Shown here: piece after piece, positions 1 through 64,000 of the stretch
Layout of the letters: the number at the start of each line of letters is the position of its first letter
How positions within the stretch are numbered: position 1 is the first letter of the stretch
Source of the DNA: Tetradesmus obliquus
Lineage: Eukaryota; Chlorophyta; Chlorophyceae; Sphaeropleales; Scenedesmaceae
DNA length: 64,000 bases
Direction: 5' to 3'
NCBI GenBank assembly: GCA_030272155.1
Contig: CP126197.1
Coordinates: forward strand, 2,170,001 to 2,234,000
The notes under the pieces: model-generated
Seen by the model: only the letters and a program-made list of their open reading frames with translations
What the model was told of the DNA's origin: nothing
Databases searched by the model: none
Translations under genes and position numbers: made by a program

Positions 1-345
1 TGTTTGGTCACCGTGGGGTTCTGCTCTGCACTGGCGAGCAGCTGGTCACTTTTGGGCCAGTACTTCTGTCTGCTGGTGCGTCAACTGTGCGGTGTAAAAC
101 CACGATCGCATTCATTCCAAAAGCTTCACGTAGGTCACGAGCGCTCCCGCACCTCGCTACCCTGTCTCGTGTCCCACTTCACTTCGTTCCTGCCGTACGG
201 TTCACACAAGCAGCAGCATCGATAACTCGCTCCATATATACGTAAAACATATTGTTAAGTAGGCGCGTGGATCCGCCTTTTGGCGGTTGCTGCCCAACTC
301 ACCTTCCTCTAGCCTGCTCAGCAGTGCTGCTGCAGCTCGATAGCC
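1..345. other. Upstream region of the lipase gene
   Basis: No convincing gene. A TATATA element lies at 235-240, about 105 bp before the lipase start codon, and could be its core promoter. The short ORF at 4-225 has no recognisable features. Confidence 0.4.
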
Positions 346-2473
346 ATGCGCGGCTCCTTAGCCGTTCTGCTGGTTGTTTTCCTATCTTTTCTGAATCTAG
401 CTAGCGGACAGACGGTATTAGATGCTCTCACCGGCCTATGGCGCGGCAATCAAGGCAGTGTGCAGCGGGGTGCTGTCAACCTGGCACGCCTGTCAGCAAG
501 GCCGGCCCAGTACAACTTTACCCTGCCTCAGTGCAAAACAACAGACGTGTTGCTCAACAACGGAGGCTTCCCCAAAGATTGGGCTAGGTTGCAACCTCAG
601 GAACAGGTGGGAAGGGGTGCAGTGACGCACAGAACCGTGCAGCCTAGGACTGCTGTCACTTGCTGCCAAGCAGACAAGTGACACAGCTCACCCAAACCTT
701 TACAAGCACACCTGCCTGCTGCAATGGCAAACAACTTCATCCACCTCTAGCCAGCTGAGCGTGCAAGTTACCCAAGACAGCTGTGTCATCATTCGACTTG
801 CTGACTGCCAATGAGTTTGTGAGACTCATTGGGACACAGTGAGCTTGCAGCTTCCAGCCCTTTGCCACCCTGCACGCCATTGCTTCCACACTCACGTTCA
901 TCCCTTGCTGCCACTGCTGCCTACAAAACGCACAGGTGCTGCACCCCATCAACCTCGTGATGATGCAGCTGGCGTATGCAGTGTACCAACCGCCAGATGC
1001 CCTGACGGGCTGCTTGCAGGCCATGGGCATCGTGCCCAACAGCATCAAGGTGGTGGAGGCAAATGTGCCAGAGTATGACACAGTGCGCACAGCCTACGTG
1101 ATGATGGCTGCCAACCAGCGCATCTTTGTGCTGTTACGGTGAGCAGGCGGTGTGCACCGCACCTGTGATGGAAAGCGTAAGACACCTCTTACGTGCACTC
1201 ATGTGTTGACTGAGATGCCCCTGCCTATGCATCGTCAGCATGCCAGCATGCAGCTACACGTCATGCACCGCCTGCTACTGATGCCGGCTTGCAAACATAC
1301 CGAGTCTCCTAGGTACAATGCATGCACCATGTGGTGTCTCGCTGTGCACGCAGGGGCTCCGTAGTGACAAGGGACACACTCACGCATGACGTCACAAGCA
1401 AAATGCCAGCTTGCAACCACACGCCGTGCACTGCCTGCCGTGTTCTGTTGTGCATGCAGGAGCTCCGTAGTAACCAGGGACACACTCACGCATGACGTCA
1501 CCGTCAACATGCCAGCTTGCAGCTACACGTCGCGCACTGCCTGCCGTGTTCTGTTGTGCATGCAGGGGCTCCGTAGTAACCAGGGACACACTCACGCCTG
1601 ACGTCACCTTCAACATGCCAGCTTGCAGCCACACGTCTTGCACTGCCTGCCGTGTTCTGTGGCACATGCAGGGGCTCTGTAGTGACAAGAGACGCACTCA
1701 CGCGCGACGTCACAATCAACATGGCCTGCCGACATGTCCAGCCACCAGAGAACACCTTTGGAACACCTGGCAGCGACATCAGGCTGCACAGAGGCTTCTA
1801 CCGCGCCTGGCAGGTGCTAGAACCTGGCGTAACTGCAGCTGTGCAGGCATATTTGAAGAAGGTGCCTTCTGGAGAAGTGTATGTGGTGGGGCACAGCCTG
1901 GGAGCTGCGGTGGCATCTATTGCGGCACTGCGGCTCAATGCAGTGCTCGGCGCTGCGCAAGGCAGCAGGGGCACTGTGGCTGGTGTGTGGCTGATCGCGA
2001 GCCCCAGGCCAGGTGAGAGCGATTTTATGTTGTGGCTGGCTGGCTGCTGGCATGCAGGTGGCAGCATCAAGCGTGCTGTGTGGTAAATCAATCCATCAAT
2101 CAATCAATTACATGTTTTTCTAGCAAGAGGTGAACACAGAGAAGGGAGCCACTCCCAAACCACCTTAGGTGATTCGTGGCCAGTGAGTGTGCTGTGTGGT
2201 CGGTGTTGTTTTATAAGTGCCACGCTGTGGGGTGGTGTGTGGTTTGGACGCACCAGACCAGGCATGACTTGTTGCTGCTGACTGACTGGCTGATGCCAGC
2301 AAGTGTTGGCATTGCAGGATGCAGAGAGCAGCACATGCTGCGCAGGCAGGTGCCACATGCAGCCTGACAAACCACTTGCATAGACGATTGCAGGCGCAAA
2401 ACATGAAGACTGTGCTGCTGCTTGTGCCGTTTTCTGGCAACGGCTGCCTTCGCAGCTTGCTCTGTTGCTAATG

Positions 2474-2525
<52 letters not shown>

Positions 2526-3150
2526 AGGCAACGCTGCATTCTTCCAGGCATACAACAGCATCCTGATGTCCAGGACCCTGCGCATGAGCAACAACCAAGA
2601 CTTTGCCAGCCGCATGCCCTACCCAGTTCAAGACTGCAACATAGACAACATAGCTGCCGGACCAGCTGCCCTGTTCAACCTCAACTCGCTGTTTGCGAGC
2701 ACAGCACGCTTTGAGTTTGCGCATGTCGGCCGGGCTGTGCTGATGTGCCCAGACCCTCGAACAGGCCTCACAGACTTCAGGATGTTCCCTCGTGGCTCCG
2801 AAGTTGTGGATTGCACGGCAACAGCAGACGAAGTGGATGCATCTGGCGCTACACACCAGCTGGGAAGCTATTTTGATGCCTGGAGGCGAGGCTACGCTGC
2901 AAGCAGGGGCTCGAACCTGGCGACTGATCCGCGCGTACAGTCTGTGCTGTGCAACGCATGCACGCAGCGCGCAGAGACAGTGCTAGAGCAGCTCGCGGTG
3001 CCTGCTCGGCCTGGCGGCCCAGTCACCTGCGGTGCTGACGCAAGCTGTAGTGTACAGCGCGCGTTTGCTGCTGCTACTGCGCTGGGGAACGAGCTGGTGT
3101 CGCCGTTTGGCAGGGGTGGCTCCAGCTGTGTTGGGTTTGTGTGTGCTTAG
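346..3150 (+). CDS. Secreted class-3 (fungal-type) lipase, 4 exons
   Basis: Predicted alpha/beta-hydrolase that would hydrolyse acylglycerol or galactolipid esters outside the cell or in the secretory pathway. Exons: 346-606, 936-1138, 1672-2012, 2528-3150, giving 475 aa with frame kept throughout. Residues 1-21 form a signal peptide (hydrophobic Leu/Val core, then Ala-Ser-Gly). The lipase-3 landmarks are in order: IFVLLRGS (around 149-157, the oxyanion strand), HRGFYRAW (194-201), the nucleophile elbow GHSLG with Ser230, and an NNQDFASRMPY block matching the family segment that precedes the catalytic His region. The C-terminal exon is Cys-rich. The start is the first ATG after the TATA-like element and heads the signal peptide. 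Exon 3's start is repeated four times in the preceding intron (106-bp units). Substrate is not deducible; family call is firm, exact ends less so. Confidence 0.85.
1351..1774 (+). repeat. 106-bp tandem repeat, 4 copies, carrying lipase exon-3 start
   Basis: Units begin at 1351, 1457, 1563 and 1669, an exact 106-bp period. Each holds a CAG acceptor followed by the first codons of exon 3 (GSVVTRD) and a TGACGTCA-type palindrome (1387, 1493, 1599; CGACGTCA at 1705). Only the fourth copy runs on into the full exon, so the first three are intronic shadows with intact acceptors. Confidence 0.85.
2122..2172. repeat. Dispersed short repeat, copy 1
   Basis: A core of about 51 bp beginning AGCAAGAGGTGAAC and ending CCACCTTAGGTGA recurs at 25086-25136 with few differences. 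Both copies follow an (AATC)-like tetranucleotide tract (here about 2088-2109). This resembles the tail of a SINE or LINE read from the complementary strand. It lies in lipase intron 3. Confidence 0.6.
2475..2527 (+). repeat. (CTG)n tract ending in a splice acceptor
   Basis: About 17 CTG units end in CTGCAG, which is the acceptor of lipase exon 4 (2528). The tract takes the place of a polypyrimidine tract. Confidence 0.85.
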
Positions 3151-4516
3151 TTGGCGGTGGGCGGACAGTGTAGATGTGTGCAGCATGTTGAGTACCAAAG
3201 CCTTCGTGCATGTTGAAGTGTTGGAGTGTGTTTCTAGTAGGCATATGAGCTAGGCATTTTAGGCAGCAGTGTCCAGAGGCATCCAGAGTAGTAGTGCAAT
3301 CCAGAGGTGCTGCTTCCTTTCAAGCGATGTTTTACCAGCTTAGGTAGTCGCAGTGCGTGCAGTCATGTGATGTTCTTTTCAAAGGTCGTTGCAGATAGCA
3401 TACCTGCAGTGCATTTACACATATGCATGTTGACTGGGTCAGCATAGGAGGGTTACTAAGCAGCACTGGAACATGTGTTCTGCGCTGATGCCTGTGTTGA
3501 GGGCTGCACCACCTGTGCATATTACACAGGGCTGGGGCATCTAGTATGCTAGCACGCATGTCATTCTGTGCAGCATCAGCAAAAGCTGTTTGCATCAGCA
3601 GTGCGCACGCCATATTGTGGTGCATTCTGAGCTGCAAAGACTGTGCAACGGCTGCTGGTACAGCAGCAGCAAGCACACATTGCACCGCAGCTGAGCTGCC
3701 CTATCATCTTTGCACTTGGTGCATTTTTACAGGCAGGTTCTGCACATGCCAACCGCATTGCTGCAGCTTAACAATTAGCCGTCTCCTGCCCTTGAGTGCT
3801 ACTAGCAGTGCATGGGATGAAGTGGGTGTCATAGCCATGGGTTAGGGTATAATATGACAGTTTCAGAGTACCATCAGTGCAGTGGAAGGGGTATCACTTG
3901 ATCTCTAGCTTAGGGGATGACGCCTGCTGCGATGCAGCATCTTGTTAGTCAGGTATTTTACCATCCAACATGTATGCGCGGTGGCATGTGCATCTTGCAG
4001 CACAGACCATGGGGCTGCGGCAAACCTGCAGCTGTCCAATTGTGCACATGCATCATACGGAAGAGCCAGTGCACATGCTGCTGGCAGCTGCACTGGCAGG
4101 CAGCGCCACACACTAGCAGGCTGGGAGGGTGGTCACTGGTTCCTGCAATGCAGCTGGGAAGCACGTCACATGCGTGTGTGCGCGCACAGTATTAAAGCCA
4201 ATAAATCTGTCAACAACGAGAGTAGGACCCTCAGGCTGCTGTACAACTGAGATTGAACAGCGCAGCAACACTCAAAAAACAAGCAGTACACGCACAGAAC
4301 AGAAGGTGGCGGCACACACAAAGAGTACACTGCTAGCCAGGCTGGACCAGCCGGCATGCATCCGAATGCATTCATTCCGTCAACAGACCCAGGCGCTGCG
4401 TGCACAGCCACCTCCAGCCCCAAATGCCACTGCACATGCCACTGTATCACGCGCCCCTTGCGGACACACCGGCAGCCCACATACCGAAGCACTGCTGAAA
4501 GCTACCTCTCCACGCT
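3151..4516. other. Intergenic, lipase 3' side to retrotransposon
   Basis: About 1.4 kb with only short, unsupported ORFs. It presumably holds the lipase 3' UTR. I see no RNA gene or repeat family here. Confidence 0.5.
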
Positions 4517-4700
4517 TTAATACTGCTTTCGCCATGACGATATAGATAGTGGGAAGGCATGGCTGAGGCTGCTGTAACAGCTGGCAGGAAAATGCAAGGG
4601 CTGCAAGGACACAGCCAGGTGCGAGCCCGCTGCAATGCATGCAGGAGCTGCCAGCTGTCAGCAGAGCAAACTGCTGGTCAGGTAGCCTCAGCCAATAGCC
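4517..4700 (-). repeat. Retrotransposon split repeat A, distal copy (184 bp)
   Basis: Virtually identical to 5464-5647. It starts TTAATACTGC and ends CAATAGCC on the plus strand. It forms the downstream terminus of the element in its sense orientation. Confidence 0.9.
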
Positions 4701-5276
4701 GTTTGAGGGGTTACACACTTTCAAGCACCGAGAGCGGCACAATTCAACAAGAGGCAAGACAGAGGAAAGGCGAAAGCAGCAGACAGGTGCAGGCACCGGC
4801 AGCAAAGGGAAGGCAGGGGACCAGCAACGAACAGGTCCCCAAACAAGCCTGGCGCAAGGGCGCACAACGCAGAAACAGGCAACGCAGGCCTGCAGCAGAA
4901 ACACTGCAAGAGCTGCAAAGCACCACACACTATGGGAAGCAAGCAGCATCAGCACAGCTATTAAAGCTGCACGACAGCGCACCACTGTCAGACGCTGCAT
5001 GGCAGCGGACATGACACTGTAATGTAGGGGCTGCAGCGGGCAACACCATCGCGTTGCTGCAAGGCAGCATAAAACCATGAAACCCAGCGAGCGGCACAGG
5101 TTCGGCAGGTAGCGCGGCACGTTGTGCATGTTGCGCAACTACTCTGCGGCAACTGACAACCAGTGGTCAGTCACCTGAAACCAGAGGCACCGCTAGCAAC
5201 ACAGCCACTGCAGCGCCACCACCCAGTGCACAATGCCGAACAGTAGCCACAAAAAAAAGGGGGCGGGAAGGGCGGG
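4701..5276 (-). other. Retrotransposon spacer between repeats
   Basis: 576 bp between the B1/A2 composite and the terminal A copy. No credible ORF; minus-strand ORFs here are Cys/Leu-rich noise. It ends in an A-rich then G-rich tract near 5250-5276. Confidence 0.6.
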
Positions 5277-5465
5277 CGAGTTGCAGTTCGCATGAACAGC
5301 AACGAAACGTGCAGGGCTAGACGCCTGCGCATGCTAAGTGGCCTTCGGCAGCAGTGAGGTAATGACGTGTTATGACTGTCACCTCACCCACTGCTTGCCT
5401 TTGACCAGGCAAGCAGGGATACAGCTACGCTGCATTAACCGCAATGAACAAGTCCATTGCACATT
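5277..5465 (-). repeat. Retrotransposon split repeat B, internal copy (189 bp)
   Basis: Matches 8923-9111 over the full 189 bp. It abuts and overlaps by two bases the internal A copy, which is the diagnostic composite junction of split direct repeats. Confidence 0.9.
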
Positions 5466-5647
5466 AATACTGCTTTCGCCATGACGATATAGATAGTGGG
5501 AAGGCATGGCTGAGGCTGCTGTAACAGCTGGCAGGAAAATGCAAGGGCTGCAAGGACACAGCCAGGTGCGAGCCCGCTGCAATGCATGCAGGAGCTGCCA
5601 GCTGTCAGCAGAGCAAACTGCTGGTCAGGTAGCCTCAGCCAATAGCC
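5464..5647 (-). repeat. Retrotransposon split repeat A, internal copy (184 bp)
   Basis: Second copy of the 4517-4700 repeat, placed directly beside the internal B copy. Confidence 0.9.
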
Positions 5648-6062
5648 ACATTGAAAAGACAATGGAGGGGGAGGGCTGCAAGCAGCAAGGCTTGCAGCCC
5701 ACCTGGCCCGCCGCAACACGGCGCGCAGATAGAAGCCACAACACATGTGGCAGGCAAACAAACAGACGAACCCCAGCGCACACCACTAACGCAGCAAACA
5801 CTCACGCTGCCAAACCTACACCGCTGAATCCAGGGCTGGGGCCGTTAACTGCTGCGAGAAGCAGCAGCAGAAGCAAACGCAAACCAAAAACACACAACCA
5901 CCAGCACAAACCGCCACTGCAGCAAGCATACATGCTGCCAACCTTCAAACCTCTGAATGTAGTGCTGGGGCCGACAACTGCTGCAAGCAGCAGCAACAGC
6001 AAATCAAATGCTGAGCAGCAGCCTTTGCGCAGCAAACACCTAGCTGCGGGACCAACTGCAAG
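5648..6062 (-). other. Retrotransposon region downstream of RT
   Basis: Low-complexity stretch between the RT stop codon and the internal repeats. It holds two diverged copies of a segment of about 60 bp (around 5809-5870 and 5938-6000, both containing CTGGGGCCG). No recombinase ORF is visible. Confidence 0.5.
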
Positions 6063-8036
6063 CTAGTGCTCGATGCGAACAGCTAGCAAGGGCCAGGAAC
6101 TGTGGCGCCGAGCCATAGGGCCGGTGAGCGTCGAACAAGGCAGCTGGAAGCTGTCAACCGCAAGCAGCATCAGCTCATGAAACCAAGGCTGAGCCGGCCA
6201 CAACGGCACCACCACCGTAACATTTGCACGCTCTTCGCGCACTTTCTGCACAACCTGCAGCAACATTGAGGTGGTGACAGGCGGGAAAGCAAAGGCATTG
6301 CCCCAAGCAGCCCATGGCTGCAGCAGGGCATCAACGCCCCTGCTGCCAGGGCACTGGAACAAACTGTAGAAGCAGTGACAGTGCGTGTTTTCCGCCGAAG
6401 CAAACAGGTCTATTTTGTGCGGGCCCCACATAAGATCCAGCCAACTAAACATCTCAGAATCCAGGCGGTAGTCCCCATGGTCAACAAAGCGAGAAGGTGC
6501 ATCAGCTCTATTAAGTTCTGATTTCACCCTGACCACCTGCAGCTGAACATGCAGATCTTCAAGCACAGACCACAACAACCTGTACTCGTCCATGAGAGCA
6601 GCGGACCGTGAAGCAAAGCGCCCCAAAACAGACTCTGTCACCGTGTTATCTTCATGCAGCCTCACTACACGATCGCGCACCACAGGCTCAAAAGACAGCA
6701 GAGCCATGCGCACAGCTCGCATCTCCTGCTGGTTGATGTGCATGCACGCTTCAACAGCAGACCAGGCGCCGTGAGCAACCCCTTCGGGGCGGTCGCCCAG
6801 GACAGGCAGCACAGCGCCCCAGCCTGTGGGACATGCATCAACAAACAAATCAACAGTAGCCGGGCGCAACCGAATAGGCGACGACAAATGCTGCACAGGG
6901 ATGCTCGCCCACCACTCAAGATCACGGAAGGACTGGCGGGAGATGCTGACAGTCCCATTCCAGCCAGAAACAGACGCACAATCGTCATACAAACTACGCA
7001 GAAACAGGTTGGCCGGCATGACAGCCAGCCGCACAGACTGCGCATATCCACAAAATGCAGCTAGCTCTCGCTTTGGCACGCGGCGCTTGTTCTGCTTGGC
7101 AGCAATAGCAATGCCGCGCGCCAGGCGGGTGAGGCGGGCAACCTTGGCTAGGGGCACACAGAAGGTGCCTTGGGCCAGGTCCACAACCAGGCCCAAATGC
7201 TCCAGCCGCTGGGTGGGCTCCCACACAGACTTGGTGGGGTGGGGCGTAAAGCCAAGCCAGTACATTATGGATTGGATCCACTCAGCACCGGCTGCTGCTG
7301 TCTCCTGGTCAGGGAACACAAACAAAAAGTCATCCAAGTAGGGCAGTACCTTGCAGCCAACCTGCGCTACACTGCCACGGCTGCCAGGCGCTGCAGGGTA
7401 CATGGTGCCTGACGGCACACGGGTATGCGCAGGGGAGCGCAGATGTGCAACAAAAGGCCTAGTCACCTTGGTGAAGTAGTATGGCGAGTTATTCCAGCCG
7501 AAAGGCAAGCAGTTGATCTGATAAAACTCGCCAGCAAACTCAAAGCAAAAGTAATCGACTGCGCTAGCGTGCAGAGGCACCTGATAGAATGCGTCTGCCA
7601 TGTCAGCCTTGACAGCAAAGGCATTGCTCAAGTCGTAACGCTGCAAAAACCGCAGCGTCTCAAACCTGCACTTGCGGGCGACATTGAAGGTGTTGACATA
7701 CTTGTAATTAATCACCAGACGCCAAGAACTGCCCTTGGGCACACAAAATGCATTAGAGCAGTATGCAGGGCGGGAGGCAAGCTTGGTAAGCACACCCAAC
7801 TTGCTGAGGCGGGGCGCTTCAGTGCACAACCACCATTGCTTTTGGGCGTTGGTAGATGGCAAAGGGTTCTTGTAAAAGGGGGGCGGCGCGCGGCCACCCA
7901 GCCACTCTACAGGAACACCATGCTGCAGCCAGCTGAGCACATGCGAAGATGCACCAATGGCACGCCACTGCTTGCCGCACAATCCTAAGCGCCTGTGCAG
8001 CGGCGTGCTTGCAGGAAAGCTGTGCACGGTAACCAT
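6063..8036 (-). CDS. Reverse transcriptase / RNase H of a DIRS/PAT-type element
   Basis: Uninterrupted 657-aa ORF. The N-terminal quarter carries a WRAIGASSHVLSWLQHGV segment typical of the start of DIRS RT domains. RT motifs follow: VPKGSSWRLVINYKYVN, KADMADAFYQVPL (first catalytic Asp), INCLPFGWNNSPYYF, and YLDDFLF with the YLDD catalytic box. RNase H follows with LFVDACPTGWGAVL, then E and D residues in the expected spacing. The tail has a DLFASAENTHC segment and FAFPP, both characteristic of the region after RNase H in DIRS elements. The ATG at 8036 is used because an in-frame TGA lies three codons upstream. The ORF has no frameshift or stop, so this copy is young or under constraint. It would make element cDNA; integration would need a recombinase in trans. 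Confidence 0.9.
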   Translation of the reverse strand: MVTVHSFPASTPLHRRLGLCGKQWRAIGASSHVLSWLQHGVPVEWLGGRAPPPFYKNPLPSTNAQKQWWLCTEAPRLSKLGVLTKLASRPAYCSNAFCVPKGSSWRLVINYKYVNTFNVARKCRFETLRFLQRYDLSNAFAVKADMADAFYQVPLHASAVDYFCFEFAGEFYQINCLPFGWNNSPYYFTKVTRPFVAHLRSPAHTRVPSGTMYPAAPGSRGSVAQVGCKVLPYLDDFLFVFPDQETAAAGAEWIQSIMYWLGFTPHPTKSVWEPTQRLEHLGLVVDLAQGTFCVPLAKVARLTRLARGIAIAAKQNKRRVPKRELAAFCGYAQSVRLAVMPANLFLRSLYDDCASVSGWNGTVSISRQSFRDLEWWASIPVQHLSSPIRLRPATVDLFVDACPTGWGAVLPVLGDRPEGVAHGAWSAVEACMHINQQEMRAVRMALLSFEPVVRDRVVRLHEDNTVTESVLGRFASRSAALMDEYRLLWSVLEDLHVQLQVVRVKSELNRADAPSRFVDHGDYRLDSEMFSWLDLMWGPHKIDLFASAENTHCHCFYSLFQCPGSRGVDALLQPWAAWGNAFAFPPVTTSMLLQVVQKVREERANVTVVVPLWPAQPWFHELMLLAVDSFQLPCSTLTGPMARRHSSWPLLAVRIEH

Positions 8037-8922
8037 GCTCAGATGTCAAGAAAAGGCACCACAATGATGTGCCCCACACAGCTGCTTAATGACACAACAG
8101 CTGGGTGTTCAGACGAGTAGCCTAATGACTGGCCGTTACGTGGGAGCCGCCCCACACTCGCCTGCTGTGTGCGCAGGGCGCTTACTGCACTGCTGCTCCA
8201 GCAGATGTGCTGCCAGAGCCCATGCCTCCGTTGCCAGTGCTGCTGCTGGCTGTGAAAGCCTGCAAGCTGCTCCAGCCGCCTGTTGTGGCGCCCATGCGCA
8301 GCGCGCTGCCGAACTGGCGGCGCGCAATCAGGTGTGTGCTGCTGCTGCTGCTGCGACGGCGCACACTGCCAATGAGGCTGCTGTTCTCGCCATTGCTGCT
8401 GCTGCTGTGGCTTCTGGGGCTGTCAAAGCAGCCACTCAGCGCCAGCGCTTCACCTGCTGAGCTCCAGCTGCTGTTGCTGGGGCCCAAACAACCCCTCATG
8501 CTGAGGAGGTAAGCAGCCATACGTAGCTGCGTGCTGACGTGCAGCAAAATGCCGGTCTGTCGGGACTGCACTGTGAAGACAAGCTCCAGCCGCTGGTGCT
8601 CCTGCCTGACGCTGGTGCTGCTGCGGCGCCTGCTGCTTGTGTCACTTATCTACACCCCTAAGCGGAGATAGCTGAGCTTAAGAAACTGCGGAAAGCGCAT
8701 TAACTCAAGCCCAGCGTGCCAAAAGGGCTGAAAGAGCACGCGACGGCCGCAGGTAGCCGTGCGTTCAGCTGCCTCTGGCCGACCTAAAGCAGGTCCTTAG
8801 TTTGTTCTCAGATATACGTAAGAACGATCTGGAGATATTCGGAGGTATTAATGGATCGATTTCAGAAAAGTGATGAAAAATAGGACGTGTGCAACACTCC
8901 AAACGCTACCGAAGTAGCGAGT
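8037..8922 (-). other. Retrotransposon leader, possible Gag remnant
   Basis: About 890 bp between the terminal B repeat and the RT ORF in sense orientation. A Ser-rich minus-strand ORF at 8182-8571 (129 aa) could be a Gag remnant, but it shows no zinc knuckle or other domain. There is no tyrosine recombinase signature. Confidence 0.35.
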
Positions 8923-9111
8923 CGAGTTGCAGTTCGCATGAACAGCAACGAAACGTGCAGGGCTAGACGCCTGCGCATGCTAAGTGGCCTTCGGCAGCAG
9001 TGAGGTAATGACGTGTTATGACTGTCACCTCACCCACTGCTTGCCTTTGACCAGGCAAGCAGGGATACAGCTACGCTGCATTAACCGCAATGAACAAGTC
9101 CATTGCACATT
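8923..9111 (-). repeat. Retrotransposon split repeat B, terminal copy (189 bp)
   Basis: Forms the upstream terminus of the element in its sense orientation; same sequence as 5277-5465. Confidence 0.9.
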
Positions 9112-9553
9112 TATGCTGCCGCACTCCTGGCAGCATTTGAATGAGCAGCCCGCAGCAACAGTTGACACATCAGACGCGGACACAAACGCATGTGTGCTGT
9201 ACAGCCCTTACGTCAGGCTTCACCTCCCTGCTGCCAACTCCACTCCTGCCTGCCTATCCTCACATCAAGAACCACCGTGTGGCACACATACTACTAACTC
9301 AGCCTGATGCGCACACCAGAACATGCAGCCGGTGATGCAGCCACGCCTGTGCATGTAGCTGCATTTAACCACTCATCACACTAAAGCTGCAGTGCCGCTG
9401 CGGCATGGCAAGGAAAGCAGCTGCACTGCAACCTGATGGCCGGCCTCACACTGGAAAGTACAACCAGGCAATGCCTGTGCACACAAACTCTGCTGTCATG
9501 GCTGTCTCTTGTACTGCTGAGCCCTTGAACTGAACCAAGCGGCTGCTGTGTGT
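9112..9553. other. Intergenic, retrotransposon to ISCA2-like gene
   Basis: Nothing recognisable; it presumably contains the 3' UTR of the minus-strand ISCA2-like gene. Confidence 0.4.
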
Positions 9554-11307
9554 TCACATCTTTGCTGCAAACGACGTGCCGCAGCCACATGCAGACTCTG
9601 CGTTGGGGTTTGCGGCAATCTGCAGCAGCAGGCGGCAGCAGCAGCAGCAGCGCAACCACATGTCACAGATGCGCATCAGCAGCACCACAACAGCATGCAG
9701 CATGTGGCGTGACAGCTACTGCATGCCAAAGTTCACGCAACGCATGCTGCTGCATGGCCTCATTCCTCTGTCTGATGCTGTCTGACGCTGTCTGAAGCTG
9801 CTGCCGCTACCAGCTGCTGGCCAGCACCTGCAGTGCCCACACCATGTGGCTCAGCAAGGTAGTGTCAGTCTGCAGCTGCCATCCTGCAGAGCTTAAGGTC
9901 ACGCCACGCCTGAACCGACAGGCTGGATGCATGGACTGTTGTTGACAGTGAGATGGCAGGTTGTGCTAGTGTGCAGCTACAACATTGCCAGGCGCTACCT
10001 AGACTCACCTGGAAAGCTGAGCGCATGAGGCTGTCCTCATACTCCAGCACCGCGCCGCGCAGGAAGTCTATTGACACGGTGTCGCACACCACGCGCACGC
10101 CGTCACGCTCAAACACCCTGCGCAGGATCATCATCATCATAATCAGCGGGCGGCATGGACGCATGCTCAGCAGCAGGGCGAACATTGCATGCCAGCTGTC
10201 CGGTGTGTGAAAGAGCGCTGTCTCACCCCACACACCAACTCACACAGGACTGCTGCTGGGCCTGCTGCTGCGCACAGCACCTGAATGCTTCACTGCTGCA
10301 CACTGAATTGCAGCACCTCCTGTGTGCACTGCACGCTCCATGGCACGCTTCACAGCACGCACAACTGCTGCCCCCACGCTGGCTGCCCTGACGCCCCACT
10401 GCCGCCCCCGATAACTGCAACACAAGCCCCACTGCTGCCCCCACACCGGCTGTACTCACAGGTCCTCTGCTTGCGCTCTGCTGTCGTCCAGTTTGAATTT
10501 GTACTGGAACCCTGAGCAGCCGCCTCCCTCAACCTCTACCCGCAGCATGACTGGCTTGTCTGGCGTCTCTGCTTGCAGCTCTCTAAGTCTCTGCAGGAGC
10601 AGGCGTTGCAGTGCCGCATGTGCACAGTTAAGAGCAATGGAGGATTGCATGGAAGCGTGAAGCATGCTAGTGGTGGCAGCGCAGTTGGCATGTGAGCGCA
10701 GCACAGCGGCAACTGCTACCACGGGCAGCGATGGCATGAACAGGTGGCAGCTCAACTGCCGTGCCGCATGGTGTGCAAACTGGCATATACCACTGGCAGT
10801 ACAGCATGCAGCCAAATAGGAGAGGCAGCAGGTACTGAGGCAGGGCGGCAGGTGAAGTGCTAGCATGCACCCTGTCCACCTACCCAAGCTGCCCCTGACC
10901 TATGTACTGTTTCACTGCTGCTACTGTGTGCAGGTCACACAGCCTCACTCGCAAGGAAGTTTCAACATGTGCAAAAACAAAATAGTGTATTGTGACTGTT
11001 GCATGAGGCCGTCACGGCCACTCACCCGCACTGCAGAATCGTCTATGACGATGCCTGCTCCACCCCCTTGGGTGGCTGCTTGTCGGGTAGCTGCGAATGC
11101 CAAGTGTGGGTTATTGCGAGTCACTGCTTTTACAAAGCTGCACGCTGCATACTGCATCCCTATTGCTCCAGCTGCCTCATCCACGGTGCTGGACAGTAGG
11201 AGGGACCTGCACACGCTGCAAGCCGACCGCAACATGCTGCTCCGCCTCCGACAACCTATAATCCGATCTGAAAGCTCTGAACTACAGAACGCGGCAAAGC
11301 GCACCAA
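9554..11307 (-). CDS. ISCA2: A-type Fe-S cluster assembly protein, ISCA2-like, 4 exons
   Basis: Predicted mitochondrial A-type scaffold/carrier that helps build [4Fe-4S] clusters with ISCA1 and IBA57 partners (family knowledge). Exons on minus: 11307-11026, 10590-10460, 10117-10009, 9619-9554; 195 aa with consistent phases. The first 80 or so residues are Arg/Ser/Ala-rich and read as a mitochondrial presequence. The core begins IVIDDSAVR and holds [11 protein letters not shown] (Cys119), then [10 protein letters not shown] and [20 protein letters not shown], and ends [14 protein letters not shown] with Cys185 and Cys187. Those three cysteines are the family's metal ligands. The VFERDG and RSAFQ blocks favour ISCA2 over ISCA1. 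The start lies 292 bp from the divergent helicase start, so the two may share a promoter region. Confidence 0.88.
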
Positions 11308-11599
11308 GTAGATGGTGACTCTGGATTAGGCAGAGCTGAGCATTGCTTTCCAACTAGCGTTTTCACTTCAATTAGCAACTGCTTCAACTTGATAGCAAGG
11401 ATACACGCATGACGTCGAGTGAAACACAACATGCACTTGCTTTCGAAGCAGATGTTATCAGGTGGTTGGTGTAACTGTTACTACACTAGGGTTGCCAAAT
11501 TACACCTTTAATCAGTTTGTAGGTTTATTTCACTATGTTTGAGTATTCTGCTGCAGAGTTACCGTTTGTAAAGTTGCGGACAAGCGAGACAACGGTACT
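11308..11599. promoter_or_regulatory. Divergent intergenic region, ISCA2-like / helicase
   Basis: About 290 bp separate the two start codons, too little for independent long promoters. A TGACGTCA-like core (ATGACGTCG) lies near 11409. No clear TATA box is seen on either side. Confidence 0.4.
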
Positions 11600-13884
11600 T
11601 TGGCTTTGCCGCTGCCTACCCTGGTTTCATCCACTGCAATGCATTCCTTACACCACAAATCGGTCCTGCAAGGCTGCATGGGCATACGGTCCAGGTCTCG
11701 TAGCCAGTCGCATTACGGTCTGAGCCCCTGCAGCTCCAGCTCGTTTCGCACTCCACAAAACGGACTGTCCAGATATTCTTTAGTCAACACCCAGTCGGCT
11801 CGACCAGAAAGCGCCCAACAGCTGCAGCCTGATGTCGTGGAGGCTGGCAGCAGTGAGCAGCAGCAGCAGACTCTGGAGGCATTTGCCGCTGAGCAGCCAA
11901 CAGACGGCAGCATCACGCTGAGCGACATGTCAGTGGAGGACCCGCCAACATTCGAGGAGCTGGGCATTGACAAGCTACTGGTGGTGAGCATTTGCAATTC
12001 AAGTGAACGCTGTGCACCAGCCGGCGTCAGCATGCATGTGTGGTGGGCTGTGGCTGGTCAGCATGGTCAGCAAGCTGTTAGCGCCCCTGGGCTGTTGCAA
12101 TCTCATCCCGTTGCTGTGTTCCAGCTTCGTGCAAGCTTCTCTTTGGCAGCACTGCTGCTGTTGCCACACTGGCAGATGTTTTCACACCGCACCCAAGCAT
12201 GCATGCTCAAGCTACTCTGACGGTGGTCACGCAACTGCCTGCTGCTGCTGCTGCTGCTGCAGTCCTGCCTCGCTGAGTCAGGCATCGAGCTGCCCTCACC
12301 CATCCAGGAGGCAGCCATCCCGCAGCTGCTGGCGGCGCACAACGCAGCAGTGCAGAGCTACACCGGCTCCGGCAAGGTGCGAGGGGGCGCATGCCTGGCT
12401 TGAGCAGATGTAACAGTGATGAATTCAGCTTTTCAGACATAGGTCATGTTGTAGAGGCACTTCATGGTATTGTTTCAGGGTCACACGGGGCAGCTGTTAT
12501 GCGCCAAAAGGGGGTGCCAGCATCTGTGCCGCAAACCAAGGTCACGATCATGTGCACCATGGAGCCGCAGCTGCTGCCCATTGGTGTCCACCTGTGACCT
12601 TAGCCTTCCTGCCGGGGTCTCAACACAGGCTTTCAAGGCACTGCCACCCCTGCTGACACCCTCTTTCCGCGTCAACCTCCTACATGTCACACTCTCGCAG
12701 ACGCTGGCGTACCTGCTGCCAGCGATGACCCTCGCGCTGCGGCGCGCTGAGGCCACATACCGCCGCCAGCAAGCCGCCGCATCATCTGGTGCCTCATCCC
12801 TCGCGGAACAAGACCAATACAGCGTGCAAGTGCTTGTTGTAGCACCAAGCCAGGAGCTTGCAATGCAGATCTGCAGGGTGGCTGCTGGGCTGCTGCCCCC
12901 TGAGGGCCGCAGCGCAGTGCAGCAGGCCATTGGCGGGGCGAATATGCGGAGGCAGGCTGAGGCGCTTGCTGAGAAGCAGCCGCTGGTGGTGGTGGGCACG
13001 CCTGGGCGGCTGGCTGACCTGATGCGGTGAGCAGGATGCACGTTGTAACTTGTGTGTCTGTCAGTATGTGGTAGCAGGCGCGGTACTGGTTGCAGCAGCT
13101 GGTTGGCATCAGGTAGCACAACGTTGCGATGCATGTATATATGGAAGCCCATTTCGCAGTGGCGACATTGGCTGAGAAGCAGCCGCTGGTGGTGGTGGGC
13201 ACACCTGGGCGGCTGGCTGATTTGATGCGGTGAGCAGGGGATAGTGTAGTTAGTTGCATCATGTGTGCCTGGCAGCATGTGGTATTAGGCGCGGTCCAGG
13301 CTGCTGCAGCAGCAGCAGCGGCAGCAGATGGTTGGCTGTGGGCAGCACAACGTCGCGCTGCCTGTATAGGAGAGCATGTTGCTGTGTTTGTGTAGGCTGA
13401 GAAGCAGCCGCTGGGGGTGGTGGGCACGCCTGGGAGGCTGGCTAACCTGATGTGGTGAGGACGCAAAGAAACCAGCTGGTACTGAGGCTGTAAGAGGCAG
13501 TTTGAGGCGGTCACGGCGGCAGCAGCTGTTGACAACTACAGTGCATGCTGTATGTCTACCAGCATCTGATGGTTTGCTTGCCTGGAGGCATGTCGGTAGA
13601 CTAGCAGCGACATGGCCTAAGTCTGATCATATTCTGCTGCTGCTGCTGCCGCTGCTGTTGCTGCTGCTGCTGTTGTTGCAGCATGGGTGCGCTGCGGCTG
13701 CACCGCTGCCCCGTGCTCATCATGGACGAGGCTGACCAGCTGCTGGGAGATGTGTATGCAGCTGACATGGCCCACATCAGCGAGCACTGCGGCAAGAAGC
13801 TGGGCCAGCAGCAGCAGCAGCAGCAGCAGGGCGGCAAGGGCAAGGGCAGCCGTGCTGCAGGCAATGCAGCTGATGCAGCCGCAC

Positions 13885-13919
<35 letters not shown>

Positions 13920-15055
13920 GAAGGGGATAAAGGCAGCTTGCTGCTGCCAGTCAAGCGGCAGACGGTGCTTGTGAGTGCTACGCTTTGGGACGGTGTGCTG
14001 GGCCGCTTTGCCAAGTGGTGCCCAGAGCCGCAATTCCTGACCATGGGCAATGCTCCCACTTGGTCGAATGATGACGAGGATGACGGCGCAAATAACAAGG
14101 GTTCAGAGGGCAGCAAAACCTGGGGCTGGGGCGCAAAGGGCTGGGAGGGTCCGGCGTCTGTGGTTCAGGCGGGCCCTAAAACCCAGGGCATGGCCGGGGG
14201 GGCGGAGGGTTCAGGGCTGGTGCCGACGATGCCGCCGAATTTGGAGCATCGTTACATGGTGGTGAATCCGCAGCATAAGGCTGATGCAATGCGGCGGGCT
14301 ATGTATGCGCTGGAGATCGGCATGGGCTTAGGGTTCATGAACTGGCAGCAGCGGCTGAAGGACGTGGCTGGCAAGGTGGCGGCGAAGAAGATTGAGGTGG
14401 GTGGCGCTGGGTCGGATATATGGTGTGTTTGGCTGCTGGGTGTCGGGGTGTGCGTGCTAATGCATGTGTGTGTAGTACGATTAGTGGGTATGCTTGTACT
14501 GCCCGCTGATGCTTGACAACTAGTACCAGAACGGCAAGAGTGTCACCCATGTCATGCTGGCAGCAGCCAAGCTTGATTGTTGGACGCAATTGGTGAGCAT
14601 ATCAGTTCACAATGATTTATTGTCGTTGTCCCTCACACCCGCAGGTGGGGCAGCTGCATGGTGACATGACCCCCCTGGAGCGTGCCGCCGTGCTGGATGC
14701 TGCGCGCAAGGGCGCCTTCCAGCTGCTGCTGGTCAGCGACGTGGCGGCACGTGGCATCGACATGCCTCAGGTGGGTCTGGGGTTGTGTGTTCTGTCAGGA
14801 TCAGGGGAGTTGTGTTCTGTCAGGATCAGGGGAGTTGTGTTCTGTCGACCTTGATAGTGTCAGAGTCCGCTGTCAGTGTGCCTGGCAGTGGGTTATGCAG
14901 CTGCAGTCGGCTGTGACGCAAAACAGCAGCTTGCCTGTGGAGCTGTACAGCTACAGTTTGTGGCACCTCATGTATCTGTGGGAGGCTGCAGCACCCCTTG
15001 AGCTCAGCTAACCTCACTCCTTTCGTCGCTGCCCGCTGCTTCTGACGCTGTTGCC

Positions 15056-15092
<37 letters not shown>

Positions 15093-15185
15093 GTTGAGGT
15101 GGTGTTCAACATCGAGATGCCCAGCTCGTTCAAGTTCGATCTCAAAGTCGCTCCCTGCTGCTGCCGCTGCTGCTGCCGCTGCTGC

Positions 15186-15242
<57 letters not shown>

Positions 15243-16344
15243 AGGTTGAGGTGGTGTTCAACATCGAGATGCCCAGCAACGCGGCGCACTACGCGCACCG
15301 CGCGGGCCGCACGGGGCGCATGGGGGCCCCAGGGCTGGTGCTGAGCCTGGTGGCACCGGGAGAACGCTTCGTGGTGCAGCGGCTGAGCAAGAAGCTGGGC
15401 GTGCCCATCATGGTGGGTGTTTTCTGGTTTTGTGGGGAGTGCGGATTTACACTTTGTGGGCCGCCTGTTGATTTAAAAGCAAGGTTGAATAGGCGGCATC
15501 TGGCATCAGCTCAGATGGCCGCAGGTTGGTGGGGGTTGGGGTTATCAGCAAGTCAGCTGTGGGGCGCATGGGGGCCCAGGGCTGGTGCTGAGCCTGGTGG
15601 CACCGGGGAGCGCTTCGTGGTGCAGCGGCTGAGCAAGAAGCTGGGCGTGCCAATTAAGGTAGGTGTTTTTCTGGGTTTGTGGCGCGTGCGGATGCACACT
15701 TTGTGGGCCGTCTGTTGATCTAAATGTAAGGTTGAATAGGCGGCGTCTGGCATCAGCTCAGATGGCCACAGGTTTGTGGGGTTCGGGGTTATCAGCAAGT
15801 TGGCTGCGAGGGCCGCATGGGGGCCCAGGGCTGGTGCTGAGCCTGGTTGCGCCCGGGGAGCGCTTCGTGGTGCAGCGGCTGAGCAAGAAGCTTGGTGTGC
15901 CCATCATGGTGAGTGTTACTGCAGCTATCTGTATTGTTATTGGTACAGGACGTCAGTCTGTACAAGATGAGGAAGGCTTGGTGTTGTGTCGGCATCTGGC
16001 GGTTGGTGCTGGCCAACAAGCACCCAGCTTTGGATCATGACAGGAGGCAAGCAGAACATGCTGCAGGTACACTTCATGTATGGGGAGTTGGCATGCAATT
16101 CAAACACTGCAGTTGTCTTGGTGTGCCAGCTCACTTTACATGCCACTGCTTCTGCATGCGCTCGTGTAGGAGTGCCACCTTGCTGCTGGTGAGGTGGTGC
16201 TGGGGCCGCCGCCAGTCAAGGAAAAGAAGAAAAAGAAGGTGCTTAAGGAGCAGCAGCAGCCAGAGCAGCAGCAGCAGCCTTCCAGCAGCAGTGACAAAAG
16301 CAGCAGTGACAAAAGGAGCAGCAGCAGCAGTAGCAGCAGCCAGG

Positions 16345-16378
<34 letters not shown>

Positions 16379-17024
16379 GAAGCCCGCTAAATCACCAGCA
16401 GCAGCAGCCCCACAGGTAACAGGCGCAGAGCGCAACCGGCTGACGCCAGCCGCCGCAGCGGCAGCGGCCGCAGCGGCAGCAGCAGCAGCAAAGCTCGACT
16501 CGCCTGCAGCTGATGACTCAGACGATGGGGATTATGTTGTTGATGAAGATGATGATGTGGAGGTGGAGGGAGATGAGCCAGTTGAGGTTATGAAGCAGCG
16601 TATCAAGCGGGATCTCCAATCGGAGCTTGATGAAATCAAGGCTGAAAAGGCAGCAGCTCGCGCGGCGCGCTACGAGCGGCAGCAGCAGGCAGACGGCGGC
16701 AGCCGGCAGCCGCGGCAAGTCAGCAGCAGCAGCAGCAGCCGCAAGTGGAGCGGGCCGAGGCCGAAAGGGTCGCCTGCTGAAGCTGCTGCTATGGCTATGG
16801 CGCTGATCATGGCAGATGAGAAGGCGAAAAAGTCAAAGTCAAAGCTGCCTGCTGAGGTGCTGGAGGCGATGGGCGGGGACAACGCTGCAGCTGCAGGCGA
16901 GCAGAAGCCGAAGCAGCGGCGGCCGCAGCAGCAGCAACAGCGGCAGCGGCAGGATGCGAGGCCAGCGGCTGGTCGTGCAGCGCGTGGTGGGGCGCGGCGC
17001 AGCAGCAAGAGCAGTAGCGAATGA
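11600..17024 (+). CDS. DEAD-box RNA helicase, plastid RH58-like, 7 exons
   Basis: ATP-dependent RNA helicase. Exons: 11600-11983, 12263-12376, 12701-13026, 13682-14396, 14645-14770, 15245-15412, 16170-17024; 895 aa, all phases agree. The N-terminus is Ser/Arg/Leu-rich and resembles a chloroplast transit peptide. Motifs in order: F-E-E-L-G-I-D and PSPIQEAAIP (Q motif), TGSGKT (motif I, 162-167), PSQELA (Ia), GTPGR (Ib), DEAD at 290-293, VSAT near 373 (III), then RecA2 with LLLVSDVAARGIDMPQ (V) and HRAGRTGR from 573 (VI). The GERFVVQRL tail after motif VI recalls plant plastid RH58, an inference only. A Gln-rich, Ser-rich insert separates motifs II and III, and the last 280 residues are a low-complexity basic/acidic tail with poly-Ser, poly-Ala and a KEKKKKKV run. 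Three exon edges are duplicated in the adjoining introns. Confidence 0.88.
13027..13456 (+). repeat. Shadow copies of helicase exon-3 end
   Basis: The last 20 or so codons of exon 3 (AEKQPLVVVGTPGRL...) and the GTGAG donor recur at about 13171-13232 and 13396-13457. The second copy has drifted (GVVGTPGRLAN, TGG for CGG). Both lie downstream of the complete exon. Confidence 0.85.
15091..15244 (+). repeat. Shadow copy of helicase exon-6 start
   Basis: The acceptor and first 11 codons of exon 6 (VEVVFNIEMPS) occur at 15093 and again, in the complete exon, at 15245, about 152 bp apart. Each is preceded by a CTG-rich tract ending in CAG. After the shared codons the upstream copy diverges. Confidence 0.85.
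15413..15912 (+). repeat. Shadow copies of helicase exon-6 end
   Basis: The exon-6 end (GERFVVQRLSKKLGVPI plus a GT donor) recurs at about 15563-15658 and 15812-15906, with roughly 250-bp spacing including similar intron sequence. All three donors (GTGGGT, GTAGGT, GTGAGT) look usable. Confidence 0.85.
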
Positions 17025-17755
17025 GCTGTACTGCTGTTGTTTGTGGATGTAGTCACATTGGTACTTGGCGTTGGCCAAGCACTGGCATGGAAATACTTCA
17101 GTGTCGTGCAGATGGTCCCACATGACACAGTTCTATGTGTGGGCATGATAAGGCAGTGTCCAGTGGTGCAGGCTGTGGCCCACAAGGCGGCCTTGTGTGT
17201 CACCTGTGCATACCATTGCCTTGTGTGTCACCTGTGCATACCATTGCCTTGTGTGTCACCTGTGCATACCATTGCCTTGTGTGTCACCTGTGCATACCAT
17301 TGCCTTGTGTGTCACCTGTGCATACCATTGCCTCAAGATGGTCCTCACGCATGAGAGGTTTGTATTTATTCAGGTACAGGACATCACGGCATAGCTGGTG
17401 AACACTTATTTGATAAGCCCGAGGCCAGGATCCAACCTCCTGTAGAACTGCCAGTGTTGCACTGGCTGGTTGACCATCGCAGAATGACAACCGCCGACTT
17501 CTCTCGAAATTGTTGCTTCAAGATGCACGGTCTGCGATATGTACACAAAAGCGAGGTAGCTTTCCAGATGAATTCATTTCCTTGGTGAGCCGCGACGGAC
17601 TTTGCCGGCCAGTCGGCAGTGGCGCAACTGGTCACATTGGACATTCACGGCTGGCGATCAAGGAGCGCTTTGCTGTACTGATAGCACAAATTCTCATTTA
17701 AATGTTGTTTCTTTTCTCCACAACGTCGATCATTACCTGATAAGCCTCGGCGACG
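17025..17755. other. Intergenic, helicase 3' side
   Basis: Contains the five-copy 28-bp repeat at 17191-17330. A short ORF from about 17486 ends at a GTGAGC donor-like site near 17583 and could be a 5' exon, but I cannot connect it to anything. Confidence 0.4.
17191..17330. repeat. 28-bp tandem repeat, 5 exact copies
   Basis: Units start at 17191, 17219, 17247, 17275 and 17303, and each reads CCTTGTGTGTCACC followed by TGTGCATACCATTG. The copies appear identical, pointing to recent expansion. There are no spacers, so it is a minisatellite. Confidence 0.95.
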
Positions 17756-18685
17756 ATGCACCGTCAGCTGCTGCTGCAATCAGCAAGCATGGTACTGCAC
17801 CTGCTGCTGTGCCCAAGAGGCTTGCAGGCAAGGCCTGCACCACCTTGGATATTCTCCCACCGGGTGCTGCAGCAGGGTGCAGCAGGACCAGCAGCTGTAA
17901 CGGACCGTAGCGGAACGTTTGGTGCTGCTCCAGCAGACAGTGCAGCATGGACAACACAAGGCCCCTGCAGCGCCGGTGGCACAGCAGTCTGCCGGCTTAC
18001 GCGGCGTAACAACCAACTGGGAGGAATTGTGGCACAACAGCAGCAGGTGGGGTGTGAGAGTGCGAATGCTGTGACGTACAATGCAGCGGAGTTCCAGGAG
18101 CTCTGCACAAGCACACAGCAGGCTGGCTCCAAGGTTGCGACATCACCATCACCAGCAACAGCAATATCACCATCTTCATCACCAGCAGCAACCACATCAT
18201 CCCCGCCATCGCCATCACCATCACGAAAGCTGGCTCCGGTGTCCCCAGCAGCATCTCCGTCAACACCTGCACCTGTACCTGCATCATCATCAGCACCAGC
18301 GTCAGCACCAGCGCCAGCAACACCGCCAGCACTTACACCTGCATCAGCAGCAGCACCAGCACCACCAGCGCCAGCACCAGCAGCACCGGCACCAGCAGCA
18401 CCGGCACCAGCAGCAGCAGCAGTGCCGGCGGCTTCAGCGCCAGGGCCTTCTATTGTCATCATCAATCCAGGGCGGGCCCCATTGGTGGTGGCACCAGCAG
18501 CAGCAGCAGCTTCACAAGGCTCTGCGCCCACACCCAACACAGTGGTATACACGCCATCTGCTGCAAATGCTGCTGCTGCACCTCGTGTGGTGGTGCTGAC
18601 GCCGGCGCCTGGGCAGCAGACGGTCATCATGCCAAATGCAGGCGGCAACTGCTGCAGGCGCCACTTGCTGCTGCCTCAGCACTAA
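17756..18685 (+). CDS. Possible Pro/Ala/Ser-rich protein
   Basis: A 309-aa ORF whose middle (about residues 125-225) is a dense Pro-Ala-Ser tract of the kind seen in algal wall glycoproteins. The flanks are more complex: AVTYNAAEFQELCTSTQQ before it, and PSIVIINPGRAPLVV and RVVVLTPAPGQQTVIMPN after. The first 60 residues look poor, and another frame (ACTTLDILPPGAAAG near 17830-17875) could be the true upstream exon. An opposing Ala/Gly-rich minus ORF covers the same stretch as a mirror of the repeats. I do not recognise a family. Gene reality and start are both uncertain. Confidence 0.35.
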   Translation: MHRQLLLQSASMVLHLLLCPRGLQARPAPPWIFSHRVLQQGAAGPAAVTDRSGTFGAAPADSAAWTTQGPCSAGGTAVCRLTRRNNQLGGIVAQQQQVGCESANAVTYNAAEFQELCTSTQQAGSKVATSPSPATAISPSSSPAATTSSPPSPSPSRKLAPVSPAASPSTPAPVPASSSAPASAPAPATPPALTPASAAAPAPPAPAPAAPAPAAPAPAAAAVPAASAPGPSIVIINPGRAPLVVAPAAAAASQGSAPTPNTVVYTPSAANAAAAPRVVVLTPAPGQQTVIMPNAGGNCCRRHLLLPQH

Positions 18686-19390
18686 TGCCATCCTTCCCGC
18701 CCTGTCTGGCCCTTCCCGCCTGAAGCCATAGTCAGGCGTTTTGCTGTATGCTAGCTGACAGCAGAGCTGGCGAGCCGTCTGGCTGGAAGCGTTGCTGAGT
18801 TCAACAGTGGCTGGAAGAGGATACTGCAGTCATTTCACAAGCATGTATGAATTGCTGAATCTGCCATGATGCCAAATCCATGCGATGGACACAATGATTG
18901 TTTGATTGCTGCCAGCTTTTGATTGTATGACGTATACCAACATGAATAGCGCTGATTGATGCATGCATGCAGCGCTATGCGGTCATTTTTGTTCTGCGCT
19001 GCGGTTGTTAGCGGTTGGCTGGCCGCATAGTACCCGTGAAGGCCTCAAGAGGGCTCATGCATGAGCTTGTGACGTGCCATATGACTAGCGCAGCGCCGTT
19101 TGAATGCGCTGCCATGCTCTGACGGATCATCGGATGATGATTATGTGACTGAAGCTCGAGGTGGCACATGCACAGAGGCGCTGATTTTGTAACACCCTGT
19201 AAGTTGCATGCCTGCAGCTGTTACATCCTATACCGACAAAAGCTTCAAGGCTGTGATGCACACAGCAGGGACACAGCACGCTCGCTGGCGGCGGTAGCCT
19301 TGGGGCAAAGCAAGCACGCACAAGGACTCCTAAGTCACCATACGATGACAAACACCGCCAGCAGTCCAGCAAAAAACTAGTGTACACCAG
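18686..19390. other. Intergenic between convergent ends
   Basis: No gene seen. It lies between the Pro/Ala-rich ORF and the 3' end of the minus-strand transporter, so it probably holds 3' UTRs. Confidence 0.45.
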
Positions 19391-22300
19391 TCAAGATGCT
19401 GCTAAGCCAGGCTCACCACCCGTCCCAGCTGCAGCACCTGCCCCGCTCATCCGCATGCAGCCACAGTACACCAGCATGGACACAGCCACCCCCACAAACC
19501 AAGCACAGTCATAGATGGCCCCAAACACAGGGCCAGGGCTTGCGGCTAGCCCCACCGAAGCCAGCAGGCCAGGCAGGCAGGGCAGCACGCCGGCAGCCAC
19601 CGCCAGCAGCGCTGCAACGTTGCAACCACCCTACAGCAGAGCAGCACAGCAGCCGGCACACAAGGGGCACAGGGTGAATTGATCAATCCTCAAATGTCAG
19701 GCAAACTCAAGTTTTGCTTGCGTCAAGCAGCAAGATTCTAACAGCGGGCCAGGGCTGCCAGCCAGCCCCATCGATGCCAGCAGCCCCGGAAGGCAGGGCA
19801 GCACGCCAGCAGCCACCGCCAACAGTGCTGCAATGTTGTAGCCGCCCTACAGACAAGCAGAAAGCGCAGCAAGGCTTGTTGAAGCATGCAGCAGGCAGGG
19901 CAGCACGCCGGCAGCCACCGCCAGCAGCGCTGCAACGTTGTAACCGCCCTGCATCCAAGCAGACAGCGCAGCAAGGCTTGTTGAAGCATGCAGCAGGCAG
20001 GGCAGCACGCCGGCAGCCACCGCCAACAGTGCTGCAACATTGTAACCGCCCTGCAGCAGAGCAGCACAGCAGTTGGCACGATACGGTAGCGTGAGCGAGG
20101 TACAAAGGGCTTGGTGACAGCAACTAGAGGCGTTGTAGCCGCCGGGCAGCCAGGCAGCCAGGCAGCCAGCAGACAGCGCAGGAATGCGGCAATGCTTGCT
20201 GACACGTGCAGGGCGTTGACAGCAAGGGCACACTTCCGACGATGCCTCATCTTTTACGGCAGGCAGCCGCCAAACTGCTCTGAATGAATGAATGAATGAG
20301 CTACGCGTGGTGTGTTCACACTTGACACCTGCGTAATTTAATGAAGGGGACGTGTGTGGCGATGAGGATACCTCATGCGCCTCTACGCCTCCTGCCATGC
20401 CAAACTGCTCTTGATGTAACCCAGCACGGCGCTCACCTGGTACCAGTAGCGTCCGCCAGGGTCCATGGAGTACAGGTCATCCACATCCAGCTGCCTCCCG
20501 CGCACAAGGTAGTAATCAGCCAGCACCACACCAACAACCGGGCCCAGCAGTGCGCTGTAGCCCACCAGCCATCAACAATGCCCCCAAACAGTTGGTCCCC
20601 TGTATCATGTCTGATGGCTGCTAGCCTGGCAACCGCATAACTGCTTTTGCAACCTAGCGCGTAGCTAACCTGGTACCAGTAGCGCCCGGCAGGGTCCATG
20701 GAGTACAGGTCATCAATAGCCAGCACCCGTTTTCGAATCAAGTAGTAGTCAGCCAGCACCACGCCCACCACCGGCCCCAGCAGTGCGCTGTAGCCCACCA
20801 GCCAGTTGACAAAGCCGCCACTGCTGGCCATGAGCTTCCAGGGCATCACGCAAAGACCTAAGAGAGCTGCGGCAGCAAGGGATGGCACAGCAACGTTTTG
20901 TAAAATGCACAAGACTATGCTGGCCGTGCTGTTTGACGGCATCATGCAAAGACATAGGAGAGCCGCGGCAGCAGTAAGGAAAGCAAGGCGCCCCGGGGCA
21001 GTAAAGACTGGTGGCTTGTGTATTTTCTACGCCGTGTGTAGCCCACCAGTCAGTTGACAAAGCCGCCGCTGCTGGCCATGAGCTTCCAGGGCATCACACA
21101 CAGCCCCAGCAGCGCTGCGGCAGCAGCAAACAGGCAGGCATCGACACGATGCGTTATTTTGGTCCCCGTGCACGGCGGGTTGCGAGCTTCCAGGGTATCA
21201 CGCACAGCCTCAGCAGCGCTGCAGCACTGAAGCGATAAGGTGGCAGGGAAGCAGTCAGAGTCATTGGCTTGTGTGATTGTCTGTGCCATGTGTAGCCGAT
21301 CCGCCAGTTGACGAAGCCGCCGCTGCTGGCCATGAGCTTCCAGGGCATCACACACAGCCCCAGCAGCGCTGCGGCAGCAAGGGAAATGACACAGCAGGCA
21401 GGGTGACTGCAGTCCAGCAAATGCATATAGTTAAGCTGCTGGCCATGAGCTTCCAGGGCATCACACACAGCCCTAAGAGAGCTGCAGCAGCAGCAAACAG
21501 GCAGGTATCGATATGATGCGCTACTTTGGTCCCGGTGCACGGCGACTTGCGAGCTTCCAAGGCATCACGCACAGCCCCAGCAGCGCTGCAGCAGCAAGAG
21601 AAGAAACACAGCAGGCAGTGTAACCGCAGTGGTGGTGCGAGTATGCATAAGGATGCTGGCCATGAGCTGCCAAGGCATCACACAAAGCCCCAGCAGCGCT
21701 GCAGAGCAGCAAGGAAGCAAGCAGTAACATCATGCAAGTGTCGGGCCGACTTCCTCAGCCGGCTGGTGGGCTGCAGCTGCTGAGTGAGTGGCTACCCAGG
21801 CAGCTCTGCAGCTTAGAGGGTGTGTGTGGCCAGGGGCGTCGCCCCTGGGCTCCACACCCTCTACCTGTGCAGCTACTACTAGCCATGAGCTTTCAGGGCA
21901 GGACACACAGCCCTAGGAGAGCTGCGGCAGCAGCAAGGCGGAAGCAAAACAGCCGCATTATAGAAGTGTTGAGCCGGCTGCCAAAGGCGGTCGGTGGGCT
22001 GTAGCGTGATGCTGGCCATGAGCTTCCAGGGCATCACACACAGCCCTAAGAGAGCTGCGGCAGCAGCAAGGGAAGCAAGGGGAAGGCAGAGTCACAGCAT
22101 TGTGTGATTGTCACAGCATTGTGTGTTGTATGAAGCAAGGGAAAGGCAGAGTCACAGCATTGCGTTTAGTTGGATTCGTGCTGGACCCCATGAGCCTTGT
22201 CTGGCTCCTTTGTGGGTGGGCCTGTGGCCCTACTTTGGTAGCTAAACTGGTGATGGTCTGCGCCATGGAAAGCCCCAATGCGCGAGCTGCCGCTGCGGGC

Positions 22301-22685
22301 CATGACTGTTCAAAGCATCACACACAGACCCACCAGCGCTGCGACAAATCAAGGCAGCATGGAACAGGCACGCTGATGAAGCATATGTAAGATGAGACAA
22401 GCCGAGTGTTGCTGCTGCAGCGCCCAGCCGCACCAGAGGTGAGTCCCCCCGTGTTTTCATTCAAGATGCGCGATGAAGCATGTTGGACAATACAGTAACT
22501 GGTGGTGGTTTTGATGTATGCTGTGTACGCCACGACGTGCAATGTACTGCCCAGCCGCACCAGTGATGAGTCCTCCCGTGGTGAAGCTGATGACCCTTGG
22601 TGCCAGGTTGACAATGGCGTTGGCGGGCGCTACGACATTGGCTGCGATGTTGGTGGTCAGCGTGGCCAGGATGAGCCCTGCAGGT

Positions 22686-22737
<52 letters not shown>

Positions 22738-25700
22738 GTGTCGGCACCTGCATGTCAACTCTTGAATTGGCAGCGATGTTGGTGGTCAGCGTGGCCAGGA
22801 TGAACCCTGCAGATAGGCATATTGCAAGCAGCTTGTGTGTTTACGCGTAACATGTTTCGTTCTGCATGGCGTGCGGCTTACGCTGTTGAAGGCATACACT
22901 GTCACTGCTGCGCTGCCATCCCCTACCCCAGCACAGCACAGCACACCAGACCACAGCACAGCACACCAGGCCACAGCACAGCACAGCACAGCACAGCGCA
23001 GCACAGCACAGCAGGCCACAGCACAGCACAGCACAGCACATCACAGCACAGCACAGCAGACCACAGCACAGCACAGCACAGCACACCAGACCACAGCACA
23101 ACACAGCACAGCACACCAGACCACAGCACAGCACAGCACACCAGACCACAGCACAACACAGCACAGCACACCAGACCACAGCACAGCACACCAGACCACA
23201 GCACAGCACACCAGACCATAGCACAGCACCAGGCATCCCCGTGCATCGCCCAGCATCGCCCGCTCACCAAAGAGTGACACTGCACCCACCAAAGAGTGAC
23301 ACTGCACTCACCAAAGAGTGACACACACACTGCCAGCGGCTGCGTCATGTGGCTCAGCAGCTGACATCACCAAAGAGTGACACTGCTCACAGAAGAGTGA
23401 CACATTACTCACCAAAGAGTGACACGCACACTGCCAGCGGCTGCGTCATGTGGCTTAGCAGCTGAATTCACCAAAGAGTAACACTGCTCACAGAAGAGTG
23501 ACACTGCACTTAACCAAAGATTGACACTGTACTCACCAAAGAGTGACACGCACACTGCCAGCGGCTGCGTCATGTGGCTCAGCAGCTGCACCGGGTCTAC
23601 CACGGGCGCGCCATAGATGACCACAGTGGCACTCGTCACGGCTAGGCCTGCACAATGATACACAAAAAGGTGCATCAGCATAGCAGCGTGGTGTAATGTG
23701 CGTTGTAAATGACCACAGTAGCACTGGTCACGGCAAGGCCTGCACGATGATACACAACAAGGTGCGGCAGCATATCAGCGTGATGTAACGCGCACTGTAG
23801 ATGACCACAGTAGCACTGGTCACGGCTAGGCCTGCACAATGATACACAAAAAGGTGCATCAGCATGGCAGCGTGATGTAATGCGCGCTGTAGATGACCAC
23901 AGTAGCACTGGTGACAACCAGGCCTGCACAATGATACACAAAGAGGCGCATCAGCATAGCAGCGTGATGTCAAGTGCCCTGTAGATGACCACAGTAGCAC
24001 TGGTGACAACCAGGCCTGCACACGCATACACAAAAAGGTGCTTCAGCATAGCAGCGTGATGTAATGCACCCTGCAGATGACCACAGTAGCACTGGTCACC
24101 GCTAGGCCTGCACATTGCTACACAAAAAAGTGCATCAGCATGGCAGCGTGACGTCAAGCTCCCTGTAGATGACCACAGTGGCACTGGCCACGGCTAGGCC
24201 TACAGCCTGCAGGGAGCAGCTGCAGCAAGACCAATACACAACCGGTGCGACAGCGTAGCGTGGTATCACGACGCTGTGCATGATGGACACAGTGGCGCTG
24301 GTCACGGCAAGGAGTGAAGAGAAAAAAGCATCATGTCTGGTTGCAGCAAATGTACGGGAAGCACGGCAACGTTCTGCATGCGTGCCGGGCTGCTGCTTGA
24401 CATGCATGTTGAGCCGGCGTGTGATTGGTGCACGCCCCTAACACCCAGCTGTGTGCGACCCTGGCTGTCATTCCATCTTACAAAACACATTATGCCTGCA
24501 GGAAAAGGAACCGTAGCCGGTTGCAGCGAATGTACGGGAAGCACGGCAGCGTTCTGCATGCGTGCCGGGCTGCTGCTTGACATGCATGTTGAGCCGGCGT
24601 GTGATTGGTGCACGCCCCTAACACCCAGCTGTGTGCAACCCTGGCTGTCCTTCCGTCTTACAAAACACATTATGCCTGTAGGAAAAGGAACCGTAGCTGG
24701 TTGCAGCAAATGTACGGGAAGCAGGGCAGCGCAGACAGCGCGCAACCACATCCACAAAGGGCGAAAGCCGCCATCAGGGGCGGCGCTGCACTTGTGAACG
24801 AGAAGAGCGCAATGAAGGGCATAGCTGCACATTGTTTGCATAATAGACCAAGGTATAAGTAGCTTATTCTACTAAATGAGTAAAGCAATAAAAAAATCCA
24901 ATAATTATTGTATCTGAACACCATCTGCTGTCTGAAGGGGTATGCACAGGGCGGCCACGCACCTATGAAGGAGAAGAGCGCCATGAAGGGCGGCAGGCCC
25001 GCAGCCTGGCCCAGCAGCTGCGCACGCTGGCTGACCGCATACCTGCACAGCGGGCCACCACATTCAATCAACCACACGTTATTCCAGCAAGAGGTGAACC
25101 CAGAGGAGGGAGCCACTCCCACACCACCTTAGGTGAATCCTAACCACAGCACAAGAGCAATAGTACAGCACATATAGCATCATGTGCGGCGCTCAACGTA
25201 TGCAGCGAGCTCGCGCATCAAAGCAGCTGTACGGGGTAGCGCACTTGAACTGGACAAGTTCCTGATGCTCATGCAGATGCATGTATGCATCAGAGCGGTA
25301 GGGAAGATGTTAAGGACTTGATTGCAGCGGCAAAGGTTGCGTTGACATAGCCATTGCACGCACCTGCTGAAGTCTGGGATGTTCAGTACTGAATGACCCA
25401 GAGTTCAGCAGGTGCCTGCAATGGCTATGTTTACTCAACCTTTGCCGTTAACTAGTGACAGCGTGGCCCAGTAGCCGACATTGGCTGTCACTGCGGTGCT
25501 TAACTGCACATAGCGATACACAGATCTAGACCAACATCCCACAGGCAGCAGGCTTACCTGGTAGCGTGTGGTATGTACAGCAACAGCGGAGCCAGCACGT
25601 GCACCTGCCGAGCTAAGGTGTATCATGTGGCAACGTAGCTGCCACCCCAACACCATTAGCATGCATAACCATCACATGTCCCGCACCTGCTGAAGTCTGG

Positions 25701-26607
25701 GATGTTCAGTGACAGTCTGGCCCAATAGCCCACATTGGCGGTCACTGCCGTACACGACTTAACATACAAATGCACAAAAATGGAATACCACAAGCAGCAA
25801 ACGCATCTGATGAAATCTGGGATGTCGAGGGACAGTGTGGCTCAAACAAGCAACTGCGGAACTTATGTTGGTTGCGCCTTGTGGCTAGCACGTGATTATG
25901 TTCAACATTGCTGATGCACGCACCTGCTGAAGTCTGGGATGTTGAGCGACAGTGTGGCCCAGTATCCCACATTGGCAGTCACTGCAGGCACCGCCACCTG
26001 CCAGAACCTGCCCTCCAGCGGCATGCCAGGCCCAAACTGTGAGGGTGCAGACAGCATGGGGCCAAGGCCACCAGCAGTGGTGACAGCCCTGCGAGGCATT
26101 TGAATGTAGTGTAATGATTGGGTTGTACAGCATGCAGTGCGCTGTCATCAGCCCCCTCATAACACCCACCTAGCAGAACTTGCAGGCAACCAGAACACGA
26201 TGTATTGCACGACAGCAGCAGGCACAGCAGCAGCAGCAGCAGCCACAGCAGCAGCAGCACTCACCAGACCAGCAGTGCAGCAGCCAGCCCCACCAGAATT
26301 GGTGCAGACAGCTTCTCCACCTCCTTTATGCAGTCAATCCCCCTCACGATAATCGCCACCTGCAGCACCCAAAAAGCCAAAAAGCAGCCCAGCTGCACTC
26401 CTGTGATGCCCAGCCAGGGGATCACACTGCTGCTGCTGATAATGCTGCTGCTGCCCGCCAAGGACTGCAGCATCTGGTGGATGCTGCTGCCGCCGATCCA
26501 GGTTTGGATGCCGAACCAGCCGCATGCCACTAAGGCGCGTGACAGGGAGGGCAGATTGGATCCCTTGATGCCGAAGCTGGCCCTGGCGAGCACTGGGAAG
26601 GGGATCT

Positions 26608-26639
<32 letters not shown>

Positions 26640-27764
26640 TGCAGGTGACAAACACATTGCTTGGCATCACACGCTTACACTTGCTGCCAAAGTACGATCA
26701 GTCATGGCCCACTTGTGCCAAGCGTTACATCCTCCACATGTATATCTGCCACATCAGCCAGGCATCGCCGCAATGCTTGCTGCATTGCAGCTGCGTTGCT
26801 GCGCTGTTGTGTGTACGCACCCCATACTTGGTCCCCGGGTGTGCATTGAGCACCATGGGCACCAGTGTCAGCAGGTTGCCAAAGAACACAGTCAGCACGC
26901 CCTGCCACCAGCTCATGCCTACACCAGCAGCAGCAGCAGCAGCAGCAGCGGCAGCAGCAGCAGCAGCGGCAGCAGCAGCAGCAGCAGCAGAAAGGACCGT
27001 GCTAAGCCTGTGCTGAGCTCGCAGCCTGCATGCCGCAAAGTTTGATACTTGCGATGGCTGCTGTTTGTGTGTGTATGCTGCAACATGGAGATGTGTGATC
27101 CTACATTCTGCGGTTGCTCTGGGCTTGCATCGTACCGCATGTAACCTCCATGATCCGCAGAGCTAGGAACGTGCCAAATGAAACCACGGCATACTTCTGC
27201 TGCTGCTGCTGCTGCTGCTGCCGCTCACCCATATCCACCAGGCTTGCTGCCAGGTAGTAAGTGGTGATGCTGATGACCAGCGTCACCCATAGCGCGGCAA
27301 AGTCGGCGGCAGCAAACGTGCGCTTGCTGGCAGGTGTGGGCAGCAGGTCTGCAGACACACACATGTACAACAACACACACATACGGCCCTTGCAGCTCCA
27401 CTACATAGTGTAAAGCTACAGTGGTGCTGCGGTATCACATGGGTTTTGTGCTTAGGCAGCACGATCGCAGCACACAGGCCAGGTGGGCGACTAGGGTTTC
27501 GCATCTGCTGTGTGCCAGCTGCTGCGTTGCTTGTTCACCTTCATTGACCAGTGACGGATCAGGCGACGAGGGAGGTGCTGCTTCTATTGCATCGTCCAAG
27601 AAGCTGCGTGGCGGCCTGCACCTGTTCTGGTGGCGCTGCTGCTGGTGCTGGTGCTTTGCTGTCCTGTGCTGCTGTTGCTGCCTGATAGAGTGCCGCTGAG
27701 GGTGTGCACGCAGCCTAGGGCTGAGCACGTTGTGCTGCTCGTATAATTGAGTTTGCAGCATCAT
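19391..27764 (-). CDS. NCS1-family nucleobase transporter, PLUTO-like, 10 exons
   Basis: Predicted membrane symporter for uracil or purine-type nucleobases, similar to the plant plastid transporter PLUTO. Exons on minus: 27764-27539, 27348-27229, 26918-26821, 26605-26265, 26088-25924, 25042-24963, 23647-23537, 22677-22561, 20866-20670, 19630-19391; 564 aa, all phases consistent. Family blocks in order: [150 protein letters not shown], and a final helix [16 protein letters not shown]. The first 75 residues are Gln/His/Arg-rich and could be a transit peptide. The gene is stretched to 8.4 kb because at least six exon edges are multiplied in its introns. The last exon has Cys where its intronic copies have the family's usual Tyr (GGCNVAAL against GGYNVAAL). 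Substrate is inferred from the family only. Confidence 0.88.
19798..20150 (-). repeat. Shadow copies of transporter exon-10 start
   Basis: Three copies about 102 bp apart (around 19798-19862, 19899-19963, 20001-20065) repeat the acceptor and first codons of exon 10 ([19 protein letters not shown]). A further fragment lies near 20130-20150. All lie upstream, in gene sense, of the complete exon. Confidence 0.85.
20282..20400. repeat. Dispersed repeat, copy 1, with (GAAT)n
   Basis: Begins with a (TGAA)n tract, then GAGCTACGCGTGGTGTGTT, and ends near GATGAGGATACC and CATGCGCC. A diverged copy sits at 59355-59470 in the same orientation. It may be a SINE-like element; here it lies in transporter intron 9. 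Confidence 0.6.
20435..20569 (-). repeat. Second copy of transporter exon-9 3' half
   Basis: An open copy of the last 44 or so codons of exon 9 with its own GTGAGC donor. It keeps [18 protein letters not shown] but reads [13 protein letters not shown] where exon 9 reads [13 protein letters not shown]. It lacks an acceptor at the homologous edge. It is either a downstream shadow or an alternative exon. Confidence 0.75.
20938..22340 (-). repeat. About 10 shadow copies of transporter exon-9 start
   Basis: Copies of the acceptor plus the [14 protein letters not shown] coding segment occur near 20938, 21053, 21180, 21308, 21440, 21547, 21655, 21881, 22010 and 22297. The complete exon (20866-20670) follows them in gene sense. 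Copy spacing is irregular (about 100-290 bp) and several keep a CAG acceptor. Confidence 0.85.
21815..21862. repeat. Short inverted repeat (hairpin)
   Basis: AGAGGGTGTG pairs with CACACCCTCT, and CAGGGGCG pairs with CGCCCCTG, leaving a very small loop. It lies between shadow copies in transporter intron 8. It may be a foldback fragment. Confidence 0.6.
22412..22470 (-). repeat. Shadow copy of transporter exon-8 end
   Basis: Repeats the glycine-rich exon-8 end (GGLxxGAAG) with adjoining intron. It lies downstream of the complete exon in gene sense. Confidence 0.6.
22689..22735 (-). repeat. (CTG)n tract before transporter exon 8
   Basis: About 15 CTG units on the minus strand lead into the CTGCAG acceptor of exon 8. 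A shadow of the exon-8 start lies just upstream in gene sense at about 22768-22815. Confidence 0.8.
22922..23230. repeat. AGCAC / CACAGCACACCAGAC satellite-like array
   Basis: About 300 bp of short interleaved units built from CACAGCACAGCAC and CACCAGAC in transporter intron 7. All six frames are open in parts only because of the repeat, giving Cys/Val or His/Ser/Gln ORFs that I treat as artefacts. Confidence 0.9.
23260..23560 (-). repeat. About 10 shadow copies of transporter exon-7 end
   Basis: The plus strand repeats CACCAAAGAGTGACAC near 23267, 23289, 23309, 23367, 23411, 23470 and 23510, with variants near 23391 and 23491. On minus each reads VSLFG followed by a GTGAG donor. Longer copies also include the [10 protein letters not shown] codons (around 23330 and 23430). 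The complete exon ends at 23537. Confidence 0.85.
23614..24310 (-). repeat. 92-bp tandem repeat, 8 copies, transporter exon-7 start
   Basis: The anchor GACCACAG falls at 23619, 23711, 23803, 23895, 23987, 24079 and 24171, an exact 92-bp period, with an eighth diverged copy near 24285. On minus every unit has a CAG acceptor and then [12 protein letters not shown]. Only the lowest-coordinate copy continues into the full exon 7 (23647-23537). Confidence 0.95.
24339..24722. repeat. 180-bp tandem duplication, just over two copies
   Basis: GGTTGCAGC-AATGTACGGG recurs at 24339, 24519 and 24699. The two full units are nearly identical. They lie in transporter intron 6 and contain no exon sequence that I can identify. 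Confidence 0.9.
24793..24830 (-). repeat. Shadow copy of transporter exon-6 end
   Basis: GAGAAGAGCGCAATGAAGGG on plus mirrors the end of exon 6 ([10 protein letters not shown] region, 24963 onwards). It lies downstream of the exon in gene sense. Confidence 0.55.
25086..25136. repeat. Dispersed short repeat, copy 2
   Basis: Second copy of the element at 2122-2172, also after a CAATC-like tract. It lies in transporter intron 5. Confidence 0.6.
25329..25446. ncRNA. Long hairpin built from an inverted exon-5 copy
   Basis: Arms 25329-25380 and 25395-25446 are complementary at about 45 of 52 positions. They are joined by a 14-nt loop that is itself palindromic (TTCAGTACTGAA). Each arm contains the end of transporter exon 5 (CACCTGCTGAA on plus, i.e. 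TTCAGCAG and its GTG donor on minus). It sits in intron 5 of the same transcript. The fold is directly visible; a small-RNA role is only inference. Confidence 0.55.
25681..25850 (-). repeat. Shadow copies of transporter exon-5 end
   Basis: The exon-5 end ([19 protein letters not shown] and donor) recurs at about 25681-25745 and, more diverged, 25803-25850. A further copy is split around the hairpin at 25360-25500. All lie downstream of the complete exon (26088-25924). Confidence 0.8.
26926..26990 (-). repeat. (CTG)n tract before transporter exon 3
   Basis: Interrupted CTG/CCG tract on minus just upstream of the GTGTAG acceptor of exon 3 (26918). Confidence 0.75.
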
Positions 27765-28172
27765 ACCGTTCTGCTGCAGACAGCAGCAGTGTTTCTAGCC
27801 CCGCACAGCAGCTGGGTTTAAATTGGTTGCAAGTAAGGGTTTGAGTGCAGCCGAGCAGCAGCTTGAATGGAACCAAGCAATTGCTGCGTTTTTTGGTTCA
27901 ACACGATGTGACGATGGTGGCGAATTGTTTCAGTGTGCGGCAGTTCGTTCATCCAAGCAGCACCTGAGCCCTGTGTAACCAGGTGTCACTTTACCACCTG
28001 CAGGAAGTATGAGTCGCCGAAATACACGACTTCAGCGTACAATAAAACCTATTGGATCGTGCTTTTAGCAGGTGCACACCACGCTGCACTGGGTTTGGCG
28101 AACAGTTGAATGCTGCAACCCCACTGGCTCCAAGTTCTCCTTGTTCTACAACTTCTTCCTGCCTGTCTCGCG
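27765..28172. promoter_or_regulatory. Divergent intergenic region, transporter / HAD gene
   Basis: About 400 bp between the two start codons. A tract near 28030-28050 (ACAATAAAACC) is AT-richer than its surroundings. No firm promoter element was identified. Confidence 0.35.
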
Positions 28173-31100
28173 ATGTCATCCGCTTCTTTTCGAAACATAT
28201 GCTTTTCGGACATAGATGGCACGCTAGTTCACTACCTGGATGACCCAGCACAGCTGCAGGAGGTGTGATCAGTTGAAATGCACTGTCAGGTCCCAGCCCC
28301 AACATCATCACCGTCATCAGCAAAAGCAGAAGCAGCAGCAGCATAGCTCAGCTTGTATACATAGCTCATTGACTCATTGGAATGCAGGTTGTCGGAGACA
28401 TTCTGATGCTGCCACAGTCTAGCACTGGCAGGCTGGTGAGTTGGCCACTGCCTTGTGTGCCCAGCAGCAGGTGCACACCCTGCACGCCTCACACATATCA
28501 AGGCACACCAGCTGCATAATGCATGCAAGCTGTAATGCTACTGTCATCAAAATTTTGCTCAGAAATGTGTCACAACAAGCTGCAACTGCCTTGAGTAACC
28601 ATAGCTGCTTGCATGCATGCATGCAACAGCAAGCGTCAAATCATTGGTGTGCTGCATCCTGCAGGGCATCACCTCTCAGGCCAAAACAAAATGTTGCCCC
28701 TTGGGACGGCAAAAAATAACAAACACTAAGTGCTGAATGGCTTGTGTGTTGGATCCCACAGGGCATCATCTCTCAGGCCAGCCTGGCAAAGGCAGCACAG
28801 CTGCGCAAGGCAGGAGCAGCGCTGGTCATCATCTCCGGTGCACGCACATCAACCGTGCTGCAGAGGCTGCCCTACCTGCCGGCAGCAGACGCCATCATTG
28901 CAGAAAACGGTGAGCAGCTCAGCTGCAAATGCAGCATCTCTGGTGGTCAATGGTAGGGTCCCTGCAGACGACGTGTAGGCACAGCTAGCAGCAGCGCTGC
29001 ATGTACATGAGGCAAAGCACGTGCGGTGTTGGACATGGTTTTACGGTAGCGCTTTCTCAACGCCATAATGATGCAAGCACCGCTCTTATCTTTGGTACAG
29101 CCAAGCACTTGCATGCAAGGCAGCAGGACATCCGCCACCTGTATGCAAGCTCAGCTGAAGCATGCTTGCTGCGCTTGCTGGTGCAGGCGGTCGCATCTGG
29201 TACCCTGACCCTTCAGGCCTCACAAGTGAGCAAGCAGCAACACACTGCAGATCAAAGTACATTCATGCAGACATTGTTTGTGCCTGCTCAGGTTCAGCAA
29301 CCTCCTCGTTGTGAAGTGTTACTAATAACTGTATTGCAGTTCCAGCGTCCCTGTGCAGGCAGCCATGCGCATGCCATGCTCTGCTCCCCTTGCAGTGCCT
29401 GGCAGCACTTGGAGCGCTTGCTAGCACTTGCAGTGCTGCTCCCCATGCAGCAGTCACCAAAATTGCCTGCTGATATGTGCACGCATGTGTGCAATGCTGT
29501 TGCAGTGTGCCCGCTGCAGGAAGACCTGCAGTGGAGGCAGCAGCTGGCAGATGTGGCTGGGCCGCCTGACCAGGACGCACTGCCACCACTGGACAGAAAG
29601 GTGCGGCAGCAGCACGCTGTGTTACAAGCCGGCTGCTCTCGATGCATTGTAGGCTAGGCCCAGCTTGCGCATTAGTGTGCTGCATGTTCAAGAATGATGT
29701 TCGGGTGAAGCTCATGAGCTTGGTGCAAGCCCGGCCAACAGGCTGGGACCCTTCAGAGGGTCCCAGCAGTGTGCAGCAAGTTATGAATCTGATTGACGTC
29801 ATCATGCAGGGATTGCAGACTCCAGCTGCTGCTGCTGCTGCTACCGCAGGGTGCGCTGTGGGACTGGTACCGCCAGCTGTACCGGGAGGGCTGGAACCTG
29901 GACGCCAACAGCTACAGCACCGCCTTCAGGTGATTTTGTAATGCTTGTTAAAGCAACAGCAGCTGCTGGTATAGGGTGGGGTTGGTATTGGGTGGAATCA
30001 AGCGCGTGCAGATGGGAGCCTCGACTCCAATAGCTGCAGCACCTCCGAGGCTTGGGTGGGGTTACGGCTGCGGCTGCTGGTTTGGGGTGGGGTGGGGGGG
30101 TTGTATGATGGCAGTGTCAGGCAGAGGGCCCAACAGGGCATGACAGGGTAGAAGAGAACGATGCAGAAGGGTCCTGGACGTCAACAGCTACAGCACCGCC
30201 TTCAGGTAAAGCAACAGCTGCAGCTGCTGGTGTAGGGTGGGGACGTTCTAGCCTCAACAAGTGTTTATGCAGGTGGAGCCTAGGCGCCAACAGCTACAGC
30301 TCGCGGTCATGTGCGTGGCACCGCGGTGCTGCAGCTGCAGCTGCTGGCATGGCCCTTGACTTTTGAGAAAGTCAGCGCATTCTGGGCAGCAGGTGCAAGC
30401 GCTTGTACTGTCATTACCGTAGCGGCTGCTGCGCACTGTTATGCCAGTAGGCGCCCGGCGCCTGTCACAACTGCATGCTTGCTGGCTTGCTGCTGTGTGC
30501 ACATATTTATCATTGCGACGTGCCCCGTGCATCTCACAGGCTGACGAAGGCGCCAAACAAGTCAGACGAGCAGCTGGCATGAAACGACCGCCGATGTATG
30601 GTCACACTCAGCCTTCCTGCACTGCAAGAAGGCGGAGCATGAGCACACATTGGCAGCGATTCCATGCCAGCTGTTCATCCGACTTGGTTGGCGTACTGGT
30701 CAGCCATAGGGATGCCTTAAAAGCTGTGTCAACACACGCCAAGCCAACACACGCCTTGATATGCTGCTGCTTGTGCACCTCGGCCGATTTGACGTCACAG
30801 GCTGACCAAGACGCCAAACAAGTCAGAGGAGCAGCTGGCAGCTGCAGTTGCAGCGCGGCCCGCCTGCCTTGCCAGCAGCACCAACCTGGGTGTGGTTGAC
30901 TTCTACCCCAAAGCAAGTGGCAAGGAGGGTGCAGCAGCTTACCTGATGCAGAAGTTTGGCGTGCCTGCTGGCCGCTGTGCGCTGCTGTGTGATGATGACA
31001 ATGACCTGGAGCTGGCTGCGATTGTGGGCAAGGCGTTCTTGCCCAGCATTGGCGCGGTGAGCATGCACAGAGCTGTTTCAAGTATCACTGACCTTCTCCT

Positions 31101-31630
31101 GCCGTATAGTGTCATCCAAATGGTGCGGCAGCACTGACTGATGGCACTGACATATGGTATCACTCACATGATGGTCAAGCAAATGCAGCTGGCTGCAGCT
31201 GTGGGAAAGGTGTTCCTGCCCAGCATTGGCGCGGTGAGTTTGCACAGAGCTGTTTGGATGTCCACTCGGCCCTCACATGGCATCACTGAGACAGTATCAT
31301 TGACCGTGTGCACTTATTGAACGTAAGACAGCAATACATGCTGCATTTGCCGCACCCTCCACAAGTGCGTGGCGCGTGTGTTGCTACTGCCTGCCCTCTT
31401 CAAACCAACCTGATCTGCACTGCTGCTGCTCCGGCTGCTGCCTCTGTCTGTTGTTGCAGCCGTCTGTGGAGGCAGCAGTTGCCGCCCACCCGGATCGCTT
31501 CGTGGTGGCTGACGTGAAGTGGACCGGGGGCACAGAGCAGATGCTGGATGCAGTGCAGCAGCACTTTCAGCAGCTGGAGCAGCAGCAGCTGGCGGGCGCT
31601 GTAGAGGCAGCTCCAAATCAGTGCAGCTGA
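28173..31630 (+). CDS. HAD-superfamily phosphatase (Cof / sucrose-phosphatase-like), 8 exons
   Basis: Predicted Mg2+-dependent sugar-phosphate-type phosphatase. Exons: 28173-28262, 28388-28435, 28762-28909, 29187-29225, 29506-29600, 29850-29929, 30801-31056, 31460-31630; 308 aa with all phases matching. Motif I is SDIDGT (Asp13 nucleophile, Asp15 acid/base), motif II is SGAR (71-74), motif III Lys is in SGKEGAAAYL (Lys208), and motif IV is CDDDND (231-235). A cap insert (GGRIWYPDPSG, WDWYRQLYREGWNL) sits between motifs II and III, as in class IIB HADs. There is no targeting peptide, since motif I starts at residue 12, so it is probably cytosolic. Several exon edges are repeated in introns. 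Substrate cannot be told from sequence. Confidence 0.85.
30005..30305 (+). repeat. Shadow copies of HAD exon-6 end
   Basis: The exon-6 end encoding DANSYSTAFR plus donor recurs at about 30178-30210 and partially near 30008-30045 and 30272-30303. All are downstream of the complete exon (ends 29929). Confidence 0.75.
30531..30580 (+). repeat. Shadow copy of HAD exon-7 start
   Basis: CTCACAGGCTGACGAAGGCG and the following 25 bp match the acceptor and start of exon 7 at 30801. The copy lies about 260 bp upstream. Confidence 0.8.
31187..31250 (+). repeat. Shadow copy of HAD exon-7 end
   Basis: Repeats the LAA-VGK-FLPSIGA codons, the GTGAG donor and the following CACAGAGCTGTTT of intron 7. It is downstream of the complete exon. 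Confidence 0.85.
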
Positions 31631-32031
31631 CGGGCTGTTCTTTTGAAAGTTTTAAGTTTTTAAAGTCGTATGGGATATGCCTGCTAGGGTTTTTGAGGAA
31701 AACGCTGCAGACAGAGCAGTGCTGCTTGTGTAGCAGGCCTGCCTCTGGGTAGCTTGTGTCACCACGTGCTGCGCAGTCTACAGGAAGGCCTTCACATCGT
31801 GAGTGGCTTTATAAAGGTACTGAGATGTCATGAAAGCCATCTGGTAGCCCGAAGACGGTGCCCTGGCGCAAACCCCACCCTATGTTATTGTGCTGACAAC
31901 GCAAAGGACCGCTGCTACACTCTTCGACACCACCAAGGGCCTGATCATCAGCGTTTGCTTTGTGTTAAGGCGCTTTGCCAGCTTCTTGCCACAGATCACG
32001 TCTGAAGTGCCTGACTCGCTAGCGTGCCAGG
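31631..32031. other. Intergenic, HAD gene to COX7C-like gene
   Basis: No gene recognised. The segment holds the HAD 3' UTR and the promoter of the next gene. Confidence 0.4.
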
Positions 32032-32847
32032 ATGTCCGCTGCTCTGCGGCAAGTCGCCCGCGAGGTGCAGAGGGAGGCACCAAAGTTTGCCAGGAGCATC
32101 CGCACCAGTGCTGCTCCTCGCTACCACTACGTGAGTGCTGCCTTTGCGAGCTAGCTGAAGTGCAGCTGGTCTAGAGCAGCGAGTGTCTTCATAACGACTT
32201 ATCTGAAGCCCTTTAACGCAATCAGGATGTCTGGATGGAAGCTAGAGGAGTGCTGAGCGCAGCAGCTGATGAGTTGCTTGTCGTGCCTGCAGGATTATGA
32301 GCACGGCCCAAACTACCTGAACTTCCAGGACGTGAGTTCTTTGGAAGCATCATTAGTTACCTGCACAGATCCAGTGCAGTAGCAGCAGCTTGCCACAGCA
32401 GCAAGGCCACCAGCACTGCAGCAGCAGCAGCAGCACTTGCTGCTGCTCCTGGGTGTGGCATGTACACTTTCTGCAATCAGGACGGTGCATTTGCAGCAGT
32501 TGCCTGCAGGTGTTGCGTAATACCATACCTTGCAATGGGGGCCAGGCGTTGCACTATATGTGTGTACACAGGCGCTCTCCTTCTGCAGCGCTTAGTCGAC
32601 ACAAGCTGCTGCTGCACAGTACACTAGCTGACCGTTTTCTCTTGGGCTGCCAGTAGCCACAGCCAGGCCTTGTATGTCTGCTGAGCTTCTTCTGCCCTTC
32701 TTTGTACTGCTGTCTCCTGCATGGCTGCTACTGCAGTGGCCTGGCCGTAGGTGGAAGGTGGCTGCCTGGATCGGCGGCATCATGACCACTGGCGTGGGCA
32801 TCCCCCTGTTTGCAGTGTGGTGGCAGCAGAGCAAGCTGAGCGGCTAA
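32032..32847 (+). CDS. COX7C: Cytochrome c oxidase subunit 7c-like, 3 exons
   Basis: Small inner-mitochondrial-membrane subunit of complex IV. Exons: 32032-32130, 32293-32331 (only 39 nt) and 32737-32847; 82 aa. Residues 1-29 are Arg/Ala/Ser-rich without acidic clusters, a typical presequence. The mature start YHYDYEHGPNYLNF matches the HYxxGP...F signature of COX7C/yeast Cox8. After a Trp-containing linker comes one membrane helix (VAAWIGGIMTTGVGIPLFAV) and a short polar tail QQSKLSG. The exon-3 acceptor is chosen at 32736 because it keeps frame and gives a residue spacing close to the family; an alternative AG at 32757 would also be in frame. The start codon is the only ATG giving the presequence. 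Confidence 0.75.
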
Positions 32848-34161
32848 ACGCTCCCCACCTCGACAGCAGGAACAGCAGCAGCAGCACTCAGCTGGCTGGC
32901 ATAGTACAGGCTGAGGCGGCAGCAGCAGCAGTAGCAGCAGCAGCTGCAGTAGCAGCAGCAGCTGCAGTTGCAGCTGCGGCTTGCCAGTGCCAGGCAGAAG
33001 ACAGCTGGAGGGAGTCAGTGCACACTTTTCAGTGTTGCAGCTGGAGCAAGCTTGTCGGTTTCGATCGGAGGCTGTTTGGCGCTGGAACGCTGGCGATCAT
33101 TGCGCCATCCTGAGCAATATGACAATCTGCTGTGATTTGCATATGGAGAGAAAGTGCAGCGGGCTGTGCTGCGCTCCTGTGCGTGCTGCTAGCAAGGTGT
33201 GCTGCGTGTTGCTTGCTTGGCTTGATATTCACCGGTGCTTAGTGTTGTGACACATTTGTCTGGCAGCAGCATGGTAGCCACACAGCTGATGCTACAGCTG
33301 TGTTGTGCATTCCAGCTGTGCGTGTTTAGCGCTGCATGCACGCCTGTTGTGGCCGCACTCTGTGTGCGCTACCGTCCGTAGTGCTGTGCCTCAGACATCA
33401 GCTTTTTGCGAATCTGTACTTCATACCTGATGTGTACACTGTTCCCTTGAGATGCATGGTTTTCGCTGAGCAGTTGGCTGCATATGCGACGCAGCAGTTG
33501 GATGCTTGTTTTGCAGGCACATTGCAGCAGAACCTGCAGCAAAGCCCTGATTAGGGCCTGCTCGGTTTGTGATGGGCACCAGGCACCACCTGAGAGCATG
33601 GCTGCTGCATGTTACTTCACGCATCAGCTGCAAGCAGCTTATCTGGGCAGTCGTGTAACCAAACAATCCACTGTGTCCTTGGCCCCGGGGGTGTCATACA
33701 TCTACATTCGTCGTTTTTACATATGTAATGTACATCTTGTGTGAAGGCCACCTGCCCAAACTGCTATACATAATGTCCAGAGCACGGCGCACTAGCATGC
33801 AGGAAATATGTGCCATACCATCAGATGATAGCATGCATGCCAGCAAACGGCCAATCCCCCTGAACCAGTGCAAACAGTACACCCAGTGGCCACTGGCCCC
33901 AACACATTTTGAACCCAGGGCTTGAGTAAATGTGGTGTTGCCAGCGCTCGCTTCGCCCACGTGACTGTGCCGGCATGGCCAGGCAGCTGAGGCCACAGCA
34001 GCTATAGCTCAGCACCGCACTCGCGAGCAGCCCCAACCCCACTCCTGCCGTGCCTGTGGACACAAGTGTGAACAGAAGTGTGAACAGAAGTGCCTTCGCA
34101 ACAAGCCCTGAAAGCCTGATCTCATCAACATGGTAGCTTACGAAGCCGCCAGCAGGCAGCA
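32848..34161. other. Intergenic between COX7C-like and ALKBH6-like 3' ends
   Basis: Convergent 3' ends. A GCAGCAGCAG/CTGCAG-rich tract lies at 32913-32985. Short ORFs, including a hydrophobic minus ORF at 33821-34165, are unsupported. Confidence 0.45.
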
Positions 34162-36778
34162 TCACCGCCTGAGCAGCCCCAGCGCCTTGTGCACTTTCAG
34201 CACCCGGCGGATGGTGAGGGATATGCGCTCACCCTGACGCGGCACGCTGCACGGCACAGTGCCGCTGTCGCATCTGCTGCTGCCGTTGCTGCTGCTCGCC
34301 TTGCCGCTGCTGTCTGCATGTTGCGCTGCAGCAGCAGGTTGGCTGCACACCTCTGCAGCATGTGCCTGCCCTGACTGCTGCTGTTGATGTTGTTGCTGCT
34401 CTGCTTGCTGCTGCAGTGCTTGCTGCGGCACTTCTTGCTGATGCTGTGCTTGCTGCGGATCTTCTTGCTGATGCTGTGCTTCTTGCCGCTCTGCTTGCAG
34501 CTGCTGCCGTTGCTCCTGCTGCTTCTGTGGATGCTGCTGCTGCTGCTGCTGCTCTATAGCTTCGGGGTTGACTACTGATGCATCTAAGACCTCCTCAGTC
34601 ACCTGGTACACAAACACAGCCAGACACACAGACGCAAACAATCTTTGAAACTCTTTGGACCTCTAGCGGCAAGCTCTGCTACCTCAAAAAGGCACTCGCA
34701 TGCATGCACTGGCCAAACTGTAAGCAGCACGCCTTCTGAGCAGCTACAGTGCCGCAGCATATACGTGCAACAGCTGCCAGAGCAGAACGGCAGTTCACAC
34801 TCACGGCTGCTGGCAATGCACCCATGTGACCTGTCGATTGTTTGACAAGTGCAGGCAGCACACACAATCCAGCATATTGTTTGCAGCAGACATGCGCGCA
34901 ATGGGTTGTGCATGTTGCGGCTGGGCCCCCCCACCTCCTCAATGCCATGCAGGCGGCTGTGGCGTGCATCATCGCATTGCATGCCGCTTCATGCCCTTAC
35001 CTCTTCTATGCCATGCAGGCAGCTGTGGTAGGCCTCATCGCGGAACACCAGCAGGCTGCGAGGCATTGCCAGCAGAGAGGCAACTGGAGGCGCATAACCA
35101 GTGCCACCTGCAGCACAGCAAATTGAGGCGAGGCAACGGCCAAAGCAGCAGCAGCATTGCATCAATGGCCGCATGCACCTTGCTCGCTAGCCGTATTGCG
35201 ATGCAAATGCACGCACTGTCCAAGAGTTCAACGTGGAAGGATGCACGGAGCAGCAGATTCTCCCTAAAGCCCTGTTGCTGACCCCCTTGCTCTGCTCCGC
35301 ACAAGCCGCATACACACCTTGATGCAAGCAGCCTGCACTGAACTCAACTCAGCATCACTCAAGCCAGCTCAGCTCAGCTGAGTTGAGCTAAGCTGAGGTC
35401 GCACATGTCTAGGTTTTGGCCCATAGACCCTGCAGGCCGCGCACCTTCGTCCTGCTTGCGCCAGAAGCGCAGCACTGCGGGTGAGCCCAGCGACAGGATG
35501 AGCACCACGGGGTGGTACAGCGGGCCATCCTGGTGAGGCTGCAGCATGCATAATGCAGCAGTAAAATTGAAACTTCAAAAACGTACAAAAGTAGAAAGAC
35601 TGCTGCTGGCATCATGGCTATGCAGGCTATTGTGAGCTTGCAGTACAGGCCGGCCATGATGAGCACCACGGGGTGGTACAGCGGGCCGTCCTGGTGCGGC
35701 TGCAGCCCACACAAGGCAGCAGTGGGAATCACATTCAAAAACGTACAAAAATAGAAAGACAGCTGCTGGGATCATGGCTATGCAGGCTATTGTGAGCTTG
35801 CAGCACAGGCGGCCATGATGAGCACCATGGTGTGGTACAGCGGGCCGTCCTGGTGCGGCTGCAGTTGTCGAACATGGCAGCAGTCAAACCGTGAGTCAAA
35901 CACATGGTAGGTGTTAAGTTATTACCAGAGCTGCCTGACAGATGCCGGCAACAGGGTTGGGCCTTTCTGAGCACACACTTGCAGAACAAACCCAACCAAG
36001 TGGAACTCACACTGCTGCAGACCTGGCAGCTCTACAGAGCTTGCATGCAGCTGCACAGAGCGGCCAGCGATGCGCAGCACAAAACAGCAGCTGCTTGTGC
36101 CGGCTTACCATAATGCCGCATCCCGGCTGGTACGAGTTGATCAGCACGTGGTTAGGCGGCTGCTCCCCAAACAGTGGCAGCAGCTGGCTGTGCACGCGGC
36201 TGCATAGCTGCTGCAGCCAGCGTGGCATGGGTGCGGGGATGAGGCCTTTGCTGTGCACGATGCCTCCGTGGTTTTGCAGCCGCCTGCCTGACAGCTGCAG
36301 CACAAAGAATACAATGTAGGGGGTATTTTTGCTTGCAGAAGAACGTGGGATGACTGGTGGAGATGATGGGTGCTGCTGAGCAAGAGTGATGAGGTGTAAC
36401 TAAAACTGGCAGCTCCTTCACTGTACACACGCTGGTTTGGGGGCATGGTGTTGTGCTAAGCTCCGTAGGTTTGGCAAAAATTTGGCCACCAAGTTGGATT
36501 TGATAATGCATGCATGCATGCATGCACAGTAGGCACAGTAGGGGTTGTGGCAGCAACAGTTCAGTGTGTTGCAGGCTGCAGTGCAGTTGCGCAGATGTGT
36601 GAGCGTGCAGGGTCCTGACCTGCACCCACTTGGCCTGAGAGGCATGCACCTCTGCCATGATCCTCTGCTCTTCGTCTTCAGCTATAAAATCGGGAAAGTA
36701 ATACAAGGTGGGCAGCATTCCCACTCCAACCTGGCTACTGCTGAGGTCCATGGTGTCCGTAGTGTCCCCAGACTGCAT
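34162..36778 (-). CDS. ALKBH6: ALKBH6-like Fe(II)/2-oxoglutarate dioxygenase, 5 exons
   Basis: AlkB-family oxygenase expected to remove alkyl groups from nucleic acids; the true substrate of ALKBH6 is not well defined. Exons on minus: 36778-36620, 36294-36109, 35538-35445, 35107-35001, 34602-34162; 328 aa. Blocks: LYYFPDFIAEDEEQRI, KWVQLSGRRLQNHGG, NHVLINSYQPGCGIM, then PHQDGPLYHP with the iron ligands His117 and Asp119, LGSPAVLRFW, the distal His178 in CLHGIEE, and ERISLTIRR with Arg308 and Arg314 for 2-oxoglutarate. All catalytic residues are present. Human ALKBH6 is about 240 aa; the excess is a Gln-rich insert of about 95 residues between VVNPEA and the terminal RISLTIRR strand. The start could also be an in-frame ATG nine codons on. 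Confidence 0.87.
34930..34978 (-). repeat. Shadow copy of ALKBH6 exon-4 end
   Basis: Repeats the HGIEE codons and GT donor about 75 bp downstream of the complete exon. The copy reads CLHGIEE as RLHGIEE. Confidence 0.75.
35640..35870 (-). repeat. Two shadow copies of ALKBH6 exon-3 start
   Basis: Acceptor plus PHQDGPLYHP...VLIM occurs near 35862-35810 and 35702-35645 before the complete exon at 35538. Spacing is about 160-165 bp. Both keep the HxD iron-ligand codons and a GCTGCAG acceptor but diverge after about 17 codons. Confidence 0.85.
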
Positions 36779-37094
36779 GTACCACAGTCAAGCGGATGGC
36801 AAAACAGTCGAAGAAACAGCGAATAAGCATTTGCTCACTGTCCAATTGCACAAGCGAGCCAGGAAAAACAAACAGTTTGTACCGGGTGTTATCAGGGAGT
36901 GACTGACAGTCACAGCAATGGTGCCGCGGTCTCTGCTGACTAACTCAATGCCTGAGTTGCAAGCTTTCGTAGCTGCATCCTGCACAGGTTTTGATCAGTG
37001 CATACCGACGGCGGTACTTCGTCCTCCTCTATTGCAGCTGCTAAACGAGCAGCAACCGCAGCAATAATTATAGTTCGACTATATTATCAGCAGG
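36779..37094. promoter_or_regulatory. Divergent intergenic region, ALKBH6-like / NOC3
   Basis: 316 bp between the two start codons. AT-richer near 37060-37090 (AATAATTATAGTTCG, ATATTATC), just before the NOC3 start. This may hold the core promoter. Confidence 0.4.
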
Positions 37095-40000
37095 ATGGGC
37101 AACAAGCGGAAGCCCCCGACAGCCCAGGCTGGCAGCAGCAGCGGCAGCAGCAGCAAGAAGAAGAAGTTCAGCAAGGGGCCAAAGGTAAGTGGCTGCAATC
37201 ATCAATGGCGTGTATGGTCACCAGTATGTCATATAAAGATGTACGGGTGCGGTTTGAAGATTCTCTGCTCAGCAATGAGCCAGCCTGGCCAATAGCTGCT
37301 GCCATGACTGCAGCATCATGTTACTATCTTTTAGAGGTATATCTTCTGCACCTTTGCAGGGCAAGCCGCATTCCAGCAAGCAGCAGGATGTGCCGCTGCC
37401 AGGCTCAGATGATGAAGATGAGCAGGGCCTTGATGTGGGCGAGGAGGACTTGCAGTTTGTGCAGCAGTATGGCTCTCAGCTGGGCTTCCTGCGAGACCTG
37501 GATGCACAGCAGCTGGACAAGTGAGCGTGACAGTGTTAGTGTGGTTGAAAGTCGCAGCTTGCGCTGCTGTATCTTTTGGAAGCTGCTGCTCAGCCTTGCA
37601 GATACAAATCACAGCGTGTCAGTGCGCTGTCGTTGCTTGTCTATCACACCGGACCAGTGCTTTCCTGCTGACAGTGCTGCAGCACAGCAGACTTTCATGT
37701 GCATGCACGCACCCAAACTGTCACCCCGCCATTTGCATCTGCTGCTCAGGGCCGTGAAAGACAAGCAGAAAGCAGCGGCCGCCGCCGCCGCCACAGCAGC
37801 AGCAGCAGCAGCAGCAGCAGCTGGCAATGATGGTGGTGATGCAGAGGCTGGTGGCGGCTCTGAGGATGAGGGCGCAGCAGAGTATGAGCGCAAGCCAAGA
37901 GCAGCCGAGCAGGTGCGCAGTGTAGAATCTTCTGGCTGTGTTTGGTTGCGAAGAGTGCTCTAAGGTCACCTTGAGGCGTACTTTGCATCGTTGATTGGCT
38001 TAGCTCGGTGCTGACTTTGTGCATCTGTCACTTGGTGCTGCTTGACATCTCTTGGTTTTGTGCTCCCCCGCAGGTCTCCAAGGCCAGCAAGTATGGTCTT
38101 CCTGTGAAGACAGCAGCAGGAGAGGTGCTCTTCCAGCCTAGCCGCAAGCAGCAGCTAATAGCAGCTAAGGTGCAGGTGGAGGGCATTCAAGTTGAAGACA
38201 CGCTGCAGAGCGAGAAGGCGCAGAAAGCAGCGGAAAAGGAAGCGGCAGCTGCAGAGGCAGCGGAGCGCCGAGCGGCTGCAGCAGCGGAGAGGCAGGCGGC
38301 GGCGAAGGCAGCAGCTGCTGCAGAAGTTGCAGCCAAGAAAGGTGAGGTTCGGCTGCTGCAAATATGCTGCTCTCACTGCCTTGGCATGCAGCTCAGCTAC
38401 AGGCGTCATGTGAGGTTACGTGTTCTGTGTCAACAGAACCAGTGCTGCTATGTCAAGACAGAGTGCTAAAGGATCACCTTCTCTGTGGTGGTCTGTGATG
38501 TTGCCAACCCTTGGCCAGCACACAGCCACAACAAGGTCGTAGAACTACAACATGCACACGCAGCACCTGCTGACTTTGCTGCTTGTTGTTGACGTCTGTT
38601 TCGTTGTTTGAATGCTGCAGGACTGCCCTCTGAGGGCGGCCTCTCTCCTGCTCTGCTCAGCCTCATGTCCTTGCAGGACAGCCAGCAGCGCCGAGAAGCC
38701 CTAAAGCAGCAGATGGCCCTGGCAGCGCAGCACTTGCTGGCAGAGCCTGAAAAGCATGTAGTGCCTGGGCTGCGGCTGCTGCTGGGATGTGCTGCTGACA
38801 GGGATGGGGTGGTGGTGCGGCTGGCACTACTGTCGCTGCTGGCTGTGTTTAAGGACCTGCTGCCTGGCTACAGGATACGCAGCTTGACCGAGGAGGAGCA
38901 GGAGGTGGGCGGGGTTTAGATAGAATGCTTGCTTGCAAAGCGGTTTTGCTGCCTTGTTGATCGTGCTGCAGGAGGTGGGCAGGGTTCACAGGGTTTGCTT
39001 GCTTGTAAAGCGGGTTTGCTGCCCTGTTGTGCACTGCATTGCAGAATCAACAGCAGCTGGGCTAGAGCCTCTGTAGGGTTGTGTATTGCCTGTCACTCTT
39101 GCTTGTCAACATGGCAAAACACAATCTGCTGTTGCCGGTTGGCCTAGCATCTTCATATGTGTGTTTGGCCGCTTGCTGTTTCTCTCTCGGTTGCAGATGC
39201 GGGTCAGCAAGGAGGTGCAGGCACTGCGTGACTACGAGCAAGCGCTGCTCAAAGGCTACCAAGCCTACCTCAAAACCCTACTGGCAGCAGCAACCGCAAA
39301 ACCCAACGCCGCACCTACAGCTGGCCACAGCAGCAGCAGCAGCAGCAGCAGTGTACTGGCTACAAAGCGTGTGGCTGTGCGCTGCATGGGCCAGTTGCTA
39401 GTGGCACGGCCGGGGTTTAATTACTGCAGCGACCTGCTGCAGGCGCTGGTGCCGATGATGCTGGGGCCTGATGCGCAGGTGCAGGGGGCTGCGTGTGATG
39501 CGCTGCGGCAGCTGCTGCAGGAGGACGTGCAGGTGGGTGGGGCACGTATGTTGGCACAGGGCTGTACTGCTGGTGGTCGACCTTGTGAAGACGGCTTAAA
39601 ACAATGGTCACCTTACTGCATCTCACATGCCTTGTCACTGCCGACTCCTGCAGAACAACTTTTCGCTGTGAGGCTGTGCAGCTGGTGGCTCACCTGGTCA
39701 ATTGGGGTGCACATCTCACTGTTCGCACTGCACCCCGCCTGCCTCTCAAACGCACACTCCTGCAGGGCAAGTCCTCGCTGGAGGCCGTGCAGCTGGTGGC
39801 TGACCTGCCCTAACAGCAAGCACTGCAAACTGAATTCCGCAACTGTTATGCCATGTCTACTGCTGCAGGGAAAGTCTTCCCTTGAGGCTGTGCAGCTGGT
39901 TGCTGACCTGGTGAAGATGGCGCAACCTGATCATCGCTTTACTGTATCATGTTTGCCTTTTCACTGCTCGATCCTGCAGGGCAAGTCCTCCCTTGAGGCT

Positions 40001-40396
40001 GTGCAGCTGGTGGCAGACCTGGTGAAGACGCGCAGGTGCAGCGTGCCCCCCGTGGTGGTCAGCTGCCTGCTGGTGCTGCGCTTCGAGCAGGTGACGCCTG
40101 TCAGCGCAGGCGGCGAGGGCGCGGGCGGCGGCAAGGCCAAGAAGGTGAGGAGGAGATAGATGCAATGCTGTCATGTGCCTTGTCCTATTGTGATTCAGGC
40201 AGCAGCCAACCATAGGCTCCTACGAAGTGGCGAAACAATATGAAGCCAAGAAGGTGAGGAGAAAGCAATTAGTATGTCAGGCTGGCATGTGTTTTGTCTA
40301 GTGGACTTCAGTCAGCAGCCAACATAAGGCTTCTGAGAAGCGGTGGAACAGTAATAGTGCTCCTCATCGCCAACTGTTCGTTCATGTGAGCTATCG

Positions 40397-40465
<69 letters not shown>

Positions 40466-41971
40466 AGCTGGGCAAGAAGGCAGCGCGCCGTGCCAAGCGC
40501 AAGACTGACCTGGACAAGGAGTTTGAGGAAGCGGAGGCAGGGCCTGACCTGGCTGAACTGGCGCTGCTGCAGAGCCAGATGCTGGAGGTGCGTGGGTGAT
40601 ATGCTTGTTTTGGCATCTATGCAGGCTGCATGCTGCTGATTGTTCCACCTGCAAGGCAGAGGCAGGGCGTGAGCTGGCTGAGCCGGCACTGCTGCAGAGC
40701 CAGATGCTGGAGGTGCGGCATTGTGTGTGTTTGGATTTTTATGAATCCGCTCTAAATTGAGCGGGCAGAGGCTGAGGCGGGGCTCGACCTGGCTGAGCTG
40801 GAGCTGCTGCAGAGCCAGATGCTTGAGGTGCGGCGCTGTGGGGTGGTAGTGCCTGGTTTGCCTGGTTTTGTTTGGTTTGGTGTTTGTTTGACATGTTACG
40901 CTTGCTGATAATGTCAACTATTTGGTGCCTGAAGACATGCTGTGCCTGATTTCATGCAAGGGATTGTGTATGCCGCAGCTCATTCCATGATCCCACGAAG
41001 CGGTACATGCTGATGAGTGGATTTACCTGCGTTGACTGTGTATGCTGCAGGCGCTATTTGAGGTGTTCTTCCGCGTGCTGAAGCACTGCAGCACAGCAAC
41101 CTCCAACCAGGCAGCAGCAGCAGCAGCGCAAGCGGCCGCCGCAGACGACAACAGCAGCAGCAAGGGCGTCCTGCAGCAGCCGTGGCAGGCGTCCAAGGTT
41201 GCGCGCAAGTTCCCGCTGCTACAGCCGGCGCTGGAGGGCCTGGGGCGCTACAGCCACCTCATCAGTGTGGAGTACTTCAATGACCTCATGGCTGTGCTGC
41301 AGGAGGTGCGCAGGCTGCCAAGGATCATAATTATTTTGGTTTGCTTGTGAGATTTTGTGAGATTGACTGTGGGATGTTTGAACGGTGTGCAGAGTCGCCA
41401 GTAGCTCGCAGCCGTATGCGTGAATATTGCCGCATCCTCATTACTCCAGGTGTGCTGCTCATGCAGCATACAGCGAGCTGGCAGCTGATGTGTGGACAGC
41501 AAACTAGTCCGTGTTTGGGTTGCATTGACGGCACCGCATGGGCCTAGTCCTCCGATGCCTGCTCACTTAACCTGGTCCGTTGCGTTGTGCTGCTGTCGCT
41601 GCGGTCGTGTGTTGTCGTGCCTGCCCCTCACAGCTGCTGGCTGCTGGTGCGCTGCCGCTGCGTGAGCGGCTGGGAGTGCTGCTGGCTGCGCTGGACATCT
41701 TGAAAGGGCAAGGCGAGGCACTCACAATCGACAGGCGGGCCTTCTACAACCAGCTGTACCAGGCGCTGCTGCTGGTGCCACTGCAGCTGCTGCACGAGGC
41801 GGGCGACTTTCCTGCAAGGCTTGCAGGAAAGCTTGCAGGAAAGCTTGCAGGAAGCACTGCAGCAGCAGCGAACGGTACTGCCGATGAAGATGAGCAGTGG
41901 CTGGATCAGGAGGACTTGCAGGCACTGCAGGCGGTGCGTGCAAGCATACTGGGGCTGGAAGTTGCTGCAGC

Positions 41972-42002
<31 letters not shown>

Positions 42003-43463
42003 AAGGGCGCTGCAGCCGGAGCCAGCAGCAGCAGCAGCAGCAGCAGCAGAGACGTAGCGCCTACGCCAGTGCTGCTGCTGCGCTGCCTGGAGCAGCAGCT
42101 GCTGGGAGTGAAGCAGACAGACATGGGGCGGCTGGCAGCATATGCAAAGCGACTGGCGCTGCTGATGCTCACCAGCAGTACGCCTGAAGCGCTGGGCTGT
42201 GGCTGCCTACTGTACCGCCTGATGCGGCGGTATCCCAAGCTGACGTGCCTGTTTGAATGGGAGGGTGGCGCTCCTGTTGGCGGGCGGCAGTTTGATGCGG
42301 ATTGCTCGGACCCTTCGGAAGCAGGTGGGTCGAGGTGCTGCTGTGTGCACAGCTCAGGAAAGGGTGCCTGTTCAAAAGGTGTCCGTGTGCATGCTGCAGT
42401 TGCCATAGCCTTGGAATGAGGTTCATGGCAGGTGCAGTGCTCAGCAGCCTGTGATGGTTAGTTTGAAGGCATGTTTTGACAGCTAGACGTGTGCTTGCAA
42501 AGCACCCTGCACTCACTATGCCAGAGCGGTTGAGTTTTGTTACGCAGTTGCTTGTGCGTATCTGCTGCTGGCGAGCACATGTGCATATCATCTGCTCTTA
42601 CCAGAGACCTTCCACAAGCATCCTTTCCCCTATCCGTCACTGTCACTGTCACCGCTGCCTGTGCAGGTGCGATGGCTGCAGCACTGTGGGAGCTGCCGCT
42701 GCTGGCCCAGCACTACCACCCACACATTGCAGCAGCAGCGCGCATGCTGCTCACGCTCACACCAGGCTCAGGATCAGGGTCTGCTGCTGCTGCTGCTGGC
42801 AGTGCTGCTGCCGGTGGCAGTGGGGATGCTGACGCAGCAGCTGGCTCTGGCACTGCTGTTGGAGCTGCTGTGATAGCTGGCGCTTCAGGGCCGCAGGACG
42901 TGGCAGCGGTTTATGGGCCAGTGAAGCTGGGAGGGTTTAGGCCGGCGCCGCCGATGCCTGCCGGTGCAGGAGGCAGGGGTAAAGGGCGGGTGAATGGGGC
43001 TGTTGCTGGCAGCAGCAAAGCAGGTATGGCAGCAAGGCAGGCAGCAGCTGGCCGGCCATGGTGCCTGGACCTGCAGCACGCGATCGCAGCAGCAGATGCG
43101 CCGGAGGAGCAGCAGCCGCAGCAGCATGTGCAGCAGCATGGCAAGCGGAAGCAGCAGCAGCCGCAGCAGCGGCAGCAGCAGCAAGCTGCTGTGGTTGCAG
43201 CTGCAGTGGCAGCTGCGGATGCTGTGGATGTGCAAGGGGCTGAGCAGGCGCTGCAGGAGCAGTATCGGCTCAGCAAGCTGTACAGGCGCAACAATGAGCT
43301 GCGGCTGGAGCTGGCGGTGTCAGCAAAGAGGGTAGAGCTATTCAGGGAACACCTGATCCAGAAGCGGCAGCAGGAAGAGCAACAACAGCAGGAGCAGCAC
43401 ACGCAGCCAAGCAAGCAGGAGCAGCAACAGCCGGTGAAGAAGAAGCACCGCCAACGTGCTTAG
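37095..43463 (+). CDS. NOC3: NOC3-like nucleolar complex protein, 11 exons
   Basis: Predicted nucleolar factor that works with NOC2 in 60S ribosomal subunit maturation and export; yeast Noc3 also acts in replication initiation. Exons: 37095-37184, 37360-37520, 37750-37912, 38074-38341, 38621-38904, 39197-39532, 39980-40144, 40468-40587, 41051-41305, 41634-42324, 42667-43463; 1109 aa with consistent phases. Diagnostic blocks: VVRLALLSLLAVFKDLLPGYRIR (about 290-312, shown here in parts as LALLSLLAVFKD and LPGYRIR), VSKEVQALRDYEQALLKGYQ, KRVAVRCMGQLLVARPGFNY, FEVFFRVLKHC, FPLLQPALEGLGRYSHLI and ALWELPLLAQHYHPHI. The N-terminus is Lys-rich (KKKKFSKGPK). The protein is longer than the usual 660-800 aa because of Ala, Gln and Ser tracts. 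Exon edges 5, 7 and 8 are multiplied in introns. Confidence 0.85.
38905..39040 (+). repeat. Tandem duplication at NOC3 exon-5 end
   Basis: GCAGGAGGTGGGC plus about 60 bp of intron (CTTGCTTG-AAAGCGG-TTTGCTGCC) recurs about 71 bp downstream. It copies the last codons and donor of exon 5. Confidence 0.75.
39640..39979 (+). repeat. Three shadow copies of NOC3 exon-7 start
   Basis: CTCCTGCAG or CTGCTGCAG acceptors followed by GKSSLEAVQLVADLV-type codons lie near 39654, 39767 and 39870. The complete exon starts at 39980. Spacing is about 105-115 bp; the oldest copy has lost the GKSS codons. Confidence 0.9.
40399..40467 (+). repeat. (CTG)22 tract forming the NOC3 exon-8 acceptor
   Basis: A pure run of CTG units ends in CTGCAG directly at exon 8 (40468). 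It is the longest uninterrupted triplet run in the window. Confidence 0.95.
40655..40832 (+). repeat. Two shadow copies of NOC3 exon-8 end
   Basis: The AEAG-DLAEL-LLQSQMLE codons and GTGCGG donor recur at about 40660-40712 and 40768-40829, spaced near 115 bp. A small copy of the exon-7 end (GCCAAGAAGGTGAGGAG) is at about 40243. Confidence 0.85.
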
Positions 43464-43827
43464 ATGGTGTAGCAGACATGAACGTTGGCACTGCAATGAC
43501 TTCGGTGGCTGGCAGTGTGTAGCACTGCTGCGAGGTAGCCTGCATTGCAGTGCAATTGCAAGCCCCGACGAATTGGCGGGAGTTGCTGCCAGGCTGTAGC
43601 GGGTAATGACTAGGTTGTAGCTGTCCGAGTGGCACATGCTGCTGATGTCAGGCTATATATCGCAGCACATTATAATGTCTGACTCCAGCGAGCATGTAAA
43701 GTTGTACAGCAAAACGTTGACCTTTGCTTGGTGTGGCTCACAAGCTTGGGATGCAATCCTTCATTGTCGCTGCGGGTTGAAACAATTCTGTACTTTTTCC
43801 TTCTCGCGCACACCAACAGCAGCGACA
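43464..43827. other. Intergenic with TATA-like element, NOC3 to cluster gene 1
   Basis: TATATAT at 43654-43660 and TATAAT near 43671 lie about 160-170 bp before the next start codon. They may mark the core promoter of cluster gene 1. Confidence 0.4.
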
Positions 43828-45669
43828 ATGGCTCAGTGCGAGACGCAGACGATGCCAGTGCTGCCCCTGTCACCACCGAGCAGTGCCAGCTCGCCGGAAA
43901 AGCCACCTTGGAAGCCAAGCAGCTGCCTAAGGGGCGAAACTACCACTGTAAGAGGCGTCTGTCGCGGCATGCCACGCAGGGTAGCAGAGCAAGCTTGGCT
44001 GCAGCAACAAGACAGCAGCAGTCAGGGCAGCTGCCTGCAGTGAATGCTGTACCAGGCTGTGACATGTGGCTTATGATTGTACGTGTCTCACAACATGCAG
44101 AGGCGCTTCGAGCTCCCAAAGTCAAATATAGCCCTCAGTGCAAACGGTGAGCCATCAGGAAGGAAGCAGTGCCAGGGACGAGCATGTCTGCCACAGTGCA
44201 TCGCACCGCAAGTGACTGCCAGCTGCACCACTGCATGGTGAAGCATGAGTAGCATCCACAGACTGTATCACGACATGCAAGACACGTTGCTCTGCAGGCT
44301 CTGCCATATTTGGTATAGACGAAAAGCCTACGCGTCGCATCATCAGGTGTGTGCACATGACAGCCTGCTTCTAAAGTTTGGCAGCCTTCCTTTGTGCTGC
44401 AGCAGAACTGTGCTCAAACTTTGCAGCAAACACATGCTCTGCAAGCTGCAGCTGAATGCCGGCAAGCATGCGCTGGACGCCTACTTCCTATCTTGGTGGT
44501 GCTGATTCCTGCAACTGCATGCTTGGCGCTTTGCTGCAGCCACGACTTTGAGCAGCATAAGAAGTGGGAGAACAGTGCCAGCCAAGACCGCCAGTGCAGC
44601 AAGCCGCAGGGGCAGCGCTTTGCTGCATCAGCAGAGTGGCAGCAGCAACACCAGCGGCGGCGCAGCCAGCAGGCAGCAGAGGAAGATGAGAAGCAGGTGC
44701 GGCTCGGCAATGCGTTGCACATCCAGCACAGCCGCAGATGCAGCCCGCATGATGGAATGCACGCTGCTTGCCAACATGCTCAATAAGCCGATGCTTGAAG
44801 GTGCAAAGCAGCAGGCACCAGGCCAAAGTCACCTGCACAAACGCCTCATTGGCTAACAGCCAGGGTGACAGGATTTGTTGTTTAGACCCCTATCAAGCCT
44901 CTGCTCGCTGGTCAATGCTCCTGTGCGGCTCCTGCAGGCACAGCACGCGCTGGACAGCCTTGCAGGCATCCTGCACCAGCTGCCAGAGTACCACACATCG
45001 AGCGCAAATCCACTAGCCACCCGGCCGCAGACAGCAGCAGCTGCAGACGCCGACGCTGACGCCGCCACCAGCAGCGCTGCAAACGACGCAGGCATCTCAC
45101 AGCCCCAGAGCCCTGAGCTGTGTGAGAAGGCCCAGCATGCACACGACCTGCACAGCCACCTCACCACAGGCAGCCTTGAGCCGTCGCCTGGCCAGGCTGA
45201 TGAAGAGGAGGAAGAGAGGCTGAGGAAGGCGCGCGCGCTGCTAGCTGCAGCGCTGGCGGAGGAGTGCAGGAAGCAGCAGCAGGTGGAGCAGCTGGAGCGG
45301 CAGCTGCTGCTGGAATACCCACACGGCCTGCCTGTGAGTGGCTATGCATCGCAATGCTGATGGCGGTTCAGGAGCTGCACTGTACTTGCTGCAAGTATTG
45401 GCAGCCATGGGCCTTGCAGCAAGCAACAGCAGACGTAATCACTCACAATGACGTTGGCCAATCGTTCTGGGATGTTGCTTGCTGTATGCGCTTGTGTGTT
45501 TCTGGCAGTTGCTCATCTGCTGCCGCTGCTGGTGCTGATGCTGCCTTTGCTGCTACAGAAGCGCCTTCAGAAGGAGTTGCAGCAGAAGGGTGTTCAGCTG
45601 CCGAGCCTGGGCTTTGGCTGTGCTCACACCGTGCCCTCCCGCGAGACAGCATACACTTCGACACGCTGA
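43828..45669 (+). CDS. Unrecognised tandem family, cluster gene 1, 6 exons
   Basis: I do not recognise this family. Exons: 43828-43947, 44101-44146, 44298-44346, 44540-44696, 44938-45333, 45559-45669; 292 aa. Shared family motifs: exon 1 ends WKPSSCLRGETTT; exon 2 RRFELPKSNIALSANG; exon 3 AIFGIDEKPTRRII; exon 4 HDFEQHKKW then QRFAASAEWQ; exon 5 starts QHALDSLAGILHQLPEY and ends LLLEYPHGLP after an acidic, Gln-rich helical stretch; exon 6 KRLQKELQQKGVQLPSLGF. Exons 2 and 3 are 46 and 49 nt, as in the other three genes. No signal peptide or membrane helix. This is the most diverged member in exon 5. A TGTAA motif, the green-algal polyadenylation signal, lies at 45747-45751. Confidence 0.7.
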
Positions 45670-46894
45670 GCACTGCTTGCGCAGTGTCTGGGCTTGGTAC
45701 ACAGCGGAGCAGTCCGGCAAACAGCCGTGTTTTTTTGGCATGATAATGTAAAACTCAATCGACGCGGCTGAGTTGCCGTGCATTGTGAGGTGCGGCAGCA
45801 GCAGCAGCAGCGTCACAAAAATCAGCAGCAGCGGCAGCTACAGCAGCAGCAGCAGGTGGTTTGCTGCAGAGGCTGCATCCTGTGGCATGAAATGCCTTGT
45901 TTGCCCACATCAGCTGCAGCCGTGCCTGAGTGGGCTGATGTCAAGGGTGAGCAGGGCGCGGCCATCAATCAGTGTGTGCTACATGTATCTTGTGGGGCAG
46001 GCTGTACAGTACTATTGCCGCAGGGTCATCTTGAATGTCAGGCCTGCCCCTGAGTCTGACTGAGTCCGGCGCACAGGCAAGGCCAGCAGAGCCTCCTCGT
46101 GACGTCTGTGCAACGATTGATTTACGATTGACAACGATTGACATCCTCGTTTGTCTATTCAACGTATACACCAGGCAGGTGCTGCTGTCCATGTACTACC
46201 ACTGGTGTGATGTACAGTGATCCCTTGAGAGCTGGCTTGGCCTTCTCTGTGTTTGGAATGTCGTCGCACCTGTGTTGGGTCTGTGAGCAAGACGTTCAAG
46301 GCTTTATGCCAAGGCTGCAGTTATGTTCGAGCCACAGCACGTTGCTCAGATGCAGTCGCAGCACCACGAAACCTTTTGCAGAGGCGGTGTAGGCGGCGGT
46401 GCCAAAAAAACAGATTGAGGCGCTGTCTTCTGGGCAGCTGTCTCCGGGGTGTGCCCGGCCTGACAGAAAGGCCTAGATAGCATGTATGGTATCAAAGTTT
46501 CACTTTCTTTGTGAAATTCCTGTCCTCCCGGCACACATGTGCGTGTCAGCGCCAGCAGTGTGAAGTGCAGTCACACAGCACACATCCAGATGTTGGAATT
46601 TCAAGCGAAAACGTATAAACTTATACTAATCCGTGGACTGAGCATAAACGTGGTCGTAAATCGCAGTGTCCGTCCATGCGAGCATCGAGCTTCGAGGCGA
46701 CACGTTGGCGGGTTGAGCGGTACATGGCGGGCACCATGGAAAGGTGTACACCGTACACAGCATACAACATGATTGACTTATATTTCATTATCGTTTGATG
46801 AACGTTTGATATTTTCTGGCTTCAAACCGAGAGTTTCCTTTCCTCTACCTACCTGCGCGCACACCTGTGGCCTGATTCCCGCGAGCACGACGCA
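45670..46894. other. Intergenic, cluster gene 1 to 2
   Basis: 1.2 kb with a CAG-rich patch at 45795-45862 and no credible gene. TATAAAC near 46614 is a weak promoter candidate. Confidence 0.4.
45747..45751 (+). terminator. Possible TGTAA polyadenylation signal of cluster gene 1
   Basis: TGTAA is the usual polyadenylation signal in green algae. This one follows the stop codon by about 80 nt. Confidence 0.35.
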
Positions 46895-48302
46895 ATGGAA
46901 AACACGTTTTCTGGCAGCTCATGGTCTTCTGGGGCTGGAGCTTCGCCTACTTACTACACACAGTCCTCCTCGGCCTCAATGGCGGGGTGCCTGCAGTGGC
47001 AAGGAAACCTCTACGCAGATAGACAGCCACAGCAGTCGACGTGGGCACCTACTAGCTCCCTGAGGGCCGATGCTACACAGGTACTGACGTGGAAGTGGGA
47101 TGTGACAGCAGCACAATACGATGCAGCAACAGCAGCAGCAGCAGCAGCAGCAGGCAGAGGGAGCAGCAGTGGCACAGGGCAGGGGCAGCACCCAGGTGGA
47201 GGGTGCAGGTTGTGTTACGACTGGACCGCTGGCATGAGCACCACAGAAAGTATGAGCATTGATATTTAGGTCGTGCCATAATCAACAAGGCAGAGGTGCC
47301 TGCAAATGGCCCACCTTGTTTGTGGTTCTGCTGGTTTGTGCTTGCAGGACAGGTTCACAATGCCTAAGGCAAGTGTGGCTGTTGATGGCAGAGGTGAGGT
47401 TGATGAACTAGCCCAGAAACAGAGAATTGTTTATTTAGGTTCATCCAGCTGCTTGCCTTCCTTATGCAACTGGGGGCTTCATTGCAGTACAGTAACGTCA
47501 CCAGCACTGACACAGCCACAGCCATGAACATCTTTTGCAAGCACCACTGTTGGGAGCATGCTGAGTCCCTTTGGGTGGCTACTCAAACAGAGCTGTGTAT
47601 ACCAAGCATGTCACAGTATCGGCTCAAGTTGTGCTGTTCATTGTACTGCCTAGTTCCCTTGTTGCTTATGCGTGTGTGCTGACCTACACAGCTCCTGCAC
47701 GGTTGCTGCAGGTGTTGCCAGGATTGGCCTAAGCAAGAAGCCCCACCTGCGCATCATGGGGTGAGATTTGAACACAGTGCCATGCAGCACCTGAAATGTA
47801 ACACATATTTGATGCTTGTACATGCTGCATAGAGGCCTCTGGCTTCTGTAGTGCCTGGTGCAGCATCGACACCACATTGCCGCGTGTTGCAAGCTCAATT
47901 ATGTCCAAAATCCAAAACTGCATGAGCCCCACATCTGCCTACTTATTCCAATGCAGCCACGCCTCATGGACAAACACACGCTGGCAGCTTCTGGGCATTA
48001 TGACATCAACCCAAACAGACATTGGTGTAACCCATCTGTTTGCTTCATTGCTAATCTGCTGCTGCAGCATTATGACATCAATTCAAGCAGACATTGATGT
48101 AACCCGTCTGTTTGCTGCATTGATGATCTGCTGCTGCAGCCCGGCATTTGAGCAGGCCAAGGCTCAGGAGAACTACGAGGCTGAGGTGGCGCTGCTGGCA
48201 GGGCAGCACAAGGGGCAGCGCTTCGCTGCTGCAGCAGAGTTCCAGCAGCATGTGCAGCAGCAGCGTGCAAGGCAGGAGGAGGAGGCAGCCAAGAAGAGGG
48301 TG

Positions 48303-48339
<37 letters not shown>

Positions 48340-49139
48340 AGAATGTAAAAACATATTTTTCTGGCTTGCCTTGTTGTATGACAAGCGTGCTGGTGCTGTT
48401 GCAGTGTTGCCCTTTCACCAACTCACTCCAGTCTCAACTTGAGCTGCTGCCCTTGTTTTTGTTTGCAGGCCGACGGCCTGACCGCTGCCCTCAACAGGCT
48501 GCCCAAGTACCTCACCTCCGACGACAACATACTGGCTGACACGCTCACCTGCTGCCCCTGATCCTGTTTCTGTCTTTGTGTGCAGGTTGACGGCCTGACC
48601 GCTGCACTCAACAGGCTGCCCAAGTACCTCACCTCAGGCGACAACATACTGGCTGACACGCTCTCCCACAACCCGCCCTCACCGGCCGGCAGCCGCCCCG
48701 CCTCGCGCCCACACAGCCCCGAGGTCGCTGCAAAAGCCCAAAAGGCGCTGCGAGGGCATTTGGCAATCGGCTCGCTGCTGCCGGAAGATGAGAGCGAGAG
48801 TGAGGATGAGGAGCAGCAGGAAGGAGAGGAAGAAAATGTGCGGCAGTTGGGCGCGATGGCTGCTGCAGAGGCTGCGTACATGCAGGCGTATGCCAGGGAG
48901 GGCGAGATCATGGCCGACTACCCGCATGGTGCACCGGTGAGCGGCTGATCAGATCAGATACTGCAGCTCTGATACATTGGACATGTGTGTTCCAAGGCGA
49001 TGACCCTGCGGTGGTATGATTTGTAGTCGCGGGTGATAGTGGCCAGGCTTGACAATGTCCTGGTGATGTCTACACACACACTGCTGATGCGTTTTCGATC
49101 ATGTTCTAAGTGACATTGTGTGACCTGCTGCTGCTGCTG

Positions 49140-49179
<40 letters not shown>

Positions 49180-49271
49180 AGAAGCGCACCCGCAAGGAGC
49201 TGCAGCAGCAGGGCATCACCCTGCCAGGCCTTGGTTTCACTTCCAGGGCCACCTTTGACGTGACCCACTGA
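46895..49271 (+). CDS. Unrecognised tandem family, cluster gene 2, 6 exons
   Basis: Paralogue of cluster gene 1; function unknown. Exons: 46895-47080, 47348-47393, 47712-47760, 48140-48299, 48586-48936, 49182-49271; 293 aa. Motifs: exon 1 ends WAPTSSLRADATQ; exon 2 DRFTMPKASVAVDGRG; exon 3 VARIGLSKKPHLRIMG; exon 4 PAFEQAKAQENYE then QRFAAAAEFQQHVQQQRA; exon 5 DGLTAALNRLPKYLTSGDN, SPEVAAKAQKALRGHLAIGS, an acidic run, and YPHGAP at its end; exon 6 KRTRKELQQQGITLPGLGF. The exon-5 start is duplicated 117 bp upstream (48469). Exon 1 is Ser/Tyr-rich and looks disordered; exons 4-5 are likely helical. Exon 6 is reached through a (CTG)n acceptor. Confidence 0.75.
48469..48585 (+). repeat. Shadow copy of cluster gene 2 exon-5 start
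   Basis: A 117-bp unit with a TTTGCAG acceptor and DGLTAALNRLPKYLTSDDN codons, immediately followed by the complete exon at 48586. The period is a multiple of three, and reading straight on hits a stop (CCCTGA), so use of this acceptor would need re-splicing. Confidence 0.9.
49127..49181 (+). repeat. (CTG)n tract before cluster gene 2 exon 6
   Basis: Near-pure CTG run ending in the CTGCAG acceptor of the last exon. Confidence 0.9.
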
Positions 49272-49304
49272 GGCCTGCAAGGCAGTACAGATGCGGCACT
49301 ACAC

Positions 49305-49470
49305 GTTGAGGCAGTACACGTGAGGCAGTACACTGGAGGCAGTACACTTGAGGCAGTACACCTCTGTGGCAGTACACCTTTGGGGCTGAATGCATGAGGC
49401 AGTACACTTGAGGCAGTACGCTCCAGGCAGTACACCTGAAGCAGTACACGTGAAGCAGTACATGTGCTGC
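49305..49470. repeat. GAGGCAGTACAC minisatellite
   Basis: Ten or more imperfect units of about 13-16 bp containing GCAGTACAC, starting some 35 bp after the cluster gene 2 stop codon. Confidence 0.85.
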
Positions 49471-50349
49471 TTAGCGCGCAAGTATTGTGTGTTTCAGCCT
49501 GAGGCAGATGCGCACGGCCTGCGGAAACGGAGCGGCTTTGCCACTATTTAAATGGCAATTGAGCCCAAGATAAACCGCGGTGTGGCTGTTTGTGCCTGCA
49601 GGGCAAAGTGTGGGGAGTGTGAGGGCCTTCCTAAAAGGCATTGGGTGGGTGCTGATTTGTATGCAGTGAGCTTCATCGTCTCCTGTTAATCCTGCAGAGC
49701 AGGCCTATGTACTGTCGTGTACTGCAACCTGCTTATATGTATGCTGTTGATGTGCCGCGCCAGTGAGTTTTGGGGTGTGGCGGCGCTGTGCTGCTGTGGC
49801 TGCTGCAGCTGCAGCCACAGCTGCAGAGCAGCAAGCGGGCTTGGATGAAGCTGCAAGAGTGTCGACAGCGTGGATTTGCTCACAGCACAGATGCAGTCAA
49901 GGGCTGAATGGGCGGGACTTTAATAATAAGGCAGCATTGCACTGCTGCACTGTATCCTACTGGCCGCGTTTTTGGCAATGCATGTTTGTGTATACTGCGG
50001 TTGGCCAGGCTGCATCATTAAGCACATTTCATACTGATACTGTTACTGAACACACTGCACAGCAGTGCGGTGCGTGATTTTGTTACTGTATTTACTGTAT
50101 AACTTGCACATACTTAAATATTTTTGTTGTATTCAGGCTACCACCACAGCTATTGGTTATCACTGCTTCAATGCTTTACGCTTAGCAATGTCAGCTGGTC
50201 GCAACAAACAGCCGGCCCAAATGTGCTGAGTTGAGCTGCAAGCAGTTCAAAATAGGAAGTCTCATTTGTAGGTACTAGGGTGACGTCACACAAAAGCGCA
50301 TGTTTTTGTTAGGCTATGGTGTTAGTACGGCAGCCGCATCTACAAGCAA

Positions 50350-50377
50350 AATGGCACAGCCATATGGCTGTGCCATT
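50350..50377. repeat. Perfect 28-bp palindrome
   Basis: Arms of 14 nt (AATGGCACAGCCAT and its complement) with no loop. It could be a cruciform or a dimeric protein-binding site. Confidence 0.9.
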
Positions 50378-50482
50378 CTGCAAGCATGCTAAGGTGGTTT
50401 TGCAATGCATGCGTTTGTGGTTGAGCATTAAATGGTCGAGCGCAGCCTGTTGTGAAGGTGTTGAATGCTAACCAATTGATAC

Positions 50483-50500
50483 GTGAAGGTGCACCTTCAC
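50483..50500. repeat. Perfect 18-bp palindrome
   Basis: GTGAAGGTGCACCTTCAC, about 105 bp from the 28-bp palindrome. Confidence 0.9.
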
Positions 50501-50855
50501 ATGGTATACTTGGAACATAGTTGATATCTGGAGAAGCTGATTTGGCGCAACTGCCCTTGTGGTGTGCGAGCAACACATACCAAACCTTTACCTGTGATGC
50601 TGACCTCATACGTGTGATGCTTGAATAAACAAAGATCAATCAAAATGGTATCTGCTGGTCCATGTTTACCAGTGATGAGTGCAACATGGTGGCTGTGGTT
50701 TTGCAGCACTCAACTAGCAAGTTGTGCAAAACGTTTGCGCCCAAGCTGTAGGGGTTACACCGCCGTCTGTGACGTGTAGTAGGCCGAAAATAGTAGGATC
50801 TGTATCGGTATTTAAGGAGATATGAGCTTTCATGGGTGAAATCTCCAGGTACGGT

Positions 50856-51003
50856 GCAAGGTGGTTGTTGTGCTTGCAAGTGCTGGCAGCACTTGCAACT
50901 GCAGGCAGCTGCCTGGCAGGTTGTACTTAGCGCACTCATCGCGACGACCACTGCGCGCAGTTGCAAGTGCAGCCAGCACTTGCAAGCACAACAACCACCT
51001 TGC
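50856..51003. repeat. Long inverted repeat, 47-nt arms
   Basis: Arms 50856-50902 and 50957-51003 pair at 46 of 47 positions around a 54-nt loop. The RNA from either strand would form a strong stem. It is either a foldback (MITE-like) element or a small-RNA precursor. Confidence 0.8.
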
Positions 51004-51520
51004 CGCGCGGCGAGGCCGCACTATGATGCTGCAACAGCTGGCAAAGCTTTGGCAAAGCCCCTTACGCAAAAGCAGAAGAGCCGTACATGGTGAAGATAGG
51101 CGATATTTATTCCACGCACAACACTAGCTTTAGTGCCTTTTTTGTCGTCAGGCTCTGCGAACTCTGCCAGACTGCCAGGCATGCATTGTCAGTGTGAAGC
51201 ATATCCAGCATAGTTTCAGCAACGCTGAAAACCAATAAAAAACGTTACATAAAACTCAATCGGGTAGGAATGAAAATCATCAATGGCACTCGCGACCATT
51301 CAGTGATACACCCGTACTGGCGCCGAGCCCGCGGCGCGAGCGTTTTGGCGGGCGGTACCATGCCAACAAGGCGTTCGCTCCAAGAGGGTCTTCCAAAGCA
51401 ACGAATGGCAGGAAACAAACAAAATTAGATAATCAGCATAGCGCCTGGACCTGTAATTCGCACTAGCTCACTAGTTACACTTGTCCTGCTTGCTTCATAC
51501 TTTTCGTCGCTGCACGCACC

Positions 51521-51526
51521 TATAAA
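51521..51526 (+). promoter_or_regulatory. TATA box of cluster gene 3
   Basis: TATAAA lies 44 bp before the ATG at 51570, good spacing for a short 5' UTR. Confidence 0.55.
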
Positions 51527-51569
51527 GCCCGCTCTCGTAGCACGAAAGCTTTCTTAAAGTACCAGCGCA

Positions 51570-51819
51570 ATGGAGCCTGCTTCGATACGTAGCTCCCTAG
51601 ACACTGTTGTGACCTGCGCCCCCAGCAGCAACTCTTACTTCACCCACTCCTGCTCTTCAGGCAGCATGCTGTGGGGTGCAGGCAGCAGCATCGGAGAATG
51701 CCCGCAACACTACACGCAGCGAATCACTAGACCCATGCTGCATGCGCAGCCTCAGCTGCACGCAATGACATGGGAGCCAGTCAGCTCCCTCAGGGGAGAT
51801 GCTACGCTGGTGAGGGGGC

Positions 51820-51872
<53 letters not shown>

Positions 51873-53425
51873 TACAGCCGCTTGCAACCTATGTTAGCAG
51901 CCATGTATGCAAGGTGATGCTGCAGTTCCATTCTGTACAAGTCCAAGGGGTACATCAGACAGCTGCCAAACACCTCTGCTTTCTTGAATCGAATTTTGTT
52001 TCACGTAAGCCTGCTGCATGTTCCGTGTTCTCTGCAGGATCGCTTTCAGCTGCCTAAGGCCAACATTCTCACCACAGAGAGTGGTGAGGCCATTCCATAC
52101 CAGACCTGGTTGCGTGTTTTCTCGTTACGCTGTGTCTGCTGCTGGTTGCATGCAGCTTGTGGATGCTGCCCAGCGGTATTGCGCTGCTTTCAAAGCTGCA
52201 GAGCAAGACTTAACAGGTCAAGTTATTGGCCTCCAGCTTCACTTACACTCTCTCATTGGGCAATCAACATCTGCTGCTGCTGCTATGCAGGGGCCATAAC
52301 AAGGATGCTGGACAGCAAGTTCACACGGCGCATGATACAGTGAGCGCTGCTTTGCAAAACACGTGCTTGTTGCGGCGGCTGTGACACCAATGCTATGACG
52401 GCACTACGCTGCTCTGCATCTGACAGCCCTGGTCAAATTGATACCGAGATTATGCAGCTATGCAAACTACCTTACATTCATATCACTGCAGTCACAAATG
52501 CTGCGCTGCGCAATCACCATAACCTGCTGTATACATCAAAGCACGTCAGCCGCCGACTGAGCATGACTATGTGCACACACCACAAGTAGTTTTTGCGACT
52601 CTGTGTGTTCCTCACTGAGGACTGGCAGTACATATGAGGTACTGCAATGTGGTGATCATGCACGCACGAGGTTTGATGGATTGCCGCAGTCACAAGTTTG
52701 ACAAGTACAACAACGAATGCACATCAACAAACCGCACTACATGCGCTTGCTCCCTGAAGAAGCTGCAAAACGGCTTGTTGTTTTGTGTGTATGCTCATGC
52801 TTGCTGCTGCCTGTCCTAAGCCCTCCATATGAAGCCTTAAAAGAGACATACAGCACATCATCTGAGCCGCAGTGCATGCAGCAGCAGCGGCAGCGCCACG
52901 CCGCTGCTGCAGAGTTTGAGCAGCAGGTGCAGCAGCGGCGTGCACAAGAAGAGGCACAGGAGCGGCAGCGCAAGGTAAGCAAGCAAAGCAGTTGGCATGT
53001 TATCCTACTGGTTTCTAATGTGTCATCAGCGCGCTTTTGTGTGTGTCATGTTGTTACTGTGTGGGCAGAAGGTGGTTTTGAGAGCAATGCATGAATCAGC
53101 ATGCGCTGATGACGCACACAGCTGCAATAAATTGCCGGGTTGCTTACACTGTTGTTGCTCTACAGCTGACGTTGGCTGCCTCATAACTGCTGCATCCACT
53201 GCTGCTGCTGCTGCTCACCACGTGCAGGCCGATCTACTGGCAGGCCTGCTGCAGCGGCCAGAATACATGACGTCAGATGACAACCCTCTTGCAGACTGTC
53301 TCACCTCCACATCATCCCGACCCAGCAGCAGCAGGTACACACCACGCAGCTGCTACAGCAGTGGCAGCAGTAGCAGGTGCACGCCGCGCACGGCCGATTC
53401 CTCTGTGCCAAGCTCTGCCCGCAGC

Positions 53426-53457
<32 letters not shown>

Positions 53458-53955
53458 AACTGACAGGTCCCAGAGCCCTGATGGTGTGGCTGCAAGGGCC
53501 CGTTTGGCACTTAGAGGGCACCTTGCAGTTGGCTCGCTGTTGCCTTTGGAAGATGAAAGCCAGGCGCAGCAGCAGCAGCAGCAGCCGCCACAGCAGCAGT
53601 GGCAGCTGGGGTCGGTTGTGATGGCTGCTGCTGGCTATGTGAATGAAGAAGCCATGCGCCTGAAGGAGCAGATGATAGATCTGTACCCACACGGTGCACC
53701 GGTGAGTGTTAAATTATGGGGAAATGTTACATTGCTGGTGTCATATGCACTGGAGCGTACTTGCGCTGTCCTCTCATTGCAATCATGTCATACACGTATA
53801 ACACAGCTGTGGCTTGGAGCAGCTTGTGAACAACTCCCAGTGATGGCAGAAAATGTGCAGATAGTATGCGCCTGCTGCTGTACATGTTGCCAAGCTTTTG
53901 CTTTTGAGAGAGGATAGTTACATGTGGGTCCTGGCACCATCTTTTGCATTTGCAT

Positions 53956-53987
<32 letters not shown>

Positions 53988-54099
53988 GCAGAGGTCTGTT
54001 GTTAACGAGGCCAAGGCGCAAGGCGTCACTCTGCCCAGCCTAGGCCATGCCTCGCTGCTGCCGCCTGTCCCCCGCCGCTCCTTCAACAAGCGGTGGTGA
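51570..54099 (+). CDS. Unrecognised tandem family, cluster gene 3, 6 exons
   Basis: Longest paralogue, 356 aa. Exons: 51570-51809, 52038-52083, 52291-52339, 52821-52974, 53228-53701, 53992-54099. Motifs: exon 1 ends WEPVSSLRGDATL; exon 2 DRFQLPKANILTTESG; exon 3 AITRMLDSKFTRRMI; exon 4 PPYEALKETY then RHAAAAEFEQQVQQRRA; exon 5 DLLAGLLQRPEYMTSDDNPL, a Ser-rich region, SPDGVAARARLALRGHLAVGS, and LYPHGAP at its end; exon 6 RSVVNEAKAQGVTLPSLG ending in a basic tail. The short exons 2 and 3 have the same 46- and 49-nt lengths and phases as the other members. The exon-4 acceptor is CCTAAG rather than CTGCAG. A TATA box precedes the start. Function unknown. Confidence 0.75.
51821..51872 (+). repeat. 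(CAG)n tract after cluster gene 3 exon 1
   Basis: Pure CAG run about 15 nt after the GTGAGG donor of exon 1. Confidence 0.9.
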
Positions 54100-54466
54100 C
54101 TGCAGGCTAGGTCAGTGCTAATCAAACCAAACGACCCCTTCCAAACGAATCTCTGGACAGAGTTACTGGCGTTACATAGCAGCAATTCTTGCACCGAGCT
54201 GTATTATGCATGCATGTGTGACACCTGGGCTGGTGAGGATTTGGGCAGAAGTGTCAAGGGGTGGCAGCACATGATGAGCAATTGGTCAAAGCTGGGCCAG
54301 TGAGGGTCAGTTGGTGGACACACTGCTTTGGGCATGTTTGACCTTGTGTCATGTCATGCCATTCGTTACCATGAGATTTTGGTGCCTAGTGGGTTGGACC
54401 AGAGGTCCCTCAGTTGCTGGCATGCTGTTGTGAGGCGCGGCTGTCTGTGCTCTGCATTCCTGCAGG

Positions 54467-54502
<36 letters not shown>

Positions 54503-57205
54503 ACACAGCTGCTGCCAGATTGATGCACACGGTATCTATGTGTGACTGCCAGTGTTGTGCGGGCAGTGAGGTGTTTTGTGTGGCTTTTTGCTGTCATGCC
54601 AAGCACACTGGTCCTCTCAGGGTGCAGACCTCACAGTGGCTATGTGCTCAGCTGATATCCTGCCATGCAGGCGGTGTGTTTAAAATTTAAAATCTCAAGG
54701 CTTGTTGTAGTGCCACAAAATTGGCAGGTGTATCTGCGGAGCATTGTCTTTTTGGTTGGTAATCATGTCGACCAAAAGTGCAGTTCTGCAAGCACAACCT
54801 CAACCTGTTTTCAAAGCACTTTCATAGCATTATCATACTCATTATGCTAACAAAACATCAGTTATGTACTGTAGAATGTCTGATCACATGTGCAGCGTCA
54901 TTTTATATGCATACGCATACCTTTGATTTAGCAGTGATTTACCATATGTGCCATTTCTTTGCATCAAGGAGCAATGTTGCTCTTGCAGACAGTGTCAGAC
55001 GTCAATCGGCACCATAAGCACAGCTGCTAACTCTTGCAGCATTGCATTACAATGCAGATGAGGCAGCAGCTTTGCTTGGGTACAGAGCTGGGTAAGCCTG
55101 CACCATATAGCCATCCTGCTGCACAGCACCATATAAGGCATGTGTGCTGTGTTCAGTATGTTGTCACAGTGCTGCAAGCATTGCACCAGGCACGTCTTGA
55201 CACTGTTGCGGCGCGTTGGCTTCTTTGCAAGCAGCTCGCACATTCAACACACTCCTGCATGTGCTATTTGCCATTGTCTTTTTATTATTGCTTGCATGTA
55301 TGAGCTGGGATTGCGCAAGCAATTTGAGGAGCATCTAGCAGTGCTGACAGTTTTCACTGGTAGCACTGGTGGCGTGATTTACTCGTGAGCCAGCATAGCA
55401 TACTACAGCAGATGCGGCCGACCATGTCAGCAGCTTTTCAAGTGCCTGAATACTGTTTATATCACGCTAACACAAGCATACGCATGAATCAGGCAACAAT
55501 GCCTGCTCTTGAGGACTTGCCGGCAGAGACACACAGCTGTAGCTGCATGTTGCTGCATGTAGCTGCATGTAGCAAAGCAGCTTGCCAGCATACATGACGG
55601 CAGTGGTATAGCATCATGCACTGCCAATTTGGCCAAGCAGCGTACTACTAGCAGTACTACTGCTGCTTTGGGTGGATGCCTGGTGGCAGACCTGGCTACC
55701 GTTGGATGCGGCTGTGCTGCTGCGTACATGAAACTATGTGCTTGTTTACCCATAATTGTTGCAACCCAGCACCAGGAGCAGATATGCGGTATGCACTGCT
55801 TGTGTGCGTCACTGTTTAGTTTTCTTGAGGAGGCTCCTGGTCACGCAGCTGATGCATAAAGGCTGTGGATGAGCAACTGATTGTTGAGCAGCGCAGGCCA
55901 TGCTAACTTAAAGCAAGCTGGCTGTCATTGCGCCTAGTGCATAGGCACCGCCCACTGCAGCGCGCGGCACAGGATTAAAAAACCAGTGCTTTTCATGTTG
56001 CTGTTGCTGCGGCTGTGCCTGGTGCCTAGCACACGCTCCTGTCAATCTGTGATCCAAGTTTGTATCCAGTTTGGATCCAAGTTGTTGATTGAGTAAACTT
56101 TTTTTTTTGAATGCAACCAACCACATTTGGGGTCCAGAAAGCCATCATGTTAATGTAGCAGCTGCTGCAGCACTGGACGTTGCTCCTTTCAGCGTCCAGT
56201 GCAGCGCATGCAGCTGCTGTCCTCTGTTCATGTCTTGGCCAACGCATGCACTGCTGTGAGCTGATCTGCAGCACTGTAGGTGATCTGCAACATTAACACA
56301 TTTCTGTCTTTCTGGGTGATTACAGATCACACGATTGCCTGCCTTGCTGCAGCCGCTTTTCAGCCAGGCTTGGGTGTTTGATTTGATGCAGTCATGTCTG
56401 CCTCCGCCATACTGCAGTGTGTTTTACATTGATCATATAGCAGCAGCGACCCATTTTTGTGGTTATCAATAATTAGGTACAAGCAATCACTCTAATCTAA
56501 TGAAAATTAAGGTCATTGTTTGCACTGGTGAATCAGGTACAGGTCAGGGAGCTGTTCTGCAGCCTCAGCAGCAGCGCAACGTCCAACTCAGGGAGCTGGG
56601 ACGGTACGAAAAAACCCTCAGGGAGCTGGGAAGCGAGAGCCATTCGTTATGGGAGCACCAAAGGACCAAAAGTAATGGGAATTAAAAATATATATATATA
56701 TATTCAAGACGTACAGCCGCTGATCATGAAGCAGCAGCATCTGTGGCGGTCATTACAGCCTGCGGTCACTGCTGGCAGCAGTGTATGGCAGCCTGCTGCT
56801 GCTGCAGCTGCACGGATCAGCCACTCCCACAGCTGCAGCAAGAGCGCTTTAAGCTAGAACTAGTGCAAATAGTTTATAAGTAACACGTTCAGCAGCGGAA
56901 ACTGCTTCATAGCTGGTGCGTGGTGGATGGCGCCATCGCGGTTGTCAGTCCGCGCGAAACGCCGCGAGGCGGGCGGTATGCCTCTTGATGCTATATGGCC
57001 TGTTCTTGCACGCGCATCATAACACTCATGTAGGATTATTTCAAAATGTAGGCGTTGAATTGTTGTCGTAGAAATACTGTGCTGGGTGCGCGCGAGTAGC
57101 TTTACCTGATGTACTGCTCCTGCTCTTGAGGCTCCTGAAGCTTCCATCTGTAGGCTTGGCATACACATAAGCCTTTTTATCATATTCAAAAACTATATAG
57201 CTGTT
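54100..57205. other. Intergenic, cluster gene 3 to 4
   Basis: 3.1 kb. (CTG)n at about 54470-54502, (TA)n at 56688-56702 and two copies of a CTCAGGGAGCTGGGA motif near 56586 and 56617. No gene or pseudogene of the cluster family is visible despite the room for one. Confidence 0.45.
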
Positions 57206-57440
57206 ATGGAGCCGATATGTTCTCTCAGTACGCTGGAGTCCGATGCCACCTGGGCTTCGACCACTACGTGGACAGACTCCACAGTAGAGCCTGGCAGCTT
57301 GATGTGGCGGCCAGAGTATCTGCTAGGAGAGAACTCTCAGCAGTCGCAATATCAGCAGCAGGCCGACTGGCAGCCATCCAGTGCCATCAGGGCAGACGTC
57401 ACACCAGTAAGCTTAGCAGCAGCAACACTGCCACTGCTAG

Positions 57441-57489
<49 letters not shown>

Positions 57490-58403
57490 TGCTGCAACCA
57501 CAGCAGCAATGGCAAAATAGCTGTAGACAAATACAACTGACCGATGCTCTGCAACAGTGGGAGCAAGAGGCACATGGTGTCGCTGCATGCTGCAAGCGCT
57601 TAGTGCCTCTTCACATGTGCTTGCCGCTCCCTTGCCACACGTGCTTCTCTTCACACCTGTCTTGTGTTGATCCGCAGGCTCGCTTCCGCATGCCTCAAGC
57701 TGGTCTGATCAAGAACGCAAATGGTAAGCTCCTGCCTTCCCCATGCCTCGCAGCACATGAATGCCTCTGCAGTACAGTGCTACTCTCATGTTGCTACCCT
57801 CCAGCAACCTAGACTTGGCACCTGCAGCTGACGCAGAGAGCATAACTGTTTGTAGCAGCACTTGCTGGTGGATCTCTGGCTGCCAGCTGCAGCGCCGCTA
57901 CCACCCGCAGCCGCACCATAGTATGCAGTGCTGTCTATGGCCTCACATAGGCACTTTTGTTGGTCATTATGCTGCAGGCGTTGTAGCCATTGGATTAGGA
58001 GAGAAGCCGGGGCGCCGCATCAATGGGTAAGGCGCCGGCAGCGTTGCAGTTTGCTTGTAATCACTCATCAACCTTTTGGGGTAGCTTTGCAACCAGTTGG
58101 GTATGAGGGTCAGCTTCCTGCCAACGTAACGCTGCCCCGTTGCAGCTGCTGTGGCAGCAGCAGCAGCAGCAACTTCAATCCACAATCACAGCAACATCAA
58201 CCTTGTTCACTGCCACACTGCTGCCCTGCCCAGGCCTGGATTTGAGGCACAGAAAGCAGCGGAGGCCTTGCAGCGCCTGCAGCTGCAGGAGCAGCCGCTG
58301 CCCCAGCAGCAGCCGCAGCGCTTTGCTGCAGCGGCTGAGCACAAGGAGCTGCTGCAGCAGCGGCAGGCGCGCGAGGAGCAGCAGGAGGAGCAGCGCAAGG
58401 TGC

Positions 58404-58464
<61 letters not shown>

Positions 58465-58822
58465 TCAGTGTGTCTCTGCTGTGCAGCAGCAGCACACCTT
58501 TGTGACACGATCATCACTGCATGCGGTATGTGCAGGTTGCCAGTGCCAGGCCTTGGTGCTGTCCTTGGCAATCAGCCGCTTGCCAGATCGGCTATGAACA
58601 GCTCAGCTTGCCAGAGGCGCCCTGCGGCTGCTGCTGCTGCTGCTGCAGCACGTGAAATCATGCATCAGAGGACATCTGCACGCGCACATGGTCGCCTTGC
58701 TGCATCCCTGCTGCTGCTGCTGCTGCTTTTGCCGCTGGCCTGCAATCGCAGCTGGAGTAGCTGACTGCCATGCTGTCATCACAAACCTCATTGCAAGCGC
58801 ACACTCGCCTCACTACACCCTC

Positions 58823-58860
<38 letters not shown>

Positions 58861-59965
58861 TGCTGGGTATTGGAACATGCAGCTGGACCACCTGACAGCC
58901 ATGCTGCACGCGTCACCCGAGCACATGACCTCCCACGACAACTTCCTCTCCGACGGCCTCAGCATTGCCCGCTCCCGGCCCCCCAGCAGGGCCGCAGCTG
59001 CCTACCCCACACCACGTACAGCAGCATCCACAGTCCCCAACTCAGCCCGCAGCTGCAGCAGCTACAACCCCAGCGGCAGCAGGCCCGGCAGCAGGCCAGC
59101 TAGCCCTGAGGTTGGTGCAAATGCACGCACCAGGATGGCTCTGAGGGGCCAGCTGATGTGTGGCTCGCTGCTGGTTGAAGAGGAGGAGGAAGATGAAGAG
59201 CAGCAGCAGCAGCGGGAGGCGCGCCAGGAGATGGCAGCGGCTGCTGTGGCTGCATATGATGAGGTTGTGAGGAGGGAGGAGGAGCTGATTGCAATGTACC
59301 CGCACGGAGCGCCGGTGAGCTGATTTGCGACATGCAGTAGCATGTTACCTGCTGAGTGAATGAATGAGCTACGCGTGGTGTGTTAGAGCTCGCCACCCGC
59401 GTAAGTCAAGGGAGGGTGTGTGTGTGTGACGATGAGGATACCCCATGCGCCTTCACACCTGCTACCATGTGATCTGCTTGTACTTGCTTTGGCGCGCTGG
59501 TGCTCTGCTCAGCAGTGACTACATAATTGCAGAAGATCAGAGGTTGCAGCAACAGCACGATACACCAAAAGCAGGATGCAGCAACTGCAGGATACACCAA
59601 AAGCAGGATGCAGCAACAGCAGGATACACCAAAAGCAGGATGCACCAACTGCATGACGCGAGGCATGAAGTTGACTGGCGCATCCAGCACCCCTGTTCCT
59701 TTGCACACCTTGGTTTAAACTGCAGCAGACACCTGCACAAGCACCATTGCACATGAATGTGGCATCGGGCAGGCAAATCACCACCATTTGACATCACCAG
59801 CATGCCTGACAGACTGGCAGGTGTTATTCTACAAGGCTGCTGCTGCCACTGCTGCTGCTGCTGCTGGTGCAGAGGCGTGTGATCCGTGAGTACAGGGCCC
59901 AAGGCGTGGAGCTGCCAGTGCTGGGCTACGCATCAGCACTGCCGCCATCACCCCGCCGCCCCTAA
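57206..59965 (+). CDS. Unrecognised tandem family, cluster gene 4, 6 exons
   Basis: Fourth paralogue, 328 aa. Exons: 57206-57406, 57678-57723, 57978-58026, 58234-58399, 58883-59314, 59873-59965. Motifs: exon 1 ends WQPSSAIRADVTP; exon 2 ARFRMPQAGLIKNANG; exon 3 VVAIGLGEKPGRRING; exon 4 PGFEAQKAAEALQ then QRFAAAAEHKELLQQRQA; exon 5 LDHLTAMLHASPEHMTSHDN, SPEVGANARTRMALRGQL, an acidic Glu/Gln run, and MYPHGAP at its end; exon 6 RRVIREYRAQGVELPVLGY with a terminal PPSPRRP. TATATA at 57194-57199 is only 7 bp before this ATG, so it is probably not the functional TATA box. Function unknown. Confidence 0.75.
57441..57488 (+). repeat. (CAG)n tract after cluster gene 4 exon 1
   Basis: CAG run about 35 nt after the exon-1 donor, in the same place as in cluster gene 3. 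Confidence 0.85.
58404..58463 (+). repeat. (CAG)n tract after cluster gene 4 exon 4
   Basis: About 20 CAG units follow the GTGCGAG donor of exon 4. Cluster gene 2 has a (CTG)n tract at the same place (48305-48340). Confidence 0.9.
59355..59470. repeat. Dispersed repeat, copy 2
   Basis: Diverged copy of 20282-20400, sharing the (GAAT)n start, GAGCTACGCGTGGTGTGTT and GATGAGGATACC. It lies in intron 5 of cluster gene 4. Confidence 0.6.
59561..59657. repeat. 32-bp tandem repeat, 3 copies
   Basis: TACACCAAAAGCAGGATGCA recurs at 59561, 59593 and 59625 in intron 5 of cluster gene 4. Confidence 0.85.
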
Positions 59966-62900
59966 ACAAACACGCACATTTTCCAGAGACAAAAGCCAGG
60001 AAGTTACGGCTGTTACAATGACGATGTCAGCTTGTGTTCTGTTATGATGCTACCGTTATGTTATGTTAAGATATATTAAGTCAAACGATGTGATGGCCAC
60101 ACTCAGCAGATGCTGTTTCTGTAGCATGGCGCTGCGGGCGCATTTTGCAAGTCATGTGGCCGCAGTAGGCAGCTGTCAGCTGATTTGCAATATGCTGTAC
60201 GCTGTTGGGTGCTCGCCTGCTGCAGTCTTAAAAGGCGTCCCTGGCTGTGACTGTGCACATCAACAGATGAAAAGCATTCGTGGTTTGTGTGTTGTGTTGT
60301 GAGCTAAACTACAGAGCTGCTGCATGGCTGGGGAACAGTTATGTGCTGGGTCAGGCGCTATGATAGCATGCAAAGAGCATGCTCAAGACAGCACACCAGG
60401 TGCATCAAATGCGCAGTGCGCACATTCTTTCAAAACCTGTTGGTCTTGCCTAGTTGTCCCCCTGCTGCAGTTGGCACGCAGCTGCAAATGCATGCAAGTG
60501 GGTGTGGGCAGATTTAGGTAGTACTGCATTATTTTTTATGGTGCTGCATGAGGGCTGAGACGTGCTACTGTTAGGTCTTGTCAGTTGCCGGTTTCACAAG
60601 ATGTAGCCATCTCTGCTGAGCAATTAGGAGATACAGTTTCTTTACCAACCAATCTACTTCTGACCGCAGTTGCTATGTGCACCTGTCTGGAGTGCAGCAC
60701 CGCCGCATTTTGGGTGCCGTGGGTGCAGCCAGTTTGCAGCAACACCGTCTTATATATATGGTACATGCCATCATCAGCAATCGACAACCAATGGGCCACT
60801 GGCTCGCCATCTGGGGTTGTGAGCCAAAGGGCTCCCAGGATATCATATGTGGTGTCAGCACATCAGTCAGCATGTTTCAAAGCGTGGATGAAACTGTGGT
60901 TTAGAAGTGCAGCTTGTTACGATATTCTGAGGGAAGCCTGAGCCCCGAGTTGTGGGGTTTTAGGCGTTGTGGGGTTTTAGGCGTCGTGGTTTAACAAGTT
61001 GCGGGGTTTCATGCGTTTGAATATACACCTGCAGAGTGTGCACCACAGTATGTGTGTGGTGGTCTGCATACTTGCAGCACCGGGGCACTGCCTTGCTGCT
61101 CTGCATTGCAGATTGTGGGCCACGACATGCATCAGTGGTGCATGAAACCTGAGCATTTTCGCATTGGCACTGCAAAGACATACGCTGCTTGCATGTTGCG
61201 GTTCAGAGGTGACGGCGTGCGTAGCAGCTGTAGCCTCAGCTGCTACTAAGGCGTAGCAGTTGCGGCAGCAGGCATTTTCAGCTATCAGACAATGCGCCTT
61301 CCACAGGTTCCTGTGCTGTAGGTCTGCTTGAGAAATTACATCATAGAGGTGTTGCGATTGCTGGCGTTTCCTAGCCAGCACTTCACATCATCTTCAGCGC
61401 ATGTCAAATCTACTGTACTCAATACCAATACGATAGCTTTCACCCTGCGGTTTGAAGTTGCTTTTCGTCATGCAGAATATCTGCCTTACCTGTTCTAGCC
61501 GTTGTATGCGTGTGTTGCACGTCAGTGACACCGTTATACAGCAGCATAGCATGCTGTGCTTGCGCTCTTGCGAGATCTTTTACATGTGCACTGCTTGCAC
61601 TCTAGGCACCTTTTGTTAGGCCTATGTAGCGTGGCGCTGACTAGGCAACACTTGAGACCTCTGCTTAATCTAATCGTGTTTCCTATTGTTATGTACTTTA
61701 CTTTATGCTGGTGTACTGCCAGCAAAGTTGCCCTGAACTGCGGCAGCAGCAGCAGCAACGTGTATGGAGTACTCTTTCCAGTACCAAACCGCATTGTCCG
61801 GCTGCCCCAGAGGTTGTTTCCTATATGCTTTTGAGTTAGCACCCACCAGTGCTACGGCTTGTTTGTGATTATATACGCATGCGCCTATGGGACCTTGACA
61901 CGAGGTGTTTGAGTATCACGCAGTTTGGCAATTTGCTGACAATTGCCTAGCGCATGGCTGGCACATGCATCCCATGGTTCTGCCATACATAATATAACGT
62001 GTTATATGTGTAGGTGAAGTTGGGACTCACGTGTCCAGCCTTTTGGTACTAGTAGCCCTGTCTCTGTTCACTCACAGCTGCCAGTGTTGAAGTGCATAGC
62101 TGCCAGTGTTATGGCCTGCTGCAGCTAGCACGCAGCTCTGAGCCAGCTGCTTGACAGTTCTGTGTGTTTTGTCTTTCAATGTATGATGTCTGGTGTTGCA
62201 CCAGAGTGCAAGAAGTCCTTGCTGGGGCCTTCTTCACAGTGTTGTGCCTGGTAAGGTTGTCGTCACCACGTACCCTTCATAGTCAGCAGTGACGGCAAGC
62301 GGTGCACCCAGTATGCCGCTCAAATGCTGCCGGAATGTGTGCAGCTATGACATGTAACAGCAGGTTGAATGCAATTGTGTGCAGTGGCAGCAGCTGGCAT
62401 ACAGTTGGAACATGTGGCTCTGCGTGCTGAAGAAGCATGCTGTGGCAGGGGTCGGGCGGCCGCGGCGTGGGTGCTTATTGTGGCGTATGCATGGTAAATG
62501 CTAATGCTTTGACTTAGGGTCTGCACCATCAAGCCGAGTAACCTGACTGCTTCAATTGCCAGCTGACGTGGCAGCAGTGTTGACTGGTGATGGTCACCAG
62601 TCTAACTGTGGTACAGCAGCAGTGCAAAAGTACCATGGGATTTCCCTTCCGCCAATATTCGATACCTAAACCTAAGCAATTTTCTGTAATTACAGCTGTA
62701 ATCGATGACTGTATTGTGCCGACAGCGACGCCTGTATTGATCAGCAGCGCCATTGAAAAGCGGTTTGGGGTTCTTTGTCACACGTTCTATTCGTTTACTT
62801 GTCCGAACAGAGCAGGCGCGTCTGTTTAGTTGTAAGAATATGGGATTGAATTTTTTTTGCGTAATCTGTATCGATACAGTTGCTTAGGTATAGGAAATTT

Positions 62901-63420
62901 CTGTAAGGGAAATCCCATGCTGCCAGCAGTACCCAACCAGTCAGTGCGCCATTCTTAGCAAGCATTGACCAGCATGCCACACGAATATAACATTACCAGA
63001 CATATTTACTCTTTGTCTTTGCAAGTTTGCATTGCCCAAATGCCAACACTCGAATAACCAAACGAGCCTGATCACTGAGCCAAACGAGCCTGGCAGGAGG
63101 ATCTCTCCAATGGAGGATCTCTCCAATGCAGCATATCACATGGCCGGATCAGCCCTGTCCTTCGTCCGACCTTTCATAACCTTGAAAAATGAAACTCAGT
63201 TTTCAAATTCATATGCTTGTGCTGCCCGAGTGTCATACGACAACACGTGCTGGCGGGTGAGTCAACCTTGACGGGACGTACAGTCCGTCGGCCCTGGCGC
63301 AACGATCGCTGCAGGAACATGCAGCCCAGCTCCCGACCTCTACTCTTACTTAATTACTTATTCCATAAACCGATAAGTAGCGGCTTTGTTGCGCGTGTCA
63401 CTCCTGTGCCAGCAGATCAA
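59966..63420. other. Gene-poor stretch
   Basis: 3.4 kb with only short ORFs lacking family features. Items seen: a 17-bp telomere-like direct repeat at 60949-60982, a short inverted repeat (ACTGGTGA/TCACCAGT) at about 62583-62604, and direct repeats CCAAACGAGCCTG and GGATCTCTCCAATG near 63058-63126. No tRNA or rRNA was recognised. Confidence 0.45.
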
Positions 63421-63593
63421 ATGGCTAGCATCGTCAGGAAGGTGAGCAGACACGTTCTGGGTGCTCAGCGGCTTACGTCGACAGAGCACGTGATCGAATG
63501 TTCATGTACATGAGGATGAGGGCTTCCAATGTGGTTCTCCCAGCAGCAGGAGCTGCAATACCAGCTGCAGGAGCAGGAGCAGCATGTTGCCGG

Positions 63594-63638
<45 letters not shown>

Positions 63639-63770
63639 TGTTGCCAGCAGTAGCAGCAGCGGCGGCATTGTAAGAGCAGCTACAAGCTGTAGCATTCTGC
63701 GATGGCAGTCCTGTGCATGGCACATGTCGTGACCTCCTAGGTGCTGCCCATCCACACGCAACTGACTCAG
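63421..63770 (+). CDS. Possible 5' end of a Gln-rich gene (partial)
   Basis: Candidate first exon 63421-63441 (MASIVRK, then GTGAGC), second exon about 63544-63669 (QELQYQLQEQEQHVAGW, poly-Gln, then Ser-rich, then GTAAGA), and third exon 63741-63770 (VLPIHTQLTQ, then GTCGGA). All junctions are phase 0. The remainder would lie beyond about 63771 and past the window edge. The model rests only on splice signals and codon phase; no family recognised. Confidence 0.3.
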
Positions 63771-64000
63771 GTCGGACCAGCGCATCTGCATGCTACTTGC
63801 ACAGCAGAAGTTTCACTGCTTGTTTTGTGTGGAAGCACGCCCTTTGCACATGCTGCCACTGACCAGCATCCCGAACTGTTCTGCTCGTGTTGTCCTTTGC
63901 TGCTCCTGCGCTTCTGCATGCCGTCCTGCAACCCTTTCTGCAAACCCGCCCGCTTTTCTGCAAACTTTCCTGCAGGTGAGCTTGCTGCTGAGCAATCCGA
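63671..64000. other. Right edge of the window
   Basis: Several CTGCA-spaced segments end at a CTGCAGGTGAGC (about 63972-63983) that could contain a donor or acceptor of the gene beginning at 63421. Nothing firmer. Confidence 0.3.

Follow-up and report, generated by a model that had tools for sequence, protein, structure and literature searches.

The window, a 64,000-nucleotide stretch of the Tetradesmus obliquus genome, contains six genes that we modelled by hand, with 39 introns and 78 splice edges. All models are in frame and contain no stops.

346..3147, + strand: lipase gene (PF01764), exons 346-606, 936-1138, 1672-2012 and 2528-3147; 475 aa in frame, 466/475 identical to OEZ85_012879
11639..17021, + strand: DEAD-box helicase gene, 7 exons; 882 aa in frame; Pfam DEAD and Helicase_C, exons 1-6
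19394..27764, - strand: NCS1-type nucleobase/allantoin permease gene (PF02133), 10 exons; 564 aa in frame; homologues P0015 and P0016
28173..31627, + strand: HAD-family hydrolase gene, 8 exons; 308 aa in frame; Pfam Hydrolase_3
34165..36751, - strand: five-exon gene; 319 aa in frame
37095..43460, + strand: NOC3-like nucleolar gene, 11 exons; 1109 aa in frame; homologues P0134 and P0135 (PF07540 and PF03914 in the homologues)

The five-exon gene is presumably ALKBH6-like; no Pfam family was found for the two exons tested. The permease is identical to OEZ85_012883 at 562 of 564 residues, leaving aside a 27-residue insert of OEZ85_012883.

The introns of these genes carry copies of the adjoining exon ends, which we call shadows. 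The initial annotation had placed repeats across at least 15 exon edges, and TRF and self-BLAST confirmed them where it had placed them. In an unrestricted search, a local direct repeat crossed 20 of the 78 edges. Eight were acceptors with copies upstream and 12 were donors with copies downstream; the opposite arrangement was never found. Matching the exon side alone inside the intron added the acceptors of DEAD exon 6 and permease exon 8 and brought the total to 22/78, although this matching was run without a shuffled control and its weakest copies may be chance. The shadows are as follows.

1343..1671, + strand: three acceptor shadows, lipase exon 3; 106-bp unit, offsets -106, -212 and -318
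13171..13459, + strand: two donor shadows, helicase exon 3; offsets +203 and +428
15027..15125, + strand: acceptor shadow, helicase exon 6; offset -152
15561..15917, + strand: two donor shadows, helicase exon 6; offsets +246 and +496
25359..25844, - strand: three donor shadows, permease exon 5
24778..24820, - strand: donor shadow, permease exon 6
23706..24204, - strand: six acceptor shadows, permease exon 7; 92-bp tandem array
23262..23464, - strand: donor shadows, permease exon 7
22766..22812, - strand: acceptor shadow, permease exon 8; offset -129
22422..22453, - strand: donor shadow, permease exon 8
20919..22346, - strand: ten acceptor shadows, permease exon 9
20403..20586, - strand: donor shadow, permease exon 9; retains residues present in relatives
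19740..20080, - strand: three acceptor shadows, permease exon 10
28647..28683, + strand: acceptor shadow, HAD exon 3
30173..30242, + strand: donor shadow, HAD exon 6
30534..30579, + strand: acceptor shadow, HAD exon 7
31184..31255, + strand: donor shadow, HAD exon 7
35655..35884, - strand: two acceptor shadows, exon 3 of the five-exon gene
34933..34975, - strand: donor shadow, exon 4 of the five-exon gene
38968..39029, + strand: donor shadow, NOC3 exon 5; exon part just 7 bp
39756..39917, + strand: two acceptor shadows, NOC3 exon 7
40656..40832, + strand: two donor shadows, NOC3 exon 8
48454..48549, + strand: acceptor shadow of the exon starting at 48586, seventh gene (partly modelled)

Seven genes had been claimed to carry such copies. 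Six are those modelled here, and the seventh has one clear case, at 48586; its 72-bp repeat at 47995-48140 ends at the acceptor and is intron-internal. Copy numbers of up to about 11 had been proposed; the largest array is formed by the ten shadows of permease exon 9. The copies had also been described as tandem. They are local and direct, but several are non-adjacent, with diverged intron parts. The rule that exon-start copies precede the complete exon and exon-end copies follow it held for 20 of 20 partners, all on the intron side, but it is no special rule, because any duplicated segment that ends inside an exon gives that order.

Chance was ruled out as the source of the repeats. In 335,692 bases, direct repeats scoring at least 20 numbered 1,115, compared with 1 in the reversed-sequence control, and inverted copies were rare (18). 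At the edges examined, the best copy lay 44-496 bp from the real edge. Short ungapped intron sides hinted at templated insertion, that is, exon-edge copies without intron, but gapped alignment spoke against it. The gapped intron-side similarity exceeded the best of 60 shuffles in 44/47 copy pairs (in arrays the compared stretch may include further copies), and therefore whole units were duplicated. The three other pairs were DEAD exon 6 +496, permease exon 5 +560 and the permease exon 9 donor. The proposed lengthening of introns is supported in the curated set, where the median intron is 612 bp with a duplicated edge and 279 bp without.

The AG or GT is kept in 42 of 48 shadow sites, so that, judged from their motifs, the shadows may form the arrays of competing acceptors or donors, a potential source of alternative splicing, that had been suggested. 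Twenty of the 42 intact sites are as strong as the real site. Offsets with remainders 0, 1 and 2 modulo 3 numbered 9, 4 and 6 in the window and 10, 5 and 9 elsewhere, which is no clear preference for multiples of three.

We compared the junctions of three of the six genes (lipase, permease and NOC3) with the proteins of relatives. Every lipase and permease junction matched at least one homologue, as did 8 of the 10 NOC3 junctions, with no extra exon sequence. The exceptions were permease junction 8, where P0014 has an insert; N-terminal sequence absent from P0015 and P0016; and NOC3 junctions 3 and 5, where P0134 shows gaps or inserts. P0001, P0015 and P0016 have no insert at the shadowed junctions that they cover; those genomes may or may not carry the shadows. 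In the lipase, the OEZ85 residues agree with the real exon and not with the shadows. The agreement of the junctions does not suggest new introns.

Differences between shadows and exons are concentrated at third codon positions. The ratio of position 3 to positions 1-2 was 3.29 (95% 2.43-4.52) over 43 edges, 4.00 (2.57-6.26) for the 19 edges in the window and 2.79 (1.90-4.48) for the 24 outside it, whereas a dead copy of its own exon is expected to give at most about 1.9. Mutation bias is unsupported as the cause, since the spectrum of non-coding repeats predicts 0.95 and no third-position bias. Among differences that separate an exon from all of its shadows, 21/27 fall at position 3. Private shadow changes are also biased (61/115, ratio 2.3), as are the differences among window shadows (122/1038, 63/1067 and 313/1053 for positions 1, 2 and 3; the pairs are not independent). 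These two biases leave room for some constraint on the shadows. Stops occur in the shadows near the free rate, with 9 in 1,448 codons of 90 copies against 9.6 expected, and 4 against 6.5 when one copy per edge is counted. Less certainly, a share of the third-position divergence, about 40% for all copies and half for those of the window, exceeds the dead-copy expectation and would therefore have arisen while copy and exon were both coding. Divergence at birth finds no support: identities of 63 non-coding repeat pairs run from about 0.75 to 1.0 without a gap near 100% (5/63 at 0.98 or above), a spread as in continuing duplication. The best reading is that shadows are dead copies and that part of their divergence is older than the duplication.

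To what extent exon edges are special depends on the rule of counting. For the curated introns, the loose rule matched 20 edges where intron interiors predict 13.7 (95% bootstrap interval for the difference 1.4 to 11.4). The middle rule matched 17 where 12.3 are predicted (0.5 to 9.3), and the strictest matched 11 where 10.4 are predicted (-4.5 to 6.3). Edges are hit at a frequency near the value for the interiors of these introns, or modestly higher. For the rest of the genome we sampled 25 stretches of 10 kb with 325 edges, predicted by a gene predictor and not taken from annotation; the draw covered about 66 of 104.7 Mb, with contig C4 and the far contig ends outside it. A strict count, which excludes partners that are predicted exons or sit on the exon side, gave 24/325 shadowed edges (7.4%), near the interior coverage of 8.0%. 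The loose count gave 114/325 against 21.8 expected from interiors, and a stricter overlap rule gave 45/325 against 15.5. The loose count is inflated, since many of its partners are exon repeats or copies that were themselves predicted as exons, and complete exon repeats are present in these stretches. The initial annotation put forward a genome-wide mode; shadowed edges do occur elsewhere in the genome, and a special status of exon edges is not established. Local repeats cover 31% of the curated introns of the window, compared with 2.7% of its DNA outside curated genes and the mobile element; in the sampled stretches the corresponding values, 7.7% and 6.0%, differ little.

Taken as a whole, these data are likely explained by local duplication of segments over exon edges, which is tolerated, lengthens introns and is followed by decay of the copies. 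The duplication is probably of an ordinary kind and not aimed at exon borders. In the T. obliquus genome, short DNA segments undergo local duplication. Where such a segment crosses an exon edge in a gene with short introns, the intron would gain an extra exon end together with its acceptor or donor. The protein would stay unchanged provided that splicing uses the last acceptor or the first donor of the array, the one that belongs to the complete exon, and the duplication would therefore be tolerated, the intron would grow and the copies would decay without selection. We infer that splicing ignores the shadow copies.

The excess at sampled edges under the two wider rules would mean enrichment and counts against this explanation. 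It favours instead the idea that splice junctions are hot spots, where transcription or splicing is linked to breakage or copying of DNA through R-loops, stalled forks, or exon-anchored recombination where introns are too diverged between haplotypes. The loose curated count and the repeat-rich curated introns of the window also speak for hot spots. We consider them unlikely, however, because the excess all but vanishes under the strictest curated rule and in the filtered sample, and because decay affects the exon side in just one member of each pair, which predicts some excess at edges without targeting. Selection could instead keep the shadows as functional coding or regulatory pieces, such as alternative exon ends or poison exons. 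The third-position bias, among shadows as well as against the exon, and the intact splice motifs would fit, but the near-free rate of stops, the offsets, the proteins of relatives without inserts and the absence of the remainder of the exon from the shadows make such a function improbable.

Remnants of complete exon duplications, truncated later, would account for a period with both copies coding, and complete exon repeats do exist in the sample. About half of the remnants would then be expected on the wrong side of the exon, and with 20/20 on the intron side this origin is very improbable. Haplotype pieces or repeats assembled in tandem by mistake might be feared, as diploidy has been reported or assumed for strains of T. 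obliquus and of a relative. An artefact of this kind is scarcely credible: two haplotypes cannot yield up to ten diverged copies per edge, the contigs are of chromosome size, one T. obliquus strain has reportedly been assembled without gaps, and the annotation of the other T. obliquus assembly has shadow sequence at the same junction (P0014).

Within the explanation by tolerated local duplication, divergence that arose while both copies were coding would fit exchange, in a diploid alga, between alleles that had diverged. One T. obliquus strain is described as diploid and heterozygous (PMC12636532), and we infer that a single strain is the source of OEZ85 and OEZ86, as its two haplotypes. It is possible, though less likely than not, that the shadows preserve other alleles of the exons as a kind of fossil record, derived from working alleles on different haplotypes; shadow-exon differences would then be mainly synonymous because copy and exon had both been working alleles. 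In a diploid, hybrid-like and mostly asexual alga, exchange between homologues might be feasible mainly in exons, and it would create or re-sort exon edges and also lengthen introns. This putative allelic step draws on proteins and theory. If it is true, shadows are traces of exchange between haplotypes.

Internal gene duplication, on which Gao and Lynch reportedly wrote in 2009, is said to include frequent within-gene duplications with splice sites. The T. obliquus copies, in contrast to the duplications counted there for exon or intron creation, resemble dead exon ends. Several near-identical competing acceptors or donors also occur as tandem alternative splice sites, and short tandem units as intronic minisatellites; the T. 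obliquus units differ in holding up to about 100 bp of exon, and their extra sites are candidates for use. In potato RdRp (Ma et al. 2016, PMC4974935), a tandem duplication over an intron 3' end and exon start lies inside the gene. The likeness is in the intragenic duplication and in the sorting of copies by the spliceosome. In potato a new intron was made, whereas in T. obliquus the growth seems to be that of existing introns and to leave the protein as it was, at many edges and with several copies per edge. Introners are described as dispersed units that create introns (PMC9860276). Like them, the introns here are built of repeated units, but the copies are local and appear edge-specific: for permease exon 9, the one edge searched in the whole genome, the exon part had a match at its own locus only among the 40 of 229 candidates scored, and no second gene copy as a source was among these. 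Our literature search, which covered mostly papers open without subscription, gave no account of exon-edge copies in Scenedesmaceae among the matches listed. New here are the mostly intact and often equally strong shadow splice sites, the concentration of differences at third positions and the near-free rate of stops.

Exon-edge duplication is a measurable route of intron growth, and the spare splice signals left by copying seem mostly harmless. The arrays, in which two to eleven similar acceptors or donors naturally occur at one exon, would allow the rules of splice-site choice to be read from RNA data. In every array the protein is kept by choosing the longest intron and the shortest exon, as exon definition would predict. 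Shadows can also trap gene predictors: a protein annotated in another T. obliquus assembly includes 27 residues of a shadow, translated in a different frame, apparently through an error of gene prediction.

The genome that holds the window comprises 104.66 Mb in 17 contigs. Six of the window's genes were modelled by hand, all in frame and without stops: a lipase, a DEAD helicase, an NCS1-type permease, a HAD hydrolase, a presumably ALKBH6-like gene (two exons tested, no Pfam family) and NOC3. In protein comparison, the lipase and the permease are 98.1% and 99.6% identical to annotated proteins of the same species (OEZ85). We call a local copy of an exon edge inside the adjoining intron a shadow. 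A local direct repeat crosses 20 of the 78 splice edges of these six genes, and two further edges were found through an exon-side match alone inside the intron. A seventh gene adds one more shadowed acceptor, at 48586. These counts bear out the initial annotation, which had reported at least 15 duplicated exon edges in seven genes.

The survey of direct local repeats covered the window, 25 sampled stretches of 10 kb each and 7 small search-derived loci, 33 stretches and 335,692 bases in all. At a score of at least 20 it gave 1,115, against 1 in the reversed control; the repeats exceed chance, as the initial annotation had suggested for the exon-edge copies. Inverted local repeats numbered 18 in the same stretches, against those 1,115 direct ones. 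At a score of at least 22, 42,207 bases lie within direct copies. Inverted copies were seen of the start of HAD exon 7 (30665-30704) and, in a palindrome at 25328-25447, of the end of permease exon 5. Genes with Pfam domains in which sampled-stretch cases occur encode acetate kinase (L015), glycosyl hydrolases of families 1 and 31 (L027, L032) and a RecQ-type protein (L031). The predicted acetate kinase (L015:2200-4500) contains three distinct short coding pieces, each about 3-6 times.

It had also been claimed that exon-start copies always precede the complete exon and exon-end copies always follow it. The repeat partners of the 20 crossed edges do lie on the intron side. This order is no evidence of mechanism, because when a duplicated unit runs from intron into exon, copies of the exon start necessarily fall ahead of the complete exon, and for donors the mirror image applies. 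Truncated duplications of whole exons are disfavoured by the before/after geometry. To ask whether exon edges are targeted, we compared crossed edges with the number predicted from interior repeat coverage in 39 curated introns. The loose rule gave 20 edges against 13.7 predicted (95% bootstrap interval for the difference, 1.4 to 11.4). Requiring at least 6 bp or at least 12 bp on each side gave 17 against 12.3 and 11 against 10.4. Among 325 edges placed in the sampled stretches by a self-trained splice model, 114 were crossed under the loose rule (21.8 expected) and 45 under the strict rule (15.5 expected). Both sampled counts contain repeated exons (e.g. L012, L023), repeats cover 17% of predicted exon interiors there, and only 24 of the 325 edges keep an intron-side partner that is not itself a predicted exon. 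From the curated and sampled counts together, we regard targeting as unproved but possible.

Exon-side-only matching, with self-hits dropped, gave 48 copies (30 acceptor, 18 donor). AG or GT is kept in 42 of them, and 20 of these 42 intact sites score at least as high as the real site; among the 48 there is no sign that competing splice sites are purged. In lipase, permease and NOC3, proteins of relatives pass over the shadowed junctions with no added sequence, the exceptions being an insert in P0014, the OEZ85 permease annotation, and gaps or inserts in P0134, a NOC3 homologue. For the present genome to yield those same proteins, splicing would have to use the last acceptor or the first donor. 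The P0014 insert (27 residues of 591) is a shadow in another frame (20919-22346) and is missing from P0015-P0017. The donor shadow of permease exon 9 has a 13-residue reading identical in P0015 and nearly so in P0016, both homologues of relatives, whereas the complete exon has another, both in this genome and in OEZ85. By these readings it is the working copy, more than its shadow, that seems to have changed.

The codon test took a single copy from each of 43 edges and counted 46, 37 and 137 mismatches at the first, second and third codon positions, a ratio of 3.29 (2.43-4.52). Window edges alone gave 18, 16 and 68 (4.00; 2.57-6.26), and edges outside the window a ratio of 2.79 (1.90-4.48). 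A dead copy that diverged from its exon of origin within a single chromosome would be expected to give at most about 1.9, because non-coding repeats of this genome predict no third-position excess (0.95). Position 3 accounts for 21 of the 27 differences that separate an exon from all its shadows and for 61 of 115 private shadow differences; shadow-shadow differences in the window share the bias. Stops make up 9 of 1,448 codons over all 90 copies, against 9.6 expected if unconstrained mutation proceeded as fast as it does at positions 1 and 2, and 4 against 6.5 with one copy per edge. On sequence grounds, we read the shadows as dead copies whose coding past is distinct from the history of their own exon's chromosome. 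Allele exchange would be the simplest source of that past, and constraint on some shadows is possible.

Passages in PMC12636532 describe a strain of T. obliquus as diploid and extensively heterozygous, and text from PMC7955037 calls the related strain NREL 46B-D3 likely diploid. The DOE0152z assembly, at 208 Mb, is nearly double the reported size of UTEX 393 (PMC5552973). New introns arising by tandem duplication are described in parts of a potato study (PMC4974935) and of a review (PMC3443670). As far as those parts go, the present genome differs in that existing introns appear to grow, and in copy number and frequency.

The window also holds a mobile element (4517-9119) whose split direct repeats, 99-100% identical, are arranged A1-B1-A2-B2:

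4517-4700, repeat A1
5277-5473, repeat B1
5464-5647, repeat A2
8923-9119, repeat B2

Its 660-codon minus-strand frame contains a reverse transcriptase, with a Dam-methylase match just below the Pfam cut-off; we take it to be of the DIRS/PAT-like class. Related genes at 44540-45330, 48140-48936, 52876-53700 and 58289-59320 share a motif like TSxDNxLADxL (two pieces tested, no Pfam match). A dispersed repeat of about 100 bp lies inside introns at about 2086-2189 and 25061-25139, with at least 39 further genome copies, and a palindromic one with dozens of genome copies lies in a permease intron at 21781-21871.
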